NCBI RefSeq assembly: GCF_947259345.1
Contig: NZ_CAMYLS010000027.1
Span: 124,001-188,000, forward strand
Direction of reading: 5' to 3'
DNA from: an uncultured Maricaulis sp.
GTDB taxonomy: Bacteria > Pseudomonadota > Alphaproteobacteria > Caulobacterales > Maricaulaceae
DNA: 64,000 nt
The translations under genes were made by a program, and so were the position numbers. The notes under the pieces were generated by a model. The model saw nothing but the letters and a program-made list of their open reading frames with translations, searched no databases and was not told the origin of the DNA. Positions 1-64,000 of the stretch are shown here, in pieces (position 1 is the stretch's first letter; every line of letters begins with the position of its first letter).

Positions 1-694
1 AGGGGCTGATCTCGCGGCTGTCTTCGGCATTGGCCAGCATGTCGCTGCTCGCGTCGAGCTCGAAGCCGGCCGCCGTGACCTCCGCGATTACCGAGGCCTC
101 ATCGATACGGTGCAGGCTTTCAACCACGTCGAGACCCGTGCCCTCGACCGCGTGATGATCGATCACGACGAACACGCCGCCGGGGCGCAGGCTGTCAAAG
201 GCTTCGGCGTTCATCGCGACGCGATCCGTGCCGTCCCAGCCCGTGTCGTGATAGAACAGAACCATGAAGACCGCGTCGAGCGGCTCCGTTCCGACATGCT
301 CGCCGAAGGTTTCGATGGTGGAGCTGAAATGGGTCATGTTCGGCCGCTCTCCGGCAAAGGCCGCAAGCCCGGCATCGGTCTCGGCAAAGCGCTCCGCCAC
401 CCAGGTCGGGTTCATGGTGTAGACATGGCCGTCACTGCCAACCGCGGTCGACAGGACACGCGAGTAATAACCAGAACCGGCGGCCAGATCGGCAACGCGC
501 CAGCCCGGTTCCAGGCCAGCAAACAGAAGCACTTCGGCCGGATGGCGATTGGCATCCAGCTGGCGATCCGCCTCCGGGCGGGTCGCATCGGCCACCGCGC
601 TCTCGATGCTCGCCGGCATCGGATCGTCCTGGGACAGGACCGGGCTGGCGGCGAGAGCCGCCAGGGCGACAGAAGCAATGAATAGTCGACGCAT
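1..694 (-). CDS. Secreted class I SAM-methyltransferase-like protein (3' end beyond window)
   Basis: The frame runs on the minus strand from an ATG at 694 off the left edge, so the C-terminus is missing. It begins with a signal peptide (MRRLFIASVALAALAASPVL) followed by SQDD. A methyltransferase fold follows, with the SAM-binding glycine loop DLAAGSGYYS near residue 68. The arrangement (signal peptide, ADATRP, ANRHPAEVL, then the glycine loop) matches the predicted exported methyltransferases of COG4798. Substrate is unknown. The long plus-strand frame over the same bases is its antisense shadow. Confidence 0.75.
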   Translation of the reverse strand, partial: MRRLFIASVALAALAASPVLSQDDPMPASIESAVADATRPEADRQLDANRHPAEVLLFAGLEPGWRVADLAAGSGYYSRVLSTAVGSDGHVYTMNPTWVAERFAETDAGLAAFAGERPNMTHFSSTIETFGEHVGTEPLDAVFMVLFYHDTGWDGTDRVAMNAEAFDSLRPGGVFVVIDHHAVEGTGLDVVESLHRIDEASVIAEVTAAGFELDASSDMLANAEDSREISP

Positions 695-1054
695 GTTTTC
701 CCCTCACAAAACAGGATGCTTTCTCGTCCTCCATACACCAGCGCGACCCCGGATGCTCCTGACAGCTCACTCACGAAGCCGTGACGGATTGGGCCAATCG
801 AGATTCTTTTACGGTTGATAAGGACTTAGCCTCTATAACTCTGGTCTGACGGCATCACGTCGCGATGGAGGGGTCCGTGCATTTCATTCTGGCATTCGCC
901 GCGCTCGCATCCGCGCTTGCGGCCTGGCTGTATCACCGCGAGAGCCGCCGCCTCTAGGCCGTGCGGGTAAGCGTCACCACCGACATCCAGACCTTGCGCG
1001 ACACAGCCATGACGGCTTAGCTCCCCGGATCAACGCTTTTCCGGAGTGGCAATC
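695..1054. other. 360-bp intergenic stretch with one possible tiny membrane ORF
   Basis: No conventional gene is visible. A 30-codon plus-strand frame at 865-957 encodes a single hydrophobic segment (HFILAFAALASALAAWLY) followed by basic residues and could be a small membrane peptide. It has no convincing ribosome site and may be chance. Confidence 0.3.
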
Positions 1055-1816
1055 ATGCTGTTGCACCATGCGTCCTGGCCCGAGGTCGACACCTATCTCA
1101 AGCGCTGCAAGGGGATCATAATCCCCATCGGTTCCACCGAACAGCACGGCCCGAACGGGCTCGTGGGTACGGATGCGATCTGTCCGGAAGTGATCGCCGC
1201 TGAGGCCGGTGCAGAAGCCGGTCTTCTGGTTGGCCCGACCTTCAATGTCGGTATCGCCCAGCATCATCTCGGTTTCGCCGGCTCGATGACGCTGCGCCCC
1301 TCGACCATGATCGCCGCGCTCAATGACTGGATCGAAAGCCTGACGCGCCACGGCTTTGACCGCATCTACTTCCTCAACGGACACGGTGGAAACATCACCA
1401 CGATCAACGCCGCCTTCGCGGAGTATTACGCCAATTTCTCGCTCGATGGCGCCGCTTGTCCGGTCAAGCTCATGCAGCGCAACTGGTGGGAACTCGCTGG
1501 CGTGATGGACACTTGCCGAAAGCTCTTTCCGGTCGGTGAAGGCATGCACGCGACAGCATCCGAAGTCTCCGTGACCTATTACGCTCACCCGCACGCGATC
1601 AAGAATGTCGAGATGAGCCCCAAGATCGCCCCGGTCGGCGGGTTCACAGACGCTGCGGACTATCGGCGGAAATTCCCCGATGGCCGGATCGGGTCCGACC
1701 CGTCCCAGGCCAGCCCGGAAAAAGGCGCCGAGATCGTCAGCTTCGCCAAGCAGGCACTGATCGCCGAATGCACCAGCTTCTTTGACGCGAAGCCGGCACT
1801 GGAACCAGCGGAGTAG
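1055..1816 (+). CDS. Creatininase-family amidohydrolase
   Basis: Member of the creatinine amidohydrolase / FAPy-deformylase-like family of metal-dependent hydrolases that open cyclic amides. Visible family motifs are GSTEQHG near the N-terminus, GTDAI, HHLGF, and NGHGGN near residue 110, which carry metal ligands and active-site residues; a late EGMHATASE supplies a further acidic residue. About 253 aa, the usual length. An in-frame GTG lies at 1046, but the ATG at 1055 is preferred because GGAG sits about 8 bases upstream. It appears to be a single-gene unit. The exact substrate cannot be read from the sequence. Confidence 0.85.
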   Translation: MLLHHASWPEVDTYLKRCKGIIIPIGSTEQHGPNGLVGTDAICPEVIAAEAGAEAGLLVGPTFNVGIAQHHLGFAGSMTLRPSTMIAALNDWIESLTRHGFDRIYFLNGHGGNITTINAAFAEYYANFSLDGAACPVKLMQRNWWELAGVMDTCRKLFPVGEGMHATASEVSVTYYAHPHAIKNVEMSPKIAPVGGFTDAADYRRKFPDGRIGSDPSQASPEKGAEIVSFAKQALIAECTSFFDAKPALEPAE

Positions 1817-1929
1817 ACGCGGCCCGGATCAAGGAGTCCCGCGAGACCGCGACACAAAACATTCATTTCACCGCGCCCCGCGCGCTCGGTATACGCCCAC
1901 TCTGACGTGTCGATACGGAGTGCGCCGAA

Positions 1930-2385
1930 ATGAAAGCTTGGATCTGCCTGCCTGCATTGGCCCTGCTGGCCGCTTGTTCAGCCGAGCATGGCTCGACCAT
2001 CAATACCGGCTTCAGCGAGGACAATCTGGCGACCTCGGACGCCTGCTTTGCCGAAACGCCCTCCAGCTTGCTCGACCCGGGACAGACGCTTCTGGAAACC
2101 GGCCCCGCTGGCCTGACCCGCGTGTCCTGGTCACTGGGCGGCGAGACCGGGGATATGGCTGTGTCGATTGCCGAGATCGAACAACCCACCAAGACCGCGC
2201 TTGATGCGGCCAATGCCGCCTTCTACAGCGCCGCCGGCCAGCAGCATGATCACAACACGGATGCGGTCATTTATCACCGCACGACGGACGGGACCTTCTG
2301 CACGGTGATCAGAGACGAAGCGACCGGTCGCGCGCTGGTGGACGCCATCATGAATTTGCCGGCAGCGGATCAGTCCGCGGAATAG
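1930..2385 (+). CDS. Small putative lipoprotein
   Basis: 151 aa with a lipoprotein signal: a hydrophobic h-region ending in LLAAC, so Cys16 is the likely acylated residue. The mature part has two further Cys (DACFAE, TFCTV) that could form a disulfide, and a short HDHN patch. No family was recognised. It stands alone between the creatininase gene and the convergent Rieske gene. An outer-membrane or periplasmic location is inferred from the lipobox only. Confidence 0.7.
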   Translation: MKAWICLPALALLAACSAEHGSTINTGFSEDNLATSDACFAETPSSLLDPGQTLLETGPAGLTRVSWSLGGETGDMAVSIAEIEQPTKTALDAANAAFYSAAGQQHDHNTDAVIYHRTTDGTFCTVIRDEATGRALVDAIMNLPAADQSAE

Positions 2386-2434
2386 GCGCCAGCCAACGGG
2401 GCGGGTTTGCCGGATGCCGACCGGGCATTGCCGG

Positions 2435-2770
2435 TCACAGGGCGCGTATCTCCGGCCCGACCTGCTCGACCGGAATTGCGGTGAGATGATCACCGGCCGC
2501 CGGCCCGCCGGTACAATCGCCGCTCGTCACATCGAAGCTCGCGCCATGGACCGGGCAGACCAGCGTCTCGCCCTTGTGCAGCAGGCCGCGACCGTCCGGC
2601 AGACAGAGCGGCAGGCCGGCATGCGGGCAGAGATTGGTGAAGGCCGTGACGGTTTCACCGCGACGGATCAGCACCACGGCCCCACCTTCCCAGTCAGAGG
2701 CACGGGCGCCAGGGTCCGGCAGGTCCTCCAGACGTCCGAGAATTGTTCCGGGCGGCGGTTTGGGCCGCAT
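2435..2770 (-). CDS. Rieske [2Fe-2S] ferredoxin-type protein
   Basis: 111 aa. It carries both Rieske cluster-binding boxes, CPHAG (CxH) and CPVHGASFD (CxxH), with the usual spacing of about 20 residues. It is soluble with no membrane anchor, so it resembles the stand-alone NirD/ferredoxin-like Rieske proteins that pass electrons to oxygenases or reductases rather than a bc1 subunit. Its start overlaps the stop of the YciI gene at 2770, so the two are translationally coupled at the end of the tsaD-gpsA-yciI run. Confidence 0.85.
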   Translation of the reverse strand: MRPKPPPGTILGRLEDLPDPGARASDWEGGAVVLIRRGETVTAFTNLCPHAGLPLCLPDGRGLLHKGETLVCPVHGASFDVTSGDCTGGPAAGDHLTAIPVEQVGPEIRAL

Positions 2771-3063
2771 CAGCCGGCCTCCACCGGCGGATTGATGGCC
2801 CAGCGATAGGGCGCGATCTCGACCCGCACGAACAGGCCGGCAGACTGATAGGGGTCCTCGGCCAGCCAGGCATCCAGAGTGGCCCGGTCCTCCGCCTCGA
2901 TGATCAAGAGCGACCCCGCCATGTCGCCCGCCTCATTGAGCCAGGGGCCAGCAGCCTTGACGCTGTTACCGGCCGCTTTCAGCCAGGCGATATGGGCGTC
3001 ACGATTGGCCATGCGGATGTCGAGCGCGCCGGGCTTGTCCCAGGTGTGGACCAGAAAGAGCAT
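2770..3063 (-). CDS. YciI-family protein
   Basis: 97 aa. It has the YCII ferredoxin-like fold signature: an N-terminal strand [12 protein letters not shown], the central H of DAHIAWL, a GPWL turn, and the DPYQSAGLF segment typical of the family. YciI-like proteins are small proteins of largely unknown catalytic role with a conserved His-Asp pair. The start overlaps the gpsA stop by one base and the stop overlaps the next start, so it belongs to the tsaD-gpsA-yciI-Rieske operon. Confidence 0.8.
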   Translation of the reverse strand: MLFLVHTWDKPGALDIRMANRDAHIAWLKAAGNSVKAAGPWLNEAGDMAGSLLIIEAEDRATLDAWLAEDPYQSAGLFVRVEIAPYRWAINPPVEAG

Positions 3064-4064
3064 CAGGCCGTCTCCAGCGTGAAGGGGCGCGCGAGCAAGG
3101 TCTCGATGGCATCATCGACGCTGGCCCGGCCAGAAAGGATCTCGTTGACCGCCTCGCAGATCGGCATCTCGACACCATGTCGGCGCGCGAGCTCAACCAC
3201 GGCCGGGGCGCTGGCCACCCCCTCGGTGACCGCGCGTCGACTGGCCATGATGTCGTCCAGCGACACCCCCCGCCCCAGCGCCAGCCCGCAGGACATGTTG
3301 CGCGATTGCGGCGAGGAACAGGTCAGGACCAGGTCACCCAGACCGCACAGGCCCGACAGCGTTTCGCGCTGGGCGCCCAGCGCCAGGGCCAGCCGCGTCA
3401 TCTCGGCGAAGCCGCGTGAAATCAGGGCCGCATGCGCCGACTTGCCCAGCCCCTTGCCCTCGGAAATCCCGCACCCGATGGCGAGCACATTTTTCACTGC
3501 GCCGCCAATTTCCGCGCCGACCAGATCGGTGGCGAGGTAGGGCCGGAAGCGCGGCGTGCCCAGCGCCTCTATCAGCTGATTGCCCACCGCCTCATCGGCA
3601 CAGGCCAGCGTCACAGCCGTCGGCAGGCCCTGGGCCGTGTCGATGGCAAAGCTGGGCCCGGACAGGACCGCCGGGAGCGCCGCAGGAATGGTCTCTTTGA
3701 GCACCTGGGTCATCATCGACAGGGAGGATTGCTCAATCCCCTTGGCACACAGGACAATCGGCAGGCCGGGCCGGGCATAGGGCAGGAACGTCTCCAGCAC
3801 GCGCCGCAAATGCTGCGCCGGCGCTACGGCAAGGATGGCGTCGCAGGCATCGAGATCGGAAATCGAGGTCGTCGCCTCGATGGCTTGGCTCAGCTTGACG
3901 TCCGGCAAATAGATTGTGTTCTCGTGCTTGGTGTTCACCGCATCGGTGACATCCTGCTCGAAGGACCACAGGGTCACATCACGCCCCGCCTTGGCCGCCG
4001 TTTGCGCCAGGGCTGTGCCCCAGGCGCCGGCGCCTATCACGCCAATGCTCTGATACTCGCTCAT
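3063..4064 (-). CDS. gpsA: Glycerol-3-phosphate dehydrogenase [NAD(P)+]
   Basis: 333 aa, full length. It reduces dihydroxyacetone phosphate to sn-glycerol-3-phosphate, the backbone for phospholipids, in the cytosol. The N-terminal Rossmann motif [10 protein letters not shown] is at about residues 11-20, followed by the [16 protein letters not shown] and LSGPSFA segments of the family. The C-terminal catalytic region has the conserved [14 protein letters not shown] lysine. Start and tsaD stop overlap by 4 bp (4061-4064), so it is coupled behind tsaD. Confidence 0.95.
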
Positions 4065-5194
4065 GCCTTGGGTCCCTTTCGTCCGGAGCCGATGGCCGGA
4101 TCGGCCTTGGCCGACACCGCATCCAGCGGCCAGCGCGCCCGTGCCGGCGCATCCAGTCCGTCAACTTCGCCCCGCGCCAGCCTTTCCAGGCCGACCAGGG
4201 CAATCATGGCGGCATTATCCGTACACCATTTCATCGGTGGTGCGATCAAGCGGAAGCCCGCCGTCTCCGCTTCGACCTCCAGCGCCGCGCGTACGGCCTT
4301 GTTGGCCGCCACACCGCCCGCCACGACCAGTGACATCGGACGCGGCGCGTCCGGATAGCGCTCGGCAAACATCGCCAGCGCGCGGCGCGTCCGGCGAGCC
4401 AAAGCCCGCGCTATGGCCGCCTGCATGCTGGCGGACAAATCCGCCTTGTCCTGTTCGCTCGGTGCCTCGAGCCCGTCCCAGATCTGGCGGGCCGCCGTTT
4501 TCAGGCCGGCAAAGGAGAAATCACAACCCGGCTTGCCCTTGAGGGGCATGGGCAAGTCAAAACGCGTCGCATCCCCGCTTTTGGCCATGCGCTCCAGCGC
4601 CGGGCCCCCGGGGAAGCCCAGTCCCATGACCTTGGCGGTCTTGTCGAAGGCCTCGCCGGCCGCATCATCGAGGGTCGAGCCGAGGCGGTGATAGACGCCG
4701 ACATCCTCGGCAATCAGCAATTGGGTATGCCCGCCGGAGACCAGAAGCAGCAGATAGGGAAAGGCGAGCGGTTCGGAGATCCGCGGTGACAACGCATGCC
4801 CCTCGAGATGATTGACCGCGATCAGCGGCTTGCCGGCACCCAGTGCGAGGCCCTTGGCGGTCATCAGGGCCGCCATCACTCCGCCGATCAGGCCCGGCCC
4901 GGAGGTCGCCGCAATCCCGTCGAGCTCGGCGATCTCCATCCCCGCCTCGGCAAGGGCCTCGACAACCAGACCATCCATGGCCTCGGCATGCGCCCGCGCG
5001 GCAATCTCGGGCACGACACCGCCAAAAGGCGCGTGGGCCTCGGTCTGACCGAGGACACAATCCGCAAGCACCTCGATCGTACCATCCGGCGCCCGGCGCA
5101 GAATCGCCGCTGCGGTCTCGTCGCAACTGGATTCCAGTCCGAGCACGGTCAGTGTGCGCGCTTGCGCTTTGGGGGAGGGGGGCGCTAAGTCCAT
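4061..5194 (-). CDS. tsaD: tRNA N6-adenosine threonylcarbamoyltransferase
   Basis: 377 aa. TsaD transfers the threonylcarbamoyl group to A37 of ANN-decoding tRNAs (t6A). Visible signatures are the ASKHA nucleotide-binding start [13 protein letters not shown], the metal-binding HxxxH in VNHLEGH, SGGHTQL, and [13 protein letters not shown]. The first gene of a minus-strand operon with gpsA, it is divergent from hemC, leaving only about 37 bp between the two starts. The tsaD/hemC divergence is a common alphaproteobacterial arrangement. Confidence 0.95.
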
Positions 5195-5231
5195 GACTGT
5201 CCACTAGCCCCAAGACCGGGATGATTGCAAC

Positions 5232-6197
5232 GTGAAGCCGCCGTCCAGACCGCTCGCCATCGCCACTCGCCGCTCTCCCCTCGCCCTGGTCCAGGCACAT
5301 GATGTGCAGGCCCGGCTGGCGGCCCAATGCGGTCTGACCGGCGACGACGTCGAAGCGCACTTCCCCATCCTCGGCCTGGTCTCGACTGGCGACCGCATCC
5401 AGGACCGCACCTTGATCGAGGCAGGCGGGAAAGGCCTTTTCACCAAGGAAATCGACGAGGCCCAGCTGGACGGACGCGCCGCCTTCGCGGTGCACTCCAT
5501 GAAGGACGTTCCGACCGTCCTGCCCGATGGGCTGACCCTCGGCGCCCTGCTCGAGCGTGAAGACCCGCGCGACATGCTGATCGCCCGCGGCGGTGAAACC
5601 CGCCTGGCCGATCTGCCCGAAGGCGTCACCATCGGAACAGCGAGCCTGCGCCGCCAGGCCCAGCTCCTCTTCAAGCGTCCGGATCTCAAGGTCGTGCCCC
5701 TGCGTGGCAATGTCGACACTCGGCTGGGCAAGCTCGCGGAGGGCGAGATCTACGCCACATTCCTCGCCCGTGCCGGCCTCAACCGGCTGGGTCGGGAGGA
5801 AGCCCGCCGGGATCCGCTGGACCCGTCCGACATGCTGCCTGCCTGCGCCCAGGGCGCGGTGGGTGTTGCCATTCGCGACGGCGATGAAGAGGCCGCTGCG
5901 CATCTGAGCGGCCTGCATCACAGCGGGACCGAGATCGCTGTGACCGCCGAACGCGCCTTTCTCGCCACGCTCGACGGCTCTTGCCGAACGCCGATTGCCG
6001 CCCATGTGAATAAGGTATCCATGGACTTCATCGGCGAAGTTTTGACTCCTGACGGCACGCAGTGCTGGCGAAAGCAGATTCGATTCGACATGACGACCGC
6101 CACTTCCGATAGCGCCCGTGAAGCCGGTGAGGTTCTGGGCCGTGCCGTGCGCGCTGCTGCCGGTGATGGTCTCGCTGCGGCCCTGGTGAATGCATGA
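5232..6197 (+). CDS. hemC: Porphobilinogen deaminase (hydroxymethylbilane synthase)
   Basis: 321 aa. It polymerises four porphobilinogens into hydroxymethylbilane in heme synthesis. Visible are the N-terminal IATRRSPLAL, the catalytic Asp region VHSMKDVP, the substrate-binding GTASLRRQAQL, and DGSCRTPIA, whose Cys carries the dipyrromethane cofactor. The start is a GTG at 5232. The stop overlaps the hemD start (6194-6197), so the pair is translationally coupled. Confidence 0.95.
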   Translation: MKPPSRPLAIATRRSPLALVQAHDVQARLAAQCGLTGDDVEAHFPILGLVSTGDRIQDRTLIEAGGKGLFTKEIDEAQLDGRAAFAVHSMKDVPTVLPDGLTLGALLEREDPRDMLIARGGETRLADLPEGVTIGTASLRRQAQLLFKRPDLKVVPLRGNVDTRLGKLAEGEIYATFLARAGLNRLGREEARRDPLDPSDMLPACAQGAVGVAIRDGDEEAAAHLSGLHHSGTEIAVTAERAFLATLDGSCRTPIAAHVNKVSMDFIGEVLTPDGTQCWRKQIRFDMTTATSDSAREAGEVLGRAVRAAAGDGLAAALVNA

Positions 6198-6931
6198 CGG
6201 TTTTGGTCACACGTGGCTGGCCGGGCGCGGAGCGCACCGCCTCCGGGCTGAGACGCCTGGGGATCGACCCCATCATCTCGCCTGTGCTCGACATCAATTT
6301 CCGCGCGCGCATCGATGCCAGCCTCGACGGCGTCCAGGCCCTTGTCTTCACCTCCGCAAACGGGGTTCGGGCCTGGGGGCCACGACGTCCGGAACGCGAT
6401 CTCCCGGTCTATGCGGTCGCCGATGCCACGGCGCAGGCCGCGCGTGATATCGGCTTCAAGAAAGTCCATTCCGCCCGCGGCGATGTCACCTCGCTGGCCA
6501 ATCTGATCCGGCGCAAGGTCAAGGCCGAAAAGGGCAGCCTTCTGCATGTGCGCGGCATCCACGTCTCCGGTGATCTGTCCGGCGCCCTCAAGCCCGATGG
6601 CTACAAGATCCGCGATGCAATTGGCTATGGCGCGGTTGCTGTCGATGCGCTTGGCGAAGAGGCTATTGCTGCCATTGTTTCCGGAGCGCCCGTCTCCGTC
6701 CTGATCCATTCGGCGCGTGGCGCGAAGACCTTTCTCGACCTGCTGCGCAAATTCGGGCTCCACCACTGGCTCGGCTCCGTGACGGCGCTTGGCATTTCTG
6801 CCAATGCGCTCAAGCCGCTGGAAGGCGCTGGCTTCGGCGCGCTGATCGCGGCGCCGGCTCCGAATGAAGACGCGCTGCTGGCGCTCCTCGATGATTCATC
6901 GGAACTGGCCTCGGCAGGCCACGCGTCCTAA
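6194..6931 (+). CDS. hemD: Uroporphyrinogen-III synthase
   Basis: 245 aa. HemD closes hydroxymethylbilane to uroporphyrinogen III with inversion of ring D. Sequence conservation in this family is low; support comes from the N-terminal VLVTRGWPGAERTA, the VFTSANGVRAW segment and the position directly behind hemC. Two similar lobes, as the family fold requires, are visible. It is followed after 33 bp by the Mic60-like gene in the same direction. Confidence 0.9.
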   Translation: MTVLVTRGWPGAERTASGLRRLGIDPIISPVLDINFRARIDASLDGVQALVFTSANGVRAWGPRRPERDLPVYAVADATAQAARDIGFKKVHSARGDVTSLANLIRRKVKAEKGSLLHVRGIHVSGDLSGALKPDGYKIRDAIGYGAVAVDALGEEAIAAIVSGAPVSVLIHSARGAKTFLDLLRKFGLHHWLGSVTALGISANALKPLEGAGFGALIAAPAPNEDALLALLDDSSELASAGHAS

Positions 6932-6964
6932 GCTGACGCAAATTCGCGCGAATCATGGGCCGTC

Positions 6965-8272
6965 ATGGCTGATCCCAACGAAACTCTCGATCCCGAACCC
7001 GTCGATGCCGAGTTCGAGCCGGCGGATGACAGCCGTCCGGCGACCAAGCCTGCCCGCAAGGGCGGCGGGGCGCTTGGCCTTGTCCTGGTCTTCCTGCTCG
7101 CGAGCGTTGCCGGCGGCGCCATCGGCTTTGCCGCCTCGCGCTATGTACCGGCCGCCGACATGCCTGAACCGGGCGCGGCCGCTGAGCGCGCGGCCCTGAC
7201 CAGCGAGATAACAGGCCTGGAAACGCGTCTGGCCGCGCTCGAAGGCGAAGACCCGGTCGCCGCGATAGCTGATGAGGTTTCAGCGATCGCGCAACGTCTC
7301 GCCGCTCTGGAGAACGCTCCGTCCCCCAATCCAGGCGACGTTCCCGTCGACCTGTCCGCCATCGAGGCGCGGCTGGACAGTCTGGAGAGCGTCGTCCCGC
7401 CGGGAAGCGACCCGGTTGCCCCCTTTGACCCCACCGAGATGGAAGCCCGGCTCGCCGCGCTCGAGACCGCGCAATCCCTGACCGATGCCCGTGCCCAGCA
7501 GGCGCTGGAGGCCAGCCAATCTGCAACCGACAGTCCCGGCATTGATCCGCAAATCCTGCAAGCCCTCACGGACCGCATTGTGGCTGTCGAAGCGTCAGTG
7601 GATACGCTGGCAGCACCCGCGCAGTCGGACCCGGTGATCGCACAACTCCGCCAGGATCTGCTGAGCCTTCAAACCGAATTGGCGGCAGTGCGACGACTGG
7701 CAGAAGGTGCACGCGACCAGGCGGAAAACGCGGCCCAGACGGCTGCGGCGACGCCAGCCGATACGGGGCAGGCATCACGACAGCTCGCCGCCCGTGCCCT
7801 GGCCCTGACCGCCTTGCGCGAAATTGCCGGCACTGGAGACGGATTCGAGGCGGAGCGCGCGGCCCTGGCCCGACTTTGGCGGGGTCAGCCGGATCTCGCG
7901 GCCATGGCCGACTACTCACGCACCGGCGTACCGACAATCGGCGAATTGGCCACCCTCTTTCCGGGCGATGCCATTCGTGAAGCGGCCGGGCCGGGTCGGG
8001 TCTTCTTCGGCCTGATCGAAGTCCGGCGCACGGACGGCGATGACAATGATACCGGTCCGCTCGCCATGACCGCGCTTGCCGAGCGACGGTTGGCCGATGA
8101 CGATCTGGTCGGCGCCGTCACCATCGCCGAGCGTCTGGAAGGCGACGCGCTCGAGACGGTACGGGACTGGTTGTTCCAGGCGCGCGCGCGCCTTGATCTG
8201 GATCAACGCCTGCAAGCGCTGCGTGACGCCTTGGCGGCCGACGCCGCCGAACAGGGAAGTGACCCGACATGA
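6965..8272 (+). CDS. Alphaproteobacterial Mic60/mitofilin-like inner-membrane protein
   Basis: 435 aa. An acidic, proline-rich cytosolic N-terminus is followed by one transmembrane segment (about residues 36-58, GALGLVLVFLLASVAGGAIG). A long coiled-coil-rich periplasmic part (many LAALE/LDSLE heptad-like turns) leads into a C-terminal mitofilin-like helical domain. Family knowledge: alphaproteobacteria encode a Mic60 homologue within the hem cluster, implicated in shaping inner membranes. Position between hemD and hemY fits exactly. The stop overlaps the hemY start (8269-8272). Confidence 0.75.
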   Translation: MADPNETLDPEPVDAEFEPADDSRPATKPARKGGGALGLVLVFLLASVAGGAIGFAASRYVPAADMPEPGAAAERAALTSEITGLETRLAALEGEDPVAAIADEVSAIAQRLAALENAPSPNPGDVPVDLSAIEARLDSLESVVPPGSDPVAPFDPTEMEARLAALETAQSLTDARAQQALEASQSATDSPGIDPQILQALTDRIVAVEASVDTLAAPAQSDPVIAQLRQDLLSLQTELAAVRRLAEGARDQAENAAQTAAATPADTGQASRQLAARALALTALREIAGTGDGFEAERAALARLWRGQPDLAAMADYSRTGVPTIGELATLFPGDAIREAAGPGRVFFGLIEVRRTDGDDNDTGPLAMTALAERRLADDDLVGAVTIAERLEGDALETVRDWLFQARARLDLDQRLQALRDALAADAAEQGSDPT

Positions 8273-9726
8273 TCCGCCTCATCCTGGCTGTCTCATTCGC
8301 CCTTCTTACGGCGGCATTGGGCGCTTTTCTCGCGCTCAATCCAGGCCGCGCCAGTTTCGAGTTTCTTGGTGTAGAGACCGAAATGCCCTTCGTCGTCGCC
8401 GCCGGCGGCGTGATCCTTTTTGCCTTTCTCATGCTGGTGGTCTGGTGGGGCATTTATCTGTTGTGGACCTCGCCGGACAAGGTGAAGGGCTTCATGGGGC
8501 GGCGTCGCCGCGAGCAGGGCTATGACGCGTTGGAGAAGGCTTTGATCGCCTCTGCTGCGGGGGATGGCGAAGCGGCTGTGCGACAAGCCGCCCGGGCCGA
8601 TGCCCTGCTGGACCGCCCGGCGCTCTCCCGCCTTCTCGCCGCGCGCGCCGCCGAGGCCGCCGGTAATCTCGATGGCGCCCAGACCCATTACGAAGCCCTG
8701 CTGGACGATCAACGCACCCGCGTCGTCGCTCGGCGCGGCCTGGCTCAATTGTCGCTTGAGCGCGGCGATCACGGTGCCACGATCGACCATGCCACCGATG
8801 CCTTCCAGCAGGCCAAGGGCGCCCGCTGGGCGTTCGATTCCCTGTTTGATGCCCAGGTCGCCAAGGGACGCTGGCAGGATGCCCTGACAACCCTGACCGA
8901 AGGTGAGAAGCGCAAGCACGTGGCGCCGGACACCGCACGCCGGCGCCGCGCGGTATTGCTGACGGCTGCCGCGCTCGAGACCGAAAGCAGCGATGCCGAC
9001 AGCGCTCGCGAGCTCGCCGTCTCCGCGCACAAGGCCGCCGCCGGTTTTGCGCCGGCGGCGGCCCTGGCTGCGCGCCTGCTCGCCGATGGCCGCCGTCACA
9101 AGCGCGCCTCGGAAGTGCTGGAATCCGCCTGGGCCGCCGCGCCGCATCCCGCGCTGGCGAGGGCCTTCCAGGATTTGCGCAAGTCCGACACCAAGGCCAA
9201 GCGCCTCGAGCGGCTGAAGACACTCGCCGCGCTCAATCCCGAACACCGCGAAAGCCGGCTCATCCTGATCCAGACTGCGCTGGAGGAAGGGGATGCCCCG
9301 TCCGCGCGGGCCTTGCTGGATCCCATGCTGGACGAGACCACGCCGTCCTCGCGCCTGTGCGCCCTGGCCGCCCGTCTGGCGCGGTTGGATGGCAAGGACG
9401 AGCTGGCACGCCGCTGGATGACGCGCGCCTCCCATGCCGGCGCCGATGCCGACTGGTCGGATATTGATCCGGAAGGCCGTCTCTTTGCCTACACGCCGGA
9501 TGACTGGAAGCGGATGGTCTATGTTTTTGGCGACGAGAACCGCCTTACCCATCCGCGTTATGAACGCTATGAGCGGGCGGCCGGTGCGGTGCCGGAAACC
9601 GCCCTCCTCGATGCCCCGCGGCCGGTCAAGGCGGCCAGCTCGCGATCCACGCGATTTGTTGATGCCCCGCCGCGCATGCCCGATGATCCCGGGGTTCCGG
9701 ACGAGGATGACGAGGCGTCCGCGTGA
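8269..9726 (+). CDS. hemY: HemY-type TPR membrane protein
   Basis: 485 aa. It has two N-terminal transmembrane helices (about residues 2-22 and 42-63) with the HemY_N signature GAFLALNPGRASFEFLG, then a long run of alpha-helical TPR-like repeats rich in Ala and Arg. It is linked to late heme synthesis in gamma- and alphaproteobacteria by position and not by a known reaction; it is not the protoporphyrinogen oxidase also called HemY. It ends overlapping the kinase start at 9723. Confidence 0.85.
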   Translation: MIRLILAVSFALLTAALGAFLALNPGRASFEFLGVETEMPFVVAAGGVILFAFLMLVVWWGIYLLWTSPDKVKGFMGRRRREQGYDALEKALIASAAGDGEAAVRQAARADALLDRPALSRLLAARAAEAAGNLDGAQTHYEALLDDQRTRVVARRGLAQLSLERGDHGATIDHATDAFQQAKGARWAFDSLFDAQVAKGRWQDALTTLTEGEKRKHVAPDTARRRRAVLLTAAALETESSDADSARELAVSAHKAAAGFAPAAALAARLLADGRRHKRASEVLESAWAAAPHPALARAFQDLRKSDTKAKRLERLKTLAALNPEHRESRLILIQTALEEGDAPSARALLDPMLDETTPSSRLCALAARLARLDGKDELARRWMTRASHAGADADWSDIDPEGRLFAYTPDDWKRMVYVFGDENRLTHPRYERYERAAGAVPETALLDAPRPVKAASSRSTRFVDAPPRMPDDPGVPDEDDEASA

Positions 9727-10382
9727 CAGGCGGTGATGTGCCCGGCGGTGATGTGACCGACGACGATGTAACGCTGGTCGCGATTGTCGGCGGCTCGGCC
9801 TCCGGCAAGACCCGACTGGCCTATGCCATCGCGGACGCCATACCGGGCGCCTATGTCATCAAGGAAGATGATTATTACCTGGATGCGACACTGCTTGATG
9901 ATTTCGATCCGGCGACCTTCAACTTCGACGAGCCGGCCTCCAAGGAGCATGATCGTCTGATCGCTGACCTCAAATCGTTGAAGGCCGGCCACAGCGTCGA
10001 TATTCCGCAGTATGATTTCGCCACCCACAGCCGCCACGCAGAGACACTGCATTGTGAGCCGGCACCGGTGATCATCGTCGAAGGGCTTCACGCGGTCGCG
10101 AGCCCGGAGCTGGCTGATCTCTTCGACCTGATCATCTATGTTTCCGCGACCCGGCCCGTCCGCTTCGAGCGCCGCCTCAAGCGCGATGTCGCCGAACGCG
10201 GACGGACACCGGAATCGGTCAGACACCAGTTCGACACCATCGTGGAACCGATGCACACGCAGCACGTGGAACCGCAAAAACCGGGCGCCGACCTGATCAT
10301 TACCAATATGGGCCCGCCGGATTTCGAGGGCATGGCGAGACCGGTTCTGGAGCGCTTGCGCAGACAGGTTTCAGGCCGCTGA
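9723..10382 (+). CDS. Uridine kinase-like P-loop kinase
   Basis: 219 aa. P-loop GGSASGKT near residue 23 is followed by the uridine-kinase-family segments KEDDYYLD, FNFDEPAS, PQYDF, IIVEGLHA and the lid Arg run RFERRLKRDVAERGR. Most likely it phosphorylates uridine/cytidine (pyrimidine salvage), though related phosphoribulokinase-like enzymes share the fold. The start is a GTG at 9723, overlapping the hemY stop; the first about 15 residues are Gly/Asp-rich and a later GTG is possible. Confidence 0.8.
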   Translation: MTGGDVPGGDVTDDDVTLVAIVGGSASGKTRLAYAIADAIPGAYVIKEDDYYLDATLLDDFDPATFNFDEPASKEHDRLIADLKSLKAGHSVDIPQYDFATHSRHAETLHCEPAPVIIVEGLHAVASPELADLFDLIIYVSATRPVRFERRLKRDVAERGRTPESVRHQFDTIVEPMHTQHVEPQKPGADLIITNMGPPDFEGMARPVLERLRRQVSGR

Positions 10383-10473
10383 TTTTTGCCCTGATGAAGG
10401 GCTTGCCGACCGCTCCGTTCGCGGGTAGTTTCCGCCGCCTTCGGACCGGTAACGGATCGGAGCCCACAAATGG

Positions 10474-10549
<76 letters not shown>

Positions 10550-10555
10550 TTTTCT

Positions 10556-10634
10556 GATCTCACGACGGTTCGCTACGCTCACGCCTCCGAATGGGCGGCC
10601 TGGCCGGCCGACGCGCGGTCGCGCTTGCGAACCC
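10556..10634 (+). repeat. tRNA-trailer repeat, copy A (after tRNA-Thr)
   Basis: 79-bp GC-rich segment running from GATCTC to GCGAACCC. It shares its right half nearly base for base with copies at 18369-18447 and 27498-27575, including GGCGGCCTG, CCGGCCGACGCGCGGTCGCG and TTGCGAACCC. It begins 6 bp after the tRNA CCA end. The left half, a GTCCGC/GCGGAC hairpin in the other copies, has diverged here. Function is unknown; a role in tRNA transcript ending or processing is possible. Confidence 0.8.
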
Positions 10635-10750
10635 TTCGGGTCCGGTATCGCTCGCGCGCCGGATCCGCGTCCGGAGGCCGGAATGAACTCCCGCGCTTGT
10701 CCGGGCCTCGAAACTCCCTACATACCCGTCCAAGCAATGAGGGGGTCTTC

Positions 10751-11605
10751 ATGACCGAGACCAGCGCGTATGTGCCGCCGAAAGTGTGGACGTGGGACAG
10801 TGAGAGTGGTGGGCGTTTCGCCAGCATCAACCGGCCCATCTCCGGAGCCACCCATGACAAGGATCTGCCGGCCGGGCAGCATCCGCTTCAGCTCTATTCG
10901 CTGGCCACGCCGAATGGTGTGAAGGTCACGATCATGCTCGAGGAATTGCTCGCGGCCGGCCATGGCGATGCCGAGTATGACGCCTGGCTGATCCGGATCA
11001 CCGAGGGTGAGCAGTTCTCCAGCGGCTTTGTGTCGATCAACCCCAACTCGAAGATCCCGGCCCTGTTGGATCGCAGCACCGAGACCCCGACGCGGGTCTT
11101 CGAGTCCGGTGCCATCCTGCTCTATCTCGCCGAGAAGTTTGATGCCTTCCTGCCGAAAGACACCGTGAGCCGGACCGAAGCACTGAACTGGCTGTTCTGG
11201 CAAATGGGGTCTGCACCCTATCTGGGCGGTGGCTTTGGCCATTTCTACGCCTATGCGCCGGAGAAGTGGGAATATCCGATCGACCGCTTCGCCATGGAGG
11301 TGAAGCGCCAGATGGATGTCCTCGACAAAACACTGGCGGATCGCCCCTATCTGGCTGGTGCGGAATACTCGATCGCCGACATGGCCGTCTGGGCCTGGTA
11401 TGGCGCGCTGGCGCGCGGCGTTCTCTACGAGGCCGGCGAATTCCTGTCGGTGCAGGACTATACCCATGTGCAGCGTTGGGCCGCCGAGATCGCTGACAGA
11501 CCTGCGGTCAAGCGCGGCATCAAGGTCAATCGGGTCTGGGGTGAGGAAGCCAATCAGGTGCCCGAGCGCCACTCAGCCGCCGATATCGACGCCAAGATGG
11601 GCTAG
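10751..11605 (+). CDS. yghU: YghU-type glutathione S-transferase
   Basis: 284 aa. A thioredoxin-like N-domain (LQLYSLATPNGVKVTIMLEEL, NPNSKIPAL, ESGAILLYLAEK) and the all-helical C-domain are present. The 40-residue N-terminal extension (YVPPKVWTWD, NRPISGATHDKDL) is diagnostic of the YghU/Ure2p-like nu class, which binds two glutathiones and has disulfide-bond reductase activity. The frame is open further upstream, but ATG 10751 is chosen because GAGGGGG lies just before it and the family N-terminus starts here. Confidence 0.9.
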   Translation: MTETSAYVPPKVWTWDSESGGRFASINRPISGATHDKDLPAGQHPLQLYSLATPNGVKVTIMLEELLAAGHGDAEYDAWLIRITEGEQFSSGFVSINPNSKIPALLDRSTETPTRVFESGAILLYLAEKFDAFLPKDTVSRTEALNWLFWQMGSAPYLGGGFGHFYAYAPEKWEYPIDRFAMEVKRQMDVLDKTLADRPYLAGAEYSIADMAVWAWYGALARGVLYEAGEFLSVQDYTHVQRWAAEIADRPAVKRGIKVNRVWGEEANQVPERHSAADIDAKMG

Positions 11606-11613
11606 AGAGATAC

Positions 11614-11642
11614 AGGCGGGGCCGCCCGGAGCCGCCCCGCCT
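11614..11642. terminator. Hairpin between convergent genes
   Basis: A perfect 9-bp stem (AGGCGGGGC / GCCCCGCCT) with an 11-bp loop lies between the yghU stop and the end of the convergent lipoprotein gene. It has no long T-run on either side, so it may be an attenuated or factor-assisted terminator serving both directions. Confidence 0.5.
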
Positions 11643-11654
11643 CACGCCTGTTGC

Positions 11655-13562
11655 TCAGCCCACGCGATTGAGCAGGGCTGCCAGCTCATTCAATCGACGC
11701 GCTTCGGCCGGGACGAGGCCTGATGCACCGGCTGCCTCTGCCGCCAGGGCCGCTGCTGCGGCCAGGGCTTCACTATCTGGCGCGCCTGCCGACCAGGCAT
11801 CCAGCGTTGAACGGATGGACGCGACCGCGTCATCGCCCAAGGCGTCTCCGCGCTCGATCTGATCGAGATAGGCCTGGGCGACAACGGGCTGGTCCGGCCA
11901 TTCAATATGCAGTTGGGTCTGGGTATTGGCCTCGTCGAAGCGGATCAGCTCGGCCGCTGCGATCTCGTTCGCGGTCAGATGCTCGCTCGGCTGGAGGCGG
12001 AACACGTCCATGCCACGGACAATCTCCGGCGCCCAGATGCGTCCATTATGCCAGTAGGCTGCCCAATAGCCTGCAACGCGCAAGGCGTCCGCCCCGAGCG
12101 GACCCCGGTCGAAGAAGGCGATCTCGTACGGATTGTTGCTGTCTGTGAAATCGACGACGGACAGACCGCCACTATACCAGCCCTGGACCATGATATCGCG
12201 GCCCGGAACCGGAACGAGTGTGCCGTTGTGGGCGACACAATTCTCGACCGCCGATTGTTCGCCCGGGATCTTGAAGAAGCCGCGCCGCTGGAGTTCGCCA
12301 TCAACAATATCGGCGATGATGTCCGCACCCCAGTTTTCCGGATCCGTTGACTGGCAGCGCGCGCCAAGGCCGCCGCCCCACTCATCCGTGAACAACACCT
12401 TGTCGGCATCGTTCGAGAACGTTGCCGAATGCCAGTAGGCCATGTTCGGATCGGCCAGGTCCGAGATGCGACGCGGATTCACCGGATCGGTGATGTCCAG
12501 CAGGATGCCATTGCCGCCACAGGCGCCGGCGGCGAGATTCATTTCGGGATACACGGTAATATCGTGACAGGACACGGTTGCGCTGGCTTCCTGCGCACCC
12601 TCCTCCATGGCGCCGCCGGCCCAGAGTCCTGCGATCTCGCCGGTCTCATAGTCCGTGAAGATGCGCGGGCGCGCAATCAAGGCAGCCTGCTCGGGCGTGT
12701 CCAGCGGCACTTCGATAATGTCGATCGAATAAAGCGCGGTATCCGGGTTTTCGTCCGGCTCGCCGCCACTGCAGCCAGCGAGTTCGCTGTCCGGCCGTGG
12801 GCTGCTTGTGCCCTGCACATAGATGTAGGCCGTGCGGTCATCGCTTGGATGCGGCACGAAGGTGTGGGTGTGAGAGCCACGACAGGTCTGGACAGCCGCC
12901 ACCTGGCGCGGGGCGTTGAGATCACTGATGTCGAAAATTCTCACGCCGAGAAAACGCTCGGGACTCGACTCTGCCTCGACACCGCCGTTGCCGCAATCGA
13001 GGCGGCCGCGCGTCTGTTCGGTCGAGAAGAAGACGAGATCACCGTGAACGGAGACGTCGCCCTGGCCGCCGGGACAGACAACCGAGAGAATATGTTCCGG
13101 ATCATCAGGGTTTTCGGCGTCAAACACGTTGAAACCATGGAAGCCGCCGACGATGACGCGGTCGCCTGTAAAGGCGAGGTCCGAATTGGCGAAGGCCAGG
13201 AGGCCCGGCCCGGTATCTTCGTCCTCTGCCGGTTCTGCGTCGGTTTCTGCTTCGGCGTCTCCCTCGGCGTCGATGTCAGCCTCGTCGACCGGGGCCTCAT
13301 CAAGCGCTGCTGTGGCTTCATCTGCGGACACGGCTGGCAGGCTCAACGGGATCATCGCTGTTTCGCGGTCAAAAAATCCGTCCGGCGGGGGCACCGAGGC
13401 TGTCATTTCGAGATTCCAGATGACGCTTTCCGCATCAAAAATTCCCGGCGCGAGATCCGCTCGGGACGGCGGCGCCTCAGCGGTCTCCTCGACCGGTGCG
13501 GAGCAGGCGGCCAGGGCTGCTCCCAATGCTGCGAGTGAAACCATGGAACGGAAATTCGGCAT
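11655..13562 (-). CDS. LVIVD-repeat beta-propeller lipoprotein
   Basis: 635 aa with a lipoprotein signal (LAALGAALAAC). After an acidic low-complexity linker of Asp/Glu/Ala (about residues 85-120) comes a propeller-like domain with LVIVD-type repeats: GFNVFDAENPDDP, VRIFDISDLNAP, GILLDITDPVNP, LSVVDFTDSNNP. Several Cys pairs suggest an exported, disulfide-bonded protein. The C-terminus is Ala-rich and helical. Such proteins occur beside DUF305 proteins, as here (27 bp downstream of that gene on the same strand). Biochemical role unknown. Confidence 0.8.
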   Translation of the reverse strand: MPNFRSMVSLAALGAALAACSAPVEETAEAPPSRADLAPGIFDAESVIWNLEMTASVPPPDGFFDRETAMIPLSLPAVSADEATAALDEAPVDEADIDAEGDAEAETDAEPAEDEDTGPGLLAFANSDLAFTGDRVIVGGFHGFNVFDAENPDDPEHILSVVCPGGQGDVSVHGDLVFFSTEQTRGRLDCGNGGVEAESSPERFLGVRIFDISDLNAPRQVAAVQTCRGSHTHTFVPHPSDDRTAYIYVQGTSSPRPDSELAGCSGGEPDENPDTALYSIDIIEVPLDTPEQAALIARPRIFTDYETGEIAGLWAGGAMEEGAQEASATVSCHDITVYPEMNLAAGACGGNGILLDITDPVNPRRISDLADPNMAYWHSATFSNDADKVLFTDEWGGGLGARCQSTDPENWGADIIADIVDGELQRRGFFKIPGEQSAVENCVAHNGTLVPVPGRDIMVQGWYSGGLSVVDFTDSNNPYEIAFFDRGPLGADALRVAGYWAAYWHNGRIWAPEIVRGMDVFRLQPSEHLTANEIAAAELIRFDEANTQTQLHIEWPDQPVVAQAYLDQIERGDALGDDAVASIRSTLDAWSAGAPDSEALAAAAALAAEAAGASGLVPAEARRLNELAALLNRVG

Positions 13563-13589
13563 CGTGTAGCCCCCTCGGAACGATGAAAT

Positions 13590-14282
13590 TCAAAGACCGG
13601 CGAGGATGCCACGCATGCGGGCAATCTCGGCGGATTGGTCGGCAATGATGGCCGACAGGAATTCAGATAATTGTGTGTCTTCGCCATTGCCGGGCTCGGC
13701 CAGCAAGGCTTCAACCATGTTGATGGCGCCCTGGTGATGGTGGATCATTCCGACCAGATAGAGACGGTCGAAATCCTCCTCACGCGCATTGGCAAGCTCC
13801 ACCATCTGCGCCGGCGACAGCATGCCCGCCATCACGGGAATGTCGGACGGTGCCTCCGCATGATCCTCGTGGCCCATCGAGTGCCCGCCATTAGCTGACG
13901 TCATTGCGTCATGGCCCGGACCGTCATGCTGCATTTCCAGCGACTGGTCCCGGCGGTGCAGCCAGGCGCGCATCATCTCGATCTCCGAGCTTTGCGACAG
14001 CGCAATCCGCTCGGCCATCATCGCGATCTGCGGATTATCCGTCCGGCTCGCGACCAATGCGCCCATCTCAACGGCCTGGCCGTGATGAACGATCATGTGC
14101 TGCATGAAGCGGACGTCACCGGCGGTATGGCTTGTCCGCGCCTGACCGACGGATTCAGCAGGCGTCAGCGTGCGCGCGCCTGTTCCCGGAGCACCCGGCT
14201 GGAAAATGGGCGGAGCTTTGGCAAAGCCCGTTTCGGCGGCCAGGGACAGCCCCAGAACCGCGACAAAGACAAGATGCGTCAT
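13590..14282 (-). CDS. DUF305 secreted protein
   Basis: 230 aa with an N-terminal signal peptide. It carries the two paired DUF305 motifs, FMQHMIVHHGQAVEM near residue 60 and LVGMIHHHQGAINM near residue 178, each a Met/His-rich helix. The middle is His/Met rich (HGHS-like: GGHSMGHEDHAEAP). The ferritin-like family is exported and often linked with copper handling, but no reaction is established. It is likely cotranscribed with the LVIVD lipoprotein downstream. Confidence 0.85.
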   Translation of the reverse strand: MTHLVFVAVLGLSLAAETGFAKAPPIFQPGAPGTGARTLTPAESVGQARTSHTAGDVRFMQHMIVHHGQAVEMGALVASRTDNPQIAMMAERIALSQSSEIEMMRAWLHRRDQSLEMQHDGPGHDAMTSANGGHSMGHEDHAEAPSDIPVMAGMLSPAQMVELANAREEDFDRLYLVGMIHHHQGAINMVEALLAEPGNGEDTQLSEFLSAIIADQSAEIARMRGILAGL

Positions 14283-14373
14283 GAACTCCCCTCGCCGGCA
14301 CAGCCCCGTATGACGGGAATGTAATCATGCTTGCCGGGTCGGGGGAATAGCTGTGCGCTTCAGCTCCCAGCGG

Positions 14374-14853
14374 TCAGCCTTCGCCGGGGGCCATTTGCGA
14401 CTGCATATAGCGTTCCTCGCCGACCTTCTCGATCAGGCCGAGCTGGGTCTCCAGGAAGTCGATATGCTCTTCCTCGCTGTCGAGGATGTCGGTGAAAATC
14501 TTGCGCGAGACATAGTCACCCACCTGTTCGCAATAGGCGATCGCCTCCTTGTAGAAGGGGTGAGCGCGTTGCTCGACCTTGAGATCGCACTCCAGGCATT
14601 CCTTGAGTGTCTCACCGATATAGATCTTGGCCAGGTCCTGGACGTTGGGCAGGCCCTCCAGGAAGAGGATACGCTCGATCAGGATGTCGGCATGCTTCAT
14701 CTCGTCGATCGATTCCTCGTACTCGACCTTGGCGATCTTGGCGAAGCCCCAATCCTTGAACATGCGCGCATGCAGGAAATACTGGTTCACGGCAGCAAGC
14801 TCGAGCTTCAGCGCCCCGTTCAGCAACTCAATGACCTTGGCATCGCCCTTCAT
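14374..14853 (-). CDS. bfr: Bacterioferritin
   Basis: 159 aa, the standard size. It stores iron as a mineral in a 24-mer shell with bound heme. The ferroxidase ligands are visible as E18 (KLELAAVNQY), E51 with ExxH54 (DEMKHAD), E94 (LKVEQRAH) and E127xxH130 (SEEEHID). The heme-ligand Met52 is present in IDEMKH. Bacterioferritin-associated ferredoxin is encoded upstream on the same strand, so the pair covers storage and release. Confidence 0.95.
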   Translation of the reverse strand: MKGDAKVIELLNGALKLELAAVNQYFLHARMFKDWGFAKIAKVEYEESIDEMKHADILIERILFLEGLPNVQDLAKIYIGETLKECLECDLKVEQRAHPFYKEAIAYCEQVGDYVSRKIFTDILDSEEEHIDFLETQLGLIEKVGEERYMQSQMAPGEG

Positions 14854-14951
14854 GGTGTCTCTCCCGTATGCAGCATGAGCCGCTACTCTACGGAAAGCCG
14901 ACGGAGAGCCAAAACACTAAGTTTGCAAGTGAAACTGGGTCTCGCTCGCGA

Positions 14952-15149
14952 CTACTCCGCGGCGGTCGCAATCCCGTCCGGTGCAATGCGGGTGGCGGCG
15001 ATCATGTCGGCGACATCAGGCAGGCATCGGCCGCATTTCGGCTTGGCGTCGCAACGCTTGAAGACACAGGCCGCACCCTTGATCGAGGGATCGGCGGCGG
15101 CGGCCTTGAGGTCGCGATCGCGCAGGGCGTTGCAGATGCAGACATACAT
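14952..15149 (-). CDS. bfd: Bacterioferritin-associated ferredoxin
   Basis: 65 aa from ATG 15149. BFD-type [2Fe-2S] binding pattern: MYVCICNAL at the start and CGRC in the middle, giving the CxC...CxxC cluster ligands; an additional Cys pair lies at CVFKRCD. It donates electrons to bacterioferritin for iron release. The frame is open upstream, but the BFD domain begins at this Met. Upstream on the minus strand are tandem GCATTCGC-like repeats (about 15190-15205) that could be an iron-regulator site; this is only a guess. Confidence 0.9.
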   Translation of the reverse strand: MYVCICNALRDRDLKAAAADPSIKGAACVFKRCDAKPKCGRCLPDVADMIAATRIAPDGIATAAE

Positions 15150-15278
15150 GGACGGACGCGATTTCCAGTTGATCCTGAGATTATCTTTCCCGCGAATGCG
15201 AATGACTGTCAACTGCATAATGTATGCGCCGGGCGGGGCTGTGCGCCCGACGCATAACAAGTGTGTCGAGGCTTCGGA

Positions 15279-16070
15279 CTAGTTGCCACGCATGATCGAG
15301 CCGAGCGGGCCCAGCGCCGAGCCTTCACCCTGGCCCGAGCCGGTTACCGGCACATTGGCAAGGATACGGCCGGCCAGGCGAGAGAAGGGCATGGACTGGA
15401 TCCAGACTTTTCCGGGTCCTTTGAGGTGGGCAAAGAAGACGCCTTCGCCACCGAAGATCATCGACTTGATATTGCCGGCGCGCTCGATTTCGAAATCGAC
15501 ACTCGGCGTATAGGCGACGACGCAACCGGTATCGACATGCAGTTCTTCGCCGGCCGCGAGTTCTCGTTCAATCAGTGTGCCGCCGGCATGAACAAAGACC
15601 CAGCCGGTCCCTTCGAGTCGCTGCATGATAAAGCCCTCGCCACCAAACAGCCCGGTCATGATGCGTTTCTGAAGAGCGATACCGACGGAGACCCCCTTGG
15701 CCGCTGCGAGAAAGCTGTCCTTCTGACAGATCAATTCGCCACCGAGATCGGGCAGGTGGACCGGGATGATGGTGCCGGGATAGGGCGCGGCAAACGCGAC
15801 GCGGGCCTTGCCCTGACCGCCGTGGGTGAAGACCGTCATGAACAGGCTCTCGCCGGTCAGCAGCCGTTTGCCGGCTCCGGCGAGCGCGCCCCAGACGCCC
15901 TTGTTCTTCTGCGAGCCGTCGCCGAACACGGCCTCCATGCCGATACTGGGCGCCTTGTACATCATCGCACCGGCTTCGGAGACGACGCTCTCACCCGGAT
16001 CAAGTTCGATTTCCACATACTGAATATCCGACCCGCCGATCTCGTAGTCGATCTCGTCCGCATCACTCAT
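15279..16070 (-). CDS. AIM24 / TIGR00266 family protein
   Basis: 263 aa. Visible family features: a beta-rich double-psi fold with EIELDPGESVVSEAGAMMY near the start, GGEGFIMQRLEGTGWVFVHAGGT in the middle, and a Gly-rich tail (GSGQGEGS). TIGR00266 proteins are conserved, cytosolic or membrane-associated and of unknown function; AIM24 in yeast mitochondria is tied to inner-membrane architecture. The start is taken at 16070 (MSDADEID) because the upstream extension lacks family similarity. Confidence 0.85.
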   Translation of the reverse strand: MSDADEIDYEIGGSDIQYVEIELDPGESVVSEAGAMMYKAPSIGMEAVFGDGSQKNKGVWGALAGAGKRLLTGESLFMTVFTHGGQGKARVAFAAPYPGTIIPVHLPDLGGELICQKDSFLAAAKGVSVGIALQKRIMTGLFGGEGFIMQRLEGTGWVFVHAGGTLIERELAAGEELHVDTGCVVAYTPSVDFEIERAGNIKSMIFGGEGVFFAHLKGPGKVWIQSMPFSRLAGRILANVPVTGSGQGEGSALGPLGSIMRGN

Positions 16071-16169
16071 GGCGCTCTCCCTGTCGCATTGGATGAGGCA
16101 GGTTAGAGCGGCGTTGATCAGGAACAAGAAAAATCAGGCAGAGTCGCGTCGTGACCGACAGGTCGGAAT

Positions 16170-16586
16170 CTAAATCGCCTGGAAATCGCCCGATTCGGCC
16201 GCTTCTCGGATCATATGCGCGAGATGGACCGGCATCTCGCCCTTGTGATTGCGGAAGCTGGCATTCTTGTCGACGCGCGAGATGCAGTCGGGCAAATGGC
16301 TCTCGTCCACGATCATGGACCCGGACAGGATCATGACCGGTGTGTCGCCGGCACAGGATTGCGTTGTCTCGAGCGTATCGGTGGGGTGCACGGAATCCGG
16401 CAGTCGGAGATCGAGCAGGATGAGGTCATAGCTGGACCGGGAAAGGCACCGCTTGGCGTCTTTCAGCGTTCGTGCCACCTCGAAGGAAATATCGAGATCA
16501 CCCGCTTCACAGACCGCGTGCTGGACGAGCATCGCATCCGCGAAATCGTCTTCCACATGCAGAACGCGCAAAGCCTGGTTACTCAT
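16170..16586 (-). CDS. Single-domain response regulator
   Basis: 138 aa, a receiver domain only. The acidic pocket ED at residues 12-13 (HVEDDFAD), the phosphoacceptor Asp59 in LILLDLRLPD, the Thr/Ser in MILSGS and the Lys in RVDKNASF define a working REC domain. No output domain, so it probably passes phosphate within a relay or acts by protein binding. No histidine kinase is adjacent. Confidence 0.85.
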   Translation of the reverse strand: MSNQALRVLHVEDDFADAMLVQHAVCEAGDLDISFEVARTLKDAKRCLSRSSYDLILLDLRLPDSVHPTDTLETTQSCAGDTPVMILSGSMIVDESHLPDCISRVDKNASFRNHKGEMPVHLAHMIREAAESGDFQAI

Positions 16587-16657
16587 GTTTTCCTCCCTCA
16601 GCTCATATTCTATGCAGGTTGCGTTATCGAACCGTTTACAAAGCCGCGCAAGAGCAA

Positions 16658-17554
16658 TTAAAAATCGCCCGGCACCGGCTGGCCGGCTCTAAGCGCCGCC
16701 GCGATCACGGTATTTCTCAACAGCATCGCAATCGTCATCGGCCCGATTCCCCCCGGAACCGGCGTGATCCAGCCCGCATGGCCGACGATTTCGTCGAAGG
16801 CGGCATCCCCGACAAGGCGCGTCTTGCCATCACCTCGCTCGGGCGCCGCGATGCGGTTGATACCGACATCCAGGACACACGCCCCCGGCTTGACCCAATC
16901 GCCGCGGATCATTTCCGGCCGCCCCACAGCCGGCACGAGGATATCAGCAGTCCGACACAAGGCCGGCAGGTCTGCAGTCCGGGAATGGGCAATTGTGACG
17001 GTGGCATTCTTCTCGAGGAAGAGAAGCGCGGCCGGCTTGCCGACCAGGATGGAGCGCCCGACCACGACAACCGACTTGCCTGACAGATCGCCAAGCGTCC
17101 GCTCGGCCAGCAGGACGCAGCCCGCCGGCGTGCACGGGCGCAGACCCGGCTTGCCGAGCACCAATCGCCCCGCGCTGACTTCAGTGAGCCCGTCAACATC
17201 CTTGTCCGGGTCGATGCGACCGATGACACGATTGGCGTCGATGTGATCGGGCAGGGGCATCTGGACGAGGATGCCGTCGACACTGTCATCCCGGTTGAGC
17301 CCCTCGACGATTTCGACAATCTCGGCCTCGCTCACGTCAGCAGGCTTGCGAATCTCGATCGATGTCAGACCGGCAGCCTCGGTACGGCGGACCTTGTTGC
17401 GGACATAGACGTCGCTGGCCGGATCATCGCCTACCAGCACCACAGCAAGACAGGGCGGACGGCCCAATGTCTTTGCCAGTTCGGCCCCGACTTCGCCGGC
17501 GCGGGCGTCGATCTCGGCGGCAATCGCCTTGCCATCAATCAGGTTTGCGCTCAT
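16658..17554 (-). CDS. folD: Bifunctional methylenetetrahydrofolate dehydrogenase / cyclohydrolase
   Basis: 298 aa. It interconverts 5,10-methylene-, methenyl- and 10-formyl-THF. Signatures: the catalytic Lys in YVRNKVRRTE, the LVQMPLPDHI loop, DGLTEVSAGRL, the Rossmann element VVVVGRSILVGKPAA and the C-terminal TPVPGGIGPMTIAML. The start at 17554 (MSANLIDGKAIA) fits the family N-terminus. It overlaps the upstream DUF167 gene by 20 bp on the same strand. Confidence 0.95.
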   Translation of the reverse strand: MSANLIDGKAIAAEIDARAGEVGAELAKTLGRPPCLAVVLVGDDPASDVYVRNKVRRTEAAGLTSIEIRKPADVSEAEIVEIVEGLNRDDSVDGILVQMPLPDHIDANRVIGRIDPDKDVDGLTEVSAGRLVLGKPGLRPCTPAGCVLLAERTLGDLSGKSVVVVGRSILVGKPAALLFLEKNATVTIAHSRTADLPALCRTADILVPAVGRPEMIRGDWVKPGACVLDVGINRIAAPERGDGKTRLVGDAAFDEIVGHAGWITPVPGGIGPMTIAMLLRNTVIAAALRAGQPVPGDF

Positions 17555-17867
17555 CCGCGAAGGCCTCCAGCTGAGCGACAAGCCGGGCCTGTTCCGGCCC
17601 CTCGGCCGCGATCCGGACTGTCTTCAAACGCGATGTCGCGCCGCGTATCACATCAATGTCGCGCTTGGGAATAGCCAATTGCTTGGCCAGCAGCGCAATC
17701 AGCGCTGCATTGGCCTTGCCCTTCTCGGGAATGGCCCGGACCCGCGCGGCAAGGTGGCTCTGGCCGGCCGCATCCACACGCCAGGATTCAATGCCGTCGC
17801 GTGAGGCATTGGGCGTTAGCCGCACTTGGAGCGTCGCGGCGTCATCGGACACCGCGACCCGCATCAC
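17535..17867 (-). CDS. DUF167 (UPF0235) protein
   Basis: 110 aa. Small alpha/beta protein with the family pattern LTPNASRDGIE, VRAIPEKGKANAALI and the AIPKRDIDVIRGATSRLKTVRI motif. DUF167 genes often lie between yggT and folD or proC, as here. Function not established. It begins one base before the YggT stop and runs 20 bp into folD, so all three genes form one operon. Confidence 0.85.
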   Translation of the reverse strand: MMRVAVSDDAATLQVRLTPNASRDGIESWRVDAAGQSHLAARVRAIPEKGKANAALIALLAKQLAIPKRDIDVIRGATSRLKTVRIAAEGPEQARLVAQLEAFADERKPD

Positions 17868-18173
17868 CTAGAAGAGCCGGACCAGTTCCGTGAGAACATA
17901 TCCCTGCACGAACCCGATGAGCAGGATCAGGATGATCGGTGAAAAGTCCATGCCGCCCAGGGTCGGCAGGACGCGCCGAATCGGGCCCAGCAATGGTTCC
18001 GTAATCGCATTGGTCATGCGCCAGATCATGCCCACGAACTGGTTCTGGCCGTTCACGACATTGAAGCTGATCAGCCAGCTCAGGATGACACCGACAATGA
18101 CAACCAGCATCAGGAGGTTGAGGAGCGGGTGGATGATGTAAATGATCAGTCCGTCGATCGGAGACATGGACAA
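17868..18173 (-). CDS. YggT-family membrane protein
   Basis: 101 aa with two hydrophobic segments (about 10-33 and 77-96) joined by a conserved loop (NQFVGMIWRMTNAITEPLLGPIRRVLPTLGGMDFSP). YggT proteins are inner-membrane proteins linked to cell division or turgor maintenance in some bacteria. First gene of a yggT-DUF167-folD operon. Confidence 0.9.
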   Translation of the reverse strand: MSMSPIDGLIIYIIHPLLNLLMLVVIVGVILSWLISFNVVNGQNQFVGMIWRMTNAITEPLLGPIRRVLPTLGGMDFSPIILILLIGFVQGYVLTELVRLF

Positions 18174-18285
18174 CCTTCTTTCGCCAGCGTTAGCCTTTCC
18201 TCGCTTCTAGCCCGCAATGTGCGCGAAGGTCCAGCGGCGCATGCTTGACACTGCAGCAGCAGAAAAGTACGTGCCTGCTGGGTTC

Positions 18286-18361
<76 letters not shown>

Positions 18362-18368
18362 AATCTCC

Positions 18369-18447
18369 GATCTCGCGGCAGTCCGCTTCGCGGACGCCTC
18401 CGATGGGGCGGCCTGACCGGCCGACGCGCGGTCGCGCTTGCGAACCC
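18369..18447 (+). repeat. tRNA-trailer repeat, copy B (after tRNA-Ala)
   Basis: 79 bp, from GATCTC to GCGAACCC, starting 7 bp after the tRNA CCA. It contains a clean hairpin GTCCGC-TTC-GCGGAC, then GGCGGCCTGACCGGCC and a GCGCG-GTC-GCGC hairpin, ending TTGCGAACCC. This is the best-preserved copy. Confidence 0.85.
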
Positions 18448-18576
18448 TGCGGCCTCGATATGGGTTCGTTCGGTTCCCCCCCTGCGGGCTTCGGGTGGCA
18501 CGGCATCCGCAGCACGTACCCGGAGCGGCGGAGGGCTTGGCGGCAATGTTTCAATAACAGCCGAACGACGCCCTGG

Positions 18577-18993
18577 TCAGCCAACCAATTGCGGCATGGC
18601 CCCCGCGAGTCGGGCCAGATCCTCGACCAGTTTGCGGAAATCGTGTTGGCGGGCCGGCTTCTGAGAGGCCCCCACGACATTGCCGAAAGTGCGCGCCGGG
18701 CCGAGCATGTCCCCGGTCTCGCTCATCACCATGACCGGGATATCCCGCAGGCCCGGCGTGTCCTCAAGTCCCCTCAGCAACCAGAGTCCGTCACCCTGCG
18801 TCATGCACATGTCGAGCAGGATACAGACCGGGAGCTTGGGAGGATCACTGACCTGCCGACAGCGCAACAGGTCAAGCGCGGCTTCGCCGGAACGGGCAGT
18901 CTCGAGCCGCACCGCATTGGAATATCGCTCGAAAGCGGCCCGCACCAGGTCAATATCGTCTTCACAATCCTCGACCAACAAAACGGATTTCAT
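18577..18993 (-). CDS. Single-domain response regulator
   Basis: 138 aa from ATG 18993. REC domain of the RcpA-like type: acidic cluster VEDCEDD, phosphoacceptor in CILLDMCMTQGDGL, then MVMSETGD and the Lys in ASQKPA. No output domain. The frame continues 20 codons upstream, but ATG 18993 (MKSVLLVEDCEDD) is the normal REC start. It is the second orphan REC protein of this region; the first lies at 16170-16586. Confidence 0.8.
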   Translation of the reverse strand: MKSVLLVEDCEDDIDLVRAAFERYSNAVRLETARSGEAALDLLRCRQVSDPPKLPVCILLDMCMTQGDGLWLLRGLEDTPGLRDIPVMVMSETGDMLGPARTFGNVVGASQKPARQHDFRKLVEDLARLAGAMPQLVG

Positions 18994-19223
18994 GCGCACA
19001 CTCACATCCAGCAGCGCGAGCAGGTTCGAAATGCTCGCAAATCCGCACGCCAATGCGCAAATCGGCGAGACCGCGCACGGAGAGACGGCGCCATGCTGAC
19101 AGATGCTGGCGCGACTTGCCTGTGTTCCAGCTCACATCAAGCTGGGTTTTGGGCTTGCCCGTTGAGCCCTACCTTATACACCTACTTTTAGTGATGATTT
19201 AGGGGGCATTTGGGGGACCGGCT

Positions 19224-19850
19224 TTGGACTGGGGCAAGGCACTACGTGATTTTCGGGCACGGACCCGGGTCAACCAGAAAAACCTGGCTGAACAGCTTGG
19301 TATCAGTCAGCCGCAAGTGTCGCGGATCGAGGCCGGGACCGCGACGCCGCACCCGGATATCCTCAGCTCGATCCGTGCGCTGATCGAGCGACCCGGCAAT
19401 CGCAGTCTGTTTGACGGGTTTTTGACGACAATCCGTTTCAATCCCCATGTCGCATGCCTTGTGCAGCCGGACATCGACACGGTTCGATATGTCGCGCTTT
19501 CGCAAGGCTTTCGGGAACACCCTCAATTTCGCCAGATCGATGTTGGCCAGACCGTCCGCAAGGCGGTCAGCCGCAATGGTGAAGCGCTGATCATGGAAAC
19601 GCTGAGAAGCGGAATATTTGACGGTGAGGTTCTCGCGATTGATGCCCTGTGGAAGGCCTCCATCGACGAGCAGGTGAATTATTGGCATGGCATCCTCACC
19701 CCGATCCGGTCCGACGCCGGCGGGTGGTATGTCCACTGCGAGATGGCACCGCTCGCTGCCGCGGAATATCAGACCAAGCTTCAATTGCGCGATACGCCGC
19801 TACAATTGCACCGGCTAGGCTCCGGATCGCCAAGTGCGCCGGCCGTCTAG
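19224..19850 (+). CDS. XRE-family regulator with a large C-terminal domain
   Basis: 208 aa. An N-terminal Cro/XRE helix-turn-helix (about residues 6-52; QKNLAEQLGISQPQVSRIEAG) is followed by a about 140-residue alpha/beta domain of unknown type that may sense a ligand. The start is a TTG at 19224 with GGGGGA about 8 bp upstream. Monocistronic; it is divergent from the orphan response regulator with 230 bp between them. Target genes unknown. Confidence 0.75.
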   Translation: MDWGKALRDFRARTRVNQKNLAEQLGISQPQVSRIEAGTATPHPDILSSIRALIERPGNRSLFDGFLTTIRFNPHVACLVQPDIDTVRYVALSQGFREHPQFRQIDVGQTVRKAVSRNGEALIMETLRSGIFDGEVLAIDALWKASIDEQVNYWHGILTPIRSDAGGWYVHCEMAPLAAAEYQTKLQLRDTPLQLHRLGSGSPSAPAV

Positions 19851-19902
19851 CCGGATCGTGAACGCGAACGCTTCCTTTACCGGCGGATGCTAATACGGCG
19901 GC

Positions 19903-20355
19903 ATGACGTTGATCGCCCGCACCTTGCCGGCCCTGCTGGGCCTGATCCTGATCCTGGTTGCTCCGGGCATCTCTGCCCTGGCGAGCCCGCCGGCATCCGG
20001 AGAGTCGACGGAGGACGGTCGGCACAGGATGATCACCTCATCCGAAACCTACATGCCCCTGCCGCCGCTGACTGCGACTGTTCAGGCCAACCGCCGGGCG
20101 CGCGGTCTCCTGCAGATCGAAGCGGGTCTTGAGATTTCGGACTCACGTCTGCGGCATCGAGTCGAGCGTTACATGCCGCGATTGCGGAATGCCTATGTCT
20201 CGGCCCTCTCGATCTATACCGGCATGCATTACAGCTTTGGCGAGGTGCCGGACGCGGACCGGATTGCCCAGATTCTCCAGGAAGCGACCGACATTACGCT
20301 GGGTCAGGAGGGCGCTGAAGTTCTGATCGGGATGATTATCATCCACGCCGACTGA
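19903..20355 (+). CDS. Exported or anchored protein, FliL-like
   Basis: 150 aa. Signal peptide or anchor helix at residues 8-27, then a compact domain (MPLPPLTATVQANRRARGLLQIEAGLEI, RVERYMPRLRNAYVSAL) whose pattern resembles the periplasmic domain of FliL. No flagellar genes are nearby, so the resemblance is weak support for function. Confidence 0.5.
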   Translation: MTLIARTLPALLGLILILVAPGISALASPPASGESTEDGRHRMITSSETYMPLPPLTATVQANRRARGLLQIEAGLEISDSRLRHRVERYMPRLRNAYVSALSIYTGMHYSFGEVPDADRIAQILQEATDITLGQEGAEVLIGMIIIHAD

Positions 20356-20374
20356 GGCCGCGAAACCCTGACCG

Positions 20375-20656
20375 TCAAAGGCGGGAAATTCTGGCCATGA
20401 AATCGGCGAGCTCGACATCGAGCGCGGTCACTCCGCCCGCATCGTGCGTTGCCAGCGTGACATCGACCTTGTTCCAGACATTGAACCACTCCGGATGGTG
20501 ATCCATCGCCTCCGCCTTTACGGCGACGCGGCTCATAAAACCCCATGCTTCGTTGAAATCAGTGAACTCAAAGACCTTGCGGATGGCGTCGCGCCCGTCC
20601 ACTGCAGCCCAGCCGTCCAACTGCTCCAACGCGGCCTGTGCGCCAATCCTCTTCAT
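20375..20656 (-). CDS. phhB: Pterin-4a-carbinolamine dehydratase
   Basis: 93 aa. It dehydrates 4a-hydroxytetrahydrobiopterin to recycle the pterin cofactor of aromatic hydroxylases. The active-site pattern is clear: [31 protein letters not shown], with the catalytic HHP and the conserved W. No phenylalanine hydroxylase gene is in view. It lies just upstream of bioB's end on the same strand. Confidence 0.92.
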
Positions 20657-20685
20657 GTCTGCCTCCCGGCTTCGCGTGGTCGTGG

Positions 20686-21690
20686 CTATTCGGCGGGAAC
20701 CGAGCGGTCGGCACCCAGCGTCATCGGCTCAATCCCCAGTGCCTTGAACAGGTCGAAATCGTCATGCTGTTCCGGATTGGGCGTGGTCAGCAATTCCTCG
20801 CCGACGAAAATGGAATTCGCGCCCGCCAGGAAGCAGAGTGCCTGCAATTCGCGGCTCATGCCTTCGCGGCCGGCCGACAGCCGGACCATGGAGCGCGGCA
20901 TCAGGATACGCGCGGTCGCAATGGTGCGCACGAAGTCGATCCCGTCGAGCGGTTTGCTGTCTCCCAAAGGCGTGTTCGGAACCGCGACCAGGTGATTGAT
21001 CGGCACGCTTTCGGGATGCGGATCCATTGAGGCCAGCTCCGTGAGCAGGCCGATCCGCGCCGCCTCGTCTTCGCCCATGCCGACAATCCCGCCGGTGCAG
21101 ACATGAATGCCGGCGCCGCGAACCCTGGACAGGGTGTCGATCCGGTCCTGATAAGTCCGGGTCGAGATGACGCGGCCATAGTCTTCCGGCGCGGTATCCA
21201 GATTGTGATTGTAGTAATCCAGGCCCGCTTCGCGCAGCTTGACGGCCTGATCATCGGTCAGCATGCCCAGCGTGACACATGTCTCCATGCCCATCGACTT
21301 CACGCCGCTGATCATGTCGCAGATCTTGTCCTCGTCGCGCGTTTTCAGCTCGCGCCAGGCAGCGCCCATGCAAAATCGCGTCGCGCCTCCGTCCTTGGCC
21401 TTTTTGGCCGCATCAAGGACATCATCCAGTGGCATCAGCTTGGAGGCTTTCAGTCCGGTGTCGAAATGCGCGGACTGATTGCAATAGCCGCAGTCCTCGG
21501 CACAGCCCCCCGTCTTGATCGACAGAAGCTGGCTGGTCTGCACCTGGTTGGCCGGATGGCATTTCCTGTGCACGGACTGTGCGGCAAAGATGAGATCGTT
21601 GAACGGGGCGCGATAGATTTCGCCCGCCGTTTCGCGTGTCCAGTCCGTCCGGACCTGCGTCAGTTGGTCGATATCGTTCAAAAGGCTCAT
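20686..21690 (-). CDS. bioB: Biotin synthase
   Basis: 334 aa. Radical-SAM enzyme that inserts sulfur into dethiobiotin. The radical-SAM cluster motif [14 protein letters not shown] (CxxxCxxC) is near residues 58-66, with [11 protein letters not shown] and [10 protein letters not shown] of the family and the CCRI-type [2Fe-2S] ligands. No other bio genes are adjacent. Confidence 0.95.
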
Positions 21691-21709
21691 GGAAGATCAG
21701 TCCCGAAAA

Positions 21710-22102
21710 ATGACACCGGAAACTAGGAAGACCGGCGCGCCGCGTCCAGACATGACACTGCGCTGGGCCGCGCGACTACTGTTCGTGGTCGCCATTGTGC
21801 TCATCACCGACCTCGCCCTGCAACCGGGAACCGCCTTGCCGCCCCGCCTGTTCGGCACCGACAAGCTGGAGCATTTTGCGGCCTTCATGGCGTTGGCCAT
21901 TCTTGCGCGCGTCGCCTGCCCGAACCTGGCGCGCTCAATCACCGGGATTGTTCTGCTAGTCTATGGGGGTGGTATTGAGTGGCTTCAGGACATCGGCAGC
22001 TCAGGCCGAACAGCGTCACTGGCCGATTTCCTTGCCGATGCCATTGGCGTGATCTGCGGATTGCTCGTCGCCTGGTGGGCCGGAACCCGCTCCCGTCACT
22101 GA
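21710..22102 (+). CDS. VanZ-like membrane protein
   Basis: 130 aa from this ATG; alternative starts at 21689 and 21752 cannot be excluded. Four hydrophobic segments with the VanZ-like DKLEHFAAFMALAILA motif and GGGIEWLQDIGSSGRTASLADFLADAIG. VanZ-like proteins are small membrane proteins of mostly unknown role; one confers teicoplanin resistance. The start region overlaps the divergent bioB start, so the two promoters must overlap. Confidence 0.75.
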   Translation: MTPETRKTGAPRPDMTLRWAARLLFVVAIVLITDLALQPGTALPPRLFGTDKLEHFAAFMALAILARVACPNLARSITGIVLLVYGGGIEWLQDIGSSGRTASLADFLADAIGVICGLLVAWWAGTRSRH

Positions 22103-22136
22103 CGCGACCCTCGCCCGGCGGCCGGACCCGGAATCG

Positions 22137-22165
22137 AAAAGGGCCCCGCCCAAGCGGAGCCCTTT
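22137..22165. terminator. Bidirectional intrinsic terminator
   Basis: AAAA-GGGCCCCGC-CCAA-GCGGAGCCC-TTT forms a 9-pair stem with one internal mismatch. It has an A-run on one side and a short T-run on the other, so it can act for the VanZ-like gene and for the convergent symporter gene. Confidence 0.75.
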
Positions 22166-22186
22166 CCATGTCAGCGCCTGGCCCGA

Positions 22187-23656
22187 TCAGGCCGAAGGCG
22201 TCTCGTCTTCAGCGTTCGGATCAACACCTTTTTCAAGCTTCTCGAAATAGGCCTTGGTCATCTTGAAGACCAGGGGCGACAGGACCAGCAGTGCAATCAG
22301 GTTTGGCGCCGCCATCAGGCCGGTCAGCGTATCCGTCGTCAGCCACACGGTATTCATAAGCTGGGTGACGTTATCGCCGGCATAAAGCAGGAAGGTGGCT
22401 CCCAGGATCATGCCGATCCAGGCAATGCGGAAAGGCAGGATGATCTTCTCGCCGAGCAGGTATTCCGCACACCGCTCGCCATAATAGGACCAGCCGAGAA
22501 TGGTGGTGAAGGCGAACAGGGCCAGGGCCCAGGTGACGAAATGATCACCGAAGCCGGGAAGGGCGTCGGCGAAGGCGGCCGTTGTGATGCGGGCGCCCGT
22601 GTCGCAAACCTCCGGAACATTGCCGCCGAGGGCGATCAGGCCGGCATCACACTCGCTCGGGATGACGCCCGAAGTGAGGATGGCGAGACCCGTGATCGAG
22701 CACACCATGATGGTATCAATGAACGTGCCCAGCATGGCGATGATACCCTGGTCGACCGGATCATCATTCTGCGCCGCGGCGTGCGCGATGGGCGCGGAGC
22801 CCTGGCCCGCCTCGTTGGAGAAGATGCCGCGTGCAACACCGCGCTGCATGGCCAGCATCAGGAGTGCGCCGGAGAATCCGCCCGCTGCTGCACCAAAGCC
22901 GAAAGCGTGGGAGAAAATGCTGGCGAGCGCGGCCGGTACGGCCTCGATATTGATCACCACGACCACCAGGCCGAGTGCGATATAGACGATGGCCATGGTC
23001 GGCACGACTTTTTCGGCCACGCTGGCAATCCGCTTGATGCCGCCGAGGATGACCATGCCGGCCAGCAAGGCGATCACGCCACCGGTGATATAGTATTCGA
23101 CGCCATAGGTGTCGCCGACCGTGCGGACGACCTCAGCCGTCTGGATTGCGTTGCCTGTTCCGAGGCCCGCCATCACACCGAAGAAGGCGAACAGTCCGCC
23201 GAGCCAGACCCACTTCTTGCCCATGCCGTTCTTGATGTAATACATCGGCCCGCCGACCCGGCGTCCGCCTTCGTCGACCTCGCGGAATTTCACCGCCAGA
23301 ACGCCTTCGGAAAATTTGGTCGCCATACCGACCAGCGCCGTCATCCACATCCAGAAAAGGGCGCCCGGACCACCGATTGCGATGGCGACGGCCACACCGG
23401 CAATATTCCCCGTGCCGATGGTGGAGGACAGGGCCGTCATGAGTGCCTGGAAGGGGGTGACATCCCCGGCGCCTTCCGATTTGCGTCCTTTGATCAGTTC
23501 GCCAAAGGCGAAGCCGATCTTGCGCAAGGGCATGAATCTCAGCCCGATTGTCAGATAAAGGCCGGTGCCCAGCAGCAGCACCAGCATTGGTGGCCCCCAG
23601 ACGAAACCATTGACCAAATCGACATACCCAGAAATCACGTCCATGCCGCTCCCCAT
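22187..23656 (-). CDS. Alanine/glycine:cation symporter (AGCS family)
   Basis: 489 aa with about 10-11 transmembrane helices. Sodium-coupled uptake of alanine or glycine is the family role. AGCS signatures visible: FQALMTALSSTIGTGNIAGVAVAI (substrate/cation site), GGPGALFWMWMTALVGMATKFSE, and FSNEAGQGSAPIAHAAA. The start is ATG 23656, with ATG 23644 equally possible. Monocistronic, ending at a terminator. Confidence 0.93.
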   Translation of the reverse strand: MGSGMDVISGYVDLVNGFVWGPPMLVLLLGTGLYLTIGLRFMPLRKIGFAFGELIKGRKSEGAGDVTPFQALMTALSSTIGTGNIAGVAVAIAIGGPGALFWMWMTALVGMATKFSEGVLAVKFREVDEGGRRVGGPMYYIKNGMGKKWVWLGGLFAFFGVMAGLGTGNAIQTAEVVRTVGDTYGVEYYITGGVIALLAGMVILGGIKRIASVAEKVVPTMAIVYIALGLVVVVINIEAVPAALASIFSHAFGFGAAAGGFSGALLMLAMQRGVARGIFSNEAGQGSAPIAHAAAQNDDPVDQGIIAMLGTFIDTIMVCSITGLAILTSGVIPSECDAGLIALGGNVPEVCDTGARITTAAFADALPGFGDHFVTWALALFAFTTILGWSYYGERCAEYLLGEKIILPFRIAWIGMILGATFLLYAGDNVTQLMNTVWLTTDTLTGLMAAPNLIALLVLSPLVFKMTKAYFEKLEKGVDPNAEDETPSA

Positions 23657-23797
23657 TTGATGGCTGGGCGCACATTAGGAATTTGTCGCGGGGTGTGGAA
23701 AGGCTTTTTTGCGTCTGGATGTCAGCCGCATGAGGACTTGTTAAGTTGAGCGATCATCTGTTCCGGAGGAAATTCCGTCCCATCACGGGAGCCCAAC

Positions 23798-25141
23798 ATG
23801 ATCAGAACCATCCTTCGCGTCCTAGTATCCGGCCTTGTTGTCATGGGCGCCAGCGCTTCGGCCTGGGGCCAGACGCGCATCACGGAATCCGCGCGTGACA
23901 CCGCGATTGCCGACATCGCCCAGATTATCGAGGACGAATTCTTCGATGCTGAACGCGCAGCCGAGATTGCGGGCTCCCTGCGCAGCGCTCACGCGGAAGG
24001 GGCCTTCGACGCGTTTGGTGACGGTGAAGCCCTGGCGACCGCACTGACCACACGCCTGGCCGAGGAAGACCGGCATTTCGGCGTCAATTTCGTCGGGGCC
24101 GAGGCTGCCGCGGCCGCAATGCAAAGACCACGCCGAGGCGGAGGCTCCGGCGCCGGCCCGGGAGAGCGTCCGGTCGATCCATGGCTGCCCCTGAGACGCC
24201 AGAATTTCGGGTTTGCCAGCGTCGAGATCCTGCCCGGCAATATCGGCTATATTGACCTGCGTCAGTTCGCCCCCATCGAGCCTGCCGAAAGCACGGCGCA
24301 CGCGGCCCTCGACTTTGTTGCGGGTACCGATGCCGTGATCTTCGACGTGCGCCAGAATGGCGGCGGCGCCCCGTCCATGGTGCAATACCTGGTCAGCCAT
24401 TTTCTGGAACCGGGTGGTCGGACCCTGATCAACACTTTTGTGTCGCGGGACTATGAATACCCCAACCAGATGTGGTCGCTGCCGTCGCATCCGGCCGGGA
24501 ACCGCCCTGACGTCCCGCTTTATGTTCTTACCAGCGCCCGGACCGGGTCGGCCGGCGAAGCCTTTCCCTACCACCTCCAGGCGCTTGAACGCGCCACACT
24601 GATCGGGGAGACGACCTACGGCGCCGGCAATCCCGGCGGCACCTTCCTGTCCGATGCCGGCTTCTCGATTTTTGTCTCGACGGGCTCGGCCCGCAATCCG
24701 GTCACCGGGACGAATTGGGAAGGTACCGGTGTTGTCCCCCACATCGAGACCGATGCCGAGGCCGCGCTCGATACGGCCCTGCGCCACGCCTATGCGGCCT
24801 TGCTGGAGACAGATCCCGATGACGGCGCTCGCCGGACGCTGGAATGGGCGCTGGAAGGCCTGACGGCGAATGCCGCACCGGTCTCACTCAACGAGGCCGA
24901 GCTTGCCCGCTATGCCGGCGCCTATGGCATTCGCAGTTTCTCGGTCGAGGACGGGCAGTTGATTTACAGCCGCGACGGACGTCCCGGCGCAGCGCTGCAG
25001 CCACTCGGCGATCATCGCTTCCGTCTGGACGGCGACGACAATGCCCGCTTCGTCTTCGTGGTGGATGGGTCAGGCCCGGCCGATCGCATGGACCTGCATC
25101 TGGGCGATGGGCGCGTACTGGGCAATGCCCGAACGGACTGA
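23798..25141 (+). CDS. Exported S41-family peptidase
   Basis: 447 aa. Signal peptide (residues 1-24, ending SAWGQ). An N-terminal helical domain, then the S41 catalytic domain: GYIDLRQF, FDVRQNGGG, and TSARTGSAGEAFPYHL with the nucleophile Ser, then GETTYGAGNPGG. No PDZ domain is evident, so it resembles the IRBP-like tail-specific proteases. A C-terminal beta-rich domain (about 350-447) follows. GGAG lies before the start. Confidence 0.85.
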   Translation: MIRTILRVLVSGLVVMGASASAWGQTRITESARDTAIADIAQIIEDEFFDAERAAEIAGSLRSAHAEGAFDAFGDGEALATALTTRLAEEDRHFGVNFVGAEAAAAAMQRPRRGGGSGAGPGERPVDPWLPLRRQNFGFASVEILPGNIGYIDLRQFAPIEPAESTAHAALDFVAGTDAVIFDVRQNGGGAPSMVQYLVSHFLEPGGRTLINTFVSRDYEYPNQMWSLPSHPAGNRPDVPLYVLTSARTGSAGEAFPYHLQALERATLIGETTYGAGNPGGTFLSDAGFSIFVSTGSARNPVTGTNWEGTGVVPHIETDAEAALDTALRHAYAALLETDPDDGARRTLEWALEGLTANAAPVSLNEAELARYAGAYGIRSFSVEDGQLIYSRDGRPGAALQPLGDHRFRLDGDDNARFVFVVDGSGPADRMDLHLGDGRVLGNARTD

Positions 25142-25143
25142 CC

Positions 25144-25707
25144 TCAATCCGGCAAAACCTCGATCGTAAAAATGCCGAAGATCCAGTCGTCGTCATTCAT
25201 GTCCGCGAGTGCGGGGTCGGCGCCGCGCGGCCAGACCAGCATGGCGGGGCCGCGGCCACCAATCCCGAGCGGACGGCCGTCCTGATACAGGGCCAGGATG
25301 ACGTCATGGGCCTGATAGCGGTCCGCCTCGATGTCGCGCTGATAGCCATCGAGGGCTGTGACCCGGACGGACCGGTTGTTCGCACCGGCGAAGGCCAGGA
25401 CATCGCGAAGGCGCGGGCCGCGGAAACTGCGCTGATCGCCGCCGAGCGGGAAATCGGTTTCCACCGTGACAAGGTCGAAACCTGCCAGTTCCGACGCGCT
25501 CAGGCCGAGCGCCCGCTCGAAGTTGATGCCATAGCTGGCAAAGACCGGCTCCTCGCCGGCCTGCATGGCGCCGCGGTCATACTGCGAGAGCGGACCATGG
25601 AGGGTGACAAGGTCCGGGCCGGTCGGGCCAATCTCGGCGGCAGGCTGGCATGCGCCGATGAAAGTCGCCAGCAGGGCGGTGGTTGTCGAAAGGATGGTCA
25701 GTCGCAT
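25144..25707 (-). CDS. Lipoprotein with molybdopterin-oxidoreductase-like fold
   Basis: 187 aa. Lipoprotein-type leader (LLATFIGAC). The mature part resembles the sulfite-oxidase-like molybdopterin-binding fold seen in small periplasmic proteins: FDLVTVETDFPLGGDQRSFRGPRLRDVLAFAGA, VRVTALDGYQ, and LALYQDGRPLGIGGRGPAMLVWP. The cofactor-coordinating Cys of true sulfite oxidases is not evident, so it may be non-enzymatic. It is convergent with the S41 peptidase (2-bp gap). Confidence 0.6.
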   Translation of the reverse strand: MRLTILSTTTALLATFIGACQPAAEIGPTGPDLVTLHGPLSQYDRGAMQAGEEPVFASYGINFERALGLSASELAGFDLVTVETDFPLGGDQRSFRGPRLRDVLAFAGANNRSVRVTALDGYQRDIEADRYQAHDVILALYQDGRPLGIGGRGPAMLVWPRGADPALADMNDDDWIFGIFTIEVLPD

Positions 25708-25735
25708 GCGGGTCTCCTGCAAAGCGCAATCGAGA

Positions 25736-26644
25736 TCACAGATAGGATCCGGCGAGGGTCACGACCTGGCCACCCGTACCAATCTTGAAGCGCGCAATAC
25801 CGGCACCCGATGTCGTATTGACCCCGCCCAGATCCAGCTGCTGCACCCCGCGTGCCCGGAGCTGTTCGATCGCCGTCCATAGCAGAAGATTGTGAGCGCC
25901 ACGCGGCGCCGCTTCATGGTCCAACCAGCCGATCTGGTAGGTGGCCGAACACCCGTGCACCAGAAAGAGCATCGCGGCCCGCTTCTGCTTGCCGGAATCG
26001 GCCCGCAGGATGACCAGGCTGCTCCGGTCCTGCCGCGCTTCGACAAATTCGGGCACAAGGGCCGCCGGCGTCGAGCGATAGCCACGGGCCGCGCGCTGCC
26101 CCTCTTCACTGGCCAGCAGCCAGCGATACTGGGCGAGTTTGGTACCATTGGCGACGACAGCCAGATCCGACTTCTCCGCGGCCTTGAGATTATTGCGCCA
26201 TTTCTGGTCGAGGCCCGCGCGCCGCGTATCGAGGTCCTGAGTCAGATCCAGCGTCACGGTGGAATGGCCGGTCATCACCCGGCTCAAGCGCCGAGTTCCC
26301 TCGTCCATCGCCGCGTCCGGCGTGATGATGGCAAGGCGGGGCCAGCCCAGTCCGAGGCCGGTTTTCAGCAGCCGATAGGCCTGCTCGCGCTTCGCGGCGG
26401 AAACAGTCTCGAGCCAGACCGGGCCGCGCGTGCAAAGCGCCATGTTGACCAGTCCTGCAATCTTGCGCGTTGTGAACTGGGCCAGACCGACCAGGACACC
26501 CTCATCCACGAGGCCGGCGCGAATGACCTGTCCGCCAAGCCGCGTCACCGCTTCGCCGTAACACCAGTCCTGCTGGAGCGCGGCGGGCCGGGCCGTCAGG
26601 GCGAGGTCCCAGGTCGGCTGAGCGATATCCAGATCAAGTTGCAT
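25736..26644 (-). CDS. FemAB/GNAT-like acyltransferase
   Basis: 302 aa from ATG 26644. Two lobes of the FemAB-like double-GNAT fold can be seen; the C-terminal one has AAMLFLVHGCSATYQIGWLD and LLLWTAIEQLRARGVQQLDLGGVN, typical of peptidoglycan-bridge or exopolysaccharide FemAB-type enzymes. The substrate is unknown. The frame is open for 34 more codons upstream, with no family similarity. It is divergent from a small membrane-protein gene. Confidence 0.75.
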   Translation of the reverse strand: MQLDLDIAQPTWDLALTARPAALQQDWCYGEAVTRLGGQVIRAGLVDEGVLVGLAQFTTRKIAGLVNMALCTRGPVWLETVSAAKREQAYRLLKTGLGLGWPRLAIITPDAAMDEGTRRLSRVMTGHSTVTLDLTQDLDTRRAGLDQKWRNNLKAAEKSDLAVVANGTKLAQYRWLLASEEGQRAARGYRSTPAALVPEFVEARQDRSSLVILRADSGKQKRAAMLFLVHGCSATYQIGWLDHEAAPRGAHNLLLWTAIEQLRARGVQQLDLGGVNTTSGAGIARFKIGTGGQVVTLAGSYL

Positions 26645-26705
26645 GAGACGAAGCGTTAGGGATATCCGGTTAATGAGAGTTAAGCATAGCCGAAAGGACG
26701 CAGCG

Positions 26706-26888
26706 ATGTTTGGAAAGCGACCCCAGACTGTCATGGGCCATACCATTGCCGAGCCGCGCCTGACCCTGATGGCGGTCTGGCTGGGCTTTCTCTATGTCGG
26801 CCTTCCCCTCCTCGTGATCACCGGCCTGCTCGACCTCGCCATGCAGGCCTTCTTCGGCATCTGTACCGGGCTTTGGTGTCTTCGCTGA
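26706..26888 (+). CDS. Small membrane protein
   Basis: 60 aa with one long or two short hydrophobic segments (LTLMAVWLGFLYVGLPLLVIT, LLDLAMQAFFGICTGLWCL). AAGGACG lies about 9 bp before the ATG. No family recognised. Coding status rests on the ribosome site and the hydrophobic pattern. Confidence 0.5.
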   Translation: MFGKRPQTVMGHTIAEPRLTLMAVWLGFLYVGLPLLVITGLLDLAMQAFFGICTGLWCLR

Positions 26889-26976
26889 AGCAAAGCGCCC
26901 AGCCTTCATACGAATTCGCGCGACAGGCGAGGCTGCGCATGTTTGAGTTGCTCTTCCAGAATTGGGGGAGACTGAG

Positions 26977-27456
26977 ATGAGACGCATTCTTGCCGCTTTG
27001 GCCGTATTGACGATCGCTGCCTGCAGCGCGCCGACCGAAACATCCGACACGTCAGATGCCGAAAGCGCGGCCGTTGCACAGGCGATTTACGACGCCTTTG
27101 CCGCTGGCGACGTGCCGGCCTTTGCCGGCCTCCTCCACCCCGAGATCGTGTGGAATGAAGCCGAGAACTACCCCTATGCCGACAATAATCCCTATATCGG
27201 CCGAGACGCCGTGCTCGAAGGCGTGATCGGTCGGGTTGTGAGGGAATGGGAAGGTTTTGAGGCGGTGCCGGACAGCATGATCGCCCAAGGTGACCGTGTT
27301 GCTGTCATGGGCCGTTATACCGGCACGTTCAGCGCCACCGGCACGCCCATGGACGCTCAATTCGTCCATGTCTGGACCATCCAGGACGGCCAGGCCATCG
27401 CCTTCCAGCAATACGCGGACACCTGGCAAGCCCGCCAAGCCAGCGGTATGGATTAG
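26977..27456 (+). CDS. SnoaL/NTF2-like lipoprotein
   Basis: 159 aa. Lipoprotein leader (LAVLTIAACSAP). The mature domain is SnoaL-like (polyketide-cyclase fold): AQAIYDAFAAGDVPAFAGLLHPEIVWNE, then GRDAVLEGVIGRV, and FVHVWTIQDGQAIAFQQYADT. The function of such secreted members is usually unknown. ATG 26977 is used because a GGGGGAGACTGAG ribosome region precedes it. It is the last chromosomal gene before the transposon, and convergent with the original tRNA-Arg. Confidence 0.8.
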   Translation: MRRILAALAVLTIAACSAPTETSDTSDAESAAVAQAIYDAFAAGDVPAFAGLLHPEIVWNEAENYPYADNNPYIGRDAVLEGVIGRVVREWEGFEAVPDSMIAQGDRVAVMGRYTGTFSATGTPMDAQFVHVWTIQDGQAIAFQQYADTWQARQASGMD

Positions 27457-27497
27457 TCGCAGAGCAGAGTCGGGATTGGACGCTTGTGAACCCAACG

Positions 27498-27575
27498 GGT
27501 TCGCCAGCGCGACCGCGCGTCGGCCGGTCAGGCCGCCTCATCGGAGACGTCCGCGCAGCGGACTGTCGCGAGACA
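27498..27575 (-). repeat. tRNA-trailer repeat, copy C (separated from tRNA-Arg by the transposon)
   Basis: On the minus strand this 78-bp stretch matches copies A and B: hairpin GTCCGC-TGC-GCGGAC, GTCTCCGATGAGGCGGCCTG, CCGGCCGACGCGCGGTCGCG and GCGAACCC. If the transposon and one target copy are removed in thought, it begins 7 bp after the CCA of tRNA-Arg(CCG) at 63580, the same spacing as the other two copies. It therefore proves the original continuity of the two flanks. Confidence 0.85.
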
Positions 27576-27577
27576 AG

Positions 27578-27582
27578 AAAAA
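27578..27582. repeat. 5-bp target-site duplication, left copy (AAAAA)
   Basis: AAAAA directly before the left TGT end of the element; the same five bases follow its right ACA end at 63575-63579. Five-base duplication is what Tn7-family transposition gives. Because it is a homopolymer its length is slightly ambiguous. Confidence 0.85.
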
Positions 27583-27607
27583 TGTTGGACGTCACAAGTC
27601 GTTGGAC
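27583..27607 (+). repeat. Left terminal inverted repeat and TnsB-site region
   Basis: 25 bp identical to the reverse complement of 63550-63574. It holds two GTTGGAC units (27584-27590 and 27601-27607). More related units follow inside: GTCCAA at 27646-27651, TTTGGAC at 27678-27684, GTTGGAT at 27709-27715. Spaced copies like these are expected of TnsB binding sites. Confidence 0.9.
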
Positions 27608-27731
27608 GTTGCGCAAGTACATTCAATATCTTAGCCGAAGCGTGCGTCCAATTTGGCTAGACCAAACGTCAAATCAGTTTGGACAAAACGTCTCATTCAG
27701 CAGAACAAGTTGGATCTTCCTCTCATCGGGC

Positions 27732-27760
27732 AAAAAAGCGCCGCCCCAGTTGGGGGCGGC
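27732..27760 (-). terminator. Intrinsic terminator of the tnsABC-tniQ operon
   Basis: Read on the minus strand: GCCGCCCC-CAACT-GGGGCGGC stem of 8 perfect GC-rich pairs, then GCTTTTTT. It lies 25 bp after the tniQ stop and before the left transposon end, so it would keep operon transcription from leaving the element. Confidence 0.9.
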
Positions 27761-27784
27761 CCTTAGACGATTTGGCTGTATCGA

Positions 27785-30013
27785 TTAGAGGTAGCGGTGA
27801 AGTTCGTGCGCACGACCCACAATTCGGTCGACGAGATGAGAGGTTTCAGACTCCGGCGAAACACCGAATCCAACACCATCAACGAGTACGAAGCCGCCAC
27901 CAGGTTCCCGCCGCACTTCGGCTCCAGGCCAGATCTTCTCAGGCTCAACAGCAGCAGCGAGGATCTTCCGCAAACGGCCGCCCTCATTGACAGACCTGAA
28001 CAATGCCACAAGGTCATAGCGATCAAGTGTCGGCTTGCGGGTAACTTTGAATGACCAATTCCGCGATGTCGCCTCCACTACAATCGCAGGATCAGTAATC
28101 ACGCGTGCTGTTCCAGGCACCGATGCCGATGCGAACTTCTCGGTAAGTTCATCGCGCAGTACCTCAAGGGCTTGGAAGCCGGTGCGACTCTCTAGCCTAA
28201 TGCCCACAAGACTGTGAACCTGTTCCCGAGAGACGAAACAAACTACACGTTTCCCATACTCGTTGATCGGCTCCACGCCTTTTTTTCTGAGCAACTTGAG
28301 CGCGCTCCGCGCAGAGCATCTCAACAACGGGGCATAATCAGCCGCCCTGGCGTAGGCGTCCTCGAATGCATCGAGAGACGCCTCGCAAATCCGTGATCGG
28401 CCAGATTCATCCTCGACAATCTTCAGGTAAGAAAGCTCAACCAGCTGGGCCAAACCGTCAGTTTCCGTTCCGAGACGTGCCTTTGCTTTCGCGAACGTGA
28501 TTGCGTTCTTGATCTGGGCACCGGGCCGAAGGCGTGTCTTTTGGAAATAGGCGACCCTCGCACCATGGAAGAACGGCGCATCTTGATCATAATCGATCAG
28601 GCCAATGGTATTATTCCGAATGAGCTGTGAATAGGCTGCGGGGAGCGAGATGCCGACTTTAGCGGCAAACGACGCGAGAGGCATTCCCTTGGGGTCGAAG
28701 CCCTCGCGCCGCCCCTGGTGCGCCCGGGCGATAAAGGCTTTGATCGCGTCTTCCTGGAAATAGCGCTGCCCATCACACCGGAAGTCCATTTTGAGGGTCC
28801 CCCTGCTGACCAGCTCGTCGACCTCATCAATTGTGCAGCCCAGCTCCGCCGCGACGTGCTCCAAAGATAAAGCGGTGGCAATATAGCGCCTGACAGCATC
28901 GATGTTGTCACTACTGAGGCGATAAGCCCGTGTGTGAGCGCATCGCTGAGTCGGAACCGCCGCCGCCTCCAAAATCTTGCGCAGATATTTGCTTTCGAGC
29001 TTCAAGTCAGTAGCGACTGATTCCAAAGTCCAGGCCCCGTCCGCGCCGTCATGTTGAGACAGCCTGCCGGAGGGAGTAGCAAGACCACTACGAACCCGAA
29101 CTTCGCCAAAGCAATCGCTGACCAGCGTACGCAAGCCTTCCGTTGGAATGGTGCGAGTGAGCTGCGGGGCGTAGTGGCAGCGCGAGTGATAGCGAGTCTG
29201 ATCGGAATCAGGCTGCAGCCACTTAGCCTCCGCGAGAAATTTCACGATTGCGTCTCGGCCCGCAAGCAGTGACGGAAAACTGAACTGCGCCAAATTTCGG
29301 AGCTCACATGGTGTGTGCGAAGGCGATTCTATCCCTCGGTGGAGCTTGGTCAGGACGACCGCAGCCCGGAGAACGGAATGCAAGGACTGTCCAGCAAAGT
29401 GAGAAGGCTCTGCCGTCTCCACCCCCGTTACCTTGTTGAAGACGTGACGATCCAACGCGGTGGCGGGGTAGGGTATGGCGTGGTCTTGGCCAATCATTAC
29501 ACCCCGCTGGGTCCAGCCGGCCTCCGGGTACCGCCAATCAATCGGGTCGCCGTCGAGTCCCTCGATCAGCCTCACGTCATGGATGGGGCATGCGGCCACC
29601 GGCACGATGTCGAACCAAATCCGGATATAGCGCTCTTCCTCCAGGCAGAGCGGGCAGACCCGGCGTCGACCCTTCGAGAACGTCCGACTGGGGAGCAGAT
29701 GACCGCAGATTTCATAGCCTTGAGTCGTGCGCCTGGGCGTGTTCCAGGCGAGTTCGTCGCTACCGTAGATGGGGAGTTGGTTCACAACCTCCAACTGCTC
29801 GTCGAAATCCCAGTCTAGTCCGTTCAGGCCTAGCGAGAGCAGAAAGGCCTCGGTACTGAACGCGTAGTTGGCGGTCGCTGCCCGCTGCAAAAATCCGTAA
29901 ACGGGCTCGTGCGGATAGACCTCACCCGGCCAGTTCGACATGGGAAGCCTAGCGATATCCACTACGTCTTGATGGGCACTGACCATCTTATTTCCTTCCA
30001 TTGCCGCGGTCAT
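27785..30013 (-). CDS. tniQ: TniQ/TnsD-family target-selection protein
   Basis: 742 aa. In Tn7-like elements TniQ/TnsD proteins bind the target DNA and recruit TnsC. The N-terminal TniQ domain has the typical start (NWPGEVYPHEPVYGFLQR) and a zinc site C120-x2-C123-x18-C142-x2-H145 (RVCPLCLEEERYIRIWF, ACPIHDVRL). The C-terminal about 550 residues contain several helix-turn-helix-like stretches (for example LEHVAAELGCTIDEVDELV, ASFAAKVGISLPAAYSQLI). Long TniQ proteins of this kind usually act as sequence-specific TnsD, not as short Cascade-bound TniQ. Its start overlaps the tnsC stop by 4 bp. Confidence 0.92.
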   Translation of the reverse strand: MTAAMEGNKMVSAHQDVVDIARLPMSNWPGEVYPHEPVYGFLQRAATANYAFSTEAFLLSLGLNGLDWDFDEQLEVVNQLPIYGSDELAWNTPRRTTQGYEICGHLLPSRTFSKGRRRVCPLCLEEERYIRIWFDIVPVAACPIHDVRLIEGLDGDPIDWRYPEAGWTQRGVMIGQDHAIPYPATALDRHVFNKVTGVETAEPSHFAGQSLHSVLRAAVVLTKLHRGIESPSHTPCELRNLAQFSFPSLLAGRDAIVKFLAEAKWLQPDSDQTRYHSRCHYAPQLTRTIPTEGLRTLVSDCFGEVRVRSGLATPSGRLSQHDGADGAWTLESVATDLKLESKYLRKILEAAAVPTQRCAHTRAYRLSSDNIDAVRRYIATALSLEHVAAELGCTIDEVDELVSRGTLKMDFRCDGQRYFQEDAIKAFIARAHQGRREGFDPKGMPLASFAAKVGISLPAAYSQLIRNNTIGLIDYDQDAPFFHGARVAYFQKTRLRPGAQIKNAITFAKAKARLGTETDGLAQLVELSYLKIVEDESGRSRICEASLDAFEDAYARAADYAPLLRCSARSALKLLRKKGVEPINEYGKRVVCFVSREQVHSLVGIRLESRTGFQALEVLRDELTEKFASASVPGTARVITDPAIVVEATSRNWSFKVTRKPTLDRYDLVALFRSVNEGGRLRKILAAAVEPEKIWPGAEVRREPGGGFVLVDGVGFGVSPESETSHLVDRIVGRAHELHRYL

Positions 30014-30915
30014 GAGAGCGACGGGTCGTTGCGGAATGGATTGAAAACCTCATTGGGGCGCTTGCGATCGTCGTATGCCTCCGCGAAATGGCAGAGTTCC
30101 AGCCTATCCGAACCGGCTTCGAGCGCGATTTCGCCCGCGGCGATCATGTAGACCTTGAGGATGCCGATACATCCTTTTGTCGCTTTGAAGAGTCGGCTCG
30201 AAAAATCCATTGAGGCAAAATCAGAGAGCTCGAACGGCATTTCCTCGTCGAACTTGTGACAAAGGACCCGAAAATGCTGGCAGTCTACGGGGTCCGTCCA
30301 GTCGTAGGGACGCAGCCGCTTGTAAGGCAGGCCGCCGCGCCCGATGAGCTGAGAATCCTCTGCGATGATCGAATAAGTCTCCGGCAGTCCGATGCAAAGG
30401 ATGTTGAACTGATTGAGGTTGAGCATCTTGCGCAGCAGTTTGCGCGAAAAACTAAGCACCTTCCTGTTCTTCTCAGGGAAGAGCTCCTGAGCCTCATCAA
30501 AGATGACAAACTGAACTTCCGACCGTTGGAGTTCCCGCAGGATCGCCAGGATTAAGTTGGAGTTAGTCATCCGCAGCGAGACCTGCATGCCAAGTCCGCT
30601 GGCGATGCTGTCCAGCACTGCGCGAGCTCCGCCCTCGATGGGAGAATCGACCAGCAAAACGCTGCGCTTAATCCCATCTGCTCCGATCTCCGGCTTGTAT
30701 TCCGCCAGAACTTCAGATGCGCCGTAAGTCTTACCGGTCCGGCTTTCGCCGATCAGCGCACAGATATTGCCCCGACCCGGCACTCCACCTTCGACGGGTT
30801 TGAAGAATCGCCTAATGGCCTTCGTTGCTTGCTGATGGTTGGCATGGTCAACGAAGATGTTTGTCATCTGCCTCTGACGATCCGCCGGCAGCCGTTCCTT
30901 GAAGTCACGCATCAC
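30010..30915 (-). CDS. tnsC: TnsC/TniB-type AAA+ transposition regulator
   Basis: 301 aa. The ATPase forms filaments on DNA and connects target selection to the transposase. Walker A GESRTGKT is at residues 56-63, Walker B VIFDEAQE at 137-144, and sensor-like LCIGLPETY near 185. It is short like TniB or CRISPR-transposon TnsC, lacking the long tails of E. coli Tn7 TnsC (555 aa). Overlaps tnsB by 11 bp and tniQ by 4 bp. Confidence 0.93.
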   Translation of the reverse strand: MMRDFKERLPADRQRQMTNIFVDHANHQQATKAIRRFFKPVEGGVPGRGNICALIGESRTGKTYGASEVLAEYKPEIGADGIKRSVLLVDSPIEGGARAVLDSIASGLGMQVSLRMTNSNLILAILRELQRSEVQFVIFDEAQELFPEKNRKVLSFSRKLLRKMLNLNQFNILCIGLPETYSIIAEDSQLIGRGGLPYKRLRPYDWTDPVDCQHFRVLCHKFDEEMPFELSDFASMDFSSRLFKATKGCIGILKVYMIAAGEIALEAGSDRLELCHFAEAYDDRKRPNEVFNPFRNDPSLS

Positions 30916-33109
30916 TTCTACTCCCTGAATTGACTTGCGCGGCGAGCATGAGGATCTCGTCCATGTCGTCGCTCCCGGCAGCCGAGTTGATTTCGATCTT
31001 GGAAATTTGGGTTTCGCCGGTAGGAGGCGGTTCCAAACCGGTGGTCGGATCCGAGGTCACAAGCACAGGCTCTTCGTGGACTGCGGTCAGGGGTATGAGA
31101 TCTGCTTCGCCTCCACACTGATCCTCGAATACGAGCTCGCTTACGCCCGGATGGGCACGGTTGCCGTAGAGATAGCGGGTGAGCTTGCGTTCGAGTTGCT
31201 TGCGGCGGCCCGACCGGAGGGCACCCATCCCTGCATTTATCAGGGCCGCCCTAGCCTTCCAGAGCGCTTCCGGGTCGCTGCGGTGTTCCTCCCGCATCAG
31301 CTCGTGCTCGCGGCAAAGCCGGTGCTGGAAAACAGAGAGCCCCTTGGTGTACTTCCGCCACTTGTCGACGACCGGAAGCTCGATGACCTCTTTGGCGTGA
31401 TGGTTGTCGAGGTACACCTTAGAGACATCGTAGGGATCGCGGCGGACGTGGTACTTGGCTGAACAAGCCTTGGACGACTGACCTCTGTGATCGGGATGGG
31501 CGAGAATGCGATCCAGGTCAGGCGACCAGTACCTGATATGATCCCATTCAACGCCGTACTTCTGGACCGTACGCTCGGCGGTCTGCCCAGCGAGCGCGAT
31601 GAAGAGCTCCTCGCTGGGAAGGCTCGGGCTGTCGAGAAGGTCCAGCTTGTCTCGCCACGCGTCGATCGGTGCCCTTGGAACCCCCGGCGCCCTGCCGAGT
31701 CCCCGGTTCGGCCGCCGATTGTAGTCCGTGACGATCCATTTGGTCGCGAGATCACGAAACTCTGACAGCGTCAAAACAGGCGCCTCCGGCTCCTCGTAAT
31801 CGCGGTGCTGAACCGCGTTAGAGTGGGTCGTGCCGGGGAAGCGGTGGCTAAAGCGCGCCACTTCGCGCATGAAGCGTTCGACAAGGCCCTTGTGCCAGGG
31901 TTCACGCGGGGGAAGGCGAATGAGATTGAAGCCCAGGTCCGCAGCAGCGGCCAAGAGGTGACCGTTGGCAAACTCTCTTCCGTTGTCGATGTAGAGATTC
32001 TCAATCCGGCCCATACAAGGCCAGTCTTCGTCATTGAGGCCATCGATATGGTCAATGCGCTTCTGAAAGATTGCATTGCGCAGACCGTCTAGAACGGAAG
32101 CGTAGCCCGGGACGTCGAACGAGATCGAAAACCCGACAACCATGCGGGTGGCGCGGTCCAGAAACGCGATAAGGTAAGGACGTCCGAGAATGACGCGGTT
32201 GTCGTCGACGAGAATGAGATCCACAGGCGTAAAATCGACCTCAACCTCGCCGTAAGGGCGATCAGGCAACCCACGCGTCTGGTAGCTCTGGCAATTCTTA
32301 CGCGCATAGTATGTGCCGATACGTCCCGCCTGTTTCACGAAAGGCGACACCTTCCTGCGAATCTCGCGCTCAAGCGTCGACAGGCTCGGCGGCGTCAGAA
32401 GTCCTTTCTCGTCGAGGTGTTTGAGCGGAGCGGACTCGCTATATTTCTTGCCTTCCGCCGAGCGGTTGACGTCAGAGATGTAGCTCAGTGCCTCGAGGTG
32501 AGCATCTTTTATCGAACCGCCCTGAAGGTACCGGTCGACAGCGCGATCAAGCGCGACCTTTTTCGCTTCGGGGAGCCTTGAGCCCCTTTTTCCCTTCAGG
32601 TCATGACGCGGAGCGTAAGCGGCGAGGCCGATTTCTTGGAAATGGGCGTCGTGCAAGCGCTTCCAGTTGAGCACCGAGGTAGGCGAGGGCGAGGTTTCCT
32701 CACCGCGTTCAAGGGCTTTCTCGGCGATCCGATCCTTGAGCCACTTCCGGCTTGTTCGAAATCCGGTCGGATGCTGCATCACATATTTCACGTAGTCATG
32801 TTTGAGCGCCGCGGCGGCTCGCGCGTGTGGGTCTTCCAGGTGCGGTGCCATCGGAGAAAGGGGTGGGCACATAGATGATCGGGATCGGTATTTAAGTTTC
32901 CCAGAGCCATAGAGGTCGACCAACCGAAGATCGGTTTCGATCAGCAATTCTTGTGTCTCGAGGTGAATAAGTATCCACTTGTCGCGTTGGCGCTTTTGGA
33001 CAAAGTGCTCCTCACCGTTAATCCAAACACTATCGCCGACAACAAGTCTCAGCCGGGGATAGAGATTGCCATGTGGAACCTCGACTGATTTGAGGTGAGA
33101 ACTGGTCAT
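30905..33109 (-). CDS. tnsB: TnsB/TniA-type DDE transposase
   Basis: 734 aa. RNase-H-fold Mu-type integrase catalytic core with D292 (EVEVDFTPVD), D375 (YIDNGREF) and E411 (HKGLVERF); the catalytic triad is complete. N-terminal helix-turn-helix regions bind the end repeats; the C-terminal beta-barrel and tail (residues 560-734) would contact TnsC. TnsB cuts the 3' ends and joins them to the target. Overlaps tnsA by 4 bp. Confidence 0.95.
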   Translation of the reverse strand: MTSSHLKSVEVPHGNLYPRLRLVVGDSVWINGEEHFVQKRQRDKWILIHLETQELLIETDLRLVDLYGSGKLKYRSRSSMCPPLSPMAPHLEDPHARAAAALKHDYVKYVMQHPTGFRTSRKWLKDRIAEKALERGEETSPSPTSVLNWKRLHDAHFQEIGLAAYAPRHDLKGKRGSRLPEAKKVALDRAVDRYLQGGSIKDAHLEALSYISDVNRSAEGKKYSESAPLKHLDEKGLLTPPSLSTLEREIRRKVSPFVKQAGRIGTYYARKNCQSYQTRGLPDRPYGEVEVDFTPVDLILVDDNRVILGRPYLIAFLDRATRMVVGFSISFDVPGYASVLDGLRNAIFQKRIDHIDGLNDEDWPCMGRIENLYIDNGREFANGHLLAAAADLGFNLIRLPPREPWHKGLVERFMREVARFSHRFPGTTHSNAVQHRDYEEPEAPVLTLSEFRDLATKWIVTDYNRRPNRGLGRAPGVPRAPIDAWRDKLDLLDSPSLPSEELFIALAGQTAERTVQKYGVEWDHIRYWSPDLDRILAHPDHRGQSSKACSAKYHVRRDPYDVSKVYLDNHHAKEVIELPVVDKWRKYTKGLSVFQHRLCREHELMREEHRSDPEALWKARAALINAGMGALRSGRRKQLERKLTRYLYGNRAHPGVSELVFEDQCGGEADLIPLTAVHEEPVLVTSDPTTGLEPPPTGETQISKIEINSAAGSDDMDEILMLAAQVNSGSRSDA

Positions 33110-33867
33110 TCAGCGGCCTCATTGAACCGCACTTCAGTGTTGCGCCCATACTTTGCGCCTGAAGCGAGTACGACCTCGCCGGCAAGGCCCAAGCGCATTA
33201 CCGAGCCAAAGGCCTCGGCCATCTGACAACGCGCTTCGATTGATGCTTCTTCGCAGAGTTGGCCGATGCTTGAGACGCCGCCGTGTGCTTCAAGCGTACG
33301 TCGCACCGTGTATTCACTCGACGGATCCTGCGGTGCATGCCGGTGGCGGTACATCGTCCGCGCGTTTGACAGCCTGGGCTCTGCGTAAAGGTCGCGCTCC
33401 GTCCAGACGAGCAATTCGACGCCGTGATCAAAACGATATGCTTGGCGAATAGCGGCTACTCGCGACACCCATTGGTCCGCTTCAGCGAAGTAGCTTGCCT
33501 TCGTGTCAATAGCAAAAAGGCGTTCGTCTTTATTCAAAGCGATGAAATCAGGTGTGTATTCACGCCTAACTCGCCCGCTATCATTGCTTTCCATCCAATA
33601 GAGGAGCGGATTCGGCTGGCAGACATAGTATTGAATGCGAGGGTCTACCGAAAGAAGGAGGTGGCCTAAGCTTTCGAGGTGGCTTTCAAACGGCGCGTAT
33701 GAATTCAGGCATTTGGGAGTTTTGGCGAAAATCCCGTCGCGTGCGACCCAAACCTTTCCGGGCTTCCAGGTCCTCGTGGGCTCCGCGCCTTGATAGAGTC
33801 CGAGCTGGCGAAATTTTGAAGCGCGGCTTCCCCGCGGCGCGAATGTGGCTTTATCGGTCATGACCAT
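33106..33867 (-). CDS. tnsA: TnsA-type transposon endonuclease
   Basis: 253 aa. Restriction-endonuclease-like nuclease that cuts the 5' strands so that the element leaves by cut-and-paste. Active-site residues can be placed at E61/E65 (FESHLES), D107 (REYTPDF) and K123 (FAIDTKA). A C-terminal winged-helix-like part follows (YTVRRTLEAHGGVSSIGQL). First gene of the tnsABC-tniQ operon, behind an AT-rich regulatory gap. ATG choice between 33867 and 33861 is open. Confidence 0.92.
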   Translation of the reverse strand: MVMTDKATFAPRGSRASKFRQLGLYQGAEPTRTWKPGKVWVARDGIFAKTPKCLNSYAPFESHLESLGHLLLSVDPRIQYYVCQPNPLLYWMESNDSGRVRREYTPDFIALNKDERLFAIDTKASYFAEADQWVSRVAAIRQAYRFDHGVELLVWTERDLYAEPRLSNARTMYRHRHAPQDPSSEYTVRRTLEAHGGVSSIGQLCEEASIEARCQMAEAFGSVMRLGLAGEVVLASGAKYGRNTEVRFNEAAE

Positions 33868-33885
33868 AATTTGCGATGACGAGTA

Positions 33886-33924
33886 AAAATTGTCAATGTC
33901 AATTTAAGGAAGTTGACAAATTTT
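33886..33924. promoter_or_regulatory. Inverted repeat in the tnsA / divergent-gene promoter region
   Basis: AAATTGTCAA ... TTGACAAATTT: a dyad of TTGTCAA (33890-33896) and TTGACAA (33913-33919), with an extra TGTCAA half at 33897-33902. It is AT-rich and sits between tnsA (start 33867) and a plus-strand gene (33972). The spacing and position fit a repressor operator and promoter elements for both genes. Inference only. Confidence 0.55.
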
Positions 33925-33971
33925 TTTAGTCTATGGTTAATGCTCGCGGCTGGGCAAGGACAAGAGCTGCA

Positions 33972-34526
33972 ATGAAGTTCGAAATTGAAGAGACATTACA
34001 CGGACCTAAGCGAGTTGCGGAAATGACGAGCTTGGCAATGGACGGTCAACGGAACTGGCGACACCGAGGGCACCTAGGTCCGAGCGATGGCACGCGTGGA
34101 AAAATGAGGACAAGGTCCGTCGCGGCTCTCGCGGTCCGCGCTTGGGCTTCGTCACTTGGCTTTCCGCCGCGCGAAAGTGAGCAGCTGGGCCAAGCAACAG
34201 CGGCGAGCGTATTATACGCTGCTATTATCAACTCGCCTTCGACACTGAAAGTAGAGGGGACACGCTCAGCAGTGGCCGAGTTTTTCGCGCAATATTCCGA
34301 GCACGACCATATCGCACGGGGCGTGAGCGGTCTCGGCGACACTCAGCAAGTTATCTCAATTACTTGGGCGGACAACGGCCCGCCAGAGCTCAACAAGAAC
34401 GTGCCGGGAGCAAACGAGCTCGATGAAGTGATCGCGATGCGACAGTTAAATTTGATCGCACTCGGCGACTGGGTCGCTGATCAAGCTGATCATCCACTCT
34501 TTCTGATCAAAGCTCTCGACGCCTGA
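33972..34526 (+). CDS. Unknown protein divergent from tnsA
   Basis: 184 aa from ATG 33972, which has AAGGA about 11 bp upstream; an earlier in-frame ATG at 33933 has no ribosome site. No family recognised. The N-terminal third is basic (RNWRHRGHLGP, GTRGKMRTRSVAALAVRAWAS), the rest acidic and mostly helical. It shares its promoter gap with the transposition operon, so it may be a regulator or an accessory transposition factor, but nothing in the sequence proves a DNA-binding fold. Confidence 0.6.
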   Translation: MKFEIEETLHGPKRVAEMTSLAMDGQRNWRHRGHLGPSDGTRGKMRTRSVAALAVRAWASSLGFPPRESEQLGQATAASVLYAAIINSPSTLKVEGTRSAVAEFFAQYSEHDHIARGVSGLGDTQQVISITWADNGPPELNKNVPGANELDEVIAMRQLNLIALGDWVADQADHPLFLIKALDA

Positions 34527-34849
34527 TCTAATCCTATTGAGAGACTCATCTACTAGTGCGTTTTGGAGGGCAGGCACCTCGCCTGACGGGAAGACCACTT
34601 GGCGTTCTAAAAACTCCAACGAAATGGCTCAGAAACCTTCGATAGACGCTCAACCCTGCAAATCAATAAGCCTTCTAGGGCGGCCACCAGCTCGATGCGC
34701 CACGAGCCTCGCGCACAGCTGGTAGATCGCGCCCGCCAAATTTTACCCAGATTGAACAGGTGTCGGCTTAGGTGGGGCCGACTACGTAAAGCCCGCCCCA
34801 CTTCAGCCGGGGCCCGAGAGAGCTGAAACCCTGCTATGCTTAGGCTAGG
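34527..34849. other. 323-bp gap without a clear gene
   Basis: Short frames only. It contains a GTCGGC...GCCGAC hairpin and an overlapping GTGGGG...CCCCAC hairpin near 34755-34802, which could end transcription from either neighbour. No mobile-element end was seen here. Confidence 0.4.
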
Positions 34850-35536
34850 CTATCCAAAGGATTCCCATGCCTCGCGAGCTGGCTTCACTTCAAAAGCCGA
34901 CCTCGGTCGCTCCGCAGTATAGCTCGTATGCTTCACGCGTAGCGAACCAGTTGGGAGATCACGGATCAAGTCAGTGTGACCGTAGGTAGGACGAAACCAC
35001 TCGGAAAGCTCGAATGGGCGCAGGATCAAGGGAAACCATGGCGTCGCTCGACCAATGTCCGCCGGCGACTGAACGATACAAGGCCAGAACACCGGATCAG
35101 CATCATAGCTCCTGGCGCGGTACACCTCACCAGCGAGAAATAAGATAGATCCCTCTGCACTAGTGACATCCAGGTGACCGTCAAAATTAAAACTACGACA
35201 ATCGCCCTCAATCGCCGCGATGGCTAGGACTGCCCGCTCCGTCGATTGCATGTACGGCTCGGACTGAGTGATGCGAACACTCTCGGCATCGTCTGGAAAG
35301 CGCTCGCAGCGGACCATGCGGCGGGAGATACTGCCAGGTTGCCCGAAGAAGCACGGGAAATGCTGATCCAGGGCCTGCCGCTTTCCACCGACCCATTCCG
35401 GAATGCGTCTGGGCGAGCCCGCGTGGCCAACCCACTCACTGAGCGACGCAATAGCCGTTTCTTCCGACGGCAGGCGGAGACAAAAGAGCCGCAACGGCGA
35501 CCTCCATATTTTCTGAATAAGAGTTGTGATGACCAT
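34850..35536 (-). CDS. Unknown cargo protein
   Basis: 228 aa from ATG 35536; the frame is open to an ATG at 35695 (281 aa). No recognised domain. Visible: WPCIVQSPADIGRATPWFPLILRPFELSEWFRP, and several Trp/Phe/Arg-rich stretches such as RRMVRCERFPDD. It could be soluble and globular. There are no membrane segments in the shorter form. Coding potential is moderate: long frame, varied amino-acid composition, and lower GC than the surrounding host genes. Confidence 0.5.
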   Translation of the reverse strand: MVITTLIQKIWRSPLRLFCLRLPSEETAIASLSEWVGHAGSPRRIPEWVGGKRQALDQHFPCFFGQPGSISRRMVRCERFPDDAESVRITQSEPYMQSTERAVLAIAAIEGDCRSFNFDGHLDVTSAEGSILFLAGEVYRARSYDADPVFWPCIVQSPADIGRATPWFPLILRPFELSEWFRPTYGHTDLIRDLPTGSLRVKHTSYTAERPRSAFEVKPAREAWESFG

Positions 35537-36045
35537 ACCACAGAATTCCAATAATGCAAGAAAAACAATAAGTTCCAATTGGCAACGGCGCGGTGACAAC
35601 AGGAAAGTTGAGCGAACCGACGCCCCATAGTTGTCGCCTGACAAGAAGACGCCGGCTGAAGCGCGGGCGCCGATTTGGCAACGCGATCTCCCCACTGTCG
35701 GGTCAATTCATGTAGACATGGATGTCATTGCCCGGGACACCTTGCGTTTCACACGTTCAACCAACAGCGCATCTTCCCCGGCGCTACGGGAAGAACTCGA
35801 GCATCCCGCAAATTCCAAACCAACTAGATGCGGACTATTTCAAAATGCACCTTAAACCCGCAGCTGCCAGATTGCCCATGTGATGCGGCGCGCTTCCTCA
35901 TAGGCCGGTGATATCTTGTTTTGCTGGGCTTACGCTCGGGGTAAAGTCGGCGCTGGCCAACGTGCTGGCGGCTTGCTTGCGTGAGGGGTGACGCCAGTTT
36001 GCGCGTAATGCTGAAGTCCCTTCATCAACCCAGAAATGAGACCCC
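35537..36045. other. About 500-bp gap with possible gene remnants
   Basis: No intact gene. On the minus strand near 35862-35900 the frame ends in EEARRITWAIWQLRV and looks like a protein remnant; on the plus strand a short frame covers 35631-35855. Neither could be assigned. It may be a scar of earlier cargo exchange between the unknown gene and the copper module. Confidence 0.35.
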
Positions 36046-36372
36046 ATGATCACACTTATTGCCGCGTCTGCCCTGATCTTCACGACAGTCGACCACCATG
36101 ATCAGCCTAGCCACGATGGAAACCATCACGGGCATACCGAGGCCAGCTCGACGGTCGCGGCGGAGGTGCGGACAGCCGACGCTGATGGGCGCACTGCTGT
36201 CGTCAGTCATGAAGCTCTTACCGAGCTGGGCATGTCGGCCATGACGATGCGCTTCTCTGTAGCTGAGACCGTGGATTTCGATCTCTTCCGGCCAGGTGCA
36301 CACCTGATGATTACCGTCGTGAATACTGCGGACGGGTTCCAGATCGCTGACGCCGAATTATCACACCACTGA
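36046..36372 (+). CDS. CusF-like periplasmic copper/silver-binding protein
   Basis: 108 aa. A hydrophobic leader (residues 1-14), a His-rich stretch (DHHDQPSHDGNHHGHTE), then a CusF-type barrel. The metal motif H-x7-M-x2-M-x-M (HEALTELGMSAMTM) matches the CusF ligand spacing, with Met in place of the stacking Trp. CusF hands Cu(I)/Ag(I) to the CusCBA pump. It stands alone, 7 kb from the cus operon. Confidence 0.82.
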   Translation: MITLIAASALIFTTVDHHDQPSHDGNHHGHTEASSTVAAEVRTADADGRTAVVSHEALTELGMSAMTMRFSVAETVDFDLFRPGAHLMITVVNTADGFQIADAELSHH

Positions 36373-36383
36373 CCATGCCGGCC

Positions 36384-37460
36384 TCAGGGGGATGGCCGCA
36401 TCCCCTTGAAAGCCAGCTCCAACCAGCGGCCCAATCCAGCCTTGCCCGCCAAGCTGGGCTTCTCGATCCAGGACCAGGACGCGGCGGAAATCAAAAGCGT
36501 AACGGGAATTGAATAAATGGCGACCTCCAGCGGGTCCGCCGCTGGATACCAGTACAGCACCACCTGCATGACGGGATAATGCCAGATATAAATACCATAG
36601 GACCAGTCGGGCAGGCGGGCGCCGGTCGGCCAGCGCCCCAGCCCTGCAAAGGCGACCGCAAACAATATGGACGCCAGTGTGAGGTTGAGAAATACCTCTG
36701 CCAAGGGATGACTGCCCAACGCAATCCAGACCGGCAATACAATTAGGGTCGGCCAAGGAAGAACCGGAATCTTTTCACGCCAAACATGAACCAGCATGCC
36801 CAGAGTGAACGCCGACGCCAGACGCAGGCCGCTCTCGATCATGGCCGGCGCATCGGACCAGAAGGACCGGACGACCAAATAAGCGGCGGTCACTCCGACA
36901 AAAAGGAAAAGTTTAGCGCCCCGCCCCCAAGGCAGCGGAGAGAAGAAAATCAGCGCAGCACCAGCATAGGCCAGCACCTCATAGCGCAAGGTCCAGAGAG
37001 TCGCCGAGAACTCGCCCGCCCAAGGATTGTCCGAGAAGATGCCTGCGGGGCCCTGGCTCGTATCAAGAAAGCCAAGTACTTGGACGGGAAAGCTCAACGT
37101 CTGCAATGAGCCGAAATAAGATGCGGCGCTCAGGTCTGTTACAACTGGACCAATGGCCAGGACGGCCAGAAGCGAAAGAGCGAGCAACGCTGGCCAGATC
37201 CGAAGCATGCGCGCCGCGGCGAACTGGAATGGATTGGATCGACGCTCGAGACTGTCGGCGATCAGAAAACCGCTCAGGACGAAAAAAGCATTTACCGCCG
37301 CATAACTGAGCGACCAGCCATTGATGACCAATGGGGGCGGCAACGTGGGCCCCTGCGTAACGATAATTGCATGTTCAGCAAGCACGGCAGCCGCCAACAC
37401 CAGACGGATCGGCGTGAGCCGATTGTCGCGACCCGCGAATGCCGTCCCGATCGTTATCAA
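36384..37460 (-). CDS. OafA-type acyltransferase (acyltransferase 3 family)
   Basis: 358 aa with about 10 hydrophobic segments. N-terminal RLVLAAAVLAEHAII contains the conserved region (normally an RFxA..VxxxH active-site His); FFVLSGFLIADSL and YGIYIWHYPVMQVVLYW are typical of the family, which O-acylates exported sugars or glycans. Convergent with the CusF-like gene. A link to metal resistance is not obvious. Confidence 0.88.
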   Translation of the reverse strand: MITIGTAFAGRDNRLTPIRLVLAAAVLAEHAIIVTQGPTLPPPLVINGWSLSYAAVNAFFVLSGFLIADSLERRSNPFQFAAARMLRIWPALLALSLLAVLAIGPVVTDLSAASYFGSLQTLSFPVQVLGFLDTSQGPAGIFSDNPWAGEFSATLWTLRYEVLAYAGAALIFFSPLPWGRGAKLFLFVGVTAAYLVVRSFWSDAPAMIESGLRLASAFTLGMLVHVWREKIPVLPWPTLIVLPVWIALGSHPLAEVFLNLTLASILFAVAFAGLGRWPTGARLPDWSYGIYIWHYPVMQVVLYWYPAADPLEVAIYSIPVTLLISAASWSWIEKPSLAGKAGLGRWLELAFKGMRPSP

Positions 37461-37538
37461 ACCTGCGATGTCAGTCCCTCCATCGGCCCTTGCCAGAATA
37501 CGCGGAGGACGCGCGCATCCCTCAAGCCGACGATCTGC

Positions 37539-38261
37539 TTAACGGCGCTTTGCCAATTCCATTCGGACCAAGCGCTGCAAACGCAAGACGAGCAAAAGCA
37601 AGCCGGCGAGCACCGTAACCAATGCAAACACCGACGCTGTGATCAGCAGGGGATTGTTGAAGTTTTCCCGCTCCTCATAGTCCATGATGTGGAGCATCCA
37701 GAAGAAGTCGAAGACGCGCCAGGTATCATTCCTGCGCGCAGTCACCATCCCTGTCTCCGGAGACACATAGATGCGCGTGCCCTCGCCATCCGCGAAATCG
37801 ATCCGCCAGGCCGACCCGGAGCGACGGTATTCCCAGCTCGGTTCATCGAAGAATCGAACGGCAGCGATTTCCGGTCGATCAGCATGATCGGCGCTGGCTA
37901 TCTCAATCGCCATTTCACGGGAAATCGGTGTGAGGCGTTCCCCTGTCTCGGCGTCCACGAGTACGCTCGCCCCGCTCAGTTCGGTGACACAGTAAACGAC
38001 ACGGCCCTGCCATACGCGCAGATCGATAGCTTCAAGCGCCCCTCCGATCGCGAGGTCAGAGAGTGCGGCCTGCACTGGCAGGACCCCTGACACATCGAGC
38101 GCCGGTGCCGTGAACTCCGCGATGTTGTGTTCCCCGCGAACCCGGTCCAGCGGCAAGGCGCTCATCACAACGCCGCCGGCAATCCATAGTACGATCTGAA
38201 TTCCGACCACCAGGGCGAGCCACTTGTGAATGCGAAGGGTCCAGCGAAGCAGCACGGTCAT
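37539..38261 (-). CDS. PepSY-domain membrane protein
   Basis: 240 aa. One N-terminal (about 14-35) and one C-terminal (about 205-226) transmembrane helix frame a periplasmic part with PepSY-like repeats (EIASADHADRPEIAAVRFFDEP, RIDFADGEGTRIYVSPETGMVTARRNDTWRVFDFFWMLHIMDY). The WMLHIMDY tail motif is shared with PepSY proteins of metal/iron islands. It lies 57 bp downstream of the CnrH-like sigma gene and is probably in its operon. Confidence 0.8.
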   Translation of the reverse strand: MTVLLRWTLRIHKWLALVVGIQIVLWIAGGVVMSALPLDRVRGEHNIAEFTAPALDVSGVLPVQAALSDLAIGGALEAIDLRVWQGRVVYCVTELSGASVLVDAETGERLTPISREMAIEIASADHADRPEIAAVRFFDEPSWEYRRSGSAWRIDFADGEGTRIYVSPETGMVTARRNDTWRVFDFFWMLHIMDYEERENFNNPLLITASVFALVTVLAGLLLLVLRLQRLVRMELAKRR

Positions 38262-38318
38262 GGGGGCCTCCGGGGCGATCTGCGAGCAATCAGAACGTCC
38301 CGTACGCAGCCCATCGGG

Positions 38319-38888
38319 TTATCCCTCAGGCGGAAAGCTGTCCCGCAACCGCCTGCGCGCCCGGTAGACACGCACTTCCGCAGCCTTTTCAGACAAGCCC
38401 ATGACCGATCCGATTTCAGCGTGGCTCATCCCGTCGATTACGGAAAGCAAGAGCGGTGTCCGCAAACCCTCGGGCATGGCTTGGATGGCAGTATTCACGC
38501 GCGCCAGCTCATCCCGGTCAGAAACGATCCGTTCAGGTGTGGTCGGATCGACTGGCGCGGGCACCGAAGGTTCTTCCAGGCCTATCCAGTTGCGCACCGC
38601 GCGGCGGCGATGATGGTCCTTCGCCTTGTTCCGGGCGATCACAAACATCCAGGTTACGAAGGCGCGGGTCTCGTCGAAGCGGTGAAGGTTTCGGTGGATG
38701 GCGATAAAAGTGTTCTGCGCAACATCGTCGGCATCGGACCGACTGCCGAGCTGCCGTTCGAGGAAATTCACCAGCCGGGGCGCGTGGCGTTGCATCAGGC
38801 GATTGAAGGCCATTCGATCGCCCGCCCGCGCCCGGCAAGCCAATTGTTCGTCGCTGGGCGTCAGACCGGGGGCGTCAGCGTTCGGCAT
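38319..38888 (-). CDS. CnrH-like ECF sigma factor
   Basis: 189 aa from ATG 38888. Region 2 (FNRLMQRHAPRLVNFLERQLGSRSDADDVAQNTFIAIHRN, TWMFVIARNKAKDHHRR) and region 4 (PEGLRTPLLLSVIDGMSHAEIGSVMGLSEKAAEVRVYRARRRLRD) are both intact. It overlaps the CnrX-like gene by 14 bp. The order anti-sigma, sensor, sigma equals cnrYXH of Cupriavidus, where nickel or cobalt releases the sigma factor. Confidence 0.88.
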   Translation of the reverse strand: MPNADAPGLTPSDEQLACRARAGDRMAFNRLMQRHAPRLVNFLERQLGSRSDADDVAQNTFIAIHRNLHRFDETRAFVTWMFVIARNKAKDHHRRRAVRNWIGLEEPSVPAPVDPTTPERIVSDRDELARVNTAIQAMPEGLRTPLLLSVIDGMSHAEIGSVMGLSEKAAEVRVYRARRRLRDSFPPEG

Positions 38889-39309
38889 CAAGGGCCGCCG
38901 CCAGGCGCGCATCGAATATTTCGCGCTGCTCGACGTCCATCACGGCGCGCATGGCGAGGATGTGATTGAGCGTGGACAGCTGCAATTCGCCCATCACATC
39001 ATGAAGGGCCTCTGCAGCCTCGACGACTTCCGGTGACATTTCCCGACTTTCCATCAAGGACGTGCCGATCGCGTGCCGGGCCTCTGCCAGTCGTTGGTCG
39101 AAGGCAGATTTTTCGCGAGCAAAATCCGCCTCCAAGGCCTCGATTTCCGCTTCCTGATCGCGGGTCAAATGGAGCTGGCCGTGAATCACGGCGTGAAGGC
39201 TGACCGTCACGGTATCGGAACGATTGCCTAGCTGAGCGCCCAGCCACACGCCTGCCAGTCCGCCCAGAAGCCCCAAGATTGCCGCTGTAACGCCTGCGCG
39301 CCAGATCAC
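38875..39309 (-). CDS. CnrX-like periplasmic metal sensor
   Basis: 144 aa. One N-terminal anchor helix (about 5-27) and a four-helix periplasmic domain. H39, H43, E60, H116 and M120 have exactly the relative spacing of the known CnrX metal ligands (H42, H46, E63, H119, M123): HAVIH, EALEADF, and HILAM. This suggests Ni/Co sensing. It overlaps the CnrY-like gene by 4 bp and the sigma gene by 14 bp. Confidence 0.85.
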   Translation of the reverse strand: MIWRAGVTAAILGLLGGLAGVWLGAQLGNRSDTVTVSLHAVIHGQLHLTRDQEAEIEALEADFAREKSAFDQRLAEARHAIGTSLMESREMSPEVVEAAEALHDVMGELQLSTLNHILAMRAVMDVEQREIFDARLAAALDAER

Positions 39310-39614
39310 AGCTCAGTCCCCTCGCCCATTAGGGTTGTCAAAGGCAATTCGGCACGGGCGCCAAATACAGCGAGCAAGTCGGGCTCGCCAGACGGAGCCA
39401 GGCCAACCCCGACGACGCTACCGACCAGTAGCGCCAGAACGGCAGGTGCGGCACGGATCGCCAGGCCAGTTGATAGCCCCGAAATGTCCGGCACACGACG
39501 AGCCGGCGCTTCAAGACCGTCCCAAACATTCTTCTGGAAGCGCTCGAGGTCCAGACTTGTATGATCGGCAGCGATCCGTTCCAGGACATCATTCATGTGT
39601 TCATCGGACATCAA
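39306..39614 (-). CDS. CnrY-like membrane anti-sigma factor
   Basis: 102 aa. A cytosolic N-terminal half (about residues 1-48, with DVLERIAADHTSLDLERFQKNVWDGL as the probable sigma-binding helices), one transmembrane helix (about 52-71) and a short periplasmic tail. It has little sequence conservation; identification rests on size, topology and position before the CnrX- and CnrH-like genes. Confidence 0.72.
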   Translation of the reverse strand: MMSDEHMNDVLERIAADHTSLDLERFQKNVWDGLEAPARRVPDISGLSTGLAIRAAPAVLALLVGSVVGVGLAPSGEPDLLAVFGARAELPLTTLMGEGTEL

Positions 39615-39623
39615 AGCCCTCCG

Positions 39624-40073
39624 TCAGGATGTGTGTAGATGGGCAAGCTTCCACCCATCTCCGGTGCGGACCAGAATAGCGGTGCCGTGGGCATCCCGTT
39701 CACGGGCCTCGCCCCGGACTTCATACTCCATCCGGATGTCGAAGGTCGCAAATGCCATTTCCTGATCAACTTGGACAGAATACCCTGACCAGTCGTACAC
39801 ATGGAATGTCACGTGCTCGGCGGCAAATTCGGGCACGAGATGGTGGTCGCGATATACGGCCCAACCGATATCACTGCCACTTCCCTCGAAAATGGTGAAG
39901 TCTTCTCCGTCCGCCATCACCCAGCGTTCGGCCGCCACGACATCCTCGTCCGACAGGGCACCGGAATAGTTTTCCAGAACCTGTTCGATCTCGTCCACCT
40001 CGTTCGCGAGGGCGGCTGTCGAAAGGCTCGTAGCCAAAACCATCGTCAAAGCCAAAGTACGATGCATCATCAA
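39624..40073 (-). CDS. Secreted SnoaL/NTF2-like protein
   Basis: 149 aa. Signal peptide (residues 1-23, ending TAALA). NTF2-like domain: EIEQVLENYSGALSDEDVVAAERWV, DFTIFEGSG, and the ending TAILVRTGDGWKLAHLHTS. The role is unknown; such domains are often found in metal islands. It lies 9 bp upstream of the CnrY-like gene, so it probably starts the same operon. Confidence 0.75.
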   Translation of the reverse strand: MMMHRTLALTMVLATSLSTAALANEVDEIEQVLENYSGALSDEDVVAAERWVMADGEDFTIFEGSGSDIGWAVYRDHHLVPEFAAEHVTFHVYDWSGYSVQVDQEMAFATFDIRMEYEVRGEARERDAHGTAILVRTGDGWKLAHLHTS

Positions 40074-40099
40074 TCTCCTTTGCGGGTCTCGAATTCGTG

Positions 40100-40870
40100 T
40101 CAGCCACCGAACAGGTGGCGCAAGCCGCCATGGGCGAGCGCCCCGCCAAGAAAGCCGTTGAGCATGAGGGCTGCGGCAAGTGCGAACAGCGTCAGCGAGA
40201 AGAGAAGCGCCGGCGTCTGACTGCTAGTCTTGCGCGCCCATTCCCCCAGCAGTGCAAGCCCGGCCAAGCCGACCAAAAGGCCGGTGCCGATGACCCGGTG
40301 CGCTAACATCACCCCCGTCTCGCCGGCAGCCATTGGCCCCGAATGAGCCCAACCCAGCAGGGCAGCGAGCGCTCCTGCCGCCGCGCCTGTCCAAACGAGA
40401 AAGCGGACCGTTTCCGCTCCAGCGGGCAAACGCCCAGCCAATGTGAGTGCCTGTGCGAGGGCAGCGGCGAGGATCAGGCCAATCGGGAAATGTACGGCAA
40501 CCGAGTGGAAAGCACCGAGTCGCGACATGGCCCGCTCGAAAGGCGTCGAAGCGCCCCGTTCACCCCAATGGGCGTGCCCGGCCGCCGTCGTGGACAACAC
40601 GTCAGCGTGATCAAGCTCATCGATATGAAGAGCTTCTTCGCCATCATGCACATGACCAGACCCATCCATCTGCATCGCAGCCGGTTCGGACGCGGGTCGC
40701 ACGCTTGGCTCAGCATCTCGTGACGTGGTCGCTGGCTCAACTTGTCCGGCAGCGGGCGGATCGTGTTCCGCAGGCGGATGGCTCCACCCCCCTGCGGAAA
40801 AGCTGACCGCTGCAACGATGGCACACACCGCCATCATGCCTATTCGAAATCCGGACACGCGTATCTCCAC
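40100..40870 (-). CDS. DUF2231-type membrane protein with His/Met-rich loop
   Basis: 256 aa. An N-terminal signal or anchor helix, a periplasmic region rich in His and Met (MQMDGSGHVHDGEEALHIDELDH, GHAHWGE), then four transmembrane helices with the DUF2231 pattern HFPIGLILAAALAQAL and GWAHSG. The His/Met loop could bind metal. It is separated from the copper ATPase stop by 39 bp on the same strand. Confidence 0.78.
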   Translation of the reverse strand: MEIRVSGFRIGMMAVCAIVAAVSFSAGGWSHPPAEHDPPAAGQVEPATTSRDAEPSVRPASEPAAMQMDGSGHVHDGEEALHIDELDHADVLSTTAAGHAHWGERGASTPFERAMSRLGAFHSVAVHFPIGLILAAALAQALTLAGRLPAGAETVRFLVWTGAAAGALAALLGWAHSGPMAAGETGVMLAHRVIGTGLLVGLAGLALLGEWARKTSSQTPALLFSLTLFALAAALMLNGFLGGALAHGGLRHLFGG

Positions 40871-40909
40871 CTTGGTTTGATGGAGATACGCACGTCCACG
40901 AGTTTTCCC

Positions 40910-43270
40910 TCAGCCCAAGCGGACCGACCTCAAGCGCAGGGAGTTCGTGATGACCGAGACGGAAGACAGGCTCATCGCCGCAGCCGCTATCATCGGTGAC
41001 AACATGATGCCGAAGACCGGGTAGAGAATGCCAGCCGCCACCGGGACGCCAGCAGCATTGTAGACCAGGGCAAAAAACAGGTTCTCGCGGATATTGCGCA
41101 TAGTCGCGAGGGCAAGCTTGCGGGCCCTGACAATGCCGGTCAGATCGCCTTTCACAAGGGTCAGGCCGGCGCTCTCAATCGCCACATCAGCGCCAGTCCC
41201 CATGGCAATGCCAACATCGGCCTGCGCAAGAGCGGGCGCGTCATTGACGCCATCGCCGGCCATGGCGACCCTGCACCCGTCCGCCTGGAGCTCTTCCACG
41301 ATCCGGGCCTTGTCGCGCGGCAGTACATCAGCCCGCACATCGTTCAGCCCGAGCCTGGCCGCAACCGATCTGGCCGTGCGCTCATTGTCGCCGGTTGCCA
41401 TCACCAGCCGGAATCCCAGCTTTTGAAGATCTTCAAGCGCCTGGGCCGCGCTCGGTTTGATCGGATCGACCACGCAGACCATGCCGGCCAGTTGGCCTTC
41501 AATCGCAACAAACATCACGGTCTCACCTTCGTCCCGGCGAGCATTGGCGTCGGCGGTTGCGGTCTCACTGACCGAAATGCCCGCGGCATCCATGAGCGCA
41601 GCATTGCCAAGAGCAATAGCCTTTCCGGAGACCCGGCCTGTCACGCCCTTGCCCGTGATGGCCTCGAACTGGTCGGCGACTTCCATCGTCGCCCCGCGAC
41701 TCTTGGCGCCTTGTACTATGGCCTCCGCGAGTGGATGCTCGGACCCGCGCTCGAGGCTTGCGGCCATTTGCAGGACGTCATCCTCCAGATGGCCCGCGAA
41801 CGCGATCACGGCCGCGAGTTCGGGGCGCCCCATGGTCAGCGTACCGGTCTTGTCGACAATCAGTGTATCAACCTTGGCGAATCGTTCGAGCGCCTCAGCA
41901 TTCTTGATCAGAACTCCGGCCTGGGCGCCTCGCCCCGTTGCGGTCATCACGGACATGGGCGTGGCCAAGCCCAGTGCGCAGGGACAGGCGATGATCAAGA
42001 CGGAAACGGCCGCGATAAGGCCATAGGCCGAAGCCGGTTCAGGTCCCCAGACCGACCAGGAAATGAACGCGATCGCCGCGACGACGATCACGGCCGGCAC
42101 AAAACGACCCGACGCCATGTCAGCGAACTTTTGGATGGGCGCTCGGCTGCGCTGGGCATTGGCAACCATTTCCACGATCTGGCTCAACACCGTGTCTTTG
42201 CCGACCCGGCGAGCCGCAATCACAAGACTCCCATTGCCGTTGACCGTCGCCCCGGTGACCGCCTCGCCCTTGACCTTCTCGACCGGGACGGGCTCACCGG
42301 AAATCATCGATTCATCGACCGAGGACCGGCCGTCGACCACAACACCATCGGCCGGAATTTTTTCGCCCGGACGGACACGCAAATGGTCGCCCTCACGGAT
42401 ATGCTCGAGAGGCACTTCCTCGTCGTCCCCATCCACATTGACCCGCAATGCCGTCTTGGGCGCCAGATCCAGAAGGGCCCGGATCGCCGAACCGGTCTGT
42501 TCCCGGGCCCGCAACTCCATCAACTGCCCGAGCAGCACCAGAACGATAATCACCGCCGCCGCTTCAAAATAGACGCCCACATGACCGTTCGCGTGGCGGA
42601 AGGCGTCCGGAAATAGTCCAGGCGCCAACACCGCCACCACACTGAAAAGATAGGCCGCACCGGTTCCCATCGCGATCAGGGTGAACATGTTGAGATGACG
42701 GTTAATGACTGACTTCACGCCACGCTCGAAAAAAGGCCAACCCGACCACAGGACGACAGGTGTTGCCAGAACCAGCTCAGCCCAAGCCGCGCGGGTCTCA
42801 CCCAAGGCTTCGCGCAGGAAGCCGAGACCAAGCATCGGCCCCATCGCCAGAACCAGGACCGGAAGGGTCAGGGCGGCACCGAACCAGAAGCGACGTGTGA
42901 AGTCGATTAACTCAGGATTGGGCCCCTCTTGACCGGTTGGCACCCCCATCGGCTCGAGCGCCATGCCGCAGATCGGGCAATCACCCGGCTCGTCGCGAAT
43001 GATCTCGGGATCCATTGGACAGGTGTATGTCGTACCTGCCGGCATGTCTTCATACGCGTCACGATGGGCTCCGCTTAAAAAATGCTCGGGATCCTCAGCG
43101 AAACGATCATGACAGCGCTGCGAGCAGAAATGGTATGCGTCTCCCGCGTGCTCGTAGCTGGGCTTGCCGGCACCCAGCCGCACCTCCATGCCGCAGACCG
43201 GATCGGTCGCGACGGGCTGGTGATGCATATGTTCGTCGGCCTTATCTGATGTGCAATGCTGACAACTCAT
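40910..43270 (-). CDS. Copper/silver-exporting P1B-type ATPase
   Basis: 786 aa from ATG 43270. An N-terminal Cys/His-rich start (MSCQHC), a YHS-type domain ([35 protein letters not shown]), and a heavy-metal-binding segment ([24 protein letters not shown]) precede the ATPase core. The core has the membrane metal site [10 protein letters not shown], the phosphorylation loop DKTGTLTMG, the SEHPLAEAI loop and [10 protein letters not shown]. This domain order is that of CopB/SilP-like exporters. Read from a CueR-type promoter at 43297-43327, with AAGGAGGA before the start. Confidence 0.92.
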
Positions 43271-43296
43271 CGGGCAGTCCTCCTTTGGATTTCCCG

Positions 43297-43327
43297 GTTG
43301 TGAGGCTTCCAGTGGCTGGAAGGTCAA
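43297..43327 (-). promoter_or_regulatory. CueR-type promoter of the copper ATPase gene
   Basis: On the minus strand: -35 TTGACC, a 19-bp spacer holding TTCC-AGCCACT-GGAA, and a weak -10 CACAAC. The over-long 19-bp spacer with a central dyad marks MerR-family activation; TTCC-N7-GGAA resembles CueR boxes. A second copy of the same box stands before the cus operon. Confidence 0.75.
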
Positions 43328-43342
43328 GCGGCACGTTTCTGA

Positions 43343-43729
43343 TTAATCGCCGGCCAGCCCGTTCATGATCGGACAGTCTGGCCGGTCATCGCCATGACAC
43401 GCCAGAACGAGACGTTGCAGCTCTGACTTGATCATCGTCATCTCGGCCAATTTCCGATCAACCTGTGCAACATGATCCATCGCCAAAGCCTTCACATCGG
43501 CACTCGCCCTCGATCGGTCTTCGTACAGCGACAGCAGAGCGCGACAGTCGTCGAGCGAAAAGCCCAGACTTCGCGCCCGACCGACAAAAGCGAGCTTGTG
43601 AACATCTGTTTCTGAGTAGACGCGGTATCCATTGTCCGCCCGCGCCGGCGCGACCAGGCCCACCTCCTCGTAATACCGCAAGGTTTTCGAGGGCAGGCCG
43701 GTCGCACGGGAGACGTCTTTCACATTCAC
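43343..43729 (-). CDS. CueR-like MerR-family copper regulator
   Basis: 128 aa. The N-terminal winged helix has SRATGLPSKTLRYYEEVGLV; the C-terminal metal loop is C111-x7-C119 (CHGDDRPDC), typical of Cu(I)/Ag(I)-sensing members. It overlaps the cusA stop by 4 bp, so it is the last gene of the cusCBA operon, and lies just before the ATPase promoter. It likely controls both TTCC-N7-GGAA boxes. Confidence 0.88.
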   Translation of the reverse strand: MNVKDVSRATGLPSKTLRYYEEVGLVAPARADNGYRVYSETDVHKLAFVGRARSLGFSLDDCRALLSLYEDRSRASADVKALAMDHVAQVDRKLAEMTMIKSELQRLVLACHGDDRPDCPIMNGLAGD

Positions 43730-46700
43730 TGCACGCCTCCTGCCACTGCGGCGGATTGTGTCGGCCCGGCCAGCCCCACACGTTTCCAGATCAGGAACGC
43801 CGCTGGAATAACCAGAAGGGTCAGGATGGTGGCGCTGGTCATACCGCCGACCATGGGTGCCGCGATCCGTCGCATCACTTCAGACCCGGTTCCATCACCG
43901 AACATGATCGGCAATAGGCCGGCAATCGTAGCAATGACAGTCATCATGATCGGGCGCACCCGCAACAGGGCCCCCTCGATCACCGCCTCGTCAATATCCG
44001 ATCTGTTCAGCGGCCGGCCGTCTTCATCTGCAAGAGACTGATGGCGGGTGAGCGCTTGCTCCAGATAGACGATCATCAACACCCCGATCTCGACAGCAAC
44101 GCCTGCCAGGGCAATGAAACCCACACCGACAGCGACGGAGAGATTATACCCGAGCATGTCGAGCAGCCAGACCCCGCCGACCAAAGCCAGCGGCAGCGTC
44201 CCCATGATCATCAGGACCGGGGTCAGCCTCCGGAAATTCAGGAAGAGCAGCAGCAAGATGATGACCAGGGTCACCGGAACGACCACCGCCAGCTTTGCCT
44301 GTGCCCGCTCCATGTATTCGAACTGACCGGACCAACTGATCGAATATCCCGGCGGCAATTCCATATACTCGGCCAAAGCCTGCTGGGCTTCCTCAACATA
44401 GCTCCCGATATCGACCCCATTGATATCGACATAAACCCAGCCATTGGTACGGGCATTTTCGCTGCGGATCACACCAGGGCCATCGGCGATCGAGATATCA
44501 GCAACCCGCCCCAGCGGAATCTCGGCACCGGTCGGCGTGACCACCGGCAGATCCCGGATCGAGTCCACAGAATTACGATAGTCACGCGGGTAGCGAAGAT
44601 TGATGGGATAACGCTCCCGGCCCTCGACACTCTCGCCAACAGTCATGCCACCGATCGCAGTCCGAACGACATCATGGACGTCGGCGACATTCAGCCCGAA
44701 CCGGGCGGCTTCCAGCCGATTGACGTCGATATCAACGAACCGGCCTCCGGTAACCCGTTCGGCATAAACCGATGCGGTTCCGTCCAGTGTCCGGATAATG
44801 GCTTCCACCTCCTCGCCAATCTCGGCAATCACATCCAGGTCCGGGCCGGCAATCTTGATACCGACAGGCGTCTTGATTCCTGTCGCCAGCATGTCGATTC
44901 GACCGCGGATCGGCATGATCCAGGCATTGGTGAGGCTGGGCACATCCACAGCGGCATCCAGTTCGGCTCGAATGTCGTCAATTGTGATGCCCGGCCTCCA
45001 CTCTTCGCGCGGTCGCAGCTGGATGGTGGTCTCAATCATGGTCAACGGAGCCGGGTCTGTGGCGGTCTCGGCTCGCCCCGCCTTTCCGTGCACTGTCAGG
45101 ACCTCCGGCACGGTCATGATCAGGCGGTTGGTCTGCTGCAGCAATTCGGTGACTTTGCCCGCCGACACGCCGGGGAAAGCACTCGGCATGTAGAGGATGT
45201 CACCTTCATCGAGATCCGGCATGAACTCGCTTCCCATGCGGGACAACGGCACGGCGGCACTGGCGAGCACCAGGCCGGCCGCGAGCAGCACGGCAACAGG
45301 ACGGCGGATCGCAAGACCGATGAAAGGCCGATAGCCCGCGATCAAAAGGCGATTGACCGGATTCTTGTGCTCCGGCGTGATCCGGCCCCGCACAAGATAA
45401 CCCATCAGAACCGGCACCAGGGTAATGGCCAGGCCGGCAGCCGCCGCCATGGCGTAGGTCTTGGTAAAGGCGAGCGGATGAAAGAGCCGCCCCTCCTGGG
45501 CTTCCAGTGCGAAGATCGGAACGAAGCTGAAGGTCACAATCAGGAGCGAAAAGAAGAGCGCCGGCCCCACTTCGACAGAGGCCTTGGTGACGATCTCCCA
45601 CCGGTTTTCGCGCGTGATCGGTTCACGCTCAGCATGCTTATGCATGTTCTCGATCATGACGATCGCGGCATCCACCATGGCGCCGATGGCGATCGCTATG
45701 CCGCCCAACGACATGATATTGGCATTAATGCCTTGGGCATTCATCACGATAATCGCGGTGAGAATACCCAGCGGCAAGCTCAGGAAGATCACGAGTGACG
45801 AGCGGAAATGGAAAAGGAAAAGCGCACAAATCAGCCCCACGACAAGGAATTCTTCGATCAACTTTTCCCGCAGGGAGGACACTGCCCGTTCAATCAGGCC
45901 TGCCCGGTTGTAGGTGGTGACGATCTCCACGCCCTCGGGCAGCGAAGCGCCGAGTTCACTCAGACGCTCTTCGACGCGCTGGATGGTCGCGCGGGCATTC
46001 TCGCCATATCGCATGACGACAACGCCGCCGACCGCCTCGCCCTCGCCATTGAGCTCGCCGATGCCCCGCCGTAATTCCGGTCCAATTGTGATGTCGGCAA
46101 TGTCCGACATCAGTATTGGTGTGCCGGTTTCAGTAACCGCAACCGGGATCGCTTCCAGGTCCTCGACACCCTCGATATAGCCGGATGCCCGAACCATGTA
46201 CTCGGCTTCCGCCATCTCGATGACTCGGCCGCCACTTTCCTGGTTGCCCCGTTCGATCGCGGTTCGGACCGCAGAGAGTGGTATACCCAGGGCACGCAGC
46301 CGGTCGGGGTCGGCGACAACCTGGTATTGCCGCACCATGCCGCCAATCGTGGCCACCTCGGACACACCCTCGATTGTCTGGAGTTCGTATTTGAGGAACC
46401 AGTCCTGCAGTGAGCGGAGGTCGGCCAGATCGTGCTGCCCGGTCCGGTCGACCAGGGCATATTGATAGATCCAGCCAACGCCGGTTGCATCCGGCCCCAA
46501 TGCCGGACGGGCCGCGTCTGGCAAGGTTGGAGCCACCTGGGACAGGTATTCCAGAACCCGGGAACGAGCCCAGTAGAGATCGGTCCCATCCTCGAAAATG
46601 ACATAGACATAGCTGTCGTTGAAAAAGGAGTAGCCGCGAACTGTCACGGCGCCCGGCACCGCCAGCATGGCCGTTGTCAGTGGATAGGTGACTTGATCCT

Positions 46701-46884
46701 CGACGACCTGCGGAGCCTGCCCGGGGTAAGTTGTCTTGATGATGACCTGAACATCCGACAAGTCGGGAATGGCGTCCATTGGCATGCGGGAGAGCGAATA
46801 CACACCACTCCCTGCCAACATGGTTGCCAGAATGAGGACGATCAGCCGATTGCCTATCGACCAACGGATAAGAGAGCCGATCAT
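43726..46884 (-). CDS. cusA: CusA/SilA-type RND efflux pump
   Basis: 1052 aa, full length, 12 transmembrane helices. It is the proton-driven inner-membrane pump of a Cu(I)/Ag(I) tripartite system. The transmembrane-4 signature AMVDAAIVMIENMHKH is of CusA type and differs from the DGAVVMVEN of the other pump at 53040. Met-containing periplasmic regions (MGSEFMPDLDEGDILYMPS) fit the Met ladder of CusA. 4-bp overlaps on both sides. Confidence 0.94.
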   Translation of the reverse strand: MIGSLIRWSIGNRLIVLILATMLAGSGVYSLSRMPMDAIPDLSDVQVIIKTTYPGQAPQVVEDQVTYPLTTAMLAVPGAVTVRGYSFFNDSYVYVIFEDGTDLYWARSRVLEYLSQVAPTLPDAARPALGPDATGVGWIYQYALVDRTGQHDLADLRSLQDWFLKYELQTIEGVSEVATIGGMVRQYQVVADPDRLRALGIPLSAVRTAIERGNQESGGRVIEMAEAEYMVRASGYIEGVEDLEAIPVAVTETGTPILMSDIADITIGPELRRGIGELNGEGEAVGGVVVMRYGENARATIQRVEERLSELGASLPEGVEIVTTYNRAGLIERAVSSLREKLIEEFLVVGLICALFLFHFRSSLVIFLSLPLGILTAIIVMNAQGINANIMSLGGIAIAIGAMVDAAIVMIENMHKHAEREPITRENRWEIVTKASVEVGPALFFSLLIVTFSFVPIFALEAQEGRLFHPLAFTKTYAMAAAAGLAITLVPVLMGYLVRGRITPEHKNPVNRLLIAGYRPFIGLAIRRPVAVLLAAGLVLASAAVPLSRMGSEFMPDLDEGDILYMPSAFPGVSAGKVTELLQQTNRLIMTVPEVLTVHGKAGRAETATDPAPLTMIETTIQLRPREEWRPGITIDDIRAELDAAVDVPSLTNAWIMPIRGRIDMLATGIKTPVGIKIAGPDLDVIAEIGEEVEAIIRTLDGTASVYAERVTGGRFVDIDVNRLEAARFGLNVADVHDVVRTAIGGMTVGESVEGRERYPINLRYPRDYRNSVDSIRDLPVVTPTGAEIPLGRVADISIADGPGVIRSENARTNGWVYVDINGVDIGSYVEEAQQALAEYMELPPGYSISWSGQFEYMERAQAKLAVVVPVTLVIILLLLFLNFRRLTPVLMIMGTLPLALVGGVWLLDMLGYNLSVAVGVGFIALAGVAVEIGVLMIVYLEQALTRHQSLADEDGRPLNRSDIDEAVIEGALLRVRPIMMTVIATIAGLLPIMFGDGTGSEVMRRIAAPMVGGMTSATILTLLVIPAAFLIWKRVGLAGPTQSAAVAGGVQ

Positions 46885-48599
46885 TCCTCGCCCCCAGCAT
46901 CAACTGGCCGCACGACCGCAATGCCCGAAATCTGCCATTGGCCTGGCCGCGTTTCATCAATCGAAAAGCTGACATGGTCCCCTTCAGAGACCCCATCAAG
47001 CGTAACACCGTCGCCCAACTCGTAGACCATGCTCATGGCCGGCATATCGATCGCCTCGATGCGCTCATGATCGATCTCAACCATGTTGATATCGGACATC
47101 AGGGTAACGACACGGCCTTGCCCTTCGACCACGGGATCCGGCTGCGCCGCGTCCGATCTAGCTATCGAGGCGAGGCGCCACTGCCCTTCATCGTTCTGAC
47201 GCAAGGTGAAGCTAACCTCATCACCCTCCGACAGGCCGTCGAGCGAAACGGCGTCCAACGTGAAAAAAGACATGCTCATCACCGGCCATCCGAGTTCCGG
47301 GATCGGATCATGTGTCAGGTCGATCATGCCGTGCGACGCCATCACACCGTCGACAACCCCTGCGCCTTGTACGATTTCCGGGGGGGCGGCGGGCGCGTCA
47401 GCCCCCGCCATGCGCAAGGCGACACCCTGAAGACTAGCTTCGGAATCGATCAGGAACTGGCTGGACACCACCACGCGCTCACCTTCCGACAGGCCAGTGA
47501 GAACCTCGACGCGTCCATCGGCCTCAGCACCCGTGCGCACTTGCGCCAGACGGTACCGGCCGTCACCCAGTGCCAGAACCACCCGCTCCGATTGACCGGT
47601 ACGGATGACCGCCTCGAACGGAACTGACAGCACATTGTCGCGCGGCGACGCCTCGATGCGAACATTCACATAGGCTTCGGGGCGCAAGGCACCATCGCTG
47701 TTTGCAAAGCGCATGCGCACCGGAATGGAACGACTTCGCGGGTCCACAGTCGGGTAGAGATACTCTACCTGACCGTGCCACATCCGGCCTGGCTGGGCGC
47801 GCGACTGCAGCCGGACGCTTTGCCCTGGCTCGATCGCTGCAGCCTCATCTTCAAACAAATCCGCGACAACCCAGACCTCTCGCAGGTCCGCAATCGTCAT
47901 CACCACCATGCTCGGATGAGCATGCGCGCCTTCGCGAACATTCATCTCCAGCACAACGCCTGTTCGTGGCGCGTAAACGTCAACCAATCTTTGTGGCGTG
48001 CCGCGTTGCGCGATTGAGTCAATCTGGGCCTGATTGACCCCAAGGGCTCGCAGACGCGAGCCCGCCGCCGCCACCAGGCCTGGGCGGGACACATTGACGG
48101 CTTGCAGGAATTCACTTTGAGCCGTGACAATTTCCGGCGAGTACATACGGAAAAGCAGGTCGCCCGCTTCCACCACATCACCTACAGCGGCGATGCGCAG
48201 ATCCTCGATCCAGCCTTGCGCCCGCACATCAACCACAGAGGCTAGGTCATCAATGGGCCGCACATAGCCAACCGTGGCCAGGTCTTCCGCAAACCGACCC
48301 CGTGTCACATTTGCCGTCCGGACTCCGATGTTGTTCTCGACAGCCGAGGAGATGGTAATGGTGGAATCGTCCGTGGGCTCACTACCGGCATATACCGGGA
48401 TCAAGTCCATACCCATGGGCGACCTGCCCGGCTCGTCCTGGCGAAAATTTGGGTCCATCGGAGCGACCCAGTAGAGAATTTCCCGCTCGTCGGATGTTGC
48501 GGCAATATCGCTTCCGCCCACAAGGCTCATGCCGAGCGCGCCAAGAGCGATCCCCGCCAACAAAGTGCCGGTACCCAGAAGGATTGTACGCGGGGTCAT
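46881..48599 (-). CDS. cusB: CusB-type adaptor fused to two CusF-like domains
   Basis: 572 aa. The N-terminal anchor is followed by the heavy-metal-binding-like WVAPMDPNFRQDEPGRSPMGMDLIPVY, then HlyD-type lipoyl and barrel regions (to about residue 410). The C-terminus carries two tandem CusF-like barrels. The first has H-x7-W-x2-M-x-M (HDPIPELGWPVMSM), the exact CusF metal motif; the second has H-x7-M-x2-M-x-M (HERIEAIDMPAMSM). CusF is normally a separate protein. Overlaps cusC and cusA by 4 bp each. Confidence 0.92.
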   Translation of the reverse strand: MTPRTILLGTGTLLAGIALGALGMSLVGGSDIAATSDEREILYWVAPMDPNFRQDEPGRSPMGMDLIPVYAGSEPTDDSTITISSAVENNIGVRTANVTRGRFAEDLATVGYVRPIDDLASVVDVRAQGWIEDLRIAAVGDVVEAGDLLFRMYSPEIVTAQSEFLQAVNVSRPGLVAAAGSRLRALGVNQAQIDSIAQRGTPQRLVDVYAPRTGVVLEMNVREGAHAHPSMVVMTIADLREVWVVADLFEDEAAAIEPGQSVRLQSRAQPGRMWHGQVEYLYPTVDPRSRSIPVRMRFANSDGALRPEAYVNVRIEASPRDNVLSVPFEAVIRTGQSERVVLALGDGRYRLAQVRTGAEADGRVEVLTGLSEGERVVVSSQFLIDSEASLQGVALRMAGADAPAAPPEIVQGAGVVDGVMASHGMIDLTHDPIPELGWPVMSMSFFTLDAVSLDGLSEGDEVSFTLRQNDEGQWRLASIARSDAAQPDPVVEGQGRVVTLMSDINMVEIDHERIEAIDMPAMSMVYELGDGVTLDGVSEGDHVSFSIDETRPGQWQISGIAVVRPVDAGGEE

Positions 48600-49846
48600 T
48601 GGACGTCTCCCGTCAGGAACAGGATCCGGCTATGCGCCTGCAACGCGTCAACGCGGGTCCGGATCAAGGTCAGCTCGATATCCAGCAAGGCGAGCTCGGA
48701 GCGCACGAGTTCGGCAAAGTCTGCCTGCTCGTTTTCGTAGGCTGCAAGGACGGCTGCCGTTGTTTCACGCGCGCGCTCCAGCACACCCGTTTCATAAATC
48801 ATGGCCGTTTCGTTGAGGCGCTGGAAGCGTATCCAGTCTTCATCCAGTTGTCGGCGCAGATCGAGCAGCAACGCTCGACGGTCCAGCTCTTCGGCGGAAC
48901 GCATCTGACGGGCTCCAGCCACGCTTTCATCCTGCCGCCGCTGACTGAAAATGGGCATTTGCACGCTCACACCGATGCTGGCGACGTCCGACCGGCTGCC
49001 TCGCACGCCATATCCGGCATCCACACTCCAGACCGGATTGTAGGCCTCCAGTGCCAGATCGATCTCCCGCTCGCTTGCCTCGATCCGGGCGTTTCGTGAC
49101 ATCACGGACGGATGTCTGGCCAAGGCATCCAAAGCCTCGTCGCCCCCGGGCAATGCCGGCAGGACAGGTAATCGCGGCAGCATGTCTCGTCCTGCTGCGG
49201 CAGCGCCGACATAACGCGCCAACTGCGCCCGGGCTGTTCCAATTTGCCGATCGATCTCAATTTGCCTGGCATCCAGCAATGCGGTTTCCAGGTCCACGCG
49301 GATGACGTCATGGGAATTGCCTCGCCCGCTGGCAAACAGGGCCGTAGCCACCTCGCTGAGCTGTCGGATCTCTTCGCGCCGGGCCCGCGTCAATTCACCT
49401 GCCTGTTCCCAGTAATAGGCTTCCAGCCAGGCCAGACGGACTGATCGTGTGATCAATCGCTGTTCCAACCCGCCAAGGGCCAGAACGCCCTGGGCCTGCG
49501 CCCGCTGCCGCTCTCGCTGCAGGTGACGGCTCGCGTTGCTGGGTATGACCTGCCGCACGCCGACCTGCATCTGGGTCATCGCTTCACTGTTGGGGTCTAG
49601 ATTGCTGAGGGGGAGGTTGGCGAGGCCAACCCGCAACGTCGGATCCGGCAGAGCCATGGCCGCCTCGCCGGCACGCTCGAGCGCTACGGCACGCGATCTC
49701 AAACTCCCAATGGCCGGGTCTTCGGTTTGGCCGGCGATCAACACGGCCTCCGCCAAGCTGAGCGGAGAGGGTTCAGAAGCAGGTTGCGCAATCGCAGTTG
49801 AAAGCTGAAGCGCAGCCGCAAATGCGGCAATGGCGGGCATGGACAT
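48596..49846 (-). CDS. cusC: CusC/TolC-type outer-membrane factor
   Basis: 416 aa. Signal peptide (1-20), then paired OEP repeats of long amphipathic helices (LPDPTLRVGLANLPLSNLDPNSEAMTQMQVGVRQVIP, GRGNSHDVIRVDLETALLDAR). It lacks a clear lipid-Cys. It forms the outer channel of the pump. First pump gene of the cusCBA-merR operon, 61 bp behind a small Cys-rich gene. Confidence 0.9.
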   Translation of the reverse strand: MSMPAIAAFAAALQLSTAIAQPASEPSPLSLAEAVLIAGQTEDPAIGSLRSRAVALERAGEAAMALPDPTLRVGLANLPLSNLDPNSEAMTQMQVGVRQVIPSNASRHLQRERQRAQAQGVLALGGLEQRLITRSVRLAWLEAYYWEQAGELTRARREEIRQLSEVATALFASGRGNSHDVIRVDLETALLDARQIEIDRQIGTARAQLARYVGAAAAGRDMLPRLPVLPALPGGDEALDALARHPSVMSRNARIEASEREIDLALEAYNPVWSVDAGYGVRGSRSDVASIGVSVQMPIFSQRRQDESVAGARQMRSAEELDRRALLLDLRRQLDEDWIRFQRLNETAMIYETGVLERARETTAAVLAAYENEQADFAELVRSELALLDIELTLIRTRVDALQAHSRILFLTGDVQ

Positions 49847-49907
49847 GAATGTCTCCGATGCGGGCAGAACGAAGGTGAAATGAGCCCATTAACAAGGCTC
49901 GGCTTCG

Positions 49908-50309
49908 TCACGCGCGCGGAGGACGATCCAGATGATCCAGAATGGTGGAAACCGGCCGGAGCACGACCCTGCGGGTAGTTCGTTCGATATGGCCCGCTGC
50001 CGGGCGCGTCGTCGCACTATCTGGGATCAGGGTCGAAAAGGAACAAGCAAGGCCGCACGGATTACCGGAGCACGCATCCATGCCATTACAGGGCTGGCCA
50101 CGCTCTGCGGCGCCGACATCTTCAATGCCGCTGCCTTGCGGGCAGCAATCATGGTCCAACATTTGGGTCATGTCGCTTGGGGCCGCGGCATCCGGGCCGA
50201 CGTCGGAGGCATAGCCTGTCCCGCCCAGCGCGAGTGCGCCCAGCAAAACCAGGATCAGGCTGAACCGTCGCCAAACCAAAATCGTGTGCCTCCTTCGCGC
50301 GCCGATCAT
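49908..50309 (-). CDS. Small exported Cys-rich protein before cusCBA
   Basis: 133 aa. A hydrophobic leader (about 14-34), then a Cys-rich exported part (DHDCCPQG, GQPCNGMDACSGNPCGLACSFS). Small Cys/His-rich exported proteins are typical first genes of metal-RND operons and may bind metal, but no family name is assigned. Its start is just downstream of a CueR-type promoter. Confidence 0.7.
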   Translation of the reverse strand: MIGARRRHTILVWRRFSLILVLLGALALGGTGYASDVGPDAAAPSDMTQMLDHDCCPQGSGIEDVGAAERGQPCNGMDACSGNPCGLACSFSTLIPDSATTRPAAGHIERTTRRVVLRPVSTILDHLDRPPRA

Positions 50310-50326
50310 GACACCCTATACGATGA

Positions 50327-50357
50327 GTATTGGTATTTCCCTCACGCGGAATGTCAC
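50327..50357 (-). promoter_or_regulatory. CueR-type promoter of the cus operon
   Basis: Minus strand: -35 GTGACA, a 19-bp spacer holding TTCC-GCGTGAG-GGAA, -10 CAATAC. The dyad TTCC-N7-GGAA and the 19-bp spacer match the ATPase promoter at 43297. The predicted start site is about 10 bp before the first ATG, so the leader is short. Confidence 0.7.
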
Positions 50358-50386
50358 AGGCGTGTCCCCTTTATGATCCGGGAGGC

Positions 50387-51718
50387 TCACGTTCCGCTCT
50401 GCTCGGCAGCTGCCGTCCGGACCCAATGAGACAGATAGATGCGTTCGAACGCGAAAACGGCAGCGATCGAAATCACAGCGATCAGAACAATCAACGGGTC
50501 CTGCTGCAGTTTGAGACCGGTAAACGCCATCAGAACCACAGCATCCAGCCCCAGAGCGGTCAGTAGAATGACACCGGACGCGCCAATTTCCACACGGCGG
50601 AATTTCCACACACCGAAATGAACGGCCATGTCCATGACCAGATAGAAGAAGGCGCCGAGTGACGCGATCCGGCCCAGATCAAAGAACACCGCCAGCACGG
50701 AGGCGATAACGACCGTGTATACCAAGGTGTGGCGCTGGATCGGCCCAGGCATTCCGAAATGCCTGTGTGGAATCATTTTCATATCGGTCAACATGGCCAG
50801 CATGCGAGAGACGGCAAATACACTGGCGAGCACGGCCGAAGCAGTCGCCACCGCCGCGAGCAATACCGTAAGATAAAACCCGAAACGCCCGAGCGCCGGC
50901 TCGGCGGCTTCTGCCAGCGCGAAATCCCGTGCCGCCACAATCCTATCCAGTGGCAAGCTGGACCCGACACCGAATGCCACGAGTAGGTAGAGCAGGACAC
51001 ACACCAGGATCGACGCCATGATAGCGCGTCCGACATTACGATGCGGTTCGGTGATTTCCGCGCCGCTATTCGTGATGGTGGTGAACCCCTTGAAGGCGAG
51101 AATGGCTAGCGCTACTGACGCGACGAATCCGAGCAGTCCGCTCGCGCCCTCATCACCAGCTGCGCTAGCGGCAAACCCGATTCCACTGGACCAGAGCGCC
51201 GCGATCCCAAACGCGGCAATCCCGCCGATCTTGAGCAGGGCCATGAACATCGAGAACAGTCCGATGGACCGATTGCCCGAAATGTTGATCAGAAAGGCAA
51301 ATCCGATGACGCTGACCGCCAGGACGGGCACCAGCGGACCTCCCGACACATCGAAACCTCGCAGGACGTAAGTCGCAAAAGTCCGCGCCACCAAGCTTTC
51401 CGCGATCACCATGCTCAACGCCATAAGGAGAGCCGCGCCGGCTGCAATCGCTCCCGACCCGTAGCACTTCTCCAAGATCATGGCGACGCCGCCAGAGGAC
51501 GGCCACGCATTGGACATTTTGATATAGCTATAGGCACTGAATCCCGTGATCACAGCGCCGATGATGAACGCCAGCGGGAAAAGGCGGCCAGCCAGCTCTG
51601 CCACCTGACCAGTCAGCGCAAAAATGCCGGCGCCGATCATCACGCCTGTTCCCATCGCAACAGCACCGGGAAGCGAGATGGAGCCAGCGTTGTAATGCGT
51701 TTGTTTGTGCTCAGTCAT
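50387..51718 (-). CDS. APC-superfamily amino-acid permease-like protein
   Basis: 443 aa, about 12 transmembrane helices. The APC start (GSISLPGAVAMGTGVMIGAGIFALTGQVAELAG) with the GxGIFAL unwound-helix motif, and FKGFTTITNSGAEITEPHRNVGRAI in the middle. Substrate unknown. Similar permeases appear inside metal-resistance islands without a proven role. Confidence 0.82.
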   Translation of the reverse strand: MTEHKQTHYNAGSISLPGAVAMGTGVMIGAGIFALTGQVAELAGRLFPLAFIIGAVITGFSAYSYIKMSNAWPSSGGVAMILEKCYGSGAIAAGAALLMALSMVIAESLVARTFATYVLRGFDVSGGPLVPVLAVSVIGFAFLINISGNRSIGLFSMFMALLKIGGIAAFGIAALWSSGIGFAASAAGDEGASGLLGFVASVALAILAFKGFTTITNSGAEITEPHRNVGRAIMASILVCVLLYLLVAFGVGSSLPLDRIVAARDFALAEAAEPALGRFGFYLTVLLAAVATASAVLASVFAVSRMLAMLTDMKMIPHRHFGMPGPIQRHTLVYTVVIASVLAVFFDLGRIASLGAFFYLVMDMAVHFGVWKFRRVEIGASGVILLTALGLDAVVLMAFTGLKLQQDPLIVLIAVISIAAVFAFERIYLSHWVRTAAAEQSGT

Positions 51719-51739
51719 GACACCCTCGCGGCAACAGCT

Positions 51740-51883
51740 TCAACCAAGCGGCCACGATCTCTCCTGTGGGTCAAGCTGATGGCAATAAGCCAACACCATG
51801 TGGCTGGAAATATCGGCGCGTACTGGCAGATAAAGCTCAGGGCTGCGGGAAGTGATCGTTTGGTTTTCCGTCGCCTTGTCCAT
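51740..51883 (-). CDS. Possible 47-aa protein
   Basis: Small frame from ATG 51883 with GGAGAG about 8 bp upstream, between the DUF3703 remnant and the permease gene. The composition is protein-like (ELYLPVRADISSHMVLAYC) but no family is recognised; it may be an N-terminal fragment of a lost gene. Confidence 0.3.
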   Translation of the reverse strand: MDKATENQTITSRSPELYLPVRADISSHMVLAYCHQLDPQERSWPLG

Positions 51884-51908
51884 CCCGCGCTCTCCGGTTC
51901 AGTCCACG

Positions 51909-52329
51909 TCAACGATTCAGGACGATAAAAGCCGAAGCCGCGAGGAGGGCGAGTACAGGGCCCCTACCGATGACACCACGGGCTACCGAGTAGTTCTGCA
52001 GCAACGCCTCGAGGTCTTTCGGGATCGCCATTGGCTTGATAGCGAGAACGCCTGCCCCTCCGGTGTTGCCCTTGGGGACCCATCCGAAGACGTAGCCCGG
52101 TATCACGGCCACGAGCCGCACAACCTGTCCGCGATTTTCCTGCCGGTTGGACCGGCGGATACCGAGCTTCAGCATCCACCAGTGCGCGGACAAGTGTTTG
52201 AGAAAATAGCGTTGGCCGAGAATGTGGACCCGCTCAAAATGGCAGAACGCCAGTTCGTCCTCAAGGAGAGCATAAGCAGCGCGCGCGGTTCATTTCTTCG
52301 GCCCAGGCCGATGTCAGACTACGGCTCAT
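51909..52329 (-). pseudogene. Frameshifted DUF3703 gene
   Basis: The protein reads MSRSLTSAWAEEMNRAR in one frame from ATG 52329, then continues in another frame as AYALLEDELAFCHFERVHILGQ, HLSAHWWMLKLGIRR, FGWVPKGNTGGAGV and PMAIPKDLEALL. This is the full DUF3703 pattern (ExAFxHLERAHVLGQ, PxGNTGG). The shift falls in the run CCGCGCGCGCTGC near 52275-52290, so either one base was lost or gained in nature, or it is a sequencing error. DUF3703 genes often accompany metal-efflux genes. Confidence 0.75.
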
Positions 52330-52331
52330 GA

Positions 52332-52685
52332 TCACACTTCGGCCAAATCGAACAGGGAGCATGATGCCGAGACAGAGAATTTCGGCACCTGTGAAGCAAC
52401 AGCGGAACAATTGAACTCATTCAATTCACCAACAGGTTCCACGAGGGCACGGTGAGGGAGGTAGATGCATCGTTCAAGCTTAATCTCAACGTTGCTCGTA
52501 ACCTCTTTGGACTCATCGCTACCGTCGAATATAGTGGCATCAACCAGCACGCTGCGGCGGCGGCTCGCAGAATTGAGCCGCCGGGGCAACAATACGTGCA
52601 CACATTGCAGATTGACCTGCGAGCGCCGTCTCTCGCAGGTGCCGCCTTGGCCGTCGTCACTCTCGCGCAGAGTTTCGTTGAACAT
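52332..52685 (-). CDS. Unknown 117-aa protein
   Basis: Starts at ATG 52685 with an excellent ribosome site (AAGGAGGACGACG). No recognised family; the N-terminal half is basic with several Cys. Frames are also open on the other strand, so coding is uncertain. It ends 2 bp before the DUF3703 start. It might be a remnant of a metal-related gene. Confidence 0.4.
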   Translation of the reverse strand: MFNETLRESDDGQGGTCERRRSQVNLQCVHVLLPRRLNSASRRRSVLVDATIFDGSDESKEVTSNVEIKLERCIYLPHRALVEPVGELNEFNCSAVASQVPKFSVSASCSLFDLAEV

Positions 52686-52806
52686 CGTCGTCCTCCTTGA
52701 CCGACAGATTGTGACGCCCCGCGCAGCTTCTCGGTAAAACTGTGAAACGCATCGGCGACCAGGACGCGGACAGCTGGCTAGAGGCTGCCCAGGCTTCGGG
52801 CCACGG

Positions 52807-52893
52807 TCAGCAGGCCTTTTCCCGATTGGCAGCAAACGCCCGACTCTCGCCGGACTGCATTTCGGCTCCAAGCTCGTCATGGTCCGGTGGCAT
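52807..52893 (-). CDS. Possible 28-aa leader peptide behind a MerR-type promoter
   Basis: MPPDHDELGAEMQ... begins 29 bp after the -10 of a MerR-type promoter with AAGGAG 7 bp upstream. It may be a leader peptide or the 5' stub of a gene that has been lost. Its distance to the next gene (120 bp) argues against a normal operon start. Confidence 0.35.
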   Translation of the reverse strand: MPPDHDELGAEMQSGESRAFAANREKAC

Positions 52894-52921
52894 CGGGCTA
52901 CTCCTTGGCGAAATCTGGAAC

Positions 52922-52952
52922 AACCTAATTCCTCTAGCGACTACAGGGCCAA
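52922..52952 (-). promoter_or_regulatory. MerR-type promoter reading toward the DUF3703 remnant
   Basis: Minus strand: -35 TTGGCC, a 19-bp spacer with the dyad CTGTAGTCGCTAGAGG (7-bp arms, one mismatch), -10 TAGGTT. The dyad core resembles those of ZntR/CadR/PbrR-type sites and the ones at 59131 and 60363. Confidence 0.75.
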
Positions 52953-53039
52953 CACCGGCGTCGGCGCGGGGTGGGATTGGAACTGGTAGTGAGCCCCCGG
53001 ACCGGGGCGGCGATCCGAGGGCCCGAACGCGAGTCCAAG

Positions 53040-56000
53040 CTAGGTCTGCTCCTCCTGTTCCGGCAGCACCGGCCGCGGCGCAAACCATTTGTAGACGGCC
53101 GGCAGGACCAGCAGCGTCAGGACGGTCGACGTCACCAGTCCGCCGATGACCACCGCCGCCAGGGGACGCTGCACCTCCGAACCGATCCCGCTGGCAAACA
53201 GGAGCGGCATCAGGCCGAGCCCGGTCGTCGTGGCAGTCATCAGCACCGGTTGGGCCCGCATCACGGCGGCCTCGACGCTGAAGGCGTCGACATCCCGCCG
53301 CGTCCGCGCAAAGCGGTCGAGGAAGGAGACCAGCACCATGCCATTGCCCAGGGCGATGCCGAACAGGGCAATGAAGCCGACCGAGGCCGGCACAGACAGG
53401 TTCTGGCCGGTCAGCCAGAGCGCTGCGATGCCGCCGACCAGGGCGAGCGGGATGTTGGCCACGATCAGCAGGGCGCTTTTCAGGCGGCCGAAGCTGAACA
53501 GGAGCAGTAGCATCACGATGCCCAGCGTGACCGGGATGACCACGGCGAAGCGGGCATTGGCCTGCTGCTGCAGTTCGAACTGACCGCCCCATTCGACGTA
53601 GTAGCCGGATGGCAGGTCAACTCCAGCGGCAACGGCTTGCTGCCCTTCGGTCACGAAGGAGCCGATGTCGCGGCCGCGGACATTGGTCTGGATGGTGATG
53701 AAGCGCCGCCCGTTCTCGCGGGTCACCTGGCGCGGCCCCTCGATCCGTTCCACGTTCGCCACCTGGCTCAGCGGGATCAGTTCGCCGCCCGGCCCGTTCA
53801 GGACGATACGGCCGATGCGCTCCGCATTGGCGCGATCGGCCTCGGGATAGCGCACGACGATATCGAACCGCCGAATGCCCTCGAAGACCTGCCCGGCGGT
53901 TTCACCACCGACTGCACTGCGCACGACCGACAGAACGTCCTCGACGTTGAGCCCGAAGCGGCTCATCGCGTCGCGATCGACCGTGATGCGCAATTGCGGC
54001 GCTCCGGTCACCTGGTCGGTCTGGACGTCCGCCGACCCGTCGATGCCGCGGATCACGCGGGCAATCTCCGCCGCTTCCCGTTCCAGCACCGCCATGTCCT
54101 CGCCGAACAGTTTGATCGCGAGGTCCGCCTTGGTGCCGGTGAGCAGTTCGTCCGTCGCGGCCGCGATCGGCTGGGTGATGTTGAACCGTGCTCCGGGGAA
54201 GTCCTCGAAGCGCTCGCTCATGCGAGCCAGGAGGTCCGCCTGCGTGCGCGCCGTCGTCCATTCCGATCTCGGCCTCAAGGCAACGAAGGCTTCGCCGCTG
54301 TTGACCGGATCGGCATGAGCGCCGACTTCGCCGCGGCCGACCCGTGTCACCACGCGCTCGACCTCCGGAAAATCGTCGAGCAGGGTCTGCTCGAACCGGG
54401 TGACCGTATTGCGGGCCTCCGGCAGGCTGATAGAAGGGGCCATCGTCAAGCGGATAAGCAGGTCGCCCTCGTTCATGCGCGGGGTGAATTCCGAGCCGAG
54501 GCGCGGAAAGATCAGCGCGCCCGCCGCCAGCATGACGCCGGCGAGCAGGACGGCCGCCCAGCGCCGCGCCACGAAGAAGCCGACCGCCGGACCAAACCAG
54601 CGGGCATAGAGTCCGCCGCCTTGCGCACGGGCCGACCTTGGCCGCAGACCGAGAAAGGCCGCGGCCGGCGCCAGAAGGACGGCGAAGACCAGCGAACCCG
54701 CCATGGCAAAGACAACGGCAAATGCAAGCGGCCGGAACGTTTTCCCCTCGACGCCATCGAGCGTGAGAATCGGCAGGAAGACGACCACGACGATGAGGAT
54801 GGCAAAAACCAGCGGCTGCAGCACCTCGGCGCAGGCTTGTGCCACCACATTGCGCCGGTTTGCCTCAGCTTCGGCCTCACGCAGGCGGCGATTAGCGTTC
54901 TCCACCATGACCACCGCCCCGTCGACCATCATGCCGATAGCGGTCGCGATCCCGCCCAGCGACATCAGATTCGCCGAAACGTTGAAGAGACGCATCGCGA
55001 TCAGGGCAAAGCCGACCGAGAAGGGGATGGACGCCACCACAATCAGGCTCGGCCGCCAGCCGCGCAGGAAGGCGAACAGGATGACGGCAACCAGCAGGGC
55101 CCCCTGCCAGAGTGCCGTCGTCATGGTCGAGACGGCGGCACCGACCAGTTCGGACTGGTCGTAATAGGGCACGGCCTCGACACCTTCGGGCAGGGTTTCG
55201 TTGATGCGGTCCAGCCGGTCGTGAACGCGGCCGATCACTTCATTGGTATTGGCCCCGATCAGCTTGAGCACCAGCCCGGCGACAATCTCGCCCTGGCCGT
55301 TCATCGTAGCCAGGCCTTGGCGGGGTGCGCCGCCGATCCCGATCCCGGCGATATCCCGAACGCGCACCGGCACGCCATCGACGACCTTGACGACGATATC
55401 GCCCAAATCGTGCTCGCCTTCGGCCAGGCCGACCGCCCGTACCGTATATTGTTCGGAATTCTCGACCAGGAACTGCGCCCCGGCATTGGCATTATTGGCC
55501 CCGACGGCCGCCACCACGTCCGCAACGGTGAGGTCGTAGCGCAGGAGCGCGTCCGGCCGCACCTCGATCTGGTATTGCCGTTCGAACCCGCCCAGCGAGA
55601 GAACCTCCGTCACGCCGCGTATGGTTTGCAGGTCGAACTTCACCAGCCAGTCTTGGATGGTGCGCAGTTCGACACCGTTCAGGGCGCCATCGGTGCTGTC
55701 GAGGAAATAGAAGAGGATCTGTCCGAGCCCGGTGGTGATCGGCCCCATGGCCGGCTCGCCGAAGCCGTTCGGTATGTCCTCGCGTGCCAGCCGGAGACGT
55801 TCGCCGACAAGCTGGCGGGCCCAGTAAATATCGGTCCCGTCCTCGAAATAGATATTCACCACCGACAGGCCAAAATTCGAGGTGGAGCGGACCTCCGTCA
55901 GCCGCGGCAGCCCGTTCATGGCCGTCTCGACCGGGAAGGTGACGTAGCGCTCCACCTCTTCGGGGGCGAGGCCTTCGGTTTCGGTGAAGACCTGCACCAG

Positions 56001-56177
56001 GGCGGGCGTGACGTCGGGGAAAGCGTCAACCGGCATGGTCCGGAAGGTGACGCCGCCCGCTACGATGACCGCGATGAAGCCGAGCACCGCCAGGAGGCGT
56101 CCGCCGGCGAGGCGATGCAGGAGCCGCGTGGCCGCCCCTTGGTATTCCGGGGAGGTGTTGTCAGTGGGCGTGTCCAT
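53040..56177 (-). CDS. czcA: CzcA-type RND heavy-metal efflux pump
   Basis: 1045 aa, complete. Transmembrane-4 signature MMVDGAVVMVENANRR, typical of divalent-cation (Co/Zn/Cd/Ni) HME-RND pumps. The N-terminus ALVQVFTETEGLAPEEVERYVTFPVE and the porter and docking regions are intact. It overlaps the adaptor gene by 17 bp. It is the last gene of a czcCBA-like operon with a His-rich first gene. Confidence 0.92.
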   Translation of the reverse strand: MDTPTDNTSPEYQGAATRLLHRLAGGRLLAVLGFIAVIVAGGVTFRTMPVDAFPDVTPALVQVFTETEGLAPEEVERYVTFPVETAMNGLPRLTEVRSTSNFGLSVVNIYFEDGTDIYWARQLVGERLRLAREDIPNGFGEPAMGPITTGLGQILFYFLDSTDGALNGVELRTIQDWLVKFDLQTIRGVTEVLSLGGFERQYQIEVRPDALLRYDLTVADVVAAVGANNANAGAQFLVENSEQYTVRAVGLAEGEHDLGDIVVKVVDGVPVRVRDIAGIGIGGAPRQGLATMNGQGEIVAGLVLKLIGANTNEVIGRVHDRLDRINETLPEGVEAVPYYDQSELVGAAVSTMTTALWQGALLVAVILFAFLRGWRPSLIVVASIPFSVGFALIAMRLFNVSANLMSLGGIATAIGMMVDGAVVMVENANRRLREAEAEANRRNVVAQACAEVLQPLVFAILIVVVVFLPILTLDGVEGKTFRPLAFAVVFAMAGSLVFAVLLAPAAAFLGLRPRSARAQGGGLYARWFGPAVGFFVARRWAAVLLAGVMLAAGALIFPRLGSEFTPRMNEGDLLIRLTMAPSISLPEARNTVTRFEQTLLDDFPEVERVVTRVGRGEVGAHADPVNSGEAFVALRPRSEWTTARTQADLLARMSERFEDFPGARFNITQPIAAATDELLTGTKADLAIKLFGEDMAVLEREAAEIARVIRGIDGSADVQTDQVTGAPQLRITVDRDAMSRFGLNVEDVLSVVRSAVGGETAGQVFEGIRRFDIVVRYPEADRANAERIGRIVLNGPGGELIPLSQVANVERIEGPRQVTRENGRRFITIQTNVRGRDIGSFVTEGQQAVAAGVDLPSGYYVEWGGQFELQQQANARFAVVIPVTLGIVMLLLLFSFGRLKSALLIVANIPLALVGGIAALWLTGQNLSVPASVGFIALFGIALGNGMVLVSFLDRFARTRRDVDAFSVEAAVMRAQPVLMTATTTGLGLMPLLFASGIGSEVQRPLAAVVIGGLVTSTVLTLLVLPAVYKWFAPRPVLPEQEEQT

Positions 56178-57393
56178 CTTCGAACTCCCCTTTTTGCAGT
56201 TCCGATTTCAGAGCGAAGGCGCCGGCGGTTGCGATACGTTCGCCCGGCTCGACCCCTGCGAGGATTTCCGCAAAGCGGTCAGAGCGCCGTCCGATGCGGA
56301 CCGGACGAACTTCGAAACCGTGATCGGTACGTACGAAGACCGCATCGGCGCCGTCGATCGTCTGCAGCGCACTGGCCGGCACACGGGTGCTGGCTCGGGC
56401 GGCGAGCGCCTCGGCGTGAACCGTGACGAACATGCCCGGACGCAAGCGCTCGCCGGCATTGTCGAGCACGATCCGTGCCCGGCCCGTGCGAGTGCTTTCG
56501 CCGAGCTGGGGGCTGACGAAGGCGATCTCGCTGACGATTTCGGGGCCGCCGTCGCCCGGATCGATCCGGACGGGACTTCCGGCCCGCAGCTGGTCGAGAT
56601 CGGCACCGTAGATGGCCGCATCGACCCAGACCGTGGACGTATCGGCAATGATAAAGGCCGGCGGCTGCGCGCCTTCCTCGATCACCTCGCCCAGCACGGC
56701 GTGGCGCTCGATGACGATTCCGGAGATCGGTGCCGCGAGCGCGTAGCGTGTCAGGGGCTGATCCGTTCCCGAGGCAAGGGTGGCGCGCGCCGCCTCGTCA
56801 ACGCCCAGCGCCTCCAATTGCTGGCGGGCGCTGCGCACCTCGATGCGCGATTCCTCCAACGCCTGGCGGGCGTCGAGGAAATCCTGTTCCGCCGAAATCT
56901 GCTGCTCCCACAGCCGCCTCTCGCGCTCGAACCGCGATTGGTTGAGGTCGAGGCGGGCCAGGGCGGACAGGGATCCGGCCTTGGCGTCCGCCAGGGCGCG
57001 ACTGTCGAGCACGGCGAGGAGCTGGCCGGTTTCGACCGCGTCACCCTCGGTGACATGGACGGCATGAACGATACCGGATACCCGCGGCGAGACATGGGCC
57101 AGACGCGTTTGGTCAAACCTGACCTCGGCGGGCAATTCCACCTCGCCATCCACGGGGCCAGAATCGACCGCGTCAACCGTAATGCCGAGCGCGGCGATAT
57201 CGTCGTCGGACAGCTCTATGATTCCGACTTCATCGGCGTGATTGTCCTCTGCATGCCCGGTGTCAGTCGCGTTGTCATGGGCATCTGCGCCTACTGGAGC
57301 CTCGTGCGCGGACACTTGAGCGGGCGGGCCCGAACAAGCAGCCAGGAGGGAAAATGCCGCCGTGCCGGCGAGCAGTGTTCTGGTCATTGTCAT
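56161..57393 (-). CDS. czcB: CzcB-type periplasmic adaptor lipoprotein
   Basis: 410 aa. Lipoprotein leader (LLAGTAAFSLLAAC), a His/Asp-rich linker (DAHDNATDTGHAEDNHADE) that may bind metal, then the HlyD lipoyl halves (LAHVSPRVSGIVHAVHVTEGDAVETGQLLAVLDS and the partner ALAAPISGIVIERHAVLGEV) and a beta-barrel. The tail is GEFEDGHAH. It links CzcA to CzcC. Confidence 0.9.
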   Translation of the reverse strand: MTMTRTLLAGTAAFSLLAACSGPPAQVSAHEAPVGADAHDNATDTGHAEDNHADEVGIIELSDDDIAALGITVDAVDSGPVDGEVELPAEVRFDQTRLAHVSPRVSGIVHAVHVTEGDAVETGQLLAVLDSRALADAKAGSLSALARLDLNQSRFERERRLWEQQISAEQDFLDARQALEESRIEVRSARQQLEALGVDEAARATLASGTDQPLTRYALAAPISGIVIERHAVLGEVIEEGAQPPAFIIADTSTVWVDAAIYGADLDQLRAGSPVRIDPGDGGPEIVSEIAFVSPQLGESTRTGRARIVLDNAGERLRPGMFVTVHAEALAARASTRVPASALQTIDGADAVFVRTDHGFEVRPVRIGRRSDRFAEILAGVEPGERIATAGAFALKSELQKGEFEDGHAH

Positions 57394-58700
57394 GGGTTTG
57401 CCTCCGCGCCGGCAACGCCGGCGAGCTGTTTCAGGCGAGGTGCTCCGAAGAGCACGTCAAGTTCGATGGCCGAGCGAGCGAGTTCTGCCCGGGCCTCAAT
57501 CGCCTGGATGCGTGTGTCGAAGTAAGTGCGCTGGACGTCCAGCAGATCGAGAAGCTGCAGCGCGCCCTCGCGATAGGCGAGACTGGTACGGGAGAAGGCG
57601 TTCTCAGCGGCAGGCAGCACGTGTCCGCTCAATGCTGCATAACGCTGCTGCGCGTCGCTCCACCGACGGTAGGCGGCTGCATGTCGCGCCAGCAATTGCC
57701 GCCGCAGAGCCTCCTCGTCCAGTCGGGCCCCGGTCTCGCGCGCCGCGGCTGCGGCGATCGCGCCCTGATTCCGGTCGATCACCGGGATCGGCATTTCGAC
57801 CATGGCGAGATACGCCGTCTCGCTATCGCTGCCATAGCGCCTAATCCCGGCACCGACCGTGATATCCGGGATGGCTTCGGCCCGTTCCCTGGCAATCTCT
57901 TCGCTTCGTGCCCGGGATGTCTGCTGGGCCACCGCCAGATCCGGATTGCGCCGCATCATCGCCTCCGGCGTCAGTGCCGACAGTTCCGGGTTGTTCACAA
58001 GCACGGACGGGGGCGCGACCTCGCCCGCCGCCGCGCCGCCCCACATCGCGGCCAGCGCAAGACCTGCACGCCGCGCCTCGGTCAACGCCGATGCCGCCTC
58101 GATGCCGGCCGTGGCGGCCAGAATATCGGCCCGGTCGAGATTGATCGGCGAGGACCGCCCCGCCTCGACGCGCTGGCGTATGGCCGAAGCGGCAGCTTCC
58201 GCGAGATCCTGGAGCTCCGCCCTGACGCGGGCGGTTTCCTGGGCGGCACGGGCGTCTACGAATGCCGTGGCCGCTTCGCCCAGAAGGCCGGCAATCTCGG
58301 CGTTCAGCCTTGCTGTCTCGACACCGGCCCAGGCCTCGGCCGCCTCACGGGCGCGGCGACGGTCGCCGCCCAGCGGGATGGTCTGGCGCACGGCGACGGT
58401 GAGGTCGCCATCTCCTATACCGCCGCGATCACCGCCAAAGCCTTCGAGTTCTGCCTCGAAGGAGGGATTGTCCCACAGCCCAGCTTGAAGGGCGTCGCCG
58501 TGTCGGGCGGTCACCTCAGCGCGCAACGAAGCGATATGCGGGTTGGAATGTACGGCGCGTTGCAGGGCCGAGGAGAGTTCAAGCGGACCATTCTGCGAGA
58601 CCGGCTGTGCCAGCACCGCGGACGCGATGAGAGCGCTGCAAGCCATGCCTGCAACCCCTCGACCCGGCCAATTCGGCCGGGGAGATTTGTCTGAATACAT
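57390..58700 (-). CDS. czcC: CzcC-type outer-membrane factor
   Basis: 436 aa. Signal peptide, then OEP-type helical repeats (LAGLLGEAATAFVDARAAQETARVRAEL; REGALQLLDLLDVQRTYFDTRIQAIEARAE). It overlaps czcB by 4 bp. The start ATG 58700 lies 48 bp after the stop of the His-rich gene. Confidence 0.9.
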   Translation of the reverse strand: MYSDKSPRPNWPGRGVAGMACSALIASAVLAQPVSQNGPLELSSALQRAVHSNPHIASLRAEVTARHGDALQAGLWDNPSFEAELEGFGGDRGGIGDGDLTVAVRQTIPLGGDRRRAREAAEAWAGVETARLNAEIAGLLGEAATAFVDARAAQETARVRAELQDLAEAAASAIRQRVEAGRSSPINLDRADILAATAGIEAASALTEARRAGLALAAMWGGAAAGEVAPPSVLVNNPELSALTPEAMMRRNPDLAVAQQTSRARSEEIARERAEAIPDITVGAGIRRYGSDSETAYLAMVEMPIPVIDRNQGAIAAAAARETGARLDEEALRRQLLARHAAAYRRWSDAQQRYAALSGHVLPAAENAFSRTSLAYREGALQLLDLLDVQRTYFDTRIQAIEARAELARSAIELDVLFGAPRLKQLAGVAGAEANP

Positions 58701-58748
58701 TCAGTTTTTCCAGTTGTCTGAAGAGAACGAAGGGTTCGAACGCTCTCG

Positions 58749-59069
58749 TCAGGCAATCGGCGGCTGGTATGGCGGCGCCTGCGCTCGGCCCGTACCGGAT
58801 TCGTGGGAAAGGCGATAGGAGACCCGACCGGCCGGCGCACTCAGGTGCGGCGCGCCCGTTTTGGCCGGCATCGCATGATGGCAAACCCCACAGGCATGGA
58901 CGGGGTGCTGCGCATGACGGTGATTGCTCTCACCGGAATCGTCCTCGGCGCGGTCCTCATGGCCCTGATGGTGGTCGTACCCTGGCACAGCGGCTTCCAC
59001 CACCTCTCCCGAGAAGGATAGGACAGTCAGGAGAGCCAACAATGTGCGCAGCAAGTTTAGCACCAACAC
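58749..59069 (-). CDS. Small exported His-rich protein before czcCBA
   Basis: 106 aa. A leader (about 1-26) then a His/Asp/Glu-rich mature part (YDHHQGHEDRAEDD, NHRHAQHPVHACGVCHHAMP) with a CxxCHH patch. It probably binds divalent cations in the periplasm. Its position is the same as that of the Cys-rich gene ahead of cusC. Read from a MerR-type promoter 62 bp upstream. Confidence 0.7.
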   Translation of the reverse strand: MLVLNLLRTLLALLTVLSFSGEVVEAAVPGYDHHQGHEDRAEDDSGESNHRHAQHPVHACGVCHHAMPAKTGAPHLSAPAGRVSYRLSHESGTGRAQAPPYQPPIA

Positions 59070-59130
59070 CTCCGGTTCGACAGTTCCTACAGAGAAGCGC
59101 CGTGTCGATCAACTCTCAAGCAATTGGAAC

Positions 59131-59161
59131 AGTCTAATCCATCTAGCGGCTGGAGGTTCAA
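59131..59161 (-). promoter_or_regulatory. MerR-type promoter of the czc operon
   Basis: Minus strand: -35 TTGAAC, a 19-bp spacer CTCCAGCCGCTAGATGGAT with an imperfect dyad, -10 TAGACT. The nearest candidate regulator is the MerR protein at 59909-60355. Confidence 0.75.
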
Positions 59162-59370
59162 CCTAATCGTCTGTGCCTTGTCAAACGAGCCGAAGGGCTC
59201 AGATCAGATGATCGACTGCCATTTTCGGTAGTGATGCAAACGACCGATGGGCGCCGATCTAGTCTCTCGACCTGATGGCGTGACTAGCTGGCTGAAGACA
59301 AATGTGGAAATGTCGGGCTATTCGGCATGACACTTCCACCGCCGTGTAACCCGCCAAGATTGCTGTCTTC
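59162..59370. other. Noncoding gap before lspA
   Basis: AT-richer stretch between the czc promoter and lspA. No MerR-type promoter was found for lspA here. A short reverse frame is not convincing. Confidence 0.4.
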
Positions 59371-59904
59371 ATGTCAATTTTTAAGTCGAAATTTCTTGAT
59401 CGCACCGCGTCCAGCCTAAGCCAAATTCGCGGCGACCAACTGGGAATGTTGCCAATTCTGATCGCGTCCGATCTTCTTGTGAAATTCAAAGTTGAACAAA
59501 TTCTCACCGAGGTTGGCGCGTCGATCCCGATCTTCCCTGGGTTCAACTTTACCTTAGGCCGCAATCGGGGGGTTAGCTTCGGAATCCTGGATAGTTCGCA
59601 TTGGATTGCGCCCTATCTGCTTTCAAGTTTCGCCATCGTCTTGGTTGTTTTTGCATTGAGCTGGGCCGCACGGCAAAGCTCCAAACTCATCAACTTCGCC
59701 GGCATTCTGTTTGCGGCGGGCGGGTTGGCAAATGCGATCGATAGGCTTGGCGATGGAGCCGTAACAGATTATTTGGATTTTGGATGGCAGGCGCTCCGCT
59801 GGCCCACATTCAATTTGGCCGACATTCTTATCTTCATTGGCGTAGTTCTGTTACTGATCGCATGGAGGAATGGGTCTCAGAATTTGGAAGACGGCGAGCA
59901 ATAG
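59371..59904 (+). CDS. lspA: Signal peptidase II (cargo copy)
   Basis: 177 aa, four transmembrane helices. It cleaves lipoprotein signal peptides. Both catalytic Asp boxes are present: NAIDRLGDGAVTDYLDF and FNLADI, with GRNRGVSFGIL. An N-terminal extension of about 20 residues is unlike housekeeping LspA. Cargo lspA genes accompany CDF/MerR genes in lead- and zinc-resistance islands (pbrBC type). It is convergent with the MerR gene, 4 bp apart. Confidence 0.9.
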   Translation: MSIFKSKFLDRTASSLSQIRGDQLGMLPILIASDLLVKFKVEQILTEVGASIPIFPGFNFTLGRNRGVSFGILDSSHWIAPYLLSSFAIVLVVFALSWAARQSSKLINFAGILFAAGGLANAIDRLGDGAVTDYLDFGWQALRWPTFNLADILIFIGVVLLLIAWRNGSQNLEDGEQ

Positions 59905-59908
59905 TCAA

Positions 59909-60355
59909 CTATTGCTCTTTGAGAGCCTTTGATTTGTGATCCGACAGGCATTTGGAGTGATCGAAGAGGCTTGTGACGATTTCACAAGAGCCGACTTTGC
60001 CACCGGCGCAGCCGTCGATCATGCGCATAAGTTCGCTTTCGAGCACACGAAGCTGCTCGATGCGTTTTTGCGTTTCAACTAGATGATGCCGCGCAAGTTC
60101 GTCCGCCTTGGCACAATCTGTGCCAGGGTTCTCCTGAAGATCGATCAGGTCTCGAATGGCTTCGACGGTAAAACCTAGATCACGCGCATGTCGGATAAAG
60201 CCGAGCAAGTCCACCGAGGCTTGCCCGTAGACGCGCCGTCCGCTTTCAACCCGCCTCGGTTCTGGCATTAGGCCGACGCTCTCGTAATACCGGATCGTCG
60301 TCACTTTGACGCCTGACGTTTCTGCCGCTTGGCCGATGGTGAATTCTTTTTGCAT
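59909..60355 (-). CDS. MerR-family regulator, Zn/Pb/Cd type
   Basis: 148 aa from ATG 60355. HTH start FTIGQAAETSGVKVTTIRYYESVGLM; metal ligands C81, C116, C124 and C136 (TDCAKAD, DGCAGGKVGSC, HSKC) fit ZntR/PbrR/CadR-like divalent-metal sensors. It is divergent from the CDF gene, with a perfect MerR dyad between them. The frame is open upstream but the HTH begins here. Confidence 0.88.
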   Translation of the reverse strand: MQKEFTIGQAAETSGVKVTTIRYYESVGLMPEPRRVESGRRVYGQASVDLLGFIRHARDLGFTVEAIRDLIDLQENPGTDCAKADELARHHLVETQKRIEQLRVLESELMRMIDGCAGGKVGSCEIVTSLFDHSKCLSDHKSKALKEQ

Positions 60356-60362
60356 TTTTCTC

Positions 60363-60393
60363 TTGCTTCTACAGTCGCTGTAGAAATTAGACT
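60363..60393 (+). promoter_or_regulatory. MerR-type promoter of the CDF gene
   Basis: -35 TTGCTT, a 19-bp spacer with the perfect dyad TTCTACAG-TCG-CTGTAGAA (8-bp arms, overlapping the -35 end), -10 TAGACT. The divergent MerR gene begins 8 bp to the left, so one site can control both. Confidence 0.85.
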
Positions 60394-60419
60394 CCATCTT
60401 AAACGTAGGAGTCAAGAAA

Positions 60420-61055
60420 ATGAGTTGTTGCCCAAGCGACCAAAAATTCGATGGATCATCGGTCGCGTACAGACGCGCCCTGTGGGCCGTCATTTTTATC
60501 AATCTTGTGATGTTCGTCGTCGAAATCTCGGCAGGCTTCGCTTCAGGTTCGCAATCGCTGAAAGCCGATGCCCTGGATTTCGCAGGCGATACGATGACCT
60601 ACACAATCAGCCTTCTGGTCATTGGCTCCGCTCTCGCGGTTCGAGCCAAAGCCGCTCTCTTCAAAGGTGGCCTTTTGTTCGCGATCGCGATTGCCGTGCT
60701 GAGCATGACACTGCTCCGCGCATTCTCTGGCGAGCCGCCAGTCGCAGAGACCATGGGCATTGTCGGGTTCGCGGCACTACTCGCCAACGCTATCAGCGTG
60801 CTGATCCTTCTCAAATGGAGAGACGGTGACGCAAACGTCCGTTCGGTTTGGCTTTGCTCTCGTAATGACGCTATCGGCAATGTCGGCGTCATGATCGCCG
60901 GTGGCCTCGTTGCCCTGACAGGGTCAGCCTGGCCGGATCTCATTCTCGCGTTTGTGCTCGCCGGCATATTCACCCGCTCGGCTTGGTCCATCTGCTCGCA
61001 GGCTCTCTCAGAGCTTCGCGACCACGCAGCAGTCGCCAACACAGGAGAAGCGTAA
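60420..61055 (+). CDS. Short CDF-family cation efflux protein
   Basis: 211 aa with six hydrophobic segments. CDF signatures DALDFAGDT (transmembrane 2) and SRNDAIGN (transmembrane 5) supply the metal site; SCCPSDQ at the N-terminus adds Cys. It lacks the C-terminal cytosolic domain of YiiP/CzcD, a short form known beside MerR regulators. TAGGAG precedes the ATG. Stop and next start overlap (TAATG at 61053). Confidence 0.88.
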   Translation: MSCCPSDQKFDGSSVAYRRALWAVIFINLVMFVVEISAGFASGSQSLKADALDFAGDTMTYTISLLVIGSALAVRAKAALFKGGLLFAIAIAVLSMTLLRAFSGEPPVAETMGIVGFAALLANAISVLILLKWRDGDANVRSVWLCSRNDAIGNVGVMIAGGLVALTGSAWPDLILAFVLAGIFTRSAWSICSQALSELRDHAAVANTGEA

Positions 61056-61609
61056 TGTCCCCTTTGCTCACCGGTGTCGTCGCTTATGTTCTCATAACGG
61101 CCGCTCTCTCGATCCCATTCATGTTTCGAGCGCGGTCTGAGTTTCGACAGCAAGGTAAATGGTCGCCGCTGACCGCTGCCTTCTCGGGCCTCATCATGCA
61201 CGGGCACTTCCTCGCCACGATCGCTCTCGCCTGGCTCGATCGTGGCAGTTTGTTCGCGTCGAACATGATCTCGCTGGCGATCGGGGGAGGGCTCTTCCTT
61301 GGTGGCGCTTACGTCATTTTCCTTGGCCGCTACGCCTATGGTTCACAGAAGCGGGTTTACGGCTTGCTCGAAGATGAGTTGATCCAACACGGTATCTATA
61401 AGCGCACACGCAATCCCCAGTATGTCGGCTACAGCGGCATGTTTCTCGGTGCTGCCATCGCGGCCGGATCCGGACTCGCCCTGTTTTCCGCATTGGCCTT
61501 CATCGCGATCATCCACGTGTTCATCACTTGGGTAGAGGAGCCGCACATTCGCAGAACCTTCGGAGATACGTTTGATCAGTATGCGCGCAAGGTCGGTCGG
61601 TATTGGTAG
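61055..61609 (+). CDS. ICMT/PEMT-like membrane methyltransferase
   Basis: 184 aa, about five hydrophobic segments. The C-terminal SAM-binding signature is present: HGIYKRTRNPQYVGYSGMFLG, then VEEPHIRRTFGDTFDQYARKVGRYW, as in isoprenylcysteine carboxyl methyltransferase-like proteins. The substrate is unknown. Translation-coupled to the CDF gene; this pairing recurs in metal islands. Confidence 0.85.
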   Translation: MSPLLTGVVAYVLITAALSIPFMFRARSEFRQQGKWSPLTAAFSGLIMHGHFLATIALAWLDRGSLFASNMISLAIGGGLFLGGAYVIFLGRYAYGSQKRVYGLLEDELIQHGIYKRTRNPQYVGYSGMFLGAAIAAGSGLALFSALAFIAIIHVFITWVEEPHIRRTFGDTFDQYARKVGRYW

Positions 61610-61655
61610 CGGAGCGTAGATCCTCGAATCCTGATCGCGAATTCTACATCAGGCG

Positions 61656-62072
61656 TTAGTTTAGAGTCTTGCTCGGTGCCTTTAGTGACAGGACGAGCGC
61701 ACAGTCCGGCGTGTCTGTGCGCTGGCACTGGCTCGTGATCTCTTCCAGAGACGCTGCGAGCTGCCTGAGATCGGCGACCTTGCGATGGATTTGGGACAGA
61801 TGCATCTCGGCCATCCCTGCAACCTGTTTGCAGGAAAAGGTCTGCTTCTCCGTCATGGTAAGAAGTTCCCTGACTTCCGCGAGAGCAAATCCCAACTGTC
61901 TTAGCCGAAGTGCAAACCGCAGGCGCTCGATGTCCGCCTGCGAAAACAGCCTGTGGCCAGCGTCGGAGCGCGCCGATGCGGCGACCAGATCGATGCTCTC
62001 ATAGTATCGGATCGTCTCGATGTTGCAGTCCAACAGCTTCGCGACGGTGCCTCGTTTAAGCGGTCCCTTCAT
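61656..62072 (-). CDS. merR: MerR-family regulator, mercury type
   Basis: 138 aa. HTH with AKLLDCNIETIRYYESIDLV; C81, C116 and C124 correspond to the three mercury ligands of Tn501 MerR (82, 117, 126). It is divergent from merT with a MerR promoter between. The sequence does not prove mercury specificity, but the three-Cys pattern and merT fit. Confidence 0.85.
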   Translation of the reverse strand: MKGPLKRGTVAKLLDCNIETIRYYESIDLVAASARSDAGHRLFSQADIERLRFALRLRQLGFALAEVRELLTMTEKQTFSCKQVAGMAEMHLSQIHRKVADLRQLAASLEEITSQCQRTDTPDCALVLSLKAPSKTLN

Positions 62073-62102
62073 CGGGTCAACCTGTCCCCATGCAAATTTC
62101 TC

Positions 62103-62133
62103 TTGATCCTGCAGTTACTACAGGGACTACCAT
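62103..62133 (+). promoter_or_regulatory. Mercury-type MerR promoter
   Basis: -35 TTGATC, a 19-bp spacer CTGCAGTTACTACAGGGAC with dyad CCTGCAG-TTA-CTACAGG, -10 TACCAT. The merT ATG is only 9 bp after the -10, so the transcript would be leaderless or nearly so. Confidence 0.85.
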
Positions 62134-62142
62134 TCTGCAGTT

Positions 62143-62505
62143 ATGAGATCGACCCAGAAAAACCTTATCCCTTCATCCTTCGTATCTGGCAGCGGGGCAG
62201 TCAGCGGCTTTCTCGCTTTTGTCGGCGCGTCCTGCTGCGTGGTTCCGATCTTACTAGTTCAACTTGGTGTCGCCTCCGGCTTGGTTGCAAAGCTCGGTTT
62301 CTTTGCACGCTGGCAGGATTGGTTCGCTTGGGGGGCGACCGGCATGCTCGCGTTCTCGCTGACGCTGGCGTTGTGGCGCGGAAGCCCGGGCCGGATATTC
62401 TGGATATGGTGGATTGTTGGCGCGGTATTTCTCGCCGTGTCGCTCATCCTGCCGAACTACGAGATGCGATTGCAAAGCTGGTTATTGGACTGGCTCCGAG
62501 CTTGA
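62143..62505 (+). CDS. merT: MerT-like mercuric ion transporter
   Basis: 120 aa, three transmembrane helices. The vicinal Cys pair GASCCVVP in helix 1 is the hallmark of MerT, which takes Hg(II) from the periplasm to the cytosol. It lacks an obvious second Cys pair in the loop. There is no merP or merA nearby, so uptake would not be followed by reduction by a cargo-encoded enzyme. Confidence 0.85.
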   Translation: MRSTQKNLIPSSFVSGSGAVSGFLAFVGASCCVVPILLVQLGVASGLVAKLGFFARWQDWFAWGATGMLAFSLTLALWRGSPGRIFWIWWIVGAVFLAVSLILPNYEMRLQSWLLDWLRA

Positions 62506-62506
62506 T

Positions 62507-63046
62507 ATGGCCAAACCTTCGCCGACCTATCAGTTTCGCGACGGAGGAACTATACCGCCGCCCGGGCCTATCGGTCGTCTCTCACGCCTGATTTTCGGCG
62601 CAGGCGCAATCTATTGGGCGGCCCAATTGTTTCGCTTCGGCGAGATGGATGCCTTGACCAATGCATGGGTGATCGGGTTCACGGCGTTTGCTGTCCACTT
62701 GGCCCCATACACGCTGAACATTGGACTGGGTTTTCGGCTAGGGCTTTGGCCTCGACTGCTGGCTACGGGCTTGTTGATCGGCGCCGCGGCTATCGGATGG
62801 CAATCTTCCGGCGAGTGGATCAATTCACAGCTTTGGTCGACCACCTATTGGCTCAATACCTATGTCTATCTCCACCTTGGTGGTTCATTTTTCCTGGCTG
62901 CTCTCTTCGGAACGCCCGGCTGCGAAATGCGCGCAATACCGATATTGATTGGCCGGATAGCAGGGCGTGAAACCCGCGATCACGAATGTCCCGGGCCGAT
63001 TGGTGCAATTGATCAATGGGAGCGTTCCTTAAAGTCCGATGGTTGA
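62507..63046 (+). CDS. Unknown membrane protein of the merT operon
   Basis: 179 aa, four or five hydrophobic segments, with a C-terminal soluble tail containing Cys (TPGCEMR, HECPGPIG). It begins 2 bp after the merT stop and overlaps the next gene by 8 bp, so all three are cotranscribed. No family recognised. It could be part of a mercury transport or handling system in place of merA. Confidence 0.65.
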   Translation: MAKPSPTYQFRDGGTIPPPGPIGRLSRLIFGAGAIYWAAQLFRFGEMDALTNAWVIGFTAFAVHLAPYTLNIGLGFRLGLWPRLLATGLLIGAAAIGWQSSGEWINSQLWSTTYWLNTYVYLHLGGSFFLAALFGTPGCEMRAIPILIGRIAGRETRDHECPGPIGAIDQWERSLKSDG

Positions 63047-63290
63047 TATCCAACTCAAATCAACACTCACCTGTCCCCATTGTGGCAGCATACACGCCAA
63101 TTTGGAGATGCCGACGAACGCCTGCCAGTACTTCTGGGACTGTCCGTCATGCAGCACGCTGCTGAAACCGAAGCCGGGCGATTGCTGCGTCTTCTGCTCC
63201 TTTGGAACCGTACCGTGCCCGCCTATTCAGGAGGGCGATGCGTGCTGTGCAGCAGGGTGGCCTCCCCGCGCTCGTCGGCTTGGGTGTTAG
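63039..63290 (+). CDS. GDCCVxC-domain small Cys-rich protein
   Basis: 83 aa. A zinc-ribbon-like start (LTCPHCGS, WDCPSC) and the hallmark GDCCVFCSFGTVPCPPIQ. The family is described as GDCCVxC domain (seleno)proteins found with mer genes; here the variable position is an ordinary Cys codon (TGC), so no selenocysteine is needed. The C-terminus (DACCAAGWPPRARRLGC) is longer than usual. Confidence 0.85.
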   Translation: MVDIQLKSTLTCPHCGSIHANLEMPTNACQYFWDCPSCSTLLKPKPGDCCVFCSFGTVPCPPIQEGDACCAAGWPPRARRLGC

Positions 63291-63549
63291 AGTACGGCAC
63301 ATCATGCGCTTTGTGCGGTGAACCGGACAATTCAGACATCCGCCGAATACAGAACTCAGCCGACAGGTTATGACCCCTCCTAAGCCAAAGCGGATGCTAG
63401 GTGTTGGCAAGAAGTCAATGCGGCCAAATGATCGTACAGCAGATCAGGGCTGTCGACCTTGTCGTGGCCCTTTTGAACACACAAACGATCCACTTGGATC
63501 ATGAACCCCGACGCTTTCCAGCTTGGTTTGTCCAAGCTTCTTGGACTTT
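63291..63549. other. Noncoding right-end region of the transposon
   Basis: About 260 bp without a gene. It contains the palindrome GATCCACTTGGATC (63487-63500), TTGTCCAAG (63528-63536) and TTGGAC (63541-63546), which repeat the GTTGGAC-type units of the left end and are likely TnsB sites. Confidence 0.6.
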
Positions 63550-63574
63550 GTCCAACGACTTGTGACGTCCAACA
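63550..63574 (-). repeat. Right terminal inverted repeat
   Basis: Reverse complement identical over 25 bp to 27583-27607. It ends in ACA, followed at once by the AAAAA duplication. Confidence 0.92.
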
Positions 63575-63579
63575 AAAAA
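63575..63579. repeat. 5-bp target-site duplication, right copy (AAAAA)
   Basis: Lies between the transposon right end and the CCA complement of tRNA-Arg. Matches 27578-27582. Confidence 0.85.
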
Positions 63580-63656
63580 TGGCGCACCCAAGAGGATTCG
63601 AACCTCTGACCTCTGCCTTCGGAGGGCAGCGCTCTATCCAGCTGAGCTATGGGTGC
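63580..63656 (-). tRNA. tRNA-Arg (anticodon CCG), transposon attachment gene
   Basis: 77 nt including encoded CCA. Acceptor GCACCCA/TGGGTGC, D arm AGCTCAGCTGGATAGAGC, anticodon stem CTGCC/GGCAG with loop CTCCGAA, T arm AGAGGTTCGAATCCTCT. Anticodon CCG reads CGG. The gene is intact; its 3' trailer is now TTTTT followed by the transposon end, instead of the repeat found at 27498-27575. Confidence 0.97.
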
Positions 63657-63751
63657 GTCGAAGGCGAAGCCATAGCCGATGCGGGTAAGGTGCGCAACGC
63701 GGCTTTGCGCCTGATGGTCAGCGCGTGTGGCTCGATGGCCGCGCCCGTGCT

Positions 63752-63946
63752 TCAGCCATCACCCGGGGTCTGGCGTTTTACGAAAATCGCGTAGGCGACC
63801 CGGCCCAGTCCGGCGATCAGGGCGATGATGACGGCCACCATCGACAGTGTGTTGGCCATTTCGAGCGGGGCCAGCAGCCAGGCGCCGGCATGGATGAGTC
63901 CGCCAATCACCAGGGCCAGGCCGAAGAAGCGCTGCGCCGCCATCAA
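63752..63946 (-). CDS. Small membrane protein
   Basis: 64 aa with two hydrophobic segments ([41 protein letters not shown]) and a charged tail. No family recognised. It lies upstream of tRNA-Arg on the same strand and is ordinary chromosomal DNA by base composition. Confidence 0.5.
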
Positions 63947-64000
63947 GCCCGGCTTGCTATCGCAGGCGGGATCGGCGTTTCGCGGACGCTTGCCGGTGGC

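Follow-up and report, generated by a model that had tools for sequence, protein, structure and literature searches.

A Tn7-like transposon of Maricaulis that very probably homes to the end of a tRNA-Arg(CCG) gene

A Tn7-like element of 35,992 bp occupies positions 27583-63574 of the analyzed DNA (hereafter the window, i.e. the whole stretch of 64,000 nucleotides) and ends directly behind a tRNA-Arg(CCG) gene. Very probably, it is a cut-and-paste transposon whose TniQ protein places the right end behind tRNA-Arg(CCG), so that the element homes to the end of the tRNA gene; this confidence refers to the explanation as a whole. The original prediction of an intact Tn7-like element held to the base, since terminal inverted repeats, a target-site duplication, and tnsA-tnsB-tnsC-tniQ were all found. 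The limits and the target site comprise the following features:

27583..63574, no strand assigned: whole Tn7-like element, delimited by inverted repeats and duplication, with the same limits in the genome G004 (35,991 bp)
27578..27582, no strand assigned: target-site duplication AAAAA, left copy, present once in the empty site of the genome G003
27583..27607, plus strand: left 25-bp terminal inverted repeat
27583..27715: left end, containing a cluster of TTGGAC-like motifs as probable binding sites of TnsB (binding predicted)
63493..63574: right end, likewise containing a cluster of TTGGAC-like motifs as probable binding sites of TnsB (binding predicted)
63550..63574, minus strand: right 25-bp terminal inverted repeat
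63575..63579, no strand assigned: target-site duplication AAAAA, right copy
63580..63656, minus strand: tRNA-Arg(CCG), probable homing site, outside the element (ARAGORN)

The inverted repeats (TGTTGGACGTCACAAGTCGTTGGAC) were exact over the predicted 25 bp at 27583 and 63574 and diverged beyond; when the left end was used to query the own genome, the 25-mer was detected nowhere but at these two termini. As expected for a Tn7-like element, the ends read TGT...ACA, carry repeated motifs to which TnsB is predicted to bind, and are flanked on both sides by the 5-bp duplication AAAAA. The cluster of TTGGAC-like motifs at the right end was the densest in the window (11 motifs), followed by that at the left end (seven within 130 bp; next best three). 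At its right end, the element is separated by 5 bp from the CCA of tRNA-Arg(CCG).

The transposition genes were located next to the left end:

27785..30013, minus strand: tniQ/tnsD, 742 aa, zinc site C120 C123 C142 H145 (Pfam TniQ PF06527, E 8.5e-11)
30010..30915, minus strand: tnsC, 301-aa AAA+ ATPase (Pfam TniB and AAA_22; Tn6677 TnsC, E 8.6e-10)
30905..33109, minus strand: tnsB, 734-aa DDE transposase (PseTnsAB, E 1.6e-47)
33106..33867, minus strand: tnsA, 253-aa endonuclease (profile match to TnsA proteins; no Pfam match)
33933..34526, plus strand: divergent 197-aa ORF adjoining tnsA

Judged by sequence, these genes provide the components of a Tn7-like element, i.e. the TnsB triad, a TnsA, an AAA+ TnsC, and a TniQ/TnsD with a zinc site; tnsA and tnsB are separate ORFs. 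Residues D292, D375, and E411 of TnsB, which we take to be catalytic, were found at the claimed positions in stretches aligning with PseTnsB. For this protein, the Pfam family Mu-transpos_C scored above and rve below the cut-off. The predicted Walker A and B motifs of TnsC correspond to GESRTGKT (G56-T63) and D140-E141, with G56, S58, G61-T63, D140, and E141 invariant across the four relatives aligned. Equally invariant across four aligned relatives were C120, C123, C142, and H145 of TniQ, in agreement with the zinc site assigned to it; compared with Tn7 TnsD, this site gave a weak profile match (probability 49.5, E 1.7e-4, 42 columns). An HTH_17 match at TniQ residues 382-430 remained below the cut-off, and sequence searches returned no solved relative of TniQ at E up to 0.1.

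The tnsA gene had also been called complete. Its single-sequence family match was weak (29 bits versus a cut-off of 110), and neither a solved relative at E up to 1 nor a Pfam family was found. Despite this, the assignment was upheld by a four-member profile that matched a TnsA profile including the Tn7 protein (probability 99.3, E 2e-20) and by E61, D107, and K123, which were invariant in its own alignment. The catalytic residues of both TnsB and TnsA align with those of Tns proteins. The 197-aa ORF beside tnsA showed no Pfam match at E up to 1; that it encodes a regulator is only a guess.

The attachment site is fixed and has been reused in one orientation. In addition to the own genome (G000), the element adjoins tRNA-Arg(CCG) in two other Maricaulis species (G004 and, there as a split gene, G002), as does a related element in another genus (G279). 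Element-free sites were also present, as a search for empty sites in related genomes revealed: no element end was located within 60 bp after the tRNA in 15 of the 18 genomes with readable tRNA-Arg(CCG), and the uninterrupted site of G003 contains AAAAA once.

In G004 and G002, the element is inserted at the same base as in the window. The G004 copy is 99.2% identical over all 35,991 bp and the G002 copy 99.7% over 32,625 bp, while the aligned blocks of their flanks are only 72-84% like the window (tRNA-trailer repeats aside). Both copies are flanked by the duplication AGAAA, as opposed to AAAAA and another trailer in the window. Because near-identical copies with a different duplication occur in two other species, comparison of these sequences supports a recent movement of the element between Maricaulis species. 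A single old insertion, either inherited or passed on when the tRNA region underwent homologous recombination, without repeated transposition, would also account for the use of the same base in three species and for the AGAAA common to G002 and G004. We consider this improbable. The element is far more conserved than its flanks: similarity to the right flank of G004 is 78% immediately from the element end, and on the left side any flank block aligning within the first 700 bp measures at most 80 bp. The duplication and trailer of the window also differ from those of G002 and G004, although the latter two copies may represent one shared event. A plasmid was rejected as vehicle: among 72,556 plasmid records, none matched TniQ over 80% of its length, and the only match showed 22% identity over 53% of the length. 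In viral contigs, 49 stretches matched TniQ patterns, none of which encoded a relative.

Based on the roles of the known families, TnsA and TnsB would cut and join the element ends, and TnsC would connect them with the target. In the role of TnsD, the one large TniQ would read the DNA of the tRNA-Arg(CCG) gene; insertion of the right end 5 bp past the CCA would leave the tRNA intact. That TniQ (742 aa) is the target reader is likely by elimination, because no guide-like match to the tRNA was found in the element and no Cas protein or integrase in the 37 of 136 ORFs scanned with Pfam. Its binding site presumably lies inside the tRNA gene, and the Tns proteins are presumably active.

Alternatively, homing could be directed by an RNA, with the element encoding an overlooked guide that targets the tRNA, like type V-K CASTs. 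Guide-directed homing of V-K CASTs to tRNA genes is known (PMC11406308), and the TniQ described here also scores to the CAST I-F TniQ model of PADLOC. Against this, the longest match between the tRNA plus 44 bp and the element was 11 nt, which was also the most frequent outcome of 200 shuffles and hence no better than chance. A search for exact (as opposed to degenerate) 16-nt repeats spaced 20-120 bp apart detected none in the element. No Cas protein was encoded by the 37 of 136 ORFs of at least 80 aa scanned with Pfam, the remaining ORFs being mostly overlapping, nor by 10 ORFs scanned with PADLOC. An RNA guide is therefore very improbable. Still less probable is a tyrosine-integrase island that happens to carry tns-like genes: integrases classically use tRNA genes as their sites, and in G002 an integrase-bearing island has entered the same tRNA-Arg(CCG), but terminal inverted repeats with a 5-bp duplication contradict such an island, the 3′ half of the tRNA has no second copy in the element (longest match again 11 nt), and no integrase was present among the Pfam-scanned ORFs (37/136). 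The use of tRNA genes by integrases is also stated in PMC11406308.

Known transposons share individual features with the TniQ-directed element proposed here. Tn7 carries tnsABCDE, generates a 5-bp duplication, and inserts at glmS with one fixed end beside its target gene. The Maricaulis element likewise combines TnsA, TnsB, TnsC, a TnsD-like TniQ, a 5-bp duplication, and a fixed end beside the target gene; however, it is located at a tRNA end instead of glmS, and its TnsC is shorter (301 aa versus 536 aa in Tn7, according to locus coordinates). Its layout also differs from that of Tn7: the cargo is positioned between tnsA and the target-side end, and tniQ is situated 202 bp from the far end. 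No match to TnsE was detected in the ORFs scanned, and only these 202 bp separate tniQ from the element end. Tn5053/Tn402 (tniABQR) also possess a TniB-type TnsC and TniQ. In two such loci no TnsA was annotated before the transposase, whereas the Maricaulis element has tnsA, and their TnsB rows formed another 100/100 group. The best solved matches were I-F3 CASTs (Tn6677, Tn6900, PseCAST), namely PseTnsAB for TnsB and Tn6677 for TnsC. TnsA and TnsB are separate there as well, judging from a Tn6900-type locus, but I-F3 CASTs have a Cascade, which was not found here, and their TnsB is placed outside the five-row group containing that of the window. In the proposed TnsB phylogeny, the element joined a group of alphaproteobacterial sequences that was separate from the rows representing Tn7, I-F3 CASTs, and Tn5053.

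According to PMC10293859 and PMC11406308, PmcCAST and CyCAST (I-B2 and I-D CASTs) use a large TnsD for homing to a tRNA gene; they have a fused TnsAB and CRISPR parts, and CyCAST inserts 30-33 nt behind the tRNA. The feature in common with the Maricaulis element is the large TnsD/TniQ at a tRNA gene. They differ in that TnsA and TnsB are not fused here, no CRISPR part was found (neither Cas effector nor guide, with 37/136 ORFs scanned with Pfam), and insertion occurs 4-5 nt behind the CCA.

More distant relatives were rare. Counting the own genome, 4/398 genomes of the order contained a full-length TniQ relative, so there are few independent cases. In G279, TniQ is 36% identical and the site is again tRNA-Arg(CCG), with an imperfect duplication (AAGAA left, AGAAT right) and tnsB split into two ORFs. 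A tRNA scan around TnsB relatives of the class and order covered 13 loci, including G538 and G716. In the more distant G716 (TnsB 33%), the element apparently follows tRNA-Glu(CTC) at a distance of 4 bp. Its proposed ends have ATAGT at both sides, the far end showing 11/14 matching bases plus the full duplication; the next-best pair has 10/14 bases plus the full duplication, and an unguided end search omitted the proposed pair. In G538, a motif cluster lies directly behind tRNA-Glu, and end searches did not find the far end. On Sinorhizobium pSymB, the TnsB of a relative is preceded at 5.5 kb by tRNA-Arg(CCG), behind which lie three direct repeats; this relative was left out of the count because a search for its far end was unsuccessful.

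Transposons of the Tn7 type that home to tRNA genes are a known kind of element with a known kind of mechanism. Our literature search, which covers few subscription papers, returned no paper on this lineage, and nothing on Maricaulis together with Tn7 or on Tn7-like elements together with tRNA-Arg. We regard as evenly balanced the proposition that these elements form an undescribed alphaproteobacterial lineage of Tn7-like transposons that lack CRISPR and home to tRNA ends. In this view, the tRNA gene itself is read by the C-terminal part of one large TniQ, whose target has changed between tRNA-Arg(CCG) and tRNA-Glu(CTC), and insertions are placed flush, 4-5 bp behind the CCA. If true, the elements would amount to naturally retargeted integration systems guided by a protein. 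With a complete, apparently recently mobile tRNA-homing system without CRISPR parts, occupied and element-free sites, and relatives seemingly at a second tRNA, the question of target recognition and target change by a TnsD protein becomes directly testable.

The element may also provide a route for metal-efflux genes between marine Maricaulis species without gene breakage. Its cargo is rich in such genes:

38875..39309, minus strand: heavy-metal resistance protein of the Metal_resist family (Pfam PF13801 above cut-off)
40910..43327, minus strand: copper-type P-type ATPase (TIGR01511 above cut-off)
43343..43729, minus strand: CueR (TIGR02044 above cut-off)
43726..49846, minus strand: CusA/CzcA-family pump, CusB-like adaptor with CusF domains, and outer-membrane factor
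53040..58700, minus strand: second CusA/CzcA-family efflux set
59371..62072, no strand assigned: LspA-like protein, MerR-family protein, CDF transporter, phospholipid-methyltransferase-like protein, and a further MerR-family protein

The cargo had been characterized as almost wholly metal resistance. Metal efflux is indeed prominent, but "almost wholly" is a little strong, as the element also encodes an acyltransferase, an amino-acid permease, a SnoaL-like protein, the phospholipid-methyltransferase-like protein, and several ORFs without known function.

The element occupies window positions 27583-63574. Its termini are identical over 25 bp as inverted repeats and diverge beyond, and it is bordered by AAAAA at both ends. 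When its own genome was searched with the left end, the 25-mer occurred at two sites only, both of them element ends; TTGGAC-like motifs were likewise densest there (11 and 7, with 3 in the next cluster of the window). The genes tnsA, tnsB, tnsC, and tniQ form one minus-strand row of overlapping ORFs. TnsB matched PseTnsAB (E = 1.6e-47) and carries D292, D375, and E411, which we take to be the catalytic residues, as in DDE transposases. TnsC matched Tn6677 TnsC. TniQ scored above the Pfam TniQ cut-off, with a zinc site invariant across the four relatives aligned, and its profile matched Tn7 TnsD weakly. TnsA was the weakest of the Tns proteins by sequence, but its profile gave a 99.3% match to other TnsA proteins. 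A search of the genome with TnsB returned one copy, that of the element. These end and protein comparisons bear out the original prediction of 25-bp inverted repeats, a 5-bp duplication, and the four transposition genes.

Between the right end and the CCA end of tRNA-Arg(CCG) lie 5 bp; the left end adjoins a 95-bp repeat that also lies behind other tRNA genes. Copies of this dispersed repeat (approximately 95 bp) were found directly behind tRNA genes at three places in the window:
27488-27582, behind tRNA-Arg (before insertion)
10550-10641, behind tRNA-Thr
18371-18447, behind tRNA-Ala
The flank stretch holding the repeat had matches in 16 of the 19 Maricaulis genomes, many such matches falling on the repeat itself.

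Among the same genomes, ARAGORN found tRNA-Arg(CCG) in 18 (loci compared); in G007 the contig stops inside the gene. No element end was present within 60 bp behind the tRNA in 15 of these 18, a longer flank being read at the element-free sites of G003 and G005 only. An empty site, sought in related genomes, was recovered in G003, where a trailer of this kind is joined to the tRNA and AAAAA occurs once. An element end was present behind the tRNA in the window's genome and G004, and in G002 behind a split tRNA half. On contig C9 of G002 (loci L080 and L131), the tRNA-Arg gene next to the element has been split by an integrase island of ~53.7 kb, which supplies a complete tRNA-Arg(CCG) of its own.

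We treat G002 as Maricaulis maris DSM 4734, and the genus therefore as Maricaulis. TniQ was 100% identical in three of its 19 genomes, own one counted. The G004 element (35,991 bp) is 99.2% identical to that of the window; the G002 element is 99.7% identical over 32,625 bp, as far as the contig end, with its right end on another contig. Aligned flank blocks of both genomes were 72-84% alike to the window, exceeded only by tRNA-trailer repeats in G002 (96% and 86%). With near-identical elements within such flanks, the arrival of the element postdates the split of these species, and it has moved recently; the earlier suggestion that it may be active is plausible. G002 and G004 carry AGAAA at each element end, at the same position behind the tRNA as in the window. 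Their insertions may represent one shared event, and the window's is a separate one. Most differences from the window fell in the copper-efflux cargo (around window 39000-48000), with a further cluster at 62-63 kb in G004; the first 11 kb, including the transposition genes, held 14 of the 297 differences of G004. This clustering suggests recombinational exchange of cargo.

The element holds 136 ORFs of at least 80 aa, many overlapping, of which 37 were scanned with Pfam. On this basis, the cargo comprises:
a Metal_resist protein
a copper-type P-ATPase
CueR
two CusA/CzcA-family efflux sets
a CDF transporter
two MerR regulators besides CueR
besides these metal genes, an acyltransferase
PepSY and ECF-sigma proteins
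an amino-acid permease
SnoaL-like and DUF2231 proteins
LspA-like and phospholipid-methyltransferase-like proteins
unknown ORFs
Metal genes thus form the main part, but the description of the cargo as almost wholly metal resistance was slightly too strong, given the acyltransferase, permease, SnoaL-like, and other proteins.

The longest stretch shared by the element and the tRNA region was 11 nt, inside the shuffled range. No exact repeat array was present in the element, and no Cas protein or integrase among the 37 of 136 ORFs scanned with Pfam. By elimination, TniQ would be the target reader. Beyond residue 170, TniQ of the window and G279, a member of another genus, were 33% alike, and those of the more distant G538 and G716 39%, with 22-25% across pairs. 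This pattern may point to target reading as weak evidence, because other Tns proteins diverge across the groups too and the G538 site is unsettled.

TniQ had six matches among 398 genomes of the order (E up to 1e-3), four of them full-length (own, G002, G004, and G279). TnsB matches numbered 4 of 137 genomes in the family, own one counted, 21 of 398 in the order (E up to 1e-20; the majority weaker relatives), and 22 among 385 in the class, own one counted, where G538 and G716 were the only other strong ones; these two were also the only 2 of 96 in their family with a match at E up to 1e-50. In the TnsB tree (28 rows, G279 represented by its 400-aa piece only), the window joined G279 at 100/99, and both grouped with G538, G716, and a Sinorhizobium pSymB protein at 100/99. 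The phylogeny proposed for placing the element left Tn7, Tn6900, and the Tn5053 group outside these five rows. The four-row set minus Sinorhizobium was weak (80/47), as were deeper forks, and Tn7 and Sinorhizobium sat on long branches of unsure placement.

The G279 element (TniQ identity 36%) also lies behind tRNA-Arg(CCG), with 4 bp between its right end and CCA; its duplication is imperfect, and its tnsB is broken into two ORFs. The G716 element, as proposed, spans 21605-54377 of its contig; it is placed 4 bp behind tRNA-Glu(CTC), and its two proposed ends both carry ATAGT. The far end is a candidate that matches at 11 of 14 bases, against 10 of 14 and a full duplication for a rival pair, and an unguided end search did not list the proposed pair. 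G538 has a tRNA-Glu identical to that of G716, followed by a motif cluster; end searches there gave no settled element ends. The tRNA-facing end was the one distal to tniQ in the window, G004, G002, G279, and G716.

TnsD proteins homing to tRNA are known from I-B2 and I-D CASTs (PMC10293859, PMC11406308), and PMC8649781 mentions Tn7-like elements behind tRNA genes in general terms; the element is therefore not a new kind and belongs among the tRNA-homing Tn7-like elements. TnsAB is fused in those CASTs, whereas TnsA and TnsB are separate here, and CyCAST inserts 30-33 nt behind the tRNA (PMC10293859, PMC11406308), whereas this element lies flush. What sets its lineage apart is insertion flush behind the tRNA, TnsA and TnsB as separate proteins, no CRISPR parts found, and a probable Arg/Glu switch. 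No paper on this lineage was found in the literature searched.

The right end of the G279 element contains an exact copy of the tRNA-Arg 3′ 49 nt (L078:14238-14286; G279 local 50238-50286), 138 bp from its tip. The right end of the G716 element, which sits at tRNA-Glu, holds a degenerate tRNA-Arg-like stretch (L126:1681-1741, +76 to +137; score 43 against a maximum of 27 in 200 shuffles). No such stretch occurred in the right ends of the window's element and G538. On Sinorhizobium meliloti pSymB (L105, 11011-11160), three direct repeats like GCCAACAGCGTACAC come after a tRNA-Arg(CCG) that lies 5.5 kb ahead of a TnsB relative, and may mark another element at this tRNA. Three loci with weaker TnsB relatives (L109, L112, and L114) have a tRNA gene a few kb off, tRNA-Ser(GGA) in two and tRNA-Gln(CTG) in one, and are perhaps further tRNA-homing elements.
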